From positions 1 through 64,000 of the forward strand of contig CAXIUT010000134.1 in assembly GCA_964035545.1 (NCBI GenBank): a stretch of 64,000 nucleotides of DNA. Direction: 5' to 3'. The DNA comes from Bugula neritina. Its lineage: Eukaryota; Bryozoa; Gymnolaemata; Cheilostomatida; Bugulidae. Shown here in pieces: positions 1 through 64,000 of this stretch. Every line of letters begins with the position of its first letter. Positions within the stretch are counted from its first letter, which is position 1. The notes below the pieces were generated by a model that saw only the letters and a program-made list of their open reading frames with translations, had not been told where the DNA came from and made no database searches. The position numbers were made by a program, and so were the translations under genes.

Positions 1-3000
1 ATAGTATTAGAATATATAGTATTATAGTATTAGAATATATAGTATCATAGTATTAGAATATAGAGTATCATAGTATTAGAGTATATAGTATCATAGTATT
101 AGAGTATATAGTATCATAGTATTAGAATATAGAGTATCATAGTATTAGAATATATAGTATCATAGTATTAGAATATATAGTATCATAGTATTAGAATATA
201 TAGTATCATAGTATTAGAATATAGAGTATCATAGTATTAGAGTATATAGTATCATAGTATTAGAATATATAGTATCATAGTATTAGAATACATAGTATCA
301 TAGTATTAGAATATATAGTATCATAGTATTAGAATATAGAGTATCATAGTATTAGAATATATAGTATCATAGTATTAGAATATATAGTATCATAGTATTA
401 GAATATATAGTATCATAGTATTAGAATATAGAGTATCATAGTATTAGAGTATATAGTATCATAGTATTAGAATATATAGTATCATAGTATTAGAATATAT
501 AGTATCATAGTATTAGAGTATATAGTATCATAGTATTAGAATATAGAGTATCATAGTATTAGAATATATAGTATCATAGTATTAGAATATATAGTATCAT
601 AGTATTAGAATATATAGTATCATAGTATTAGAGTATATAGTATCATAGTATTAGAATATATAGTATCATAGTATTAGAATATATAGTATCATAGTATTAG
701 AATATAGAGTATCATAGTATTAGAGTATATAGTATCATAGTATTAGAATATATAGTATCATAGTATTAGAATATATAGTATCATAGTATTAGAATATATA
801 GTATCATAGTATTAGAGTATTTAGTATCATAGTATTAGAATATATAGTATCATAGTATTAGAATATATAGTATCATAGTATTAGAGTATATAGTATCATA
901 GTATTAGAGTATATAGTATCATAGTATTAGAGTATATAGTATCATAGTATTAGAATATAGAGTATCATAGTATTAGAATATAGAGTATCATAGTATTAGA
1001 GTATATAGTATCATAGTATTAGAATATATAGTATCATAGTATTAGAATATATAGTATCATAGTATTAGAATATATAGTATCATAGTATTAGAGTATATAG
1101 TATCATAATATTAGAATATAGAGTATCATAGTATTAGAGTATATAGTATCATAGTATTAGAGTATATAGTATCATAGTATTAGAATATATAGTACCATAG
1201 TATTAGAATATAGAGTATCATAGTATTAGAGTATATAGTATCATAGTATTAGAGTATATAGTATCATAGTATTAGAATATATAGTATCATAGTATTAGAA
1301 TATATAGTATCATAGTATAAGAATATAGAGTATCATAGTATTAGAATATATAGTATCATAGTATTAGAGTATATAGTATCATAGTATTAGAGTATATAGT
1401 ATCATAGTATTAGAGTATATAGTATCATAGTATTAGAATATATAGTATCATAGTATTAGAATATATAGTATCATAGTATTAGAATATAGAGTATCATAGT
1501 ATTAGAATATATAGTATCATAGTATTAGAATATATAGTATCATAGTATTAGAGTATATAGTATCATAGTATTAGAATATATAGTATCATAGTATTAGAAT
1601 ATAGAGTATCATAGTATTAGAATATATAGTATCAAAGTATTAGAGTATATAGTATCATAGTATTAGAATATATAGTATCATAGTATTAGAATATATAGTA
1701 TCATAGTATTAGAATATATAGTATCATAGTATTAGAATATATAGTATCATAGTATTAGAATATATAGTATCATAGTATTAGAGTATAGAGTATCATAGTA
1801 TTAGAATATAGAGTATCATAGTATTAGAATATATAGTATCATAGTATTAGAATATATAGTATCATAGTATTAGAGTATATAGTATCATAGTATTAGAATA
1901 TAGAGTATCATAGTATTAGAGTATATAGTATCATAGTATTAGAATATAGAGTATCATAGTATTAGAATATATAGTATCATAGTATTAGAATATATAGAGT
2001 ATCATAGTATTAGAATATATAGAGTATCATAGTATTAGAATATATAGTATCATAGTATTAGAATATATAGTATCATAGTATTAGAGTATATAGTATCATA
2101 GTATTAGAGTATATAGTATCATAGTATTAGAGTATATATTATCATGGTATTAGAATATATAGTATCATAGTATTAGAGTATATAGTATCATAGTATTAGA
2201 GTATAGAGTATCATAGTATTAGAGTATAGAGTATCATAGTATTAGAATATATAGTATCATAGTATTAGAGTATATAGTATCATAGTATTAGAGTATATAG
2301 TATCATAGTATTAGAATATATAGTATCATAGTATTAGAGTATATAGTATCATAGTATTAGAGTATATAGTATCATAGTATTAGAATATATAGTATCATAG
2401 TATTAGAATATAGAGTATCATAGTATTAGAATATAGAGTATCATAGTATTAGAATATATAGTATCATAGTATTAGAATATATAGTATCATAGTATTAGAG
2501 TATATAGTATCATAGTATTAGAATATATAGTATCAGAGTATTAGAATATATAGTATCATAGTATTAGAATATATAGTATCATAGTATTAGAATATATAGT
2601 ATCATACTATTAGAATATATAGTATCATAGTATTAGAGTATATAGTATCATAGTATTAGAATATATAGTATCATAGTATTAGAATATATAGTATCATAGT
2701 ATTAGAATATATAGTATCATAGTATTAGAGTATATAGTATCATAGTATTAGAATATATAGTATCATACTATTAGAATATATAGTATCATAGTATTAGAGT
2801 ATATAGTATCATAGTATTAGAATATATAGTATCATAGTATTAGAATATATAGTATCATAGTATTAGAATATATAGTATCATAGTATTAGGATATATAGTA
2901 TCATACTATTAGAATATATAGTATCATAGTATTAGAGTATATAGTATCATAGTATTAGAATATATAGTATCATAGTATTAGAGTATATAGTATCATAGTA

Positions 3001-6000
3001 TTAGAATATATAGTATCATAGTATTAGAATATATAGTATCATAGTATTAGAGTATATAGTATCATAGTATTAGAATATATAGTATCATAGTATTAGAATA
3101 TATAGTATCATAGTATTAGAATATATAGTATCATAGTATTAGAATATATAGTATCATGCTATTAGAATATATAGTATCATAGTATTAGAGTATATAGTAT
3201 CATAGTATTAGAATATATAGTATCATAGTATTAGAGTATATAGTATCATAGTATTAGAGTATATAGTATCATAGTATTAGAGTATATAGTATCATAGTAT
3301 TAGAATATATAGTATCATAGTATTAGAGTATATAGTATCATAGTATTAGAATATATAGTACCATAGTATTAGTATATATAGTATCATAGTATTAGAATAT
3401 ATAGTATCATAGTATTAGAATATATAGTATCATAGTATTAGAATATATAGTATCATACTATTAGAATATATAGTATCATAGTATTAGAGTATATAGTATC
3501 ATAGTATTAGAATATATAGTATCATAGTATTAGAATATATAGTATCATAGTATTAGAGTATATAGTATCATAGTATTAGAATATATAGTATCAGAGTATT
3601 AGAATATATAGTATCATAGTATTAGAATATATAGTATCATAGTATTAGAGTATATAGTATCATAGTATTAGAATATATAGTATCATAGTATTAGAATATA
3701 TAGTATCATAGTATTAGAATATATAGTATCATAGTATTAGAATATATAGTATCATACTATTAGAATATATAGTATCATAGTATTAGAGTATATAGTATCA
3801 TAGTATTAGAATATATAGTATCATAGTATTAGAGTATATAGTATCATAGTATTAGAGTATATAGTATCATAGTATTAGAGTATATAGTATCATAGTATTA
3901 GAATATATAGTATCATAGTATTAGAATATATAGAGTATCATAGTATTAGAATATATAGTATCATAGTATTAGAATATATAGTATCATAGTATTAGAATAT
4001 ATAGTATCATAGTATTAGAATATATAGTATCATAGTATTAGAATATATAGTATCATAGTATTAGAATATATAGTATCATACTATTATAATATATAGTATC
4101 ATAGTATTAGAGTATATAGTATCATAGTATTAGAATATATAGTATCATAGTATTAGAGTATATAGTATCATAGTATTAGAGTATATAGTATCATAGTATT
4201 AGAGTATATAGTATCATAGTATTAGAATATATAGTATCATAGTATTAGAGTATATAGTATCATAGTATTAGAATATATAGTACCATAGTATTAGTATATA
4301 TAGTATCATAGTATTAGAATATATAGTATCATAGTATTAGAATATATAGTATCATAGTATTAGAATATATAGTATCATAGTATTAGAGTATATAGTATCA
4401 TAGTATTAGAATATATAGTATCATAGTATTAGAGTATATAGTATCATAGTATTAGAATATATAGTACCATAGTATTAGAATATATAGTATCATAGTATTA
4501 GAATATAGAGTATCATAGTATTAGAATATATAGTATCATAGTATTAGAATATATAGTATCATAGTATTAGAGTATATAGTATCATAGTATTAGAATATAT
4601 AGTATCATAGTATTAGAATATATAGTATCATAGTATTAGAATATAGAGTATCATAGTATTAGGGTATATAGTATCATAGTATTAGAGTATATAGTATCAT
4701 AGTATTAGAATATATAGTATCATAGTATTAGAATATATAGTATCATAGTATTAGAATATATAGTATCATAGTATTAGAGTATATAGTATCATAGTATTAG
4801 AATATATAGTATCATAGTATTAGAATATATAGTATCATAGTATTAGAATATATAGTATCATAGTATTAGAATATATAGTATCATACTATTAGAATATATA
4901 GTATCATAGTATTAGAGTATATAGTATCATAGTATTAGAATATATAGTATCATAGTATTAGAATATATAGTATCATAGTATTAGAATATATAGTATCATA
5001 GTATTAGAATATATAGTATCATACTATTAGCATATATAGTATCATAGTATTAGAGTATATAGTATCATAGTATTAGAATATATAGTATCATAGTATTAGA
5101 GTATATAGTATCATAGTATTAGAATATATAGTATCATAGTATTAGAATATATAGTATCATAGTATTAGAATATATAGTATCATAGTATTAGAATATATAG
5201 TATCATACTATTAGAATATATAGTATCATAGTATTAGAGTATATAGTATCATAGTATTAGAATATATAGTATCATAGTATTAGAATATATAGTATCATAG
5301 TATTAGAATATATAGTATCATAGTATTAGAATATATAGTATCATACTATTAGAATATATAGTATCATAGTATTAGAGTATATAGTATCATAGTATTAGAA
5401 TATATAGTATCATAGTATTAGAATATATAGTATCATAGTATTAGAGTATATAGTATCATAGTATTAGAATATATAGTATCATAGTATTAGAATATATAGT
5501 ATCATAGTATTAGAATATATAGTATCATAGTATTAGAATATATAGTATCATAGTATTAGAATATATAGTATCATAGTATTAGAATATATAGTATCATAGT
5601 ATTAGAATATATAGTATCATACTATTAGAATATATAGTATCATAGTATTAGAGTATATAGTATCATAGTATTAGAATATATAGTATCATAGTATTAGAAT
5701 ATATAGTATCATAGTATTAGAGTATATAGTATCATAGTATTAGAATATATAGTATCATAGTATTAGAATATATAGTATCATAGTATTAGAATATATAGTA
5801 TCATAGTATTAGAATATATAGTATCATACTATTAGAATATATAGTATCATAGTATTAGAGTATATAGTATCATAGTATTAGAATATATAGTATCATAGTA
5901 TTAGAATATATAGTATCATAGTATTAGAGTATATAGTATCATAGTATTAGAATATATAGTATCATAGTATTAGAATATATAGTATCATAGTATTAGAGTA

Positions 6001-9000
6001 TATAGTATCATAGTATTAGAATATATAGTATCATAGTATTAGAATATATAGTATCATACTATTAGAATATATAGTATCATAGTATTAGAGTATATAGTAT
6101 CATAGTATTAGAATATATAGTATCATAGTATTAGAATATATAGTATCATAGTATTAGAATATATAGTATCATAGTATTAGAATATATAGTATCATACTAT
6201 TAGAATATATAGTATCATAGTATTAGAGTATATAGTATCATAGTATTAGAATATATAGTATCATAGTATTAGAATATATAGTATCATAGTATTAGAGTAT
6301 ATAGTATCATAGTATTAGAATATATAGTATCATAGTATTAGAATATATAGTATCATAGTATTAGAATATATAGTATCATAGTATTAGAGTATATAGTATC
6401 ATAGTATTAGAATATATAGTATCATAGTATTAGAATATATAGTATCATAGTATTAGAATATATAGTATCATAGTATTAGAATATATAGTATCATAGTATT
6501 AGAATATATAGTATCATAGTATTAGAATATAGAGTATCATAGTATTAGAGTATATAGAGTATCATAGTATTAGAATATATAGTATCATAGTATTAGAATA
6601 TATAGTATCATAGTATTAGAGTATATAGTATCATAGTATTAGAATATATAGTATCATAGTATTAGAATATATAGTATCATAGTATTAGAATATATAGTAT
6701 CATAGTATTAGAGTATATAGTATCATAGTAATAGAATATATAGTATCATAGTATTAGAGTATATAGTATCATAGTATTAGAGTATATAGTATCATAGTAT
6801 TAGAGTATAGAGTATCATAGTATTAGAATATATAGTATCATAGTATTAGAATATATAGTATCATAGTATTAGAATATAGAGTATCATAGTATTAGAATAT
6901 ATAGTATCATAGTATTAGAATATAGAGTATCATAGTATTAGAATATATAGTATCATAGTATTAGAATATATAGTATCATAGTATTAGAGTATATAGTATC
7001 ATAGTATTAGAGTATATAGTATCATAGTATTAGAGTATATAGTATCATAGTATTAGAATATAGAGTATCATAGTATTAGAGTATATAGTACCATAGTATT
7101 AGAATATATAGTATCATAGTATTAGAATATATAGTATCATAGTATTAGAGTATATAGTATCATAGTATTAGAATATATAGTATCACAGTATTAGAATATA
7201 TAGTATCATAGTATTAGAATATATAGTATCATAGTATTAGAATATATAGAGTATCATAGTATTAGAATATATAGAGTATCATAGTATTAGAATATATAGT
7301 ATCATAGTATTAGAGTATATAGTATCATAGTATTAGAGTATATAGTATCATAGTATTAGAATATAGAGTATCATAGTATTAGAATATATAGTATCATAGT
7401 ATTAGAATATATAGTATCATAGTGTTAGAGTATATAGTATCATAGTATTAGAATATATAGTATCATAGTATTAGAATATATAGTATCATAGTATTAGAAT
7501 ATATAGTATCATAGTATTAGAATATATAGTATCATACTATTAGAATATATAGTATCATAGTATTAGAGTATATAGTATCATAGTATTAGAATATATAGTA
7601 TCATAGTATTAGAATATATAGTATCATAGTATTAGAGTATATAGTATCATAGTATTAGAATATATAGTATCATAGTATTAGAATATTTAGTATCATAGTA
7701 TTAGAATATATAGTATCATAGTATTAGAGTATATAGTATCATAGTATTAGAATATATAGTATCATAGTATTAGAATATATAGTATCATAGTATTAGAATA
7801 TATAGTATCATAGTATTAGAATATATAGTATCATACTATTAGAATATATAGTATCATAGTATTAGAGTATATAGTATCATAGTATTAGAATATATAGTAT
7901 CATAGTATTAGAGTATATAGTATCATAGTATTAGAGTATATAGTATCATAGTATTAGAGTATATAGTATCATAGTATTAGAATATATAGTATCATAGTAT
8001 TAGAGTATATAGTATCATAGTATTAGAATATATAGTACCATAGTATTAGTATATATAGTATCATAGTATTAGAATATATAGTATCATAGTATTAGAATAT
8101 ATAGTATCATAGTATTAGAATATATAGTATCATACTATTAGAATATATAGTATCATAGTATTAGAGTATATAGTATCATAGTATTAGAATATATAGTATC
8201 ATAGTATTAGAATATATAGTATCATAGTATTAGAGTATATAGTATCATAGTATTAGAATATATAGTATCATAGTATTAGAATATATAGTATCATAGTATT
8301 AGAATATATAGTATCATAGTATTAGAGTATATAGTATCATAGTATTAGAATATATAGTATCATAGTATTAGAATATATAGTATCATAGTATTAGAATATA
8401 TAGTATCATAGTATTAGAATATATAGTATCATACTATTAGAATATATAGTATCATAGTATTAGAGTATATAGTATCATAGTATTAGAATATATAGTATCA
8501 TAGTAATAGAGTATATAGTATCATAGTATTAGAGTATATAGTATCATAGTATTAGAGTATATAGTATCATAGTATTAGAATATATAGTATCATAGTATTA
8601 GAATATATAGAGTATCATAGTATTAGAATATATAGTATCATAGTATTAGAATATATAGTATCATAGTATTAGAATATATAGTATCATAGTATTAGAATAT
8701 ATAGTATCATAGTATTAGAATATATAGTATCATAGTATTAGAATATATAGTATCATACTATTATAATATATAGTATCATAGTATTAGAGTATATAGTATC
8801 ATAGTATTAGAATATATAGTATCATAGTATTAGAGTATATAGTATCATAGTATTAGAGTATATAGTATCATAGTATTAGAGTATATAGTATCATAGTATT
8901 AGAATATATAGTATCATAGTATTAGAGTATATAGTATCATAGTATTAGAATATATAGTACCATAGTATTAGTATATATAGTATCATAGTATTAGAATATA

Positions 9001-10790
9001 TAGTATCATAGTATTAGAATATATAGTATCATAGTATTAGAATATATAGTATCATAGTATTAGAATATATAGTATCATAGTATTAGAGTATATAGTATCA
9101 TAGTATTAGAATATATAGTATCATAGTATTAGAATATATAGTATCATAGTATTAGAATATATAGTATCATAGTATTAGAATATATAGTATCATACTATTA
9201 GAATATATAGTATCATAGTATTAGAGTATATAGTATCATAGTATTAGAATATATAGTATCATAGTATTAGAGTATATAGTATCATAGTATTAGAGTATAT
9301 AGTATCATAGTATTAGAGTATATAGTATCATAGTATTAGAATATATAGTATCATAGTATTAGAATATATAGAGTATCATAGTATTAGAATATATAGTATC
9401 ATAGTATTAGAATATATAGTATCATAGTATTAGAATATATAGTATCATAGTATTAGAATATATAGTATCATAGTATTAGAATATATAGTATCATAGTATT
9501 AGAATATATAGTATCATACTATTAGAATATATAGTATCATAGTATTAGAGTATATAGTATCATAGTATTAGAATATATAGTATCATAGTATTAGAGTATA
9601 TAGTATCATAGTATTAGAGTATATAGTATCATAGTATTAGAGTATATAGTATCATAGTATTAGAATATATAGTATCATAGTATTAGAGTATATAGTATCA
9701 TAGTATTAGAATATATAGTACCATAGTATTAGTATATATAGTATCATAGTATTAGAATATATAGTATCATAGTATTAGAATATATAGTATCATAGTATTA
9801 GAATATATAGAGTATCATAGTATTAGAATATAGAGTATCATAGTATTAGAATATATAGTATCATAGTATTAGAATATATAGAGTATCATAGTATTAGAAT
9901 ATATAGAGTATCATAGTATTAGAATATATAGTATCATAGTATTAGAATATATAGTATCATAGTATTAGAGTATATAGTATCATAGTATTAGAGTATATAG
10001 TATCATAGTATTAGAGTATATATTATCATGGTATTAGAGTATATAGTATCATAGTATTAGAGTATATAGTATCATAGTATTAGAGTATAGAGTATCATAG
10101 TATTAGAGTATAGAGTATCATAGTATTAGAATATATAGTATCATAGTATTAGAGTATATAGTATAATAGTATTAGAGTATATAGTATCATAGTATTAGAA
10201 TATATAGTATCATAGTATTAGAATATATAGTATCATAGTATTAGAATATATGGTATCATAGTATTACAATATATAGTATCAAAGTATTCGAATATATAGT
10301 ATCATAGTATTAGAGTATATAGTATCATAGTATTAGAATATATAGTATCATAGTATTAGAATATATAGTATCATAGTATTAGAATATATAGTATCATAGT
10401 ATTAGAGTATATAGTATCATAGTATTAGAGTATATAGTATCATAGTATTAGAATATATAGTATCATAGTATTAGAGTATATAGTATCATAGTATTAGAAT
10501 ATATAGTATCATAGTATTAGAATATAGAGTATCATAGTATTAGAATATATAGTATCATAGTACTAGAATATAGAGTATCATAGTATTAGAATATATAGTA
10601 TCATAGTATTAGAGTATATAGTATCATAGTATTAGAATATATAGTATCATAGTATTAGAGTATATAGTATCATAGTAATAGAGTATATAGTATCATAGTA
10701 TTAGAATATATAGTATCATAGTATTAGAGTATATAGTATCATAGTATTAGAATATAGAGTATCATAGTATTAGAGTATATAGTATCATAG

Positions 10791-13700
10791 CATTAGAGTA
10801 TATAGGGTCATAGTATTAGAGTATAGAGTATCATAGTATTAGAGTATATAGTATCATAGTATTAGAATATATAGTATCATAGTATTAGAATATATAGTAT
10901 CATAGTATTAGAATATATAGTATCATAGTATTAGAATATATAGTATCATAGTATTAGAATATATAGTATCATAGTATTAGAATATAGAGTATCATAGTAT
11001 TAGAGTATATAGTATCATAGTATTAGAATATATAGTATCATAGTATTAGAATATATAGTATCATAGTATTAGAGTATATAGTATCATAGTATTAGAATAT
11101 ATAGTATCATAGTATTAGAATATATAGTATCATAGTATTAGAGTATATAGTATCATAGTATTAGAGTATATAGTATCATAGTATTAGAATATATAGTATC
11201 ATAGTATTAGAGTATATAGTATCATAGTATTAGAGTATATAGTATCATAGTATTAGAGTATAGAGTTTCATAGTATTAGAATATATAGTATCATAGTATT
11301 AGAATATATAGTATCATAGTATTAGAGTATATAGTATCATAGTATTAGAATATAGAGTATCATAGTATTAGAATATATAGTATCATAGTATTAGAATATA
11401 TAGTATCATAATATTAGAATATATAGTATCATAGTATTAGAATATAGAGTATCATAGTATTAGAATAATTATATAGTATCATAGTATTAGAGTATATAGT
11501 ATCATAGTATTAGAATATATAGTATCATAGTATTAGGGTATATAGTATCATAGTATTAGAATATATAGTATCATAGTATTAGAATATATAGTATCATAGT
11601 ATTAGAGTATATAGTATCATAGTATTAGAATATATAGTATCATAGTATTAGAATATAGAGTATCATAGTATTAGAATAATTATATAGTATCATAGTATTA
11701 GAATATATAGTATCATAGTATTAGAATATAGAGTATCATAGTATTAGAATATATAGTATCATAGTATTAGAATATATAGTATCATAGTATTAGAATATAT
11801 AGTATCATAGTATTAGTATATATAGTATCATAGTATTAGAATATATAGTATCATAGTATTAGAATATATAGTATCATAGTATTAGAGTATAGAGTATCAT
11901 AGTATCAGAATATATAGTATCTTAGTATTAGAGTATATAGTATCATAGTATTAGAGTATATAGCACCATAGTATTAGAATATATAGTATCATAGTATTAG
12001 AATATAGAGTATCATAGTATTAGAATATATAGTATTATAGTATTAGAGTATATAGTATCATAGTATTAGAATATATAGTATCATAGTATTAGAATATATA
12101 GTATCATAGTATTAGAATATATAGTATCATAGTATTAGAGTATAGAGTATCATAGTATCAGAATATATAGTATCTTAGTATCAGAGTATATAGTATCATA
12201 GTATTAGAGTATATAGTACCATAGTATTAGAATATATAGTATCATAGTATTAGAATATAGAGTATCATAGTATTAGAATATATAGTATTATAGTATTAGA
12301 GTATATAGTATCATAGTATTAGAATATATAGTATCATAGTATTAGAATATATAGTATCATAGTATTAGAATGTAGAGTATCATAGTATTAGAGTATAGAG
12401 TATCATAGTATTAGAATAATTATATAGTATCATAGTATTAGAATATATAGTATCATAGTATTAGTATATATAGTATCATAGTATTAGAATATATAGTATC
12501 ATAGTATTAGACTATATAGTATCATAGTATTAGAGTATAGAGTATCATAGTATCAGAATATATAGTATCTTAGTATTAGAGTATATAGTATCATAGTATT
12601 AGAGTATATAGTATTATAGTATTAGAATATATAGTACCATAGTATTAGAATATATAGTATCATAGTATTAGAATATAGAGTATCATAGTATTAGAATATA
12701 TAGTATCATAGTATTAGAATATAGAGTATCATAGTATTAGAATATAGAGTATCATAGTATTAGAATAATTATATAGTATCATAGTATTAGAGTATATAGT
12801 ATCATAGTATTAGAATATATAGTATCATAGTATTAGAGTATATAGTATCATAGTATTAGAATATATAGTACCATAGTATTAGAATATATAGTATCATAGT
12901 ATTAGAGTGTATAGTATCATAGTATTAGAATATATAGTATCATAGTATTAGAGTATATAGTATCATAGTATTAGAGTATATAGTATCATAGTATTAGAAT
13001 ATATAGTATCATAGTATTACAATATAGAGTATCATAGTATTAGAATATATAGTATCATAGTATTAGAATATATAGTATCATAGTATTAAAATATATAGTA
13101 TCATAGTATTAGAGTATATAGTATCATAGTATTAGAATATATAGTATCATAGTATTAGAATATATAGTATCATAGTATTAGAATATATAGTATCATAGTA
13201 TTAGAATATATAGTATCATACTATTAGAATATATAGTATCATAGTATTAGAGTATATAGTATTATAGTATTAGAATATATAGTATCATAGTATTAGAATA
13301 TATAGTATCATAGTATTAGAATATATAGTATCATAGTATTAGAATATATAGTATCATACTATTAGAATATATAGTATCATAGTATTGGAGTATATAGTAT
13401 CATAGTATTAGAATATATAGTATCATAGTATTAGAATATATAGTATCATAGTATTAGTATATATAGTATCATACTATTAGAATATATAGTATCATAGTAT
13501 TAGAGTATATAGTATCATAGTATTAGAATATATAGTATCATAGTATTAAAATATATAGTATCATAGTATTAGAATATATAGTATCATAGTATTAGAATAT
13601 ATAGTATCATACTATTAGAATATATAGTATCGTAGTATTAGAGTATATAGTATCATAGTATTAGAATATATAGTATCATAGTATTAGAATATATAGTATC

Positions 13701-14877
13701 ATAGTATTAGTATATATAGTATCATAGTATTAGAATATAGAGTATCATAGTATTAGAATATATAGTATCATAGTATTAGAATATATAGTATCATAGTATT
13801 AGAATATATAGTATCATAGTATTAGAATATATAGTATCATACTATTAGAATATATAGTATCATAGTATTAGAGTATATAGTATCATAGTATTAGAATATA
13901 TAGTATCATAGTATTAGAATATATAGTATCATAGTATTAGAATATATAGTATCATAGTATTAGAGTATATAGTATCATAGTATTAGAATATATAGTATCA
14001 TAGTATTAGAATATATAGTATCATTGTATTAGAATATATAGTATCATAGTATTAGAATATATAGTATCATACTATTAGAATATATAGTATCATAGTATTA
14101 GAGTATATAGTATCATAGTATTAGAATATATAGTATCATAGTATTAGAATATATAGTATCATAGTATTAGAATATATAGTATCATAGTATTAGGATATAT
14201 AGTATCATACTATTAGAATATATAGTATCATAGTATTAGAGTATATAGTATCATAGTATTAGAATATATAGTATCATAGTATTAGAGTATATAGTATCAT
14301 AGTATTAGAATATATAGTATCATAGTATTAGAATATATAGTATCATAGTATTAGAGTATATAGTATCATAGTATTAGAATATATAGTACCATAGTATTAG
14401 AATATATAGTATCATAGTATTAGAATATATAGTATCATAGTATTAGAATATATAGTATCATAGTATTAGAGTATATAGTATCATAGTATTAGAATATATA
14501 GTATCATAGTATTAGAATATATAGTATCATAGTATTAGAATATATAGTATCATAGTATTAGAATATATAGTATCATAGTATTAGAATATAGAGTATCATA
14601 GTATTAGAGTATATAGTATCATAGTATTAGAGTATATAGTATCATAGTATTAGAATATATAGTATCATAGTATTAGAATATATAGTATCATAGTATTAGA
14701 ATATATAGTATCATAGTATTAGAGTATATAGTATCATAGTATTAGAGTATATAGTATCATAGTAATAGAGTATATAGTATCATAGTATTAGAATATATAG
14801 TATCATAGTATTAGAGTATATAGTATCATAGTATTAGAATATAGAGTATCATAGTATTAGAGTATATAGTATCATAG
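10791..14877 (+). repeat. 4,087-bp higher-order repeat unit, copy 1 of the left pair
   Basis: The rare variant CATAGCATTAGAG followed by ATAGGGTCATAG marks the unit start at 10791 and again at 14878, which is 4,087 bp apart. Two other markers keep the same spacing: GAGTTTCATAG at 11265 and 15352, and the first 27-bp GAATAATT monomer at 11463 and 15550. The 27-bp marker always lies 672 bp after the CATAGCATT marker. About 177 monomers make one unit. The next copy, starting at 14878, is disturbed by an internal duplication of about 1 kb. Confidence 0.85.
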
Positions 14878-15351
14878 CATTAGAGTATATAGGGTCATAG
14901 TATTAGGGTATAGAGTATCATAGTATTAGAGTATATAGTATCATAGTATTAGAATATATAGTATCATAGTATTAGAATATATAGTATCATAGTATTAGAA
15001 TATATAGTATCATAGTATTAGAATATATAGTATCATAGTATTAGAATATATAGTATCATAGTATTAGAATATAGAGTATCATAGTATTAGAGTATATAGT
15101 ATCATAGTATTAGAATATATAGTATCATAGTATTAGAATATATAGTATCATAGTATTAGAGTATATAGTATCATAGTATTAGAATATATAGTATCATAGT
15201 ATTAGAATATATAGTATCATAGTATTAGAGTATATAGTATCATAGTATTAGAGTATATAGTATCATAGTATTAGAATATATAGTATCATAGTATTAGAGT
15301 ATATAGTATCATAGTATTAGAGTATATAGTATCATAGTATTAGAGTATAGA

Positions 15352-17437
15352 GTTTCATAGTATCAGAATATATAGTATCATAGTATTAGAATATATAGTA
15401 TCATAGTATTAGAGTATATAGTATCATAGTATTAGAATATAGAGTATCATAGTATTAGAATATATAGTATCATAGTATTAGAATATATAGTATCATAATA
15501 TTAGAATATATAGTATCATAGTATTAGAATATAGAGTATCATAGTATTAGAATAATTATATAGTATCATAGTATTAGAGTATATAGTATCATAGTATTAG
15601 AATATATAGTATCATAGTATTAGGGTATATAGTATCATAGTATTAGAATATATAGTATCATAGTATTAGAATATATAGTATCATAGTATTAGAGTATATA
15701 GTATCATAGTATTAGAATATATAGTATCATAGTATTAGAATATAGAGTATCATAGTATTAGAATAATTATATAGTATCATAGTATTAGAATATATAGTAT
15801 CAAAGTATTAGAATATAGAGTATCATAGTATTAGAATATATAGTATCATAGTATTAGAATATATAGTATCATAGTATTAGAATATATAGTATCATAGTAT
15901 TAGTATATATAGTATCATAGTATTAGAATATATAGTATCATAGTATTAGAATATATAGTATCATAGTATTAGAGTATAGAGTATCATAGTATCAGAATAT
16001 ATAGTATCTTAGTATTAGAGTATATAGTATCATAGTATTAGAGTATATAGCACCATAGTATTAGAATATATAGTATCATAGTATTAGAATATAGAGTATC
16101 ATAGTATTAGAATATATAGTATCATAGTATTAGAATATATAGTATCATAGTATTAGAGTATAGAGTATCATAGTATCAGAATATATAGTATCTTAGTATT
16201 AGAGTATATAGTATCATAGTATTAGAGTATATAGCACCATAGTATTAGAATATATAGTATCATAGTATTAGAATATAGAGTATCATAGTATTAGAATATA
16301 TAGTATTATAGTATTAGAGTATAGAGTATCATAGTATTAGAGTATATAGTATCATAGTATTAGAGTATATAGTATCATAGTATTAGAGTATAGAGTTTCA
16401 TAGTATCAGAATATATAGTATCATAGTATTAGAATATATAGTATCATAGTATTAGAGTATATAGTATCATAGTATTAGAATATAGAGTATCATAGTATTA
16501 GAATATATAGTATCATAGTATTAGAATATATAGTATCATAATATTAGAATATATAGTATCATAGTATTAGAATATAGAGTATCATAGTATTAGAATAATT
16601 ATATAGTATCATAGTATTAGAGTATATAGTATCATAGTATTAGAGTATATAGTATCATAGTATTAGAGTATATAGTATCATAGTATTAGAGTATATAGTA
16701 TCATAGTATTAGAATATATAGTATCATAGTATTAGAATATATAGTATCATAGTATTAGAATATATAGTATCATAGTATTAGAATATATAGTATCATAGTA
16801 TTAGAATACATAGTATCATAGTATTAGAGTATAGAGTATCATAGTATCAGAATATATAGTATCTTAGTATTAGAGTATATAGTATCATAGTATTAGAGTA
16901 TATAGTACCATAGTATTAGAATATATAGTATCATAGTATTAGAATATAGAGTATCATAGTATTAGAATATATAGTATTATAGTATTAGAGTATATAGTAT
17001 CATAGTATTAGAATATATAGTATCATAGTATTAGAATATATAGTATCATAGTATTAGAATATAGAGTATCATAGTATTAGAGTATAGAGTATCATAGTAT
17101 TAGAATAATTATATAGTATCATAGTATTAGAATATATAGTATCATAGTATTAGTATATATAGTATCATAGTATTAGAATATATAGTATCATAGTATTAGA
17201 ATATATAGTATCATAGTATTAGAGTATAGAGTATCATAGTATCAGAATATATAGTATCTTAGTATTAGAGTATATAGTATCATAGTATTAGAGTATATAG
17301 TATTATAGTATTAGAATATATAGTACCATAGTATTAGAATATATAGTATCATAGTATTAGAATATAGAGTATCATAGTATTAGAATATATAGTATCATAG
17401 TATTAGAATATAGAGTATCATAGTATTAGAATATAGA
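15352..17437 (+). repeat. Internal 1,043-bp satellite duplication
   Basis: Two marker variants, GAGTTTCATAG (15352 and 16395) and the 27-bp GAATAATT monomer (15550 and 16593), repeat 1,043 bp apart. This shows a local duplication inside the second 4,087-bp unit. It makes this unit longer than the other copies. Confidence 0.65.
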
Positions 17438-18579
17438 GTATCATAGTATTAGAATAATTATATAGTATCATAGTATTAGAGTATATAGTATCATAGTATT
17501 AGAATATATAGTATCATAGTATTAGAGTATATAGTATCATAGTATTAGAATATATAGTACCATAGTATTAGAATATATAGTGTCATAGTATTAGAGTATA
17601 TAGTATCATAGTATTAGAATATATAGTATCATAGTATTAGAGTATATAGTATCATAGTATTAGAGTATATAGTATCATAGTATTAGAATATATAGTATCA
17701 TAGTATTACAATATAGAGTATCATAGTATTAGAATATATAGTATCATAGTATTAGAATATATAGTATCATAGTATTAGAATATATAGTATCATAGTATTA
17801 GAGTATATAGTATCATAGTATTAGAATATATAGTATCATAGTATTAGAATATATAGTATCATAGTATTAGAATATATAGTATCATAGTATTAGAATATAT
17901 AGTATCATACTATTAGAATATATAGTATCATAGTATTAGAGTATATAGTATCATAGTATTAGAATATATAGTATCATAGTATTAGAATATATAGTATCAT
18001 AGTATTAGAATATATAGTATCATAGTATTAGAATATATAGTATCATACTATTAGAATATATAGTATCATAGTATTAGAGTATATAGTATCATAGTATTAG
18101 AATATATAGTATCATAGTATTAGAATATATAGTATCATAGTATTAGTATATGTAGTATCATACTATTAGAATATATAGTATCATAGTATTAGAGTATATA
18201 GTATCATAGTATTAGAATATATAGTATCATAGTATTAAAATATATAGTATCATAGTATTAGAATATATAGTATCATAGTATTAGAATATATAGTATCATA
18301 CTATTAGAATATATAGTATCATAGTATTAGAGTATATAGTATCATAGTATTAGAATATATAGTATCATAGTATTAGAATATATAGTATCATAGTATTAGT
18401 ATATATAGTATCATAGTATTAGAATATAGAGTATCATAGTATTAGAATATATAGTATCATAGTATTAGAATATATAGTATCATAGTATTAGAATATATAG
18501 TATCATAGTATTAGAATATATAGTATCATACTATTAGAATATATAGTATCATAGTATTAGAGTATATAGTATCATAGTA

Positions 18580-18600
18580 TTAGAATATATAGTCATAGTA
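18580..18600 (+). repeat. Shortened 21-bp monomer
   Basis: One monomer reads ATAGTCATAG where the rest of the array has ATAGTATCATAG, a loss of two bases. The otherwise matching monomer in the right array is full length. That explains why the offset between the two homologous segments changes from 41,708 to 41,710 bp at this point. Confidence 0.7.
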
Positions 18601-21600
18601 TTAGAATATATAGTATCATAGTATTAGAATATATAGTATCATAGTATTAGAGTATATAGTATCATAGTATTAGAATATATAGTATCATAGTATTAGAATA
18701 TATAGCATCATTGTATTAGAATATATAGTATCATAGTATTAGAATATATAGTATCATACTATTAGAATATATAGTATCATAGTATTAGAGTATATAGTAT
18801 CATAGTATTAGAATATATAGTATCATAGTATTAGAATATATAGTATCATAGTATTAGAATATATAGTATCATAGTATTAGGATATATAGTATCATACTAT
18901 TAGAATATATAGTATCATAGTATTAGAGTATATAGTATCATAGTATTAGAATATATAGTATCATAGTATTAGAGTATATAGTATCATAGTATTAGAATAT
19001 ATAGTATCATAGTATTAGAATATATAGTATCATAGTATTAGAGTATATAGTATCATAGTATTAGAATATATAGTACCATAGTATTAGAATATATAGTATC
19101 ATAGTATTAGAATATATAGTATCATAGTATTAGAATATATAGTATCATAGTATTAGAGTATATAGTATCATAGTATTAGAATATATAGTATCATAGTATT
19201 AGAATATATAGTATCATAGTATTAGAATATATAGTATCATAGTATTAGAATATATAGTATCATAGTATTAGAATATAGAGTATCATAGTATTAGAGTATA
19301 TAGTATCATAGTATTAGAGTATATAGTATCATAGTATTAGAATATATAGTATCATAGTATTAGAATATATAGTATCATAGTATTAGAATATATAGTATCA
19401 TAGTATTAGAGTATATAGTATCATAGTATTAGAATATATAGTATCATAGTATTAGAATATATAGTATCATAGTATTAGAATATATAGTATCATAGTATTA
19501 GAATATATAGTATCATACTATTAGAATATATAGTATCATAGTATTAGAGTATATAGTATCATAGTATTAGATTATATAGTATCATAGTATTAGAATATAT
19601 AGTATCATAGTATTAGAATATATAGTATCATAGTATTAGAATATATAGTATCATACTATTAGAATATATAGTATCATAGTATTAGAGTATATAGTATCAT
19701 AGTATTAGAAGATATAGTATCATAGTATTAGAGTATATAGTATCATAGTATTAGAATATATAGTATCATAGTATTAGAATATATAGTATCATAGTATTAG
19801 AATATATAGTATCATAGTATTAGAATATATAGTATCATACTATTAGAATATATAGTATCATAGTATTAGAGTATATAGTATCATAGTATTAGAATATATA
19901 GTATCATAGTATTAGAATATATAGTATCATAGTATTAGAATATATAGTATCATAGTATTAGAATATATAGTATCATACTATTAGAATATATAGTATCATA
20001 GTATTAGAGTATATAGTATCATAGTATTAGAATATATAGTATCATAGTATTAGAATATATAGTATCATAGTATTAGAGTATATAGTATCATAGTATTAGA
20101 ATATATAGTATCATAGTATTAGAATATATAGTATCATAGTATTAGAATATATAGTATCATAGTATTAGAGTATATAGTATCATAGTATTAGAATATATAG
20201 TATCATAGTATTAGAATATATAGTATCATAGTATTAGAATATATAGTATCATAGTATTAGAATATATAGTATCATAGTATTAGAATATATAGTATCATAC
20301 TATTAGAATATATAGTATCATAGTATTAGAGTATATAGTATCATAGTATTAGAATATATAGTATCATAGTATTAGAGTATATAGTATCATAGTATTAGAA
20401 TATATAGTATCATAGTATTAGAATATATAGTATCATAGTATTAGAATATATAGTATCATAGTATTAGAATATATAGTATCATACTATTAGAATATATAGT
20501 ATCATAGTATTAGAGTATATAGTATCATAGTATTAGAATATATAGTATCATAGTATTAGAATATATAGTATCATAGTATTAGAGTATATAGTATCATAGT
20601 ATTAGAATATATAGTATCATAGTATTAGAATATATAGTATCATAGTATTAGAGTATATAGTATCATAGTATTAGAATATATAGTATCATAGTATTAGAAT
20701 ATATAGTATCATACTATTAGAATATATAGTATCATAGTATTAGAGTATATAGTATCATAGTATTAGAATATATAGTATCATAGTATTAGAATATATAGTA
20801 TCATAGTATTAGAATATATAGTATCATAGTATTAGAATATATAGTATCATACTATTAGAATATATAGTATCATAGTATTAGAGTATATAGTATCATAGTA
20901 TTAGAATATATAGTATCATAGTATTAGAATATATAGTATCATAGTATTAGAGTATATAGTATCATAGTATTAGAATATATAGTATCATAGTATTAGAATA
21001 TATAGTATCATAGTATTAGAATATATAGTATCATAGTATTAGAGTAAATAGTATCATAGTATTAGAATATATAGTATCATAGTATTAGAATATATAGTAT
21101 CATAGTATTAGAATATATAGTATCATAGTATTAGAATATATAGTATCATAGTATTAGAATATAGAGTATCATAGTATTAGAGTATATAGAGTATCATAGT
21201 ATTAGAGTGTATAGAGTATCATAGTATTAGAATATATAGTATCATAGTATTAGAATATTTAGTATCATAGTATTAGAGTATATAGTATCATAGTATTAGA
21301 ATACATAGTATCATAGTATTAGAATATATAGTATCATAGTATTAGAATATAGAGTATCATAGTATTAGAATATATAGTATCATAGTATTAGAATATATAG
21401 TATCATAATATTAGAATATATAGTATCATAGTATTAGAATATAGAGTATCATAGTATTAGAATAATTATATAGTATCATAGTATTAGAGTATATAGTATC
21501 ATAGTATCAGAATATATAGTATCATAGTATTAGGGTATATAGTATCATAGTATTAGAATATATAGTATCATAGTATTAGAATATATAGTATCATAGTATT

Positions 21601-24600
21601 AGAGTATATAGTATCATAGTATTAGAATATATAGTATCATAGTATTAGAATATAGAGTATCATAGTATTAGAATAATTATATAGTATCATAGTATTAGAA
21701 TATATAGTATCATAGTATTAGAATATAGAGTATCATAGTATTAGAATATATAGTATCATAGTATTAGAATATATAGTATCATAGTATTAGAATATATAGT
21801 ATCATAGTATTAGTATATATAGTATCATAGTATTAGAATATATAGTATCATAGTATTAGAATATATAGTATCATAGTATTAGAGTATAGAGCATCATAGT
21901 ATCAGAATATATAGTATCTTAGTATTAGAGTATATAGTATCATAGTATTAGAGTATATAGCACCATAGTATTAGAATATATAGTATCATAGTATTAGAAT
22001 ATAGAGTATCATAGTATTAGAATATATAGTATTATAGTATTAGAGTATATAGTATCATAGTATTAGAATATATAGTATCATAGTATTAGAATATATAGTA
22101 TCATAGTATTAGAATATATAGTATCATAGTATTAGAGTATAGAGTATCATAGTATCAGAATATATAGTATCTTAGTATTAGAATATATAGTATCATAGTA
22201 TTAGAGTATATAGTACCATAGTATTAGAATATATAGTATCATAGTATTAGAATATAGAGTATCATAGTATTAGAATATATAGTATTATAGTATTAGAGTA
22301 TATAGTATCATAGTATTAGAATATATAGTATCATAGTATTAGAATATATAGTATCATAGTATTAGAATATAGAGTATCATAGTATTAGAGTACAGAGTAT
22401 CATAGTATTAGAATAATTATATAGTATCATAGTATTAGAATATATAGTATCATAGTATTAGAGTATATAGTATCATAGTATTAGAATATATAGTATCATA
22501 GTATTAGAATATATAGTATCATACTATTAGAATATATAGTATCATAGTATTAGAGTATATAGTATTATAGTATTAGAATATATAGTATCATAGTATTAGA
22601 ATATATAGTATCATAGTATTAGAATATATAGTATCATAGTATTAGAATATATAGTATCATACTATTAGAATATATAGTATCATAGTATTAGAGTATATAG
22701 TATCATAGTATTAGAATATATAGTATCATAGTATTAGAATATATAGTATCATAGTATTAGAATATATAGTATCATACTATTAGAATATATAGTATCATAG
22801 TATTAGAGTATATAGTATCATAGTATTAGAATATATAGTATCATAGTATTAGAATATATAGTATCATAGTATTAGAGTATATAGTATCATAGTATTAGAA
22901 TATATAGTATCATAGTATTAGAATATATAGTATCATAGTATTAGAATATATAGTATCATAGTATTAGAGTATATAGTATCATAGTATTAGAATATATAGT
23001 ATCATAGTATTAGAATATATAGTATCATAGTATTAGAATATATAGTATCATAGTATTAGAATATATAGTATCATAGTATTAGAATATATAGTATCATAGT
23101 ATTAGAATATAGAGTATCATAGTATTAGAGTATATAGAGTATCATAGTATTAGAATATATAGTATCATAGTATTAGAATATATAGTATCATAGTATTAGA
23201 GTATATAGTATCATAGTATTAGAATATATAGTATCATAGTATTAGAATATATAGTATCATAGTATTAGAATATATAGTATCATAGTATTAGAGTATATAG
23301 TATCATAGTAATAGAATATATAGTATCATAGTATTAGAGTATATAGTATCATAGTATTAGAGTATATAGTATCATAGTATTAGAGTATAGAGTATCATAG
23401 TATTAGAATATATAGTATCATAGTATTAGAATATATAGTATCATAGTATTAGAATATAGAGTATCATAGTATTAGAATATATAGTATCATAGTATTAGAA
23501 TATAGAGTATCATAGTATTAGAATATATAGTATCATAGTATTAGAATATATAGTATCATAGTATTAGAGTATATAGTATCATAGTATTAGAGTATATAGT
23601 ATCATAGTATTAGAGTATATAGTATCATAGTATTAGAATATAGAGTATCATAGTATTAGAGTATATAGTACCATAGTATTAGAATATATAGTATCATAGT
23701 ATTAGAATATATAGTATCATAGTATTAGAGTATATAGTATCATAGTATTAGAATATATAGTATCACAGTATTAGAATATATAGTATCATAGTATTAGAAT
23801 ATATAGAGTATCATAGTATTAGAATATATAGTATCATAGTATTAGAGTATATAGTATCATAGTATTAGAGTATATAGTATCATAGTATTAGAATATAGAG
23901 TATCATAGTATTAGAATATATAGTATCATAGTATTAGAATATATAGTATCATAGTGTTAGAGTATATAGTATCATAGTATTAGAATATATAGTATCATAG
24001 TATTAGAATATATAGTATCATAGTATTAGAATATATAGTATCATAGTATTAGAATATATAGTATCATACTATTAGAATATATAGTATCATAGTATTAGAG
24101 TATATAGTATCATAGTATTAGAATATATAGTATCATAGTATTAGAATATATAGTATCATAGTATTAGAGTATATAGTATCATAGTATTAGAATATATAGT
24201 ATCATAGTATTAGAATATTTAGTATCATAGTATTAGAATATATAGTATCATAGTATTAGAGTATATAGTATCATAGTATTAGAATATATAGTATCATAGT
24301 ATTAGAATATATAGTATCATAGTATTAGAATATATAGTATCATAGTATTAGAATATATAGTATCATACTATTAGAATATATAGTATCATAGTATTAGAGT
24401 ATATAGTATCATAGTATTAGAATATATAGTATCATAGTATTAGAGTATATAGTATCATAGTATTAGAGTATATAGTATCATAGTATTAGAGTATATAGTA
24501 TCATAGTATTAGAATATATAGTATCATAGTATTAGAGTATATAGTATCATAGTATTAGAATATATAGTACCATAGTATTAGTATATATAGTATCATAGTA

Positions 24601-25289
24601 TTAGAATATATAGTATCATAGTATTAGAATATATAGTATCATAGTATTAGAATATATAGTATCATACTATTAGAATATATAGTATCATAGTATTAGAGTA
24701 TATAGTATCATAGTATTAGAATATATAGTATCATAGTATTAGAATATATAGTATCATAGTATTAGAGTATATAGTATCATAGTATTAGAATATATAGTAT
24801 CATAGTATTAGAATATATAGTATCATAGTATTAGAATATATAGTATCATAGTATTAGAGTATATAGTATCATAGTATTAGAATATATAGTATCATAGTAT
24901 TAGAATATATTGTATCATAGTATTAGAATATATAGTATCATAGTATTAGGATATATAGTATCATACTATTAGAATATATAGTATCATAGTATTAGAGTAT
25001 ATAGTATCATAGTATTAGAATATATAGTATCATAGTATTAGAGTATATAGTATCATAGTATTAGAGTATATAGTATCATAGTATTAGAGTATATAGTATC
25101 ATAGTATTAGAATATATAGTATCATAGTATTAGAATATATAGAGTATCATAGTATTAGAATATATAGTATCATAGTATTAGAATATATAGTATCATAGTA
25201 TTAGAATATATAGTATCATAGTATTAGAATATATAGTATCATAGTATTAGAATATATAGTATCATAGTATTAGAATATATAGTATCATA

Positions 25290-28200
25290 CTATTATAATA
25301 TATAGTATCATAGTATTAGAGTATATAGTATCATAGTATTAGAATATATAGTATCATAGTATTAGAGTATATAGTATCATAGTATTAGAGTATATAGTAT
25401 CATAGTATTAGAGTATATAGTATCATAGTATTAGAATATATAGTATCATAGTATTAGAGTATATAGTATCATAGTATTAGAATATATAGTACCATAGTAT
25501 TAGTATATATAGTATCATAGTATTAGAATATATAGTATCATAGTATTAGAATATATAGTATCATAGTATTAGAATATATAGAGTATCATAGTATTAGAAT
25601 ATAGAGTATCATAGTATTAGAATATATAGTATCATAGTATTAGAATATATAGAGTATCATAGTATTAGAATATATAGAGTATCATAGTATTAGAATATAT
25701 AGTATCATAGTATTAGAATATATAGTATCATAGTATTAGAGTATATAGTATCATAGTATTAGAGTATATAGTATCATAGTATTAGAGTATATATTATCAT
25801 GGTATTAGAGTATATAGTATCATAGTATTAGAGTATATAGTATCATAGTATTAGAATATATAGTATCATAGTATTAGAATATATAGTATCATAGTATTAG
25901 AGTATATAGTATCATAGTATTAGAATATATAGTATCACAGTATTAGAATATATAGTATCATAGTATTAGAATATATAGTATCATAGTATTAGAATATATA
26001 GAGTATCATAGTATTAGAATATGTAGAGTATCATAGTATTAGAATATATAGTATCATAGTATTAGAGTATATAGTATCATAGTATTAGAGTATATAGTAT
26101 TATAGTATTAGAATATAGAGTATCATAGTATTAGAATATATAGTATCATAGTATTAGAATATATAGTATCATAGTATTAGAGTATATAGTATCATAGTAT
26201 TAGAATATATAGTATCATAGTATTAGAATATATAGTATCATAGTATTAGAATATATAGTATCATAGTATTAGAATATATAGTATCATACTATTAGAATAT
26301 ATAGTATCATAGTATTAGAGTATATAGTATCATAGTATTAGAATATATAGTATCATAGTATTAGAATATATAGTATCATAGTATTAGAGTATATAGTATC
26401 ATAGTATTAGAATATATAGTATCATAGTATTAGAATATATAGTATCATAGTATTAGAATATATAGTATCATAGTATTAAAGTATATAGTATCATAGTATT
26501 AGAATATATAGTATCATAGTATTAGAATATATAGTATCATAGTATTGGAATATATAGTATCATAGTATTAGAATATATAGTATCATACTATTAGAATATA
26601 TAGTATCATGGTATTAGAGTATATAGTATCATAGTATTAGAATATATAGTATCATAGTATTAGAGTATATAGTATCATAGTATTAGAGTATATAGTATCA
26701 TAGTATTAGAGTATATAGTATCATAGTATTAGAATATATAGTATCATAGTATTAGAGTATATAGTATCATAGTATTAGAATATATAGTACCATAGTATTA
26801 GTATATATAGTATCATAGTATTAGAATATATAGTATCATAGTATTAGAATATATAGTATCATAGTATTAGAATATATAGTATCATACTATTAGAATATAT
26901 AGTATCATAGTATTAGAGTATATAGTATCATAGTATTAGAATATATAGTATCATAGTATTAGAATATATAGTATCATAGTATTAGAGTATATAGTATCAT
27001 AGTATTAAAATATATAGTATCATAGTATTAGAATATATAGTATCATAGTATTAGAATATATAGTATCATAGTATTAGAGTATATAGTATCATAGTATTAG
27101 AATATATAGTATCATAGTATTAGAATATATAGTATCATAGTATTAGAATATATAGTATCATAGTATTAGAATATATAGTATCATACTATTAGAATATATA
27201 GTATCATAGTATTAGAGTATATAGTATCATAGTATTAGAATATATAGTATCATAGTATTAGAGTATATAGTATCATAGTATTAGAGTATATAGTATCATA
27301 GTATTAGAGTATATAGTATCATAGTATTAGAATATATAGTATCATAGTATTAGAATATATAGAGTATCATAGTATTAGAATATATAGTATCATAGTATTA
27401 GAATATATAGTATCATAGTATTAGAATATATAGTATCATAGTATTAGAATATATAGTATCATAGTATTAGAATATATAGTATCATAGTATTAGAATATAT
27501 AGTATCATACTATTAGAATATATAGTATCATAGTATTAGAGTATATAGTATCATAGTATTAGAATATATAGTATCATAGTATTAGAGTATATAGTATCAT
27601 AGTATTAGAGTATATAGTATCATAGTATTAGAGTATATAGTATCATAGTATTAGAATATATAGTATCATAGTATTAGAGTATATAGTATCATAGTATTAG
27701 AATATATAGTACCATAGTATTAGTATATATAGTATCATAGTATTAGAATATATAGTATCATAGTGTTAGAATATATAGTATCATAGTATTAGAATATATA
27801 GAGTATCATAGTATTAGAATATAGAGTATCATAGTATTAGAATATATAGTATCATAGTATTAGAATATATAGAGTATCATAGTATTAGAATATATAGAGT
27901 ATCATAGTATTAGAATATATAGTATCATAGTATTAGAATATATAGTATCATAGTATTAGAGTATATAGTATCATAGTATTAGAGTATATAGTATCATAGT
28001 ATTAGAGTATATATTATCATGGTATTAGAGTATATAGTATCATAGTATTAGAGTATATAGTATCATAGTATTAGAGTATAGAGTATCATAGTATTAGAGT
28101 ATAGAGTATCATAGTATTAGAATATATAGTATCATAGTATTAGAGTATATAGTATAATAGTATTAGAGTATATAGTATCATAGTATTAGAATATATAGTA

Positions 28201-31200
28201 TCATAGTATTAGAATATATAGTATCATAGTATTAGAATATATGGTATCATAGTATTACAATATATAGTATCAAAGTATTCGAATATATAGTATCATAGTA
28301 TTAGAGTATATAGTATCATAGTATTAGAATATATAGTATCATAGTATTAGAATATATAGTATCATAGTATTAGAATATATAGTATCATAGTATTAGAGTA
28401 TATAGTATCATAGTATTAGAGTATATAGTATCATAGTATTAGAATATATAGTATCATAGTATTAGAGTATATAGTATCATAGTATTAGAATATATAGTAT
28501 CATAGTATTAGAATATAGAGTATCATAGTATTAGAATATATAGTATCATAGTACTAGAATATAGAGTATCATAGTATTAGAATATATAGTATCATAGTAT
28601 TAGAGTATATAGTATCATAGTATTAGAATATATAGTATCATAGTATTAGAGTATATAGTATCATAGTAATAGAGTATATAGTATCATAGTATTAGAATAT
28701 ATAGTATCATAGTATTAGAGTATATAGTATCATAGTATTAGAATATAGAGTATCATAGTATTAGAGTATATAGTATCATAGCATTAGAGTATATAGGGTC
28801 ATAGTATTAGAGTATAGAGTATCATAGTATTAGAGTATATAGTATCATAGTATTAGAATATATAGTATCATAGTATTAGAATATATAGTATCATAGTATT
28901 AGAATATATAGTATCATAGTATTAGAATATATAGTATCATAGTATTAGAATATATAGTATCATAGTATTAGAATATAGAGTATCATAGTATTAGAGTATA
29001 TAGTATCATAGTATTAGAATATATAGTATCATAGTATTAGAATATATAGTATCATAGTATTAGAGTATATAGTATCATAGTATTAGAATATATAGTATCA
29101 TAGTATTAGAACATATAGTATCATAGTATTAGAGTATATAGTATCATAGTATTAGAGTATATAGTATCATAGTATTAGAATATATAGTATCATAGTATTA
29201 GAGTATATAGTATCATAGTATTAGAGTATATAGTATCATAGTATTAGAGTATAGAGTTTCATAGTATTAGAATATATAGTATCATAGTATTAGAATATAT
29301 AGTATCATAGTATTAGAGTATATAGTATCATAGTATTAGAATATAGAGTATCATAGTATTAGAATATATAGTATCATAGTATTAGAATATATAGTATCAT
29401 AATATTAGAATATATAGTATCATAGTATTAGAATATAGAGTATCATAGTATTAGAATAATTATATAGTATCATAGTATTAGAATATATAGTATCATAGTA
29501 TTAGAATATATAGTATCATACTATTATAATATATAGTATCATAGTATTAGAGTATATAGTATCATAGTATTAGAATATATAGTATCATAGTATTAGAGTA
29601 TATAGTATCATAGTATTAGAGTATATAGTATCATAGTATTAGAGTATATAGTATCATAGTATTAGAATATATAGTATCATAGTATTAGAGTATATAGTAT
29701 CATAGTATTAGAATATATAGTACCATAGTATTAGTATATATAGTATCATAGTATTAGAATATATAGTATCATAGTATTAGAATATATAGTATCATAGTAT
29801 TAGAATATATAGAGTATCATAGTATTAGAATATAGAGTATCATAGTATTAGAATATATAGTATCATAGTATTAGAATATATAGAGTATCATAGTATTAGA
29901 ATATATAGAGTATCATAGTATTAGAATATATAGTATCATAGTATTAGAATATATAGTATCATAGTATTAGAGTATATAGTATCATAGTATTAGAGTATAT
30001 AGTATCATAGTATTAGAGTATATATTATCATGGTATTAGAGTATATAGTATCATAGTATTAGAGTATATAGTATCATAGTATTAGAATATATAGTATCAT
30101 AGTATTAGAATATATAGTATCATAGTATTAGAGTATATAGTATCATAGTATTAGAATATATAGTATCACAGTATTAGAATATATAGTATCATAGTATTAG
30201 AATATATAGTATCATAGTATTAGAATATATAGAGTATCATAGTATTAGAATATGTAGAGTATCATAGTATTAGAATATATAGTATCATAGTATTAGAGTA
30301 TATAGTATCATAGTATTAGAGTATATAGTATTATAGTATTAGAATATAGAGTATCATAGTATTAGAATATATAGTATCATAGTATTAGAATATATAGTAT
30401 CATAGTATTAGAGTATATAGTATCATAGTATTAGAATATATAGTATCATAGTATTAGAATATATAGTATCATAGTATTAGAATATATAGTATCATAGTAT
30501 TAGAATATATAGTATCATACTATTAGAATATATAGTATCATAGTATTAGAGTATATAGTATCATAGTATTAGAATATATAGTATCATAGTATTAGAATAT
30601 ATAGTATCATAGTATTAGAGTATATAGTATCATAGTATTAGAATATATAGTATCATAGTATTAGAATATATAGTATCATAGTATTAGAATATATAGTATC
30701 ATAGTATTAAAGTATATAGTATCATAGTATTAGAATATATAGTATCATAGTATTAGAATATATAGTATCATAGTATTAGAATATATAGTATCATAGTATT
30801 AGAATATATAGTATCATACTATTAGAATATATAGTATCATGGTATTAGAGTATATAGTATCATAGTATTAGAATATATAGTATCATAGTATTAGAGTATA
30901 TAGTATCATAGTATTAGAGTATATAGTATCATAGTATTAGAGTATATAGTATCATAGTATTAGAATATATAGTATCATAGTATTAGAGTATATAGTATCA
31001 TAGTATTAGAATATATAGTACCATAGTATTAGTATATATAGTATCATAGTATTAGAATATATAGTATCATAGTATTAGAATATATAGTATCATAGTATTA
31101 GAATATATAGTATCATACTATTAGAATATATAGTATCATAGTATTAGAGTATATAGTATCATAGTATTAGAATATATAGTATCATAGTATTAGAATATAT

Positions 31201-33751
31201 AGTATCATAGTATTAGAGTATATAGTATCATAGTATTAAAATATATAGTATCATAGTATTAGAATATATAGTATCATAGTATTAGAATATATAGTATCAT
31301 AGTATTAGAGTATATAGTATCATAGTATTAGAATATATAGTATCATAGTATTAGAATATATAGTATCATAGTATTAGAATATATAGTATCATAGTATTAG
31401 AATATATAGTATCATACTATTAGAATATATAGTATCATAGTATTAGAGTATATAGTATCATAGTATTAGAATATATAGTATCATAGTATTAGAGTATATA
31501 GTATCATAGTATTAGAGTATATAGTATCATAGTATTAGAGTATATAGTATCATAGTATTAGAATATATAGTATCATAGTATTAGAATATATAGAGTATCA
31601 TAGTATTAGAATATATAGTATCATAGTATTAGAATATATAGTATCATAGTATTAGAATATATAGTATCATAGTATTAGAATATATAGTATCATAGTATTA
31701 GAATATATAGTATCATAGTATTAGAATATATAGTATCATACTATTAGAATATATAGTATCATAGTATTAGAGTATATAGTATCATAGTATTAGAATATAT
31801 AGTATCATAGTATTAGAGTATATAGTATCATAGTATTAGAGTATATAGTATCATAGTATTAGAGTATATAGTATCATAGTATTAGAATATATAGTATCAT
31901 AGTATTAGAGTATATAGTATCATAGTATTAGAATATATAGTACCATAGTATTAGTATATATAGTATCATAGTATTAGAATATATAGTATCATAGTGTTAG
32001 AATATATAGTATCATAGTATTAGAATATATAGAGTATCATAGTATTAGAATATAGAGTATCATAGTATTAGAATATATAGTATCATAGTATTAGAATATA
32101 TAGAGTATCATAGTATTAGAATATATAGAGTATCATAGTATTAGAATATATAGTATCATAGTATTAGAATATATAGTATCATAGTATTAGAGTATATAGT
32201 ATCATAGTATTAGAGTATATAGTATCATAGTATTAGAGTATATATTATCATGGTATTAGAGTATATAGTATCATAGTATTAGAGTATATAGTATCATAGT
32301 ATTAGAGTATAGAGTATCATAGTATTAGAGTATAGAGTATCATAGTATTAGAATATATAGTATCATAGTATTAGAGTATATAGTATAATAGTATTAGAGT
32401 ATATAGTATCATAGTATTAGAATATATAGTATCATAGTATTAGAATATATAGTATCATAGTATTAGAATATATGGTATCATAGTATTACAATATATAGTA
32501 TCAAAGTATTCGAATATATAGTATCATAGTATTAGAGTATATAGTATCATAGTATTAGAATATATAGTATCATAGTATTAGAATATATAGTATCATAGTA
32601 TTAGAATATATAGTATCATAGTATTAGAGTATATAGTATCATAGTATTAGAGTATATAGTATCATAGTATTAGAATATATAGTATCATAGTATTAGAGTA
32701 TATAGTATCATAGTATTAGAATATATAGTATCATAGTATTAGAATATAGAGTATCATAGTATTAGAATATATAGTATCATAGTACTAGAATATAGAGTAT
32801 CATAGTATTAGAATATATAGTATCATAGTATTAGAGTATATAGTATCATAGTATTAGAATATATAGTATCATAGTATTAGAGTATATAGTATCATAGTAA
32901 TAGAGTATATAGTATCATAGTATTAGAATATATAGTATCATAGTATTAGAGTATATAGTATCATAGTATTAGAATATAGAGTATCATAGTATTAGAGTAT
33001 ATAGTATCATAGCATTAGAGTATATAGGGTCATAGTATTAGAGTATAGAGTATCATAGTATTAGAGTATATAGTATCATAGTATTAGAATATATAGTATC
33101 ATAGTATTAGAATATATAGTATCATAGTATTAGAATATATAGTATCATAGTATTAGAATATATAGTATCATAGTATTAGAATATATAGTATCATAGTATT
33201 AGAATATAGAGTATCATAGTATTAGAGTATATAGTATCATAGTATTAGAATATATAGTATCATAGTATTAGAATATATAGTATCATAGTATTAGAGTATA
33301 TAGTATCATAGTATTAGAATATATAGTATCATAGTATTAGAATATATAGTATCATAGTATTAGAGTATATAGTATCATAGTATTAGAGTATATAGTATCA
33401 TAGTATTAGAATATATAGTATCATAGTATTAGAGTATATAGTATCATAGTATTAGAGTATATAGTATCATAGTATTAGAGTATAGAGTTTCATAGTATTA
33501 GAATATATAGTATCATAGTATTAGAATATATAGTATCATAGTATTAGAGTATATAGTATCATAGTATTAGAATATAGAGTATCATAGTATTAGAATATAT
33601 AGTATCATAGTATTAGAATATATAGTATCATAATATTAGAATATATAGTATCATAGTATTAGAATATAGAGTATCATAGTATTAGAATAATTATATAGTA
33701 TCATAGTATTAGAGTATATAGTATCATAGTATTAGAATATATAGTATCATA
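25290..33751 (+). repeat. Tandem duplication of a 4,231-bp satellite block
   Basis: Six rare markers recur at a constant 4,231-bp distance. They are CTATTATAAT at 25290 and 29521, GTGTTAGAATA at about 27763 and 31994, CAAAGTATTCG at 28271 and 32502, CATAGCATT at 28782 and 33013, GAGTTTCATAG at 29256 and 33487, and the 27-bp monomer at 29454 and 33685. The junction between copies lies near 29470-29521. The exact outer edges cannot be fixed by eye because the monomers are nearly identical. Confidence 0.8.
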
Positions 33752-36700
33752 GTATTAGGGTATATAGTATCATAGTATTAGAATATATAGTATCATAGTA
33801 TTAGAATATATAGTATCATAGTATTAGAGTATATAGTATCATAGTATTAGAATATATAGTATCATAGTATTAGAATATAGAGTATCATAGTATTAGAATA
33901 ATTATATAGTATCATAGTATTAGAATATATAGTATCATAGTATTAGAATATAGAGTATCATAGTATTAGAATATATAGTATCATAGTATTAGAATATATA
34001 GTATCATAGTATTAGAATATATAGTATCATAGTATTAGTATATATAGTATCATAGTATTAGAATATATAGTATCATAGTATTAGAATATATAGTATCATA
34101 GTATTAGAGTATAGAGTATCATAGTATCAGAATATATAGTATCTTAGTATTAGAGTATATAGTATCATAGTATTAGAGTATATAGCACCATAGTATTAGA
34201 ATATATAGTATCATAGTATTAGAATATAGAGTATCATAGTATTAGAATATATAGTATTATAGTATTAGAGTATATAGTATCATAGTATTAGAATATATAG
34301 TATCATAGTATTAGAATATATAGTATCATAGTATTAGAATATATAGTATCATAGTATTAGAGTATAGAGTATCATAGTATCAGAATATATAGTATCTTAG
34401 TATTAGAGTATATAGTATCATAGTATTAGAGTATATAGTACCATAGTATTAGAATATATAGTATCATAGTATTAGAATATAGAGTATCATAGTATTAGAA
34501 TATATAGTATTATAGTATTAGAGTATATAGTATCATAGTATTAGAATATATAGTATCATAGTATTAGAATATATAGTATCATAGTATTAGAATGTAGAGT
34601 ATCATAGTATTAGAGTATAGAGTATCATAGTATTAGAATAATTATATAGTATCATAGTATTAGAATATATAGTATCATAGTATTAGTATATATAGTATCA
34701 TAGTATTAGAATATATAGTATCATAGTATTAGAATATATAGTATCATAGTATTAGAGTATAGAGTATCATAGTATCAGAATATATAGTATCTTAGTATTA
34801 GAGTATATAGTATCATAGTATTAGAGTATATAGTATTATAGTATTAGAATATATAGTACCATAGTATTAGAATATATAGTATCATAGTATTAGAATATAG
34901 AGTATCATAGTATTAGAATATATAGTATCATAGTATTAGAATATAGAGTATCATAGTATTAGAATATAGAGTATGATAGTATTAGAATAATTATATAGTA
35001 TCATAGTATTAGAGTATATAGTATCATAGTATTAGAATATATAGTATCATAGTATTAGAGTATATAGTATCATAGTATTAGAATATATAGTACCATAGTA
35101 TTAGAATATATAGTATCATAGTATTAGAGTATATAGTATCATAGTATTAGAATATATAGTATCATAGTATTAGAGTATATAGTATCATAGTATTAGAGTA
35201 TATAGTATCATAGTATTAGAATCTATAGTATCATAGTATTACAATATAGAGTATCATAGTATTAGAATATATAGTATCATAGTATTAGAATATATAGTAT
35301 CATAGTATTAAAATATATAGTATCATAGTATTAGAGTATATAGTATCATAGTATTAGAATATATAGTATCATAGTATTAGAATATATAGTATCATAGTAT
35401 TAGAATATATAGTATCATAGTATTAGAATATATAGTATCATACTATTAGAATATATAGTATCATAGTATTAGAGTATATAGTATTATAGTATTAGAATAT
35501 ATAGTATCATAGTATTAGAATATATAGTATCATAGTATTAGAATATATAGTATCATAGTATTAGAATATATAGTATCATACTATTAGAATATATAGTATC
35601 ATAGTATTAGAGTATATAGTATCATAGTATTAGAATATATAGTATCATAGTATTAGAATATATAGTATCATAGTATTAGTATATATAGTATCATACTATT
35701 AGAATATATAGTATCATAGTATTAGAGTATATAGTGTCATAGTATTAGAATATATAGTATCATAGTATTAAAATATATAGTATCATAGTATTAGAATTTA
35801 TAGTATCATAGTATTAGAATATATAGTATCATACTATTAGAATATATAGTATCATAGTATTAGAGTATATAGTATCATAGTATTAGAATATATAGTATCA
35901 TAGTATTAGAATATATAGTATCATAGTATTAGTATATATAGTATCATAGTATTAGAATATAGAGTATCATAGTATTAGAATATATAGTATCATAGTATTA
36001 GAATATATAGTATCATAGTATTAGAATATATAGTATCATAGTATTAGAATATATAGTATCATACTATTAGAATATATAGTATCATAGTATTAGAGTATAT
36101 AGTATCATAGTATTAGAATATATAGTATCATAGTATTAGAATATATAGTATCATAGTATTAGAATATATAGTATCATAGTATTAGAGTATATAGTATCAT
36201 AGTATTAGAATATATAGTATCATAGTATTAGAATATATAGTATCATTGTATTAGAATATATAGTATCATAGTATTAGAATATATAGTATCATACTATTAG
36301 AATATATAGTATCATAGTATTAGAGTATATAGTATCATAGTATTAGAATATATAGTATCATAGTATTAGAATATATAGTATCATAGTATTAGAATATATA
36401 GTATCATAGTATTAGGATATATAGTATCATACTATTAGAATATATAGTATCATAGTATTAGAGTATATAGTATCATAGTATTAGAATATATAGTATCATA
36501 GTATTAGAGTATATAGTATCATAGTATTAGAATATATAGTATCATAGTATTAGAATATATAGTATCATAGTATTAGAGTATATAGTATCATAGTATTAGA
36601 ATATATAGTACCATAGTATTAGAATATATAGTATCATAGTATTAGAATATATAGTATCATAGTATTAGAATATATAGTATCATAGTATTAGAGTATATAG

Positions 36701-37099
36701 TATCATAGAATTAGAATATATAGTATCATAGTATTAGAATATATAGTATCATAGTATTAGAATATATAGTATCATAGTATTAGAATATATAGTATCATAG
36801 TATTAGAATATAGAGTATCATAGTATTAGAGTATATAGTATCATAGTATTAGAGTATATAGTATCATAGTATTAGAATATATAGTATCATAGTATTAGAA
36901 TATATAGTATCATAGTATTAGAATATATAGTATCATAGTATTAGAGTATATAGTATCATAGTATTAGAGTATATAGTATCATAGTAATAGAGTATATAGT
37001 ATCATAGTATTAGAATATATAGTATCATAGTATTAGAGTATATAGTATCATAGTATTAGAATATAGAGTATCATAGTATTAGAGTATATAGTATCATAG
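33013..37099 (+). repeat. 4,087-bp higher-order repeat unit, right pair
   Basis: The same marker set as in the 10.8-kb unit recurs here. CATAGCATT lies at 33013 and 37100, GAGTTTCATAG at 33487 and 37574, and the 27-bp GAATAATT monomer at 33685 and 37772. All three pairs are exactly 4,087 bp apart. The following unit, from 37100, is cut at 38634 by the 20-kb insertion and continues at 58715. Confidence 0.85.
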
Positions 37100-38626
37100 C
37101 ATTAGAGTATATAGGGTCATAGTATTAGGGTATAGAGTATCATAGTATTAGAGTATATAGTATCATAGTATTAGAATATATAGTATCATAGTATTAGAAT
37201 ATATAGTATCATAGTATTAGAATATATAGTATCATAGTATTAGAATATATAGTATCATAGTATTAGAATATATAGTATCATAGTATTAGAATATAGAGTA
37301 TCATAGTATTAGAGTATATAGTATCATAGTATTAGAATATATAGTATCATAGTATTAGAATATATAGTATCATAGTATTAGAGTATATAGTATCATAGTA
37401 TTAGAATATATAGTATCATAGTATTAGAATATATAGTATCATAGTATTAGAGTATATAGTATCATAGTATTAGAGTATATAGTATCATAGTATTAGAATA
37501 TATAGTATCATAGTATTAGAGTATATAGTATCATAGTATTAGAGTATATAGTATCATAGTATTAGAGTATAGAGTTTCATAGTATTAGAATATATAGTAT
37601 CATAGTATTAGAATATATAGTATCATAGTATTAGAGTATATAGTATCATAGTATTAGAATATAGAGTATCATAGTATTAGAATATATAGTATCATAGTAT
37701 TAGAATATATAGTATCATAATATTAGAATATATAGTATCATAGTATTAGAATATAGAGTATCATAGTATTAGAATAATTATATAGTATCATAGTATTAGA
37801 GTATATAGTATCATAGTATTAGAATATATAGTATCATAGTATTAGGGTATATAGTATCATAGTATTAGAATATATAGTATCATAGTATTAGAATATATAG
37901 TATCATAGTATTAGAGTATATAGTATCATAGTATTAGAATATATAGTATCATAGTATTAGAATATAGAGTATCATAGTATTAGAATAATTATATAGTATC
38001 ATAGTATTAGAATATATAGTATCATAGTATTAGAATATAGAGTATCATAGTATTAGAATATATAGTATCATAGTATTAGAATATATAGTATCATAGTATT
38101 AGAATATATAGTATCATAGTATTAGTATATATAGTATCATAGTATTAGAATATATAGTATCATAGTATTAGAATATATAGTATCATAGTATTAGAGTATA
38201 GAGTATCATAGTATCAGAATATATAGTATCTTAGTATTAGAGTATATAGTATCATAGTATTAGAGTATATAGCACCATAGTATTAGAATATATAGTATCA
38301 TAGTATTAGAATATAGAGTATCATAGTATTAGAATATATAGTATTATAGTATTAGAGTATATAGTATCATAGTATTAGAATATATAGTATCATAGTATTA
38401 GAATATATAGTATCATAGTATTAGAATATATAGTATCATAGTATTAGAGTATAGAGTATCATAGTATCAGAATATATAGTATCTTAGTATTAGAGTATAT
38501 AGTATCATAGTATTAGAGTATATAGTACCATAGTATTAGAATATATAGTATCATAGTATTAGAATATAGAGTATCATAGTATTAGAATATATAGTATTAT
38601 AGTATTAGAGTATATAGTATCATAGT

Positions 38627-38634
38627 ATTAGAAT
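38627..38634 (+). repeat. Target-site duplication, left copy
   Basis: ATTAGAAT is the last satellite sequence before the island. The base before it is T and the base after it is the island's first base, C. Neither matches the flanks of the right copy, so the duplication is exactly 8 bp. Confidence 0.85.
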
Positions 38635-38643
38635 CAGTGCATC
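38635..38643 (+). repeat. Left terminal inverted repeat (imperfect)
   Basis: The first nine bases, CAGTGCATC, match the reverse complement of the island's last nine bases, CAGTATATC, at seven positions. The CAGTG start resembles hAT transposon ends. The match does not extend farther inward. Confidence 0.45.
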
Positions 38644-38655
38644 ACACGGCTTTTA

Positions 38656-38741
38656 CGACTGTCAGGGTCGATCCTCATTTTGCCATTTCGCGATATTAGC
38701 CGCAATAAACAATATATTTTCGTGCGATAACATCGACTGTC
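38656..38741 (+). repeat. Subterminal CGACTGTC direct repeat
   Basis: CGACTGTC occurs at 38656-38663 (followed by AGGGTCG) and at 38734-38741 (followed by TAGGGCGC), both close to the left end of the island. This end is richer in CpG than the rest. Some DNA transposases bind short subterminal repeats like these, but two copies could also arise by chance. Confidence 0.35.
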
Positions 38742-39187
38742 TAGGGCGCTACTGTTGACGAATCAGAACAAAGAGAGCACATGAGCGCTGTAAACATGTA
38801 CGTGTTGTTATGGTTACTAATGATGATCTGCTACGTAATTTTTGTAGTAGACAACTCTCACAGAAATCATTAATTTGTCTTTTTATTATTTAGCTAACAA
38901 CTTTTGCCTAGAAAAAAGCAAAGGTAAGGTGGCTCAAGCAATCCTGTATTTTTTTAGAATGTTTTAGCTTAAATTCTGTTTGGTTTATCCTACTAGAATG
39001 TTACCTGCTGCAGCATCAACACTATCATTGCAAAACTATATCTACTTATAACAAAATCTTGATGCACATAGCAAAATTATCTACTTTATTGTGGCGGATG
39101 TGCAAGAGTTTGGAGTCATCTCATCAATTACACATAGCAACAGAAGAACACAATATAGAAATAACAGAAAGCCAAAGACAGTATACC
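38742..39187. other. Left end of island, no supported gene
   Basis: This is unique AT-rich sequence between the subterminal repeats and the end of the minus-strand gene. A 61-codon open frame at 39059-39244 overlaps the likely 3' untranslated and final-exon region of that gene on the other strand. It has no coding character, so I do not call it. Confidence 0.5.
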
Positions 39188-39193
39188 TTTATT
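39188..39193 (-). promoter_or_regulatory. Poly(A) signal for the minus-strand gene
   Basis: On the minus strand this reads AATAAA, 38 bases after the TAA stop of the last predicted exon. GT- and T-rich sequence follows. Its position supports the terminal exon at 39333-39231. Confidence 0.5.
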
Positions 39194-39230
39194 TTTAACC
39201 AAAAAAGAATTTTGTTAAACATTATATTGT

Positions 39231-39723
39231 TTAGTTCACCATAAAAAAACTGATTTTACAAGTGGTTACATCTTTTCCGAAAATAAAAGTGCCATGAAGC
39301 AGCCGAAAATGAAGTCGTCCGCTCACCAGACACCTAAAAAATAATTATGCAACATGATATTTTTAAAATTAAACACAGATATGCAAAAGTCATCACCTAC
39401 ATAATTTTTTATAAATTTAACAAGCTTGTTTAGTGAAAGTGTATAATACAAACACTAATGTTGATAGCGAAAATGCCATGTTCATGCAAGATAGTAAATC
39501 AATATAAATAAGGAGTCATATCATATCTATGTTATATATGTATTCAATTCTGGTTTATGCTTTATGCCTTTAACTATGAGTGCACAACCACTAATCCTAT
39601 TTCTACCAACACCATCTCTACCACTAACAGTACTAACGTCAGAATCAAAAGCAACTTCACCACTACTACTAATAATGTTATTATTTTATTATTATTACTT
39701 CTACTACTATACTACTGCTACTA

Positions 39724-39766
<43 letters not shown>

Positions 39767-42584
39767 GCTACTGCTACTACTACTACTGCTACTACTACTA
39801 CTACTACTACTGCTACTACTACTACTACTACTACTACTGCTGCTACTGCTGCTGCTACTACTTCTACTACTGCTACTACTACTGCTACTGCTGCTGCTAC
39901 TACTTCTACTACTGCTACTACTACTGCTACTACTACTACTGCTACTACTACTTCTACTACTGCTACTACTACTACTACTGCTGCTACTACTGCTACTGCT
40001 GCTGCTGCTGCTGCTGCTACTACTTCTACTACTGCTACTACTACTGCTACTGCTGCTGCTACTACTTCTACTACTGCTACTACTACTGCTACTACTACTA
40101 CTGCTACTACTACTTCTACTACTGCTACTACTACTGCTGCTACTACTGCTACTGCTGCTGCTGCTACTACTTCTACTACTACTACTACTACTACTAACTA
40201 GTACTACTACTGCTACTACTACCAGTACTGCTGCTACTACTACTTTTACCACTACTGCCGCCACCACCACTACTAATATTGTTTCTACTACAAGTACTGT
40301 AAATCTTACCAGCAGCAAGTTATATTGGAAACTGTTTGCTCATTTTATCATTGTATTAGTGCAATAACAAAATGTTTATATTTTAATATAGTCAAACCTT
40401 TTAAAAAACTAGGCTGCTACTTATGAACTAAGAAGTTGTGCTACCCACCTTGATATGCACTCGGCTCCAACACCAAGCAGGTGGTTATGATGCTTCTCCA
40501 CAATGGCCAGGCCATCCAGCTGTCCGATTGTATGCATCTACGTAAAAATTATTGGCATATGGTGCAAGAAATGATTAAAAACCAGATAGGTGTGCTAGAA
40601 TTTATACAGCATAATATAGAGTAAGGTAAAAGAGAACAGACCGTCAAGTGGTACAGCATAGAAACAATTACTAGCTATTATATGCTTTGTAGAAGTTGGC
40701 AAATTGTAGCCCACTAGATATGAACTTTGGTTAGCATTTTATTTTGGCTTTCAGCAACTGCTTTAATCAATAATCTTGGTAAAACCAATATGTTTACAAA
40801 TTAACACCTCCACTAGATAGGTATACAGGTCAAAATATTCCAATTGGTGACATACTAAAAGAAAATGTATATTTATTCATCTTTGAAAGATTGCTAATAA
40901 TTTATAAAACAGCGTCGAAATCACTAAAGTAACAGCGCAAATAAGTTTATTAAACAGCATTATAGGATTGCCTATTACTAGTTTCATGATTTCTATTATT
41001 TTACTGGTTTTAAACATAATATAGGCTGAAAAAGCAATATTAGTTCTCTCACTTTTGCTAACTACATTGCTTGGAAGGCCATCATAATTAGATCAGATCA
41101 AACAAATGTGTTGACAGGTAGACTGGAACAGGCCTAAAATTTGCAAGGTATAATTTAAATTTATCTGGCCTGAAATTGCTGAAACTGACAATACAATAAT
41201 ATGAGAAACAAGCAGGGTTTTTTAATAAAGCTAGCAAAAATAATTCCTCTACATATAATTAACATACAGTCCATACATATAATATATTACTATGTCCAGG
41301 CAGCAGTGCTTGTTCTAGCCAAAAGAAAACTGATTTAATGGCTGATTTTAATGGCCAACAAGAAATTTATGGCGCACAGTGGCATTGTCATATTTTTAAT
41401 ATTCAAAATTACAGTTCTAATCTATCAATCATTTTATCAATACTACTATACTATGATCTACTACTGCTGCTGGTTCTACCACTGCTACCATACTGCTGAG
41501 TAATGCAAGCTAAGTAATTTAAATTGCAATTAAAAAAATTATCGGACTTTCTTTTCTATTACCTGTCCAGTTTAGCATTTCTTTCATCATAGCTTGCCAT
41601 AGTAACTTGAAAATTCACAGGGTTTGAGTTAGACCTATGGAATATACTTACAAGTAGAATGAACCCACAGTTCTGCAATATATCATAAAAACATTCAAAA
41701 TAAAACTATAGGAAAACCAAGTAAATGCTTCTAAGTATTAGTGCAAGTAAAGATGCTATGCAATCTATCCAACAAGCAGCCAAATGTCTCAAAATAAGCT
41801 TCAGAGTTATAAATATAAAATGTTTCCAAATCAAGGCTAGCAACACTTCTGTTGTTGTGATAGCAAATTTTGCTTAATAAAGTAAGGAAACCAGCTTCCC
41901 TTGCATGACTCAATTTCTATTAAAGAAAAATTATACTCTCCTATAATCGCTGAAACACAGGCCTGTCACAAGTACATGAATGGTAAATCTAGATGTTTCC
42001 CTAAAACCATCATCAAAACAGTAAACACACTGCAAAATATTTATTTTTACTTTTTCTGCTCAAACATTTAAATGGGCTCTGCAGGATATGACAAATACCA
42101 AAATAATTCCGCTTTGTGAACTAGCAAATATGGACAAACACCCTAATATTCACGCCAATAGAAAAGTCTACGCATTTTGTGTTCTCAGCATTCTTCCTTG
42201 TGGATGAAAAAAATGGGCAACATGTGGACTGCAAGAATCAAAGCTCAGCACTTTTCATACCTGGAGTTTAAAATGCATGTTGAGTAAAATCTGGGAAGAT
42301 AAAATGGTAAATGAAGATGTATTTGAAATCACAGACCCGGATTCTCCATCGTCAAAACTGAATTTCTTCTGTCTTCACTGGGCTGGTCAACATGCCAAAG
42401 TATCTCATCCACCGCACTCGATTGCATGCATTAATATCAAAAGGAACTCATCCAGCTAGAAGAACTTATATCTAAGGTTTGAGGATGTCCTGAAACAAGA
42501 GCTTAAGGAATTTTACATAAAATCCAATCAATTTACCACCTCCCAAATGAAGGCAAAGCATTCATGCAGGATGGGCATTCAACA
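39231..42584 (-). CDS. Predicted multi-exon gene, product not recognised
   Basis: Candidate exons in transcript order are 42584-42540 (contains CPSC), 42357-42261 (FDDGESGS), 41672-41563 (ends MASYDERNAKLD), 40537-40449 (IGQLDGLAIVEKHH) and 39333-39231 (ends in TAA). Each has an AG acceptor and a GT donor, for example GTATGA, GTAATA and GTGGGT. Phases agree for exons 1-2-3 (2, then 0) and for exons 4-5 (2). Between exon 3 (ends phase 2) and exon 4 (preferred frame starts phase 0) the phases clash, so an exon is missing from my model, the frame of exon 4 is wrong, or the gene is broken. A poly(A) signal follows the stop by about 40 bases. No start codon or first exon was found. The CxxC could be half of a zinc site, but no family is recognised. 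The last intron contains a large trinucleotide repeat. Confidence 0.4.
39655..40306. repeat. (CTA/CTG/CTT)n trinucleotide repeat, about 0.65 kb
   Basis: This is an almost unbroken run of ACT, GCT and TCT triplets on the plus strand, AGT, AGC and AGA on the minus strand. Longer blocks recur inside it: GCTGCTGCTACTACTTCTAC is seen near 39848, 39890 and 40055. So it has grown by block duplication as well as slippage. All three frames are open on the plus strand, giving poly-Thr/Ala or poly-Leu, and the minus strand gives poly-Ser. These are artefacts of the repeat. It lies in the last intron of the predicted minus-strand gene, where it would be transcribed as AGU/AGC repeats. Confidence 0.95.
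41731..41916 (-). CDS. Open frame after a good acceptor; possible alternative last exon
   Basis: On the minus strand the acceptor CTTTAATAG is followed by 61 open codons (starting KLSHAREAGF) and a TAG stop. It starts in phase 0, so it could follow the exon ending at 42261 as an alternative 3' exon in place of the one at 41672. No poly(A) signal is evident close behind it, and no family is recognised. In sequence this AT-rich, an open frame of this length can occur by chance. Confidence 0.2.
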   Translation of the reverse strand, partial: KLSHAREAGFLTLLSKICYHNNRSVASLDLETFYIYNSEAYFETFGCLLDRLHSIFTCTNT

Positions 42585-42659
42585 CTGAAAACAATATAAA
42601 GGGATCCATGGCTAGATGTTCAAGACATGAATGCTAAGGGTGTCATGCATATGATCACT

Positions 42660-43899
42660 GAGATATTTATGACAATCTCTCAATATACCTTAGCATATTA
42701 AATATGCTTGTAGTTATAGCTATTACTATAGTTGTTATATATGCTACTAACTAACAAGCAATAACCGTATTACAAACATAGGTGAATGAGAAAAATAATT
42801 CAATAGTGGTGATATCAGTATGGGTATTATAATTTAGCAATTGGCATAAAAATTAAAAATGATGAATGTAATGATGGTTAAAGTTATTAGATACCTAAAC
42901 TTATACCTATATTAATTAAAACAGTGACTTGTTGAAATATAAATAAATTAATATTCATTAAAACTTCATTGAATTAAAAGATAATTTTGAAGCAAAATGA
43001 ACAGTTAAAATAAATTTATTCACAATAATTTTAACCCTTTATGATCAACCTTAAAATTAAAACTCAAGTATTTGTAGCAAAGTTTTGAATAAAGTTGGAT
43101 TTTGCAACGGTTTGAGATACTTTCACTAGCACTATGTGCATAACTGTATAAGTTTCATCATATTGATACAGTTACATACTCATACTCAAATATATAGTAA
43201 CATTCTCAATAAATCAGGTATTAGTATTGAGATTGCGTTGGTCGAGATAACATCATGGTTACTCACTTATGGTTGTATACTTTAGCTTATACTTCTAGTT
43301 AAATGTACTACTGCCCTATTATTAAACTTAATCTTAGTCTGTCATCACTTAGAAAACATAGTTCAGTCTTGAGGCAAATCAGTTTGAGTGTCGTTAGTTT
43401 CATTACCAGTAGTCATTAGATTTAGTCAGTGTACTTGAAATTTATTGATCAATATTACCATCAAATTTAAGTGACTATTATTATGAATACTATATCCATC
43501 AAATATCAAAAACTGCAAACTTAATAAGTATGATTAAGAAAATCACAGCCAACATGGCGATGATTGAATTGTATGCTCGTGCTATTGAGATTCCTAACAT
43601 AAAGGTTAACCTCACATAATGATTAGATAACAATCATATTCAATTTTTCATTACTGCCATTTGTTAGGAAAAGCATCCAGTCATAATTGCTCCTATGCTC
43701 CAAATAAATAATTCCTTAGCCCCATTTAACAAAAAAACCTTTCCCATCAGGGGTTTCTCACAGGGATGCCAACTATAAACTTGCACAAGTTTTATTTAAT
43801 AGTAAATTAATTTACTTATATAAAAATTATTACATTCACAGTGATACATTGATGGTCATAATATTTTATATATCAATATCATCATTATGATACAATTAT
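42660..43899. other. AT-rich sequence, no feature seen
   Basis: This is unique AT-rich DNA between the predicted minus-strand exons and the low-complexity zone. I see no open frame above about 40 codons with splice support, no repeat and no RNA gene. Confidence 0.5.
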
Positions 43900-45110
43900 C
43901 ACTATTACTATTAGTATTACTATATGATAACTTATCAATAAAACTTCATAAAGTTCATGAAAAACATTAAATATAACAATTTAATCAAAACTAAATCAAT
44001 GCCAAAGGGCAAGGTAGAGTCAAAATTAAATAAGCTATAGGGCGTAGGCTATAAGTATAAGTATAATTATCACTATAAAACTAAGTGACTGATGAGTTGG
44101 TACTTGGTAGCATAAACATAAAATGAGCATAAACAAACATAAACTAAAACACCATTACATATATGATTTATGACCCTTAGGTTTCTACTTTTAATTTTAG
44201 CTTTACCTTGTCTTTTGGCATTGGTTATTGTATTAGTTTAGGTTACACCACTATCAATTACTATGACTATGAATATGAGTGAGTAGCCTTGCCCGTAGAA
44301 CTAGGAGTAGGAGTAGATCACTAGTAGTAGAAGTATGGGTATCGGGGTATGACTATAAGTATAACTCATAGTCACAGTATGAGTATCTTACTGAAAGTGA
44401 TACTCATAAACCTAAAGTGATAATCATAATGATACTCAGCATGACATGTAAGGTGTATGATACTCAGTCTCAGTTATACAGAGTAGAATATCAAACTTTA
44501 AGTTTAACTGCTACTTTAAAGTAGGACTTAGACATCACCATTTATGGGTATGTCATACCGTCATAGACTATAGACATAGTATAAGGTTCTAATACTATAA
44601 GCATAACTATTACTATTAGTATTACTACTATAAGTATAAGTCTTTAAGTTTAAGTATAACTATATTTACTATTGATCAATTTCGATTTGATACTATCACT
44701 ATTAGTATTAGTATTACACTTTACAGTATTACTATTAGTATTAGTTGGTCCCATACTGATAGTGATACTCATATCACTACCATTATGATTATCATAATCA
44801 TTATGATTATGATTAAGAGTACTACAGTGATAGTTATACCCACATTTATGCTGATTACTAATTTAATATCACTCTAATCAGTAACTGTTATCACTATGAC
44901 TATCAGTGAATTATTTATCATTTTATGATTTTATCATAGTCATAATGAAACTGATTGAGTGATACTTATAGTAATAGTTATAGCTATACTGGCAGTGATA
45001 CTGATAGTGATACTGATAGACTTAGACTTAGAGTGAGAGTCAGAGAGAGAGTGATATTCATATTTATAAATATGATTATTATTATTATAAGTATAACATT
45101 AACTAAGAGT
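43900..45110. repeat. Cryptically simple AGT/ATT/TAT-rich zone
   Basis: Short words such as ACTATTAGTATT, AGTATAAGTATA and ATTATGATTATG recur without a fixed period. At 44588-44598 the minus strand reads ATAGTATTAGA, an 11-base match to the core of the satellite monomer. The zone gives rise to a spurious 91-codon frame at 45124-45399, whose N-terminal Leu/Val/Ile run is translated TTA/GTA repeat. Confidence 0.7.
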
Positions 45111-45654
45111 AAGAGCAAATGTAATGTCTAATCGTGACATTATAACTATTACCATTAGTGCATTCGTATTAGTATTACTATTAGTAGTAGTATTACTAAT
45201 AATTATTAATCTATTTTTCAATAATAACCATGCATATGCCCTAGCCTATAAGTTTGAGTACGCCTATGGTATTCCTAATTTAAATTGGATCTTTGGGTCA
45301 TTTGATCAAAGGAGCAGCGGACTCCGATTAGGCATTGGACCTTGGGGCGAGGTTCAAGTAAAACCGATATTCGGTCAAAACAGGTCTAGTCTATCATAGT
45401 GGCCAGTAATTTATCTGCGCAAGCTTACTCGCCTCTTGTGTTCATAATAAATTCGGCCTAACTGCTCCGCAAATGGGGCGATAATCATAAGTTTCATAAT
45501 AATATATTATTAGAGACTAATTTAGTATGTACAGTATACACATGTTAGTAATTACAATCTAGTTCCATTCTTCAAGAAAACCCATTACGAATCAGGTTGG
45601 TACTATTGCTATTAGGTTGATAATATTATTAGTAAAACAATGTGCTCATTTTTG

Positions 45655-45790
45655 ATATAAATTATTATTACTACTAGTACAGTAGACGTAGTAGTACTAG
45701 TAGTAGTAGTAGTAGTACAGTAGTACTAGTAGTAGTAGTAGTACTCTAGTTACTAGTAGTAGTACTAGTAGACCTACTAGTAGTTCTGAT
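45655..45790. repeat. (TAG/CTA)n microsatellite
   Basis: Runs of AGTAGTAGTAG and inverted TACTAGTAC units alternate, so the tract is both a trinucleotide repeat and locally self-complementary. There is no coding potential. Confidence 0.8.
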
Positions 45791-46500
45791 GTCTAATACC
45801 TTAATAGTTAGTTATTACTATTACTGATTACTCAATTAGTATTACCAGTAGGTAGTAAGAGTAAGTCTAATCTAATGCTGTAATAGATAATTTTTATGAC
45901 TATCACTACGCCCTATGACTATGAGTTGGTATCAAGTTATATTTCATTATTAATTGATTATGCGTTTGTTTACTAAGAAAAATCTAATGGTAGTCTCAGT
46001 CCGTTAACTTATATTTAGTTATAATCACTTACAGTACTGATTCTTTCTCTTTCAATTTGGAACTTCGTTGTTTTCTGTTCCAATAATTATAATCATAATG
46101 CAATAAATTTAAAAGTTACCCAGTGTGAGTGACTAACTAACTACAATTTAGGTTCATTCTTGATGAAAACACTATGAGTATAACTATAAGTATTTACTCA
46201 CTTATAATCGACGCAATAGTAATAAAAAGAAGTTTTGCAATGAATTGGGATCCTAGCCTGGAGCTGGTGAAATTGCATATAGCTAATTAACACGGGGTAT
46301 ATTATGTTTCTGAATATTATTATATGTATTTAACTGTTAAGAATGTAGTGAACAATATTGGTGTATAGATAATTAGGGTTCACTATTACTATGAGTGTCC
46401 TAGTCATAGTTGAAAATAAGATGTTCATAATGGTCATTCTCAAAATATAAAAATATATGCATAACCATTAACAAGTTGAAAATATTTGTTTAAAATGATT
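45791..46500. other. AT-rich sequence, no feature seen
   Basis: Nothing here could be supported: no splice-bounded open frame, repeat or RNA. If the plus-strand gene has an upstream exon or promoter it should lie here or farther left, but I could not identify it. Confidence 0.45.
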
Positions 46501-46536
46501 TATAGACCATGGATAACGATGAATAAAGCTATTCAG

Positions 46537-49512
46537 TCTGTTTATCCCAACTTGAGGCTTTGGCAGAAAAAGGTATCGAGGAAGATAAAATCAAAAATGG
46601 TACTGAAACAATTTGCAACTTGAAAAACGATGATTGAAAAGGCGTCAAGAAAGTAAGTGCATGTTATACTAACTATGATGAGTTTTGTAGCTTGGTTTTT
46701 AATCAGTTTTCTCCATACACAATATTGAATTTGTTCAATCTTTTAGAATTGTCACAAACCTGTTAGACCAAGCTGAAAATATAAGTGATGAGTTGAAAAA
46801 AGCTGCCTCAGAGCAATTGACAGGTTATTTTTACATCTATTCTAAAGAAAAGTTCTGGTGAATACATAAATGTTGTTTTTGTACTGGCACAATTTTTGCT
46901 GCACAATTTTGATATGTTCATTTTAGATTTTGATAAACATAACCATCACACAATGATCCTAAATGTTGTAGTACTGTAAATGGCGAAAATGAAAAATTAT
47001 TGCGTGAACGTAAAGTTTCCTACCTAATTTTGTATTTTAGCCACCTAATCAACTTGTAAAAACACGAATAAATAATATTAAGTCCAAATTAGGCTTTTTA
47101 CAGCCAATAAGCACCTGATAATATTCATGTATTTATGGCTCATAGAATGTAATGAATTGTACATACAACTTCTTTATCTCACTTTCAAAATACTGTCAGA
47201 CACCTATATATATGCTAACTTTTTTACTACAATTTAAGGCTGTTTATGTTTTCAGATGTTCAACAATTGTTAGAACTCCTTGAGCAGTATGCCCGACAGC
47301 CTCAAAGAGCACCAATGTATATAGAGGCTACCTCAGTTAAATGGGACAAAATCCGATCAATTCTTCATAGGAATACAATTACTGGCATGGGAACTAGGAA
47401 ACTCTTGATTAGTAGGTAATTTTTAGTAACTTTTATTTTAATTAACCAGCCATCACCAATTTTAGGTGTTGTTACTATTATTTTGCATTTTTTATACCCA
47501 ACAATTTATAATGTGTTGTTTTAAGCTAAAACACTGTTTTAGCTTGTAATCTATGTTTTAGGTGAAAGGCTGTCTCTACTCCCATCAACTTGCCAATTGT
47601 GTAACAATACAATGGTTAAAAAATTTGTAGCTTACACCCTCAAAGTCATCTCTATAATCAATGGTAAATTATTCAAATTGTCCAATCAAATTCTAAAAAA
47701 TATTTGGGTCATTTGTGTTTCAAATAATCGCTAGTATTTTATATTATATTTAAGTGAAGTGAAATTATTGGTCATCTATGTTTATTCAATCAGTTGTCAA
47801 TTATGCATTTATCTGTTACATGATAACTTCTAGAGTATACATATAATTTCTTAACATTTTTGCCTTATTTAGCTATTGTTATAATTTGCTTCTCACAATT
47901 TCATATATTGACACTATCTTTTTTCTAGGGCGCACTGAAACGGTGATTCTCCTTATTGTGAGCTATGCTCATGGACACGTGTTCAAGTGAGTGAAAATTT
48001 TCCTAAACTCAGGCTGTGGCCACTAACTCCCCAAGGAAAAGTATTCGTGACCTTCAGTTATTTGTTACACATCAGCACCTTACAGCATCATTCTCCAACT
48101 TTAAGCATGAAACGCTTGTTCTCTAGTCTAAAGTTCTTGGCAGTATTGGATGGCAGGGTTAATTTTATTAGTTTTTAATGCTTTCGAACACATTTGTTCA
48201 TTTACTATTTGTTCACTGTTAAAATGTAGCATTCATTTATAAGCTTTTTATAATCGTAAATTTGCATGCTAAAAGAAGTTAGCATAATTTATTACTCCCC
48301 TGCACAGTTTTACTGGATGTGGATGCTTAACATCAAAGATGGCTTTTACTGGGCAGTGAACCCATGACTACTGGCTTACTAAACCAGATTTCTAAACCCT
48401 AGGCCACAGCTGCTCCTTGTAATGAAATTTATATCTATTTGTATTATATTTTAGACCATTGGAAATGAAGATCATTTCTTTTTAGTCTGTTTGCTAACCA
48501 CTAATAGACTATCAAAAGAACTATGAAACTAGAGGAAAACAAAATAATGTTGTACAAATTTGAAGCTCAGAAAGTGTGGGTAGGTGTTAAATGCTATGAA
48601 AAACCTAAAATCTCCAGTATCTACTTGAGCAGATGTCTAATCTGTAGTGAGCACCATTGTAGTACGTAATCTATTGTTTTGTGTTCACTAAGTTTAAATT
48701 CCGATTAACTATTCCAGAGGCTATCGCAAAATGCTGCTCTCTGATGTAATGCTGAAGAGGCAACCATGCATTAAAACCAGCTGAACATATGTAGGAATAG
48801 ACACATATTTTCATGTGATGTTAGTTGAACAATTATTCAGTGTAGGTTTTGAATTATTTGAGTTCAATGCTGTAAATGTATCATGTTATGTTTCATGTAT
48901 TATTTTTAGTCACTTGTTAATTTTGCATCAAATAACTTTACAAAAATAGTAGTAAATTATTATAATGGTACGCAATATCGTTAAAATGCTACAGTAGCAA
49001 GTGGCAGAGACTCGGCATGTATAGCTAATTTTGATATTGCTAGGTCTCTCTCTGCCTCCCCCCCCCCTCTCTCTAGGCCTCCCCTATTTCTTTCTTCATC
49101 TTTCAATTGAGAGTAAAGCAGCTGTCTTGGTCACCAACTATTTCCCATTCTGTACACTTGGCCTAACCATCTCAGACTCTGCAAAACTTGTTGGTCATAT
49201 TGCCAGAAACTTAAAAATCTGTTTCAATGTAGAAAGCAGACCTGGCAGCCATTGGTTCATTGTTTATAGTTTGATAAAGGGCTTCATAGCTTGTTGATAA
49301 TTGTTTTGACCCTAAAGGTGGCTAATTCATATTTAATGTTGGCTGATCTTGTTTGTATTTTCCCAAAACTTCATAATTCATATTTGGTATTTTTGATTGT
49401 CATTTTAATGGTTAGTGTATAATATTCTCATGTACTATTATTTCTTTTTAGTGTTGAAGGAAAGTTGCCCGATCCATCTTTCACCAGGAAAACTAAGAGC
49501 TCCGATATTTGA
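46537..49512 (+). CDS. Predicted six-exon gene with a one-base shift in exon 1, product not recognised
   Basis: Exons are 46537-46652, 46747-46823, 47256-47411, 47562-47663, 47929-47986 and 49452-49512 (TGA stop). Every border is AG/GT (for example GTAAGT, GTGAGT, TTTTCAG, TTTCTAG). The phases agree at all five junctions. From the ATG at 46630 they give 158 residues. The N-terminal half is helix-like and charged (DQAENISDELKKAASEQL, then LLELLEQYARQ), followed by QLCNN and a hydrophobic stretch, TVILLIVSYAHGH. Upstream in exon 1 a second frame is open (LEALAEKGIEEDKI) but lies one base out of register. The run of five A at 46623-46627 is where the two frames would meet. That is either a homopolymer error or a real frameshift, and in the latter case the gene is broken. 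The last exon could instead be 50662-50716. The family is unknown. Confidence 0.45.
48007..48126 (+). CDS. Short open frame in the last intron; uncertain exon
   Basis: This 40-codon frame contains NSPRKSIRDLQLFVTHQH and ends in TAG. It follows CCTAAACTCAG, which would be a passable acceptor. It begins only 26 bases after the donor at 47987, too short for an ordinary intron, and its phase does not match exon 47929-47986. The overlapping frame 47987-48178 is open too. It may be a missed exon or chance. Confidence 0.15.
   Translation, partial: TQAVATNSPRKSIRDLQLFVTHQHLTASFSNFKHETLVL
48302..48416 (-). repeat. tRNA-derived SINE head
   Basis: On the minus strand a box A-like TGGCCTAGGGTTTAGA (48406-48391) is followed by a box B-like GGGTTCACTGCC (48363-48352). 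The spacing is that of a tRNA promoter. The sequence begins GGAGCAGCTGTGGCC and has no good acceptor stem, so it is a SINE relic, not a tRNA gene. It lies in the last intron of the plus-strand gene in antisense orientation. Confidence 0.5.
49050..49075. repeat. CT/C tract
   Basis: A short pyrimidine run, TCTCTCTCTGCC, then about 11 C, then TCTCTCTC. It is a simple repeat. The open frame at 49031-49297 that begins across it is not supported. Confidence 0.7.
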
Positions 49513-50661
49513 ATTATAGCATAGAAGAGGTTAGCACAAGGGTTTTCTACACCAGTTCAGGTAAACTGGCTACATGATAATGGTGCAAGGTTTTAAACTT
49601 ACTATCATTCCATTTTGATTTTGCATTATGGGAATGGATGCTCATACATATGGACTTGTGCTTGTGGTTTGCATTTACTTATGGTTGGGGTCTCATCTTT
49701 CCAAACATATTTTAATGAAAAATCAATTTGGAAATGCAATGCTTGGTAACTTAGTGTATAACATCAATCATATTTAGTGAAAATACTTAGTTTTTTCACA
49801 TCTGCTCCAGTTTAACAATATGCTGCTGTGATAGACTTTTTAGTACAGGTCTGAAATCACCTATATAACCCCATTGAAAATGTAAATTAGCATTTGGAAA
49901 TGAATTATTCTTTTAATAATGTGTCACAAGCAGCCAATTATATACATTATTTTCGCTTTCTGTAAGCGTTTTATTAGGTGTTGCATTTTTGGTGTTTTAG
50001 GATTTGAGATTGACTTCAAAACTCCAATTTGCAACATTTTAGGAATGTCATGTCTAAATATTTATTTGTTAGGTTTACCAGGAACGTACCAGATCATTTC
50101 TAGGGGTTATTTAGTGCAATTCTGCATTTAGATCATGTAAACATCCACTCAAGTTAGTGCATTGACAAATTCACAATAGTGGTAAAAACCAGGTTCATAT
50201 TACGTTGTCATTATGTTGCAGCAAGTAACCTCTGATGTAAATTTATGTTTACAACCTATCAATATGCTCTGACCTACAGTCTTTATTGCCATTCAAGGTG
50301 TTCCTCACTGCTGGTCAACCCCATTAACCCCCAACTTACTGCCTACATAGAAGACTGTCTACTCTCCCTTCATTGTACATAGCTCATACAATAATTTGGA
50401 TATTTGCTTTTGCAGATTCATTACATAAAATACCAGCCATTGTGCTAAAAAGTAAAGTTTTGTTGTAGTCTCATCTACTAGTACTCATAGTTCTACCACA
50501 AGTGTTATGTTTTTTATGAAATTTTTGTTTTGAGGTTTTTCAGTTTCACTAATTACTGCTTTAATGGTCATTGTCAATCGATTTCTGGTATAGAAACAAG
50601 TTGTTTCAGAAAAGCTGTACATATAAATTCTTAATTCCCCATGTTATTTTTATTATTGTAG
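49513..50661. other. AT-rich sequence, no supported gene
   Basis: This follows the predicted TGA of the plus-strand gene. A 70-codon frame at 49919-50131 has no splice or start support. I see no repeat or RNA gene. It may be 3' untranslated sequence, or an intron if the 50662 exon is used. Confidence 0.45.
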
Positions 50662-50716
50662 ATATCTTGGTCTGCCTCCCAGTTTGCTCCTGATAAGTGG
50701 TGAAGAAATCGGCTGA
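50662..50716 (+). CDS. Alternative terminal exon of the plus-strand gene
   Basis: The acceptor TTATTATTGTAG is followed by 17 open codons (YLGLPPSLLLISGEEIG) and TGA at 50714-50716. It starts in the phase left by the exon ending at 47986, so it can replace the exon at 49452. An AATAAA lies at 50950-50955, 234 bases past the stop. Which ending is used cannot be told from the sequence. Confidence 0.3.
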
Positions 50717-50990
50717 TATGTAGATGCATTAGTGGAGAAATTGAGATAGACTAAGGTCTTTAATTTTCCTAATTATCGCAATAACATAACTTTTCTTGCT
50801 AAGTTTATAACCTGTATAATACATGTTTTTCTCAATTTTCATATCACTTCACTTGCCTCAGGAAATGACACTAACTTTGAACCTAAGCATTCTAAGTGCT
50901 TGAATCTTTCACAGCAAATAATTATTATACAAATTATTCTCAGTCACTGAATAAAGGATTTGTGAGATTCATGCTGATTGTCTTATTTAA

Positions 50991-51130
50991 TACTTCTCTA
51001 TTGCTCTTATAAAAATTACAGCTTTTAATTGTTGAAATATTTACAGTTAATAATTAAAGGGGTGAGCCCATCATCCGTTGTTTAGCCTCAGCATCATAAC
51101 TCTATAGAGGCTGCTAATTCACTGAATACC
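50991..51130 (+). repeat. Partial copy of a hairpin (MITE-like) element with its flank
   Basis: This stretch matches 54605-54746 in reverse complement over about 140 bp with few differences. It includes the shared words GTTGTTTAGCCTCAGCAT and GCTAATTCACT. It contains one arm of the hairpin at 54549-54658 plus neighbouring sequence. The match therefore extends beyond the hairpin itself, pointing to a larger repeated unit. Confidence 0.7.
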
Positions 51131-51838
51131 AGGTTATTCTAGTTTATGTTTACATAACTGGTATGACCATATCTTAGTTTAATATATGCAGCTTGAATTT
51201 TTTAAAGTCGAAGAGCTATAATAAAGTTCTAGCTAAGATTTTATAGTTCAAAGCATAATGAATATACTGATATTATAAACTGCTGGCTCAGCCACTTGCC
51301 CAGTTTACATGTTGGTAACCCACTGCAGCATGAACTCTGACGCTAATGTGCTTTGACATTTTAGTTTATAAAACATTGATTTGTGATGTACATTTTGATG
51401 TGCACTTGCAGAAATTGAGGAGCTGTTGATAAAGGTTGATCAATGCTTGGCCAGCCATAATATAATTGCTGTATGAAGATATACTAGTTCTCCCAGTTAT
51501 AGCATGTACATACTTACTAGTAATAAGTGAATTTCCAGACAACCTATTTAATGAAGCAACCGCAAATGATAATAGCAGCAACAAGTGTTGGTAATAAAAT
51601 CTGAATAGGAATTGCACATAGCTGTTAATTAGTTCACACAATGCTCTTATCACTTGAGTAACACAAACAAGTAGCCCATGCCAGCAACTGCTAGTAGGTT
51701 TCAGAACATAAATTTGCTATAGTGGATGGCTTTGGAATGATGAAAGTCATGAATACTCGAAGTGCTACAGTGATCAGCTTACAATTATGAAAGTTTGCAC
51801 ATAATATGATATCTAATTCCTATTTTAATGATGAAATT
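51131..51838. other. AT-rich sequence, no feature seen
   Basis: Unique sequence between the partial hairpin element and the left arm of the large inverted repeat. The 95-codon minus-strand frame at 51366-51653 is low in coding character and has no splice support, so it is not called. Confidence 0.45.
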
Positions 51839-52479
51839 CAAACTTGACATTCCTTGATATGTTTTCTCTAATATCTTTCTTTGTTTTTCGAAATTATGTT
51901 TATGCTCTTCACAATTTGGTCAAAACGTACACCATTTTTCAAGTTTCACTGCAATTATCTAAATTCTTCATATAGTGGTTCTAGTTACGCTCCTGTGACT
52001 AATTATAACGTTCCTAGTACGTTTGCTGCTCTGTGCGCTATCACAATAACATATAGTACCCTCTCGCACAAATTGGCAATATATTGGATATCTGCCAATG
52101 TAATGTACCCTATTTTACATTAGCAGTTAGTTGCATCTTCTCACCATGTTACAATCTGTTGAAAATGCCTCAGCAAAACATAGTTCTTCGTTTGTTTGGC
52201 AGAGTTAATTTCAGCTAAATCACCTCACTTCACTTTGCAGTCTTGTCAGTAAAGGTCTGTCTATAGTGCAGCAGGTGCACTTTCAGTTTCTCTAACTCAC
52301 ATGTAATTCATTTATGTACATTGTATTCCATAAAATCAATTTAAGGTTTAGCCCATGCAGTGTTCAGTAACTAATTAGTATGCATGTATGTTGTCCTCCT
52401 GTTGAATAATAATATTTCAAAATAGCCATATTTATTATGCATGAGTAGGATTTGCATAAGTTGACAAAAAAATTTGCCA

Positions 52480-52550
52480 CAGAGTAGGGTTGAACCACCA
52501 CCAACAAACACATCACTGGCGCCTTTAACCTCTGGACCACACAGCCATCA
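52480..52550 (-). repeat. tRNA-derived SINE in the left arm
   Basis: On the minus strand a box A, TGGTCCAGAGG (52539-52529), is followed by GTTAAAGGCG and a box B, GGTTCAACCC (52496-52487 region). Together they look like a type-2 tRNA promoter. The acceptor stem does not close, so this is a SINE head. Its counterpart lies at 56398-56462 in the other arm. Confidence 0.6.
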
Positions 52551-52800
52551 TGAATAGTATGAGCACTATATTAGAAACTATCATTACATAAATATTTGGA
52601 GCCTCAAAATATGGGTTTTAATTATTAGGCTGTCAATTAATGTTGACTATAGCAGTGGCTAGCTATTTTCATAAACTGTTGCAATAGTCTCGGGTTACTA
52701 GCAAAGCTAATGGTTTTGAACAAATAACCCAAAAGTTAAAAAATAAGTATAGCTTGCATATTACTAGCTACAAAAACAGGTCTGAAATAGACTGGTAAAG

Positions 52801-52912
52801 CATGCTCTTGCCTATTATTGTAGAGTTTGCAGATGTGCTCCAAAATAAAACTTGAACATGCTCTTGCCTATTATTGTAGAGTTTGCAGATGTGCTCCAAA
52901 ATAAAACTTGAA
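52801..52912 (+). repeat. Tandem duplication of 56 bp
   Basis: 52801-52856 and 52857-52912 are identical copies beginning CATGCTCTTGCC and ending AAACTTGAA. The mirror position in the right arm (near 56140-56180) has a single copy. The duplication therefore arose after the two arms formed. Confidence 0.9.
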
Positions 52913-54112
52913 CTGTATGTTATTACATAAGTATTTGTATGCAAAAGAGTGATGGACAAAACTGAGTTTTTGGAAAACAACATACTTGAAGTAAACTTTG
53001 ACAATGGTGTGTTTTTTCTTCATAGACTAGCACAGTTATAGGGCCTATAGCATAACTCTCTAATCATATGAATGTTTATGAAGCCCACAGCTCCTGTAAG
53101 GGTGGCATTGTAATTTGAAACTAAAAATTATGTTGCTGCATTGTGTTTAAGGTATATTATGGAGCAAAATTTGGTGTTGGTAGCCTACCCCAACTGGCAG
53201 TTGTATATAATAAGTACTGATAATAGCAAGGTTAGTATGACCACGTGCTGGCTCTCTGCAGTGTGTATATAACTAACCTCTTGAATAATTGCGCCAATTT
53301 TAAACTCTTGGAAGTTGGCCAAGTTAACAGATCACAGCCAGCCACAGGAGACAAAGCATTACAGCTAGCCATATATTATATACTGATGCACTTGGTAGCA
53401 GAGTGGCTAATCTAATATAGTTCATATTTCAACACCCTTTACTTTGGGAATACAGCCTCTTTTTTTAGGTTTACCTAACAAACTATGAAAATATTTAAAC
53501 TAATATTCTGATAATTTAGAGGTACATTTTAAAAACTAGGTTAATTGCACTTGTTTGCGCAACAACAATAATAAAATATATATTATGCGCAATATGATAA
53601 AAAACACATGATACTATATTATAATATATTATAATGATAATAATATATTATTATAGGTACCATTACTGTATTTAATAACTCTGATGGTTGCCAAAAAAAT
53701 GTATCACACCAATTCTGTAATTACATCAAAGATTATGATAAGAAAATAGAACTAGCTAGGCAGCAGGTTGGAATATAGAGTATCAGTGGAACATTGTTCA
53801 TATAGAACGTAAAGCACCTGGCAAACAGCCAGAAACTGAAAAGCACGACCTCAAACTAACTGTGAATTAAATTGATCAACATAAGCTTTGAGCTAGAATG
53901 CTGTTAAAATTCATATACAAACTGCAATAAAAAGGATTGAATGGCCAGTTGAGATAATTTCATGCTTTGAATATATATTATATTCTAATTGTCACCATTT
54001 AGGTGCATGCAGTAACTATATAAATAATAAAACTGAGCTTGCCTAATAAGTTCTAGTTTACGTTGCTCATATAAATTCTTGTGAAAACATAAACTCTTTT
54101 GCTACGTTTCAA

Positions 54113-54162
54113 CATGAACATAATATGTTCATGTATATGTTCTAGTATATTATACTAGAACA
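54113..54162. repeat. Two adjacent perfect short hairpins
   Basis: 54113-54133 is a 10-base perfect inverted repeat around one central base (arm CATGAACATA). 54138-54162 is a 12-base perfect inverted repeat around one central T (arm TGTTCTAGTATA). They lie in the spacer between the arms of the large inverted repeat, close to its axis. Confidence 0.85.
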
Positions 54163-54289
54163 CTAGAATACTCGAACATGCTTTATCTGTTAACTTTGAA
54201 ATTGCAGTAACCATCAGTCAAAAAATGCATCTATAGCAGTTCAAGGAAAAAAGTTTTAAAAATAATAAATCATGCTTATATTGTATTAG

Positions 54290-54345
54290 ATTATTTATTA
54301 ATATATTATATATATGTATATAGACGTGTGTGTGCGCGTGTATCT
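54290..54345. repeat. (TA)n and (TG)n microsatellite
   Basis: A run of TATATATA passes into GTGTGTGTGCGCGTG. Simple alternating purine-pyrimidine DNA. The open frame at 54328-54531 that begins beside it is not supported. Confidence 0.75.
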
Positions 54346-54548
54346 ATAAGGACCTATAACAATAATAAACATATAGAAAACACAAAGCCAAAATTGTCTT
54401 CTTTCAATGATATATTTTTAATGATGCTGAGGAAGAAGTTGATAATGCAACTCCTAAAAGCATATGTTGCTCAATGTTTTTTTTTGTATCTGCCGCCAAT
54501 ACTTGTATGTGGTTGCCAACATGTATTTTAAGTTAAATCTTTGCAAAT

Positions 54549-54658
54549 GTTGTTTAGCCTCAGCATATTACAACTCTATTATAGGGGCAGCTAATTCTCT
54601 AAATGGTATTTAGTGAATTAGCAGCCTTTATAGAGTTGTGATGCTGAGGCTAAACAAC
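54549..54658. mobile_element. 110-bp hairpin MITE-like element
   Basis: The ends are GTTGTTTAGCCTCAGCAT and its reverse complement ATGCTGAGGCTAAACAAC. The arms continue inward through AACTCTAT and GCTAATTC to a short loop near 54600. A one-armed copy lies at 51077-51130. Long terminal inverted repeats with no coding space are typical of MITEs. No clear target-site duplication was found. Confidence 0.6.
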
Positions 54659-54896
54659 AGATGGTGGGCTCGCCCCTTTAATTATTAACTGTAAATATTT
54701 CAACAATTGAATAAGCTGTAATTTTTATAAGAGCAATAGAGAAGTATAATATATGCTTGCTCATGTTTATGTTCACGCATGCGTGTGGATGTCTGTGCAA
54801 GAACACAACATGCACAGTTAGTTTAAGGTCACACTTTTCATTTTCTGGCTCTTTGCCAGGTGCTTTATGTTCTATATGAACAATGTTCCACTGATA

Positions 54897-55269
54897 GCTC
54901 GAACAGGTTGAATGTCACAGGAACAAAAAAAATATGAAAAGATAAAGAAACTTATGTTCTCCAATATACTTTTTTATTTTTTTCAAAAGCCAATTCATGT
55001 TTAAGTTATAGCTTGTTGAAAAACATAGTCCCCCTTCCACATTCTTTTCAATTTATACGCTCCTGACTTGTTATTGTGTCTCAATATGCCTTGTATTTGA
55101 GTGCTTGTTAGTCTCGCTTCACTAACTTTGCCTATACTTCACAAGTGCCAGTGCTGCTGGCTCAAAAGCTAAATGTTATAAACTGTCAGCTAAAACCCAA
55201 TCTTGTATTCCTAGGTTGGTTGGCCTAAATAAAACAATAGTCAAATCATGATTTCATGTTTTAAAAATT
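54897..55269. mobile_element. About 373-bp sequence inserted in the right arm
   Basis: The left arm reads GGAATATAGAGTATCAGTGG without interruption. In the right arm the equivalent sequence is split after CACTGATA and resumes at CTCTATTCTAACCTGC. The extra sequence has TA at both edges, but no inverted termini and no open frame. It could be an insertion here or a deletion in the left arm. Confidence 0.5.
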
Positions 55270-56397
55270 TACTCTATTCTAACCTGCTGCCTAGCTATAG
55301 TTCTATTTTTGATGTATAATTACAAAATTTGTGATACATTTTTTTGGCAACCATGTGATTTATAAAATGCAGTAATGGTACTTATAATATTATATTATTA
55401 TCATTATAATATATTATATAGTATTATGTGTGTTTTTATTATACTGCATAATATCTATTTTATTATTGTTGTTGTGCAAACAAGTGCAATTAACCTAGTT
55501 TTCAAAATGTACCTCTAAATTATCAGAATATCAGTTTAGATATGTTCATGCTTTGTAAGGTAAACCTAAAAAAAGAGGCTGTATTCCCAAAGTAAAGGGT
55601 GTTGAACTATGAACTATATTAGATTAGCCACTCTGCTACCAAGTGCATCAGTATAATATTATATGAATAGCTCTGATGCTTTGTCTCCGGTGGCTGGCTG
55701 CGATATGATAACTTGGCCAACTTCCAAGAGTTTAAAATTGGCGCAATTATTCAAGAGGTTACATACTGCACAGAGCTAGCAGTGATAGTAACCTTGCTAT
55801 CGGCTGTACTTATTACAACTGCCAGCATATAAGCTGCATTGTAGAATGCCGTTGGGGTAGGCTAGTAAAACCAAATTCTGCTCTCTAATATACCTTAGAC
55901 ACAATGCAGCAACATAATTGTTCGTTTCAAATTACATTGCCACCCTTACATGAGCTGTGGGCTTCATAAAGATTCATATGATTAGAGATTTATGCTATAG
56001 GCTAGCTATGATGAAAAGAAAACACCATTGTCAAAGTTAACTTCAAGTATGTTGTTTTCCAGAAACTCAGTAATGTCCATTTATATCTCTCGCATACAAA
56101 TACTTATGTAATAGCATACAGTTTAAGTTTTATTTTAGAGCACATCTGCAAACTCTACAATAAGAGCTTGCTTTACCAGTCTATTTCAGACCTGTTTTTG
56201 TAGTTAGTAATACGCAAGCTACTTATTTTTAAACTTTTGGGTTATTTGTTCAAAACCATTAGCTTTGCTAGTAACCCGAGACTATTGCAACAGTTGACTG
56301 CTATCAACATGAATTGACAGCCTAATAATTATAACCCATTTGCACGCAAAATATTTATGTACTCATAGTTACTCATATAGTTGGCAATTTATTAACG

Positions 56398-56462
56398 ATG
56401 ACTGCGTGGTCCAGAGGTTAAAGGCGTCAGCGAGAAGCTGGTTGGTCATGGTTCAATCCTAT
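56398..56462 (+). repeat. tRNA-derived SINE in the right arm
   Basis: Box A (TGGTCCAGAGGTTAAAGGCG) and box B (GGTTCAATCC) lie in plus orientation, at the position that mirrors the left-arm SINE. Both arms carrying it means the SINE was inserted before the inverted duplication. The 73-codon frame 56340-56561 that spans it is spurious. Confidence 0.6.
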
Positions 56463-58556
56463 TATGCTGCATTTTTTTTTGTCAATTTATGCAAATCCTA
56501 CGCATGTATAATAAATATGGCTATAATTGTAAAGTTTTTTTTAACTTTTGTTCAACAGTAAGACAACATACATGCATAATACTTAGCTACTGAACACTGG
56601 GCTAAACTTTAAATTGATCTTATAGAATACAATGTACTTAAAATAATCATATGTGAATTAGAGAAACTGGAAGTACAACTGCTGCACTATAGACAGACCT
56701 TTACTGACAAGACTGCAAAGTGAAGTGATTTAGCTGAAGAAATTAACTCTGCCAAACAAACAAAGAATTATGTTGTGCTGAGGCATTGTCAATAGATTGT
56801 AACATAGTGAGATGATTCAGCTAAGTGCTAATGTAAAACAGGGAACATTATATTGGCAGAAATCCAATAGATTGCCAATTTGTGCGAGAGGGTACTATAT
56901 GTTATTGTGATAGCGCAGAGCGGCAAACGTACTAGGAATGTTATAATTAGTCACAGGAGCGTAGCTAGAACCACCATATGAAGAATTTAGATAATTGCAG
57001 TGAAACTTGCAAAATGGTGTATGTTTTTACCAAATTGTGAAGAGCATAAACAGAATTTCAAAAAACAAAGAAAGTATATTAGAGAAAACATATTAAGGAA
57101 TGTCAAGTTTAACTTTTAGACTTTATAAAATGAATCCCCTGTGCTACAGCAGTGGAACATGGAGGGTGTAAAATTTTACTTATTATGCAACAACGTTCTC
57201 AGAAAATTTTTTATTGAAAAATTAAAAAAGTATATGAAAGAGGAATGCAAGAGCTATCTTTTCATGTAAAATTTGTTAATGTGAGACAAAAACTGTTCGA
57301 GCTATCCCCTGGAAACCGTTTATATATAACATAAAGCAGTGCCTGAATGTGGAAAGTAATGACCTTAAACTAACTGTGTGGCACATACTGAGATCGATAT
57401 GTGCCATGAATTGTGTTAGTTTATATGCATGGCGTATGGCATGGCGACATAGTCACAAGAGTTTGTTATGCAAGTGCAGGCTAAAAAATAATATTCTATA
57501 TAATAAAAAAGTGTTATAAGTTATTTTATTGCAAATAAATGGTATGTGATAATAAATTGCATAGCATAGCAAAAAATGCTGCACATGTATAGTTACCACT
57601 AATCAAAAATATTAAATTATATTCATATATTTTAAATAGCATGCATGAATGCAAGATTTTAACTCAAATGTGAAACAAATTTTACTATAGTGTTGTATTT
57701 CAATGGGTTACAGATATTTACTAAAATGTCAAAAATTATAGGTCGACTCAATTTTCATCTGTGCCATTTGCTCATTTTCTAAATTCTACGTAATAATTTA
57801 TATGTGCATCTATAGGTGTGAAATAGAATGGTTACATGTGCCTGTACAACTGGTAAAAGTATAGTAAAACAAGAAAAGAATTAATGTTTACAAGCAAATA
57901 AATTACTATTGAAATTCAATTTTGGGCATTATAAAGCTTTCCATATGCAATATTGTTTTACATTTATTCATATGCCAAAAATTATTTATATATATATATT
58001 TCTTAAAATTATATTTTCTCTCATCAGCTTGAAAATTGTTTTTTTATATAAAAGAGTTTGAGAGTTTATATTAATAAACCAAAAACTGTTATAACATTTT
58101 AATTTTTTACAAGAGTGTATGAATTATGGTGGCATTCAGTCTGCAAAACTATTATTTAATGAGAAGACAATTATGTTTTAATCATGCAGATAGATTCAAG
58201 GAGTTATAAACATATATGAATTGAAATAGAGTGAGAAGACAATTATGCTTCAAGTAAAACTATAAGACCAAGTTCCTATCCAATAGATACAGTGATATGA
58301 GCCTTTCTCTAGAACAAAGTCTAAAAGGAGTGGATTTATATCAAAAAGTCAGACCTGCATCTATTAAGATTTTTCATTCAAAAGTGATAAATTTTGTTAA
58401 TTTTTATTCATAACTCATAGCTTTTGAAATATTTTGGAAGAAAATATTTTTTCAAAATACAGTTACTGCTAAGAATATCTGTATTGATATCACCCCTAAC
58501 TTTATCCACCACTTGTTCTAATTGCTATAATCATCACCTAGCCAATGAAATTAAAC

Positions 58557-58574
58557 TGGCTGTAGCTACAGCCA
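58557..58574. repeat. Perfect 18-bp palindrome near the right end of the island
   Basis: TGGCTGTAG is followed directly by its reverse complement CTACAGCCA. It lies 140 bp inside the right end, beside the CpG-containing GCGCCTCGTTAGGCG. It could be a subterminal protein-binding site of the element. Confidence 0.6.
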
Positions 58575-58705
58575 ATCAATTACTCATAACGATTGCGCCT
58601 CGTTAGGCGAACATTGATGACCATTTCTATATAACTCAATACAAAGCCCATTACCACTGATTGACCCGAAGTTCTCTACGACTTCTATAGTGGTATAGGA
58701 TAATA

Positions 58706-58714
58706 GATATACTG
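58706..58714 (-). repeat. Right terminal inverted repeat (imperfect)
   Basis: Read inward on the minus strand this end is CAGTATATC. It pairs with the left end at seven of nine bases. The first four bases, CAGT, are identical. Confidence 0.4.
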
Positions 58715-58722
58715 ATTAGAAT
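58715..58722 (+). repeat. Target-site duplication, right copy
   Basis: ATTAGAAT follows the island's final ACTG and runs straight into ATATAGTATC, as expected for the resumed monomer. Deleting one copy together with the island restores a normal 23-bp monomer. Confidence 0.85.
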
Positions 58723-61700
58723 ATATAGTATCATAGTATTAGAATATATAGTATCATAGTATTAGAATATAGAGTATCATAGTATTAGAGTATAGAGTAT
58801 CATAGTATTAGAATAATTATATAGTATCATAGTATTAGAATATATAGTATCATAGTATTAGTATATATAGTATCATAGTATTAGAATATATAGTATCATA
58901 GTATTAGAATATATAGTATCATAGTATTAGAGTATAGAGTATCATAGTATCAGAATATATAGTATCTTAGTATTAGAGTATATAGTATCATAGTATTAGA
59001 GTATATAGTATTATAGTATTAGAATATATAGTACCATAGTATTAGAATATATAGTATCATAGTATTAGAATATAGAGTATCATAGTATTAGAATATATAG
59101 TATCATAGTATTAGAATATAGAGTATCATAGTATTAGAATATAGAGTATCATAGTATTAGAATAATTATATAGTATCATAGTATTAGAGTATATAGTATC
59201 ATAGTATTAGAATATATAGTATCATAGTATTAGAGTATATAGTATCATAGTATTAGAATATATAGTACCATAGTATTAGAATATATAGTGTCATAGTATT
59301 AGAGTATATAGTATCATAGTATTAGAATATATAGTATCATAGTATTAGAGTATATAGTATCATAGTATTAGAGTATATAGTATCATAGTATTAGAATATA
59401 TAGTATCATAGTATTACAATATAGAGTATCATAGTATTAGAATATATAGTATCATAGTATTAGAATATATAGTATCATAGTATTAGAATATATAGTATCA
59501 TAGTATTAGAGTATATAGTATCATAGTATTAGAATATATAGTATCATAGTATTAGAATATATAGTATCATAGTATTAGAATATATAGTATCATAGTATTA
59601 GAATATATAGTATCATACTATTAGAATATATAGTATCATAGTATTAGAGTATATAGTATCATAGTATTAGAATATATAGTATCATAGTATTAGAATATAT
59701 AGTATCATAGTATTAGAATATATAGTATCATAGTATTAGAATATATAGTATCATACTATTAGAATATATAGTATCATAGTATTAGAGTATATAGTATCAT
59801 AGTATTAGAATATATAGTATCATAGTATTAGAATATATAGTATCATAGTATTAGTATATATAGTATCATACTATTAGAATATATAGTATCATAGTATTAG
59901 AGTATATAGTATCATAGTATTAGAATATATAGTATCATAGTATTAAAATATATAGTATCATAGTATTAGAATATATAGTATCATAGTATTAGAATATATA
60001 GTATCATACTATTAGAATATATAGTATCATAGTATTAGAGTATATAGTATCATAGTATTAGAATATATAGTATCATAGTATTAGAATATATAGTATCATA
60101 GTATTAGTATATATAGTATCATAGTATTAGAATATAGAGTATCATAGTATTAGAATATATAGTATCATAGTATTAGAATATATAGTATCATAGTATTAGA
60201 ATATATAGTATCATAGTATTAGAATATATAGTATCATACTATTAGAATATATAGTATCATAGTATTAGAGTATATAGTATCATAGTATTAGAATATATAG
60301 TATCATAGTATTAGAATATATAGTATCATAGTATTAGAATATATAGTATCATAGTATTAGAGTATATAGTATCATAGTATTAGAATATATAGTATCATAG
60401 TATTAGAATATATAGTATCATTGTATTAGAATATATAGTATCATAGTATTAGAATATATAGTATCATACTATTAGAATATATAGTATCATAGTATTAGAG
60501 TATATAGTATCATAGTATTAGAATATATAGTATCATAGTATTAGAATATATAGTATCATAGTATTAGAATATATAGTATCATAGTATTAGGATATATAGT
60601 ATCATACTATTAGAATATATAGTATCATAGTATTAGAGTATATAGTATCATAGTATTAGAATATATAGTATCATAGTATTAGAGTATATAGTATCATAGT
60701 ATTAGAATATATAGTATCATAGTATTAGAATATATAGTATCATAGTATTAGAGTATATAGTATCATAGTATTAGAATATATAGTACCATAGTATTAGAAT
60801 ATATAGTATCATAGTATTAGAATATATAGTATCATAGTATTAGAATATATAGTATCATAGTATTAGAGTATATAGTATCATAGTATTAGAATATATAGTA
60901 TCATAGTATTAGAATATATAGTATCATAGTATTAGAATATATAGTATCATAGTATTAGAATATATAGTATCATAGTATTAGAATATAGAGTATCATAGTA
61001 TTAGAGTATATAGTATCATAGTATTAGAGTATATAGTATCATAGTATTAGAATATATAGTATCATAGTATTAGAATATATAGTATCATAGTATTAGAATA
61101 TATAGTATCATAGTATTAGAGTATATAGTATCATAGTATTAGAATATATAGTATCATAGTATTAGAATATATAGTATCATAGTATTAGAATATATAGTAT
61201 CATAGTATTAGAATATATAGTATCATACTATTAGAATATATAGTATCATAGTATTAGAGTATATAGTATCATAGTATTAGATTATATAGTATCATAGTAT
61301 TAGAATATATAGTATCATAGTATTAGAATATATAGTATCATAGTATTAGAATATATAGTATCATACTATTAGAATATATAGTATCATAGTATTAGAGTAT
61401 ATAGTATCATAGTATTAGAAGATATAGTATCATAGTATTAGAGTATATAGTATCATAGTATTAGAATATATAGTATCATAGTATTAGAATATATAGTATC
61501 ATAGTATTAGAATATATAGTATCATAGTATTAGAATATATAGTATCATACTATTAGAATATATAGTATCATAGTATTAGAGTATATAGTATCATAGTATT
61601 AGAATATATAGTATCATAGTATTAGAATATATAGTATCATAGTATTAGAATATATAGTATCATAGTATTAGAATATATAGTATCATACTATTAGAATATA

Positions 61701-63800
61701 TAGTATCATAGTATTAGAGTATATAGTATCATAGTATTAGAATATATAGTATCATAGTATTAGAATATATAGTATCATAGTATTAGAGTATATAGTATCA
61801 TAGTATTAGAATATATAGTATCATAGTATTAGAATATATAGTATCATAGTATTAGAATATATAGTATCATAGTATTAGAGTATATAGTATCATAGTATTA
61901 GAATATATAGTATCATAGTATTAGAATATATAGTATCATAGTATTAGAATATATAGTATCATAGTATTAGAATATATAGTATCATAGTATTAGAATATAT
62001 AGTATCATACTATTAGAATATATAGTATCATAGTATTAGAGTATATAGTATCATAGTATTAGAATATATAGTATCATAGTATTAGAGTATATAGTATCAT
62101 AGTATTAGAATATATAGTATCATAGTATTAGAATATATAGAGTATCATAGTATTAGAATATATAGAGTATCATAGTATTAGAATATATAGTATCATAGTA
62201 TTAGAGTATATAGTATCATAGTATTAGAGTATATAGTATCATAGTATTAGAATATAGAGTATCATAGTATTAGAATATATAGTATCATAGTATTAGAATA
62301 TATAGTATCATAGTATTAGAGTATATAGTATCATAGTATTAGAATATATAGTATCATAGTATTAGAATATATAGTATCATAGTATTAGAATATATAGTAT
62401 CATAGTATTAGAATATATAGTATCATACTATTAGAATATATAGTATCATAGTATTAGAGTATATAGTATCATAGTATTAGAATATATAGTATCATAGTAT
62501 TAGAATATATAGTATCATAGCATTAGAGTATATAGTATCATAGTATTAGAATATATAGTATCATAGTATTAGAATATATAGTATCATAGTATTAGAATAT
62601 ATAGTATCATAGTATTAGAGTATATAGTATCATAGTATTAGAATATATAGTATCATAGTATTAGAATATATAGTATCATAGTATTAGAATATATAGTATC
62701 ATAGTATTAGAATATATAGTATCATACTATTAGAATATATAGTATCATAGTATTAGAGTATATAGTATCATAGTATTAGAATATATAGTATCATAGTATT
62801 AGAGTATATAGTATCATAGTATTAGAGTATATAGTATCATAGTATTAGAGTATATAGTATCATAGTATTAAAATATATTGTATCATAGTATTAGAGTATA
62901 TAGTATCATAGTATTAGAATATATAGTACCATAGTATTAGTATATATAGTATCATAGTATTAGAATATATAGTATCATAGTATTAGAATATATAGTATCA
63001 TAGTATTAGAATATATAGTATCATACTATTAGAATATATAGTATCATAGTATTAGAGTATATAGTATCATAGTATTAGAATATATAGTATCATAGTATTA
63101 GAATATATAGTATCATAGTATTAGAGTATATAGTATCATAGTATTAGAATATATAGTATCATAGTATTAGAATATATAGTATCATAGTATTAGAATATAT
63201 AGTATCATAGTATTAGAGTATATAGTATCATAGTATTAGAATATATAGTATCATAGTATTAGAATATATAGTATCATAGTATTAGAATATATAGTATCAT
63301 AGTATTAGAATATATAGTATCATACTATTAGAATATATAGTATCATAGTATTAGAGTATATAGTATCATAGTATTAGAATATATAGTATCATAGTATTAG
63401 AGTATATAGTATCATAGTATTAGAGTATATAGTATCATAGTATTAGAGTATATAGTATCATAGTATTAGAATATATAGTATCATAGTATTAGAATATATA
63501 GAGTATCATAGTATTAGAATATATAGTATCATAGTATTAGAATATATAGTATCATAGTATTAGAATATATAGTATCATAGTATTAGAATATATAGTATCA
63601 TAGTATTAGAATATATAGTATCATAGTATTAGAATATATAGAGTATCATAATATTAGAATATATAGTATCATAGTATTAGAGTATATAGTATCATAGTAT
63701 TAGAGTATATAGTATCATAGTATTAGAATATAGAGTATCATAGTATTAGACTATAGAGTATCATAGTATTAGAATATATAGTATCATAGTATTAGAATAT
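58715..63800 (+). repeat. 23-bp AT-rich satellite array, right part
   Basis: This is the same 23-bp monomer in the same orientation as the left array (about 221 monomers). It opens with ATTAGAAT and continues in the higher-order phase in which the left array stopped. From about 59160 to at least 61420 it carries the same rare variants as 17452-19711 (GTGTC, GATTATAT, GAAGATAT). The offset is 41,708 bp, rising to 41,710 bp after a 2-bp deletion found only in the left copy. It ends abruptly at 63800 against GC-richer unique sequence. Confidence 0.98.
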
Positions 63801-63803
63801 CCA

Positions 63804-63998
63804 CTAGAGTTGCCCCACCTTTCGCAACACCTTGGCCTGCACACTCTCAGAGAAAGGGTTGCTGGGATCAATGAAGACAGTGGTGTTCAGCATAGCCTCG
63901 GTGAGCTCCGGGGGTTGATAGAACGTCGTATCCACCACTGGCGTCATTCTCTGTAACATCAGATCTGATTTCACCATGTCATCCGCTCCAGCCGCCAT
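63804..63998 (-). CDS. First coding exon of an unrecognised gene, cut by the window edge
   Basis: On the minus strand AGATGGCGG gives a good start context at 63998. It is followed by 64 open codons (MAAGADDMVKSD, later TTVFIDPSNPFSESVQ) and TAG at 63804-63806. The GC content and balanced residues differ sharply from the satellite beside it, so this is very likely real coding sequence. A donor-like GAAAG/GTGGGG at 63819/63818 suggests the exon ends at 63819 after VLRK and that the satellite lies in the following intron. The in-frame TAG would then be intronic. The 5' end, including any upstream frame, is beyond the window. The family is not recognised. Confidence 0.6.
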   Translation of the reverse strand: MAAGADDMVKSDLMLQRMTPVVDTTFYQPPELTEAMLNTTVFIDPSNPFSESVQAKVLRKVGQL

Positions 63999-64000
63999 CT

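Follow-up and report, generated by a model that had tools for sequence, protein, structure and literature searches.

What is the island of about 20 kb that interrupts satellite DNA in contig CAXIUT010000134.1 of the bryozoan Bugula neritina (assembly GCA_964035545.1), and how did it come to be there? We analyzed the first 64,000 nucleotides of this contig, referred to below as the window. The most reasonable hypothesis, to which we assign a probability of roughly 0.85, is that the island belongs, as a non-autonomous copy, to a family of giant DNA transposons that use a KDZ (Kyakuja-Dileera-Zisupton) transposase.

Insertion Site and Target-Site Duplication

Direct reading located ATTAGAAT immediately before the island (38627–38634) and a matching copy immediately after it (58715–58722). 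The bases beyond the two copies differ, and thus the duplication is exactly 8 bp, as the first-pass annotation had claimed, and the element spans positions 38635–58714 on the forward strand (20,080 bp). Because ATTAGAAT sits within the 23-bp satellite unit, this match on its own is weak. A stronger test is the join itself, for which the left flank, one ATTAGAAT and the right flank were put together (1,200 bp) and aligned to the satellite. The joined sequence matched positions 33948–35147 with three mismatches and positions 11726–12925 with five, in both cases without gaps; matches ranked third to fifth had 4–6 gap positions, as was also seen for lower-ranked matches of two uninterrupted control stretches. 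Once the island and one duplicate are removed the satellite is gap-free, which confirms the earlier view that it continues unbroken across the island.

The contig is short (64,241 bp) and mostly satellite, which might suggest that the island arose through an assembly join or by segmental duplication and not by transposition. However, the gap-free satellite and the presence elsewhere in the genome of more copies that have these ends and private duplications make this explanation practically negligible. The exact duplication, the gap-free join and the recurring ends agree with the proposed footprint of a single transposition event.

A Family of Giant Copies

The element starts with CAGTGCATCACAC and ends with GATATACTG, in which only CAGT/ACTG is inverted. 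A genome-wide search with the island ends, the check that had been called for, detected 35 left and 40 right matches that form 32 pairs with spans of 16,975–32,468 bp (the pair at C8:1966757 lacks the outer ~200 bp of the left end). Twelve pairs were first read on both flanks, 11 of which have an exact 8-bp duplication; with one transposase-bearing pair added, the count is 12 of 13, each duplication being different. The exception, C6:2324864, has only 4 bp in common (GAGA). The predicted duplication was also sought in three of the five KDZ-bearing copies, one of which gave no match. The ends therefore recur together, mostly with their own duplication, and the existence of a giant element is supported by paired copies of 17.0–32.5 kb. 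On the other hand, 20 kb is not its natural size, since near-identical sisters measure 17,445–17,455 bp.

The core of the window copy is ~17.46 kb, and a nested 2,566-bp element (54813–57378) accounts for most of the remainder. It has the terminal inverted repeat CACAGTTAGTTTAAGGTC and a 2-bp duplication (TG, 54811–54812 and 57379–57380), and its site is empty in six related copies (L010–L015). We take its CAC ends and 2-bp duplication to resemble those of CACTA/EnSpm elements; its sole Pfam match was DUF4389 (E = 0.22). An older inverted copy of the same nested family, 82% identical, is located at 51834–53867 on the reverse strand. A 56-bp tandem duplication was found at 52801–52913, the unit of which occurs once in each of two older type A copies (L052 and L054) and, judging from length arithmetic, probably also in the near-identical sisters.

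Four other copies show ~100% identity to the window copy over positions 45800–49800. The exact duplications of the window copy, C8:1850866, C5:4193922 and C3:16701448 are all different, indicating that the window copy and its near-identical sisters are independent recent insertions. With sisters elsewhere being ~100% identical, the landing in the satellite was probably recent.

Copies without a recognizable KDZ domain (27 of 32) are 17–20 kb long and outnumber the KDZ-bearing ones. Many DNA transposons proliferate in the form of short copies with internal deletions. Here, all pairs detected by matches to the island ends spanned 17.0 kb or more. If short forms are truly rare in this family, internal sequence may be required in cis.

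KDZ Transposase Exons in the Longest Copies

All 20 candidates were scored, which gave ten matches to the KDZ domain (PF18758) in the genome and none in 14 control genomes. Five matches, above the curated cut-off, fall inside exactly the five longest of the 32 copies, 10.4–10.6 kb from the left end, and the remaining five are outside all 32 copies. The genome also has KDZ genes with long open frames elsewhere (C4, C5 and C8). The matches in the five copies have one or two in-frame stops each; in one of these copies (L059) the stops fall in presumed introns, and L059 reads CRHALVLKALDMDRGEVFAYPYIMQ and FIATDVMCQYYPWL...VMHAKAHTWTCQ across GT-AG-like borders. The sequence read from KDZ-bearing copies comprises 1,051 bp of one copy, and an intact transposase is putative. 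A search of a large protein database with padded KDZ exons returned ten candidates, none at E ≤ 0.001.

The first-pass annotation had linked the 8-bp duplication to hAT and P-like transposases. The left end begins with CAGTG, which we presume to resemble hAT termini and counted in favor of a giant hAT or P-like element. However, none of the 14 genome matches to the hAT dimerization domain (PF05699), whose positions were compared with the copy intervals by eye, lies in the 32 copies, and the island contains no hAT or P domain. Six-frame Pfam searches of the window copy, and Pfam scans of L040 and of part of L039, revealed neither a P-type transposase nor a THAP domain. The longest copies have KDZ exons instead. 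hAT and P were rejected on these domain searches, and such an origin appears very remote.

Alternatively, the KDZ gene might be a passenger, nested in a giant element that is mobilized by a different transposase not seen here, and cut-off-level domain matches in just five of 32 copies, the five longest, could be read in this way. Nevertheless, exons matching L059 were found in all six type B copies fetched (17.0–18.6 kb), at 72–80% nucleotide identity, as well as in C6:14265383. The type B exons are decayed (broken in the one copy read by eye) and in the same orientation, and the sequence upstream of the exons is common to type A as well; the KDZ gene thus looks ancestral to the family. The 8-bp duplication also fits KDZ. 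We consider a passenger gene unlikely.

Based on the sequences, with the catalytic domain in five of 32 copies and the 8-bp duplication in 12 of 13 pairs, the family most likely belongs to the KDZ superfamily. The terminal inverted repeats of the Zisupton clade were not found: the tips have only CAGT in common, and an inverted-repeat search of the terminal 600 bp of both ends gave no tip-to-tip alignment among the matches listed. The Kyakuja clade would agree with the CA..TG ends and with the absence of long inverted repeats, but not with the duplication, which is 8 bp instead of 7.

Coding Potential of the Window Copy

The island had been described as having no visible transposase, and indeed six-frame Pfam searches of this copy detected no catalytic KDZ exon and no hAT or P domain. 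Nothing in the island reached the curated cut-off, and at E ≤ 0.5 only CxC3 (E = 0.017) and DUF7269 (E = 0.25) appeared. The long low-complexity open frames originate from a (TAC)n microsatellite (39696–40256), outside which the longest open frame is 116 amino acids. Comparison of positions 40335–45634 with L041 and L053 revealed no codon-phase bias of substitutions beyond shuffled positions. Thus, the intron-containing cargo that had been proposed was not found in intact form. Megablast of positions 38635–46000 against phages gave no match, and no tRNA genes were detected within the 64-kb window.

Several forward-strand segments are nevertheless related to other copies. Positions 46743–47006 and 47243–48241 are 67% and 70% identical, respectively, to the five transposase-bearing copies, in which the end of the second segment's counterpart is followed, after ~1.1 kb, by the first KDZ-domain match. 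An exon-like remnant at 46527–46649 is 49% identical over 41 amino acids to a type B copy (L043:8300–8422). The CxC3-like match (a KDZ-associated cysteine cluster, 47933–48130) is a weak lead that does not reach the cut-off (E = 0.017). A genome-wide CxC3 search hit one place, outside the copies, and neither the window match nor the transposase-bearing copies were among the hits; the CxC3 match was therefore not taken to demonstrate KDZ in the window copy.

Given its homology to the stretch preceding the KDZ exons, the window copy might instead be autonomous and encode a KDZ transposase that escapes recognition through divergence or because introns divide it too finely. Two 180-bp stretches have a codon-phase bias above the shuffled 95% point, one at 48535 (six of six substitutions in one phase; chi-square 12.0 vs 4.0) and one at 47075 (8.9 vs 7.0), these values resting on 6–7 substitutions and one comparison copy each. 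Moreover, Pfam frame scans gave nothing in L040 (type B) or in the part of L039 that was covered, though tblastx with L059 found decayed exons there, so such scans can miss split exons. However, the same search that detected the type B exons gave no match between the island and L059 (blastn, E ≤ 1e-5; tblastx, E ≤ 1e-3), and there is no KDZ match in six frames and no long open frame. Autonomy of the window copy is highly unlikely. Since it keeps homology to the upstream KDZ region, as do the type A copies to which it belongs, and no catalytic exon was detected in this type, it is probably non-autonomous and was probably moved in trans.

Proposed Trans-Mobilization and Possible Exchange of Ends

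In the KDZ model, either a 26–32-kb copy or a related KDZ gene would supply the transposase, which would act in trans on ends common to the copies and join the unit at cuts staggered by 8 bp. The five KDZ-bearing copies probably move the other copies, and the KDZ genes of C4, C5 and C8 could equally be the source. The pairing of ends, the 8-bp duplications, the KDZ exons, the upstream homology and the near-invariant outer 60 bp support this model. Features that speak against it were also noted, including inverted repeats of just 4 bp, one pair without an 8-bp duplication and a window copy without a KDZ domain.

The right terminus (58655–58714, forward strand), presumably the end recognized by the transposase, is 95–100% identical per 20-bp bin in seven diverged copies. 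The next 580 bp show 71–81% identity (19–29% divergence) in the same copies; 12 ends were compared, two of which (L020 and L021) gave an unclear contrast. The right end of the window copy is 97–100% identical to older type A copies and 83–84% to transposase-bearing copies, and recognition of its ends by a KDZ transposase in trans is assumed here. The left end has the opposite affinity. Over its first 1,050 bp, 2–5 substitutions separate it from three transposase-bearing copies, compared with 27 substitutions and nine gap positions for L053, an older type A copy. The left module as a whole (38635–45741, forward strand) is ~94% identical to type B, its outer part being 98–99.8% identical to transposase-bearing copies; this closeness falls inward, to 81% by ~6.6 kb.

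A recent exchange of left ends between lineages, in either direction, would explain these affinities, and it is possible, albeit tentative, that the family keeps its non-autonomous members mobile in this way. If so, giant non-autonomous families would gain fresh ends fitting the current transposase. The mosaic ends are the most interesting feature of the element and, together with the near-identical copies, make both trans-mobilization and end exchange testable.

Comparison with Known KDZ Elements

The literature on Zisupton, KDZ and giant transposons includes cases from brown and green algae, fungi, fish and nematodes, among others; passages of PMC7599744 and PMC8226300 contain mentions only. 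Giant KDZ elements with nested inserts have already been published for Ectocarpus (PMC12477816), and what is new here is another member. KDZ is a superfamily about which little is known, and the family adds to it an apparent animal case of young giant elements. Near-identical copies have inserted independently, and 17–20-kb copies lacking a recognizable KDZ domain are commoner than KDZ-bearing ones.

Ectocarpus elements are generally >10 kb and up to 30.3 kb, contain nested inserts of unrelated elements and often have a pseudogenized transposase, and some giant families without a transposase are presumed to be mobilized in trans (PMC12477816). The present family is alike in size, nested insertions, decayed transposase and members without a recognizable transposase. 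It differs in its host, an animal instead of an alga, in its mosaic left and right ends, and in its nested insert, which is absent from six related copies whereas Ectocarpus inserts are described as generally fixed among copies (PMC12477816). The genome gave 143 matches to seven-transmembrane receptors, in line with an animal host. In Chlamydomonas reinhardtii, a 31.7-kb KDZ element was seen to transpose (as cited in PMC12477816); it is of the same size class and superfamily in another host, its activity being observed and that of the present family inferred.

KDZ/Zisupton elements are reported to make 8-bp duplications (PMC12730594) and to have a multi-exonic transposase (PMC9297572). Fish and nematode Zisupton elements share both features with the present family, which is assigned at the superfamily level, but are described with terminal inverted repeats (PMC12730594, PMC9297572), in contrast to the CAGT at the tips here. 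For Zisupton in Pristionchus, no duplication is reported to have been detected (PMC12730594, PMC9297572). Kyakuja elements are characterized by a 7-bp duplication, CA..TG ends and no inverted repeats (PMC12730594). Cryptococcus KDZ1–3 (~9–11 kb) are shorter and have inverted repeats of 139–241 bp, compared with 4 bp here, and a CxC1 domain (PMC12810828). They have the KDZ core in common with the present family, and their duplications, 8 bp for KDZ1 and 4–8 bp for KDZ2 and KDZ3 (PMC12810828), span a range that would cover the 4-bp overlap of the one exceptional copy.

Insertion Site

The island spans window positions 38635 (CAGTGCATCACACGG...) to 58714 (...AGATATACTG); these borders and the flanking target-site duplication ATTAGAAT (38627-38634 and 58715-58722) were read directly from the sequence. 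Because ATTAGAAT is itself a piece of the 23-bp satellite unit, the join was tested instead of the 8-bp identity: the left flank, one ATTAGAAT and the right flank (1,200 bp) were aligned as one sequence to the satellite array. Gap-free matches to two other places in the array had 3 and 5 mismatches; lower-ranked matches had 4–6 gap positions, as did the lower-ranked matches of uninterrupted control stretches. The gap-free join therefore indicates that the site gained the island and one 8-bp duplicate, nothing more, and the first-pass annotation of an otherwise continuous satellite is upheld.

The satellite (1-38634 and 58715-63800) is AT-rich, has a 46-bp period (95% matches), and is strongly GC-skewed on one strand (about 0.5). 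It ends at 63800; beyond it, in 63801-64000, the minus strand carries an open stretch (MAAGADDMVKSDLMLQRM...SVQAKVLRKVGQL) with no Pfam match (E <= 0.5) and no PDB sequence match (E <= 1). This could be the first exon of a gene that contains the satellite or lies next to it.

Copies in the Genome

The left-end query (first 300 bp: the 8-bp duplicate and 292 bp of the element) gave at least 35 matches in the 215.8-Mb genome (35 of 35 candidates scored), and the right-end query (last 308 bp) at least 40 (40 of 42 scored). Joining ends on the same contig and strand at 5–45 kb yielded 32 pairs of 16,975–32,468 bp (median 18.2 kb), with 3 left and 8 right ends unpaired; the match counts are lower bounds. 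In the pair at C8:1966757, about 200 outer bp of the left end are missing (the match begins at query base 209), and the 100 bp beyond it (L055) do not align.

Exact, mutually different 8-bp duplications were found in 11 of the 12 pairs whose flanks were both read in one comparison, the exception being C6:2324864 (overlap of only 4 bp). AATTTGAA flanks both sides of a thirteenth pair, C2:21304382, one of five copies bearing a Kyakuja-Dileera-Zisupton (KDZ) transposase domain. A degenerate-pattern test on three of these five placed a match at the expected position in two (its letters were printed for one) and none in the third. Thus, as had been proposed for a transposition event, the ends recur together with duplications of their own, exact in 12 of 13 pairs read on both sides.

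Two 17,026-bp copies lie about 17 kb apart in opposite orientation (C101:601154-618179 and 635623-652648); they are probably separate insertions, since their right flanks differ. The genome also has at least 143 matches to a seven-transmembrane receptor family (best 147 of 265 candidates), and 14 control genomes have none; this family is large chiefly in animals, so the count points to an animal host.

Transposase and Supposed Cargo

No match above a curated cut-off emerged when all six frames of the entire island were scanned against Pfam. At E <= 0.5 only CxC3 (E 0.017), a cysteine cluster that accompanies KDZ transposases, and DUF7269 (E 0.25) were found. A KDZ-domain search of the genome identified ten places. 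Five of these lie in copies, namely the five of greatest length (26.1, 26.1, 26.1, 28.6 and 32.5 kb); the remaining 27 copies contain none. A hAT transposase, suggested earlier by the 8-bp duplication, found no counterpart in the copies: none of the 14 hAT dimerisation matches in the genome lies in the 32 copies (intervals compared by eye).

In L059, a 1,051-bp piece of one KDZ-bearing copy, the KDZ exons have GT-AG-like borders. A query of two joined exons recovered the same five copies, in two pieces each, with 1–2 in-frame stops per match that fall within presumed introns in L059. Three weaker matches (45–69% identity) near C6:2456635-2461685 represent another KDZ relative. L059 was also matched by all six fetched copies of type B (17.0–18.6 kb; L039-L048, L056-L057), and likewise by C6:14265383 (L050). 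In the one type B copy read by eye (L043/L044), stops and frame changes interrupt the KDZ exons.

The window, whose copy is of type A (no KDZ catalytic exon detected), has no match to L059. Its segments 47243-48241 and 46743-47006 show 70% and 67% identity, respectively, to all five KDZ-bearing copies, in which the homologue of the former stops about 1.1 kb upstream of the first KDZ-domain match. From these alignments, we read the window copy as having lost its catalytic KDZ exons.

The intron-containing cargo of the first-pass annotation was not recovered: no intact gene was found in the island, the longest open frame outside a TAC microsatellite being 116 aa. Comparison of 40335-45634 with L041 and L053 revealed no greater codon-phase bias of substitutions than in shuffled positions. 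Stretches at 48535 and 47075 exceeded the shuffled 95% point, with 6–7 substitutions each. The supposed cargo may be better read as the remains of a multi-exon transposase gene.

Outside all 32 copies, KDZ domains occur in stop-free 451-aa open frames at C4:11721561, C4:11728328, C5:10985459 and C8:6196648. They represent another KDZ lineage and a possible source of transposase.

Mosaic Structure, Age and Nested Element

Twelve of the 30 right-end loci were compared with the window in bins. In seven diverged ends (L022, L025, L028, L029, L030, L032, L038), the outer three 20-bp bins are 95–100% identical and the bins after them 71–81%, a pattern expected of a putative recognition end for the transposase. 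Of the remaining five, three are closely related to the window copy (90–100% throughout), and two show no clear contrast (L020: outer 90–100%, inner 85–92%; L021: outer 85–100%, inner 79–92%). A more diverged left end (L049) is 75% identical over the first 20 bp and 100% over the next 20; the outermost left bases are therefore not strictly conserved. The only inverted repeat between the two ends is CAGT.

In its left 1,050 bp, the window copy has 2, 4 and 5 substitutions relative to the KDZ-bearing copies L004, L005 and L002, respectively, and 21–25 relative to each of five type B copies; against an older type A copy (L053) there are 27, along with 9 gap positions. Two scored KDZ-bearing copies are 98% identical to the window at 40300-41950 and 43788-44130, with nothing matched between, and beyond 44130 identity falls to 91–92%, then 84–85%, then 81% by 45294. 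The right end, in contrast, is 97–100% identical to older type A copies and 83–84% to KDZ-bearing ones. Given these opposite affinities, the two parts seem to have different histories.

Four other copies are about 100% identical to the window at 45800-49800, and four older type A copies 95–96% (best 40 of 191 candidates); at 40300-45800, four copies are about 100% identical (best 28 of 3,775). Among the 29 other right-end loci, four have 100% identity to the window over the last 1,336 bp, and two more reach 99.93% and 99.78%. The window copy, C8:1850866, C5:4193922 and C3:16701448 are independent recent insertions, as their exact duplications differ.

These three sisters measure 17,455 bp (C5:4193922, C8:1850866) and 17,445 bp (C3:16701448). 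To within 1 bp, the 2,625 extra bp of the window copy consist of a nested 2,566-bp element (54813-57378; inverted repeats CACAGTTAGTTTAAGGTC), its 2-bp duplication TG, and a 56-bp tandem duplication. The nested element has an empty site in six related copies (L010-L015), at least 27 other near-full-length matches of 96–100% identity (best 40 of 350 candidates), and no Pfam match beyond DUF4389 (E 0.22); its family is young. An older member of that family, in inverted orientation, occupies 51834-53867. Two older type A copies have the 56-bp unit only once, and so, to judge from their lengths, do the near-identical sisters. The sister copy C6:2324864-2344268 carries two different nested inserts, of about 0.79 kb (3-bp join overlap) and about 1.16 kb (8-bp overlap).

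Comparison with Known KDZ Elements

In the accounts consulted, Zisupton duplications are 8 bp, and Kyakuja elements have 7-bp duplications and CA..TG ends without inverted repeats (PMC12730594). Zisupton transposase genes of Pristionchus are described with 18–31 exons, inverted repeats and no detected duplication (PMC9297572), and Cryptococcus KDZ elements with about 9–11 kb and 4–8-bp duplications (PMC12810828). Giant KDZ elements of Ectocarpus reach 30.3 kb and are described as carrying nested inserts and pseudogenised transposases and as presumably mobilised in trans (PMC12477816, which also cites an active 31.7-kb KDZ element in Chlamydomonas). The term KDZ is absent from the main text of a 2019 giant-transposon review (PMC6431247). 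Based on this comparison, the family of the island is assigned to KDZ at the superfamily level, a group in which giant elements are already known.
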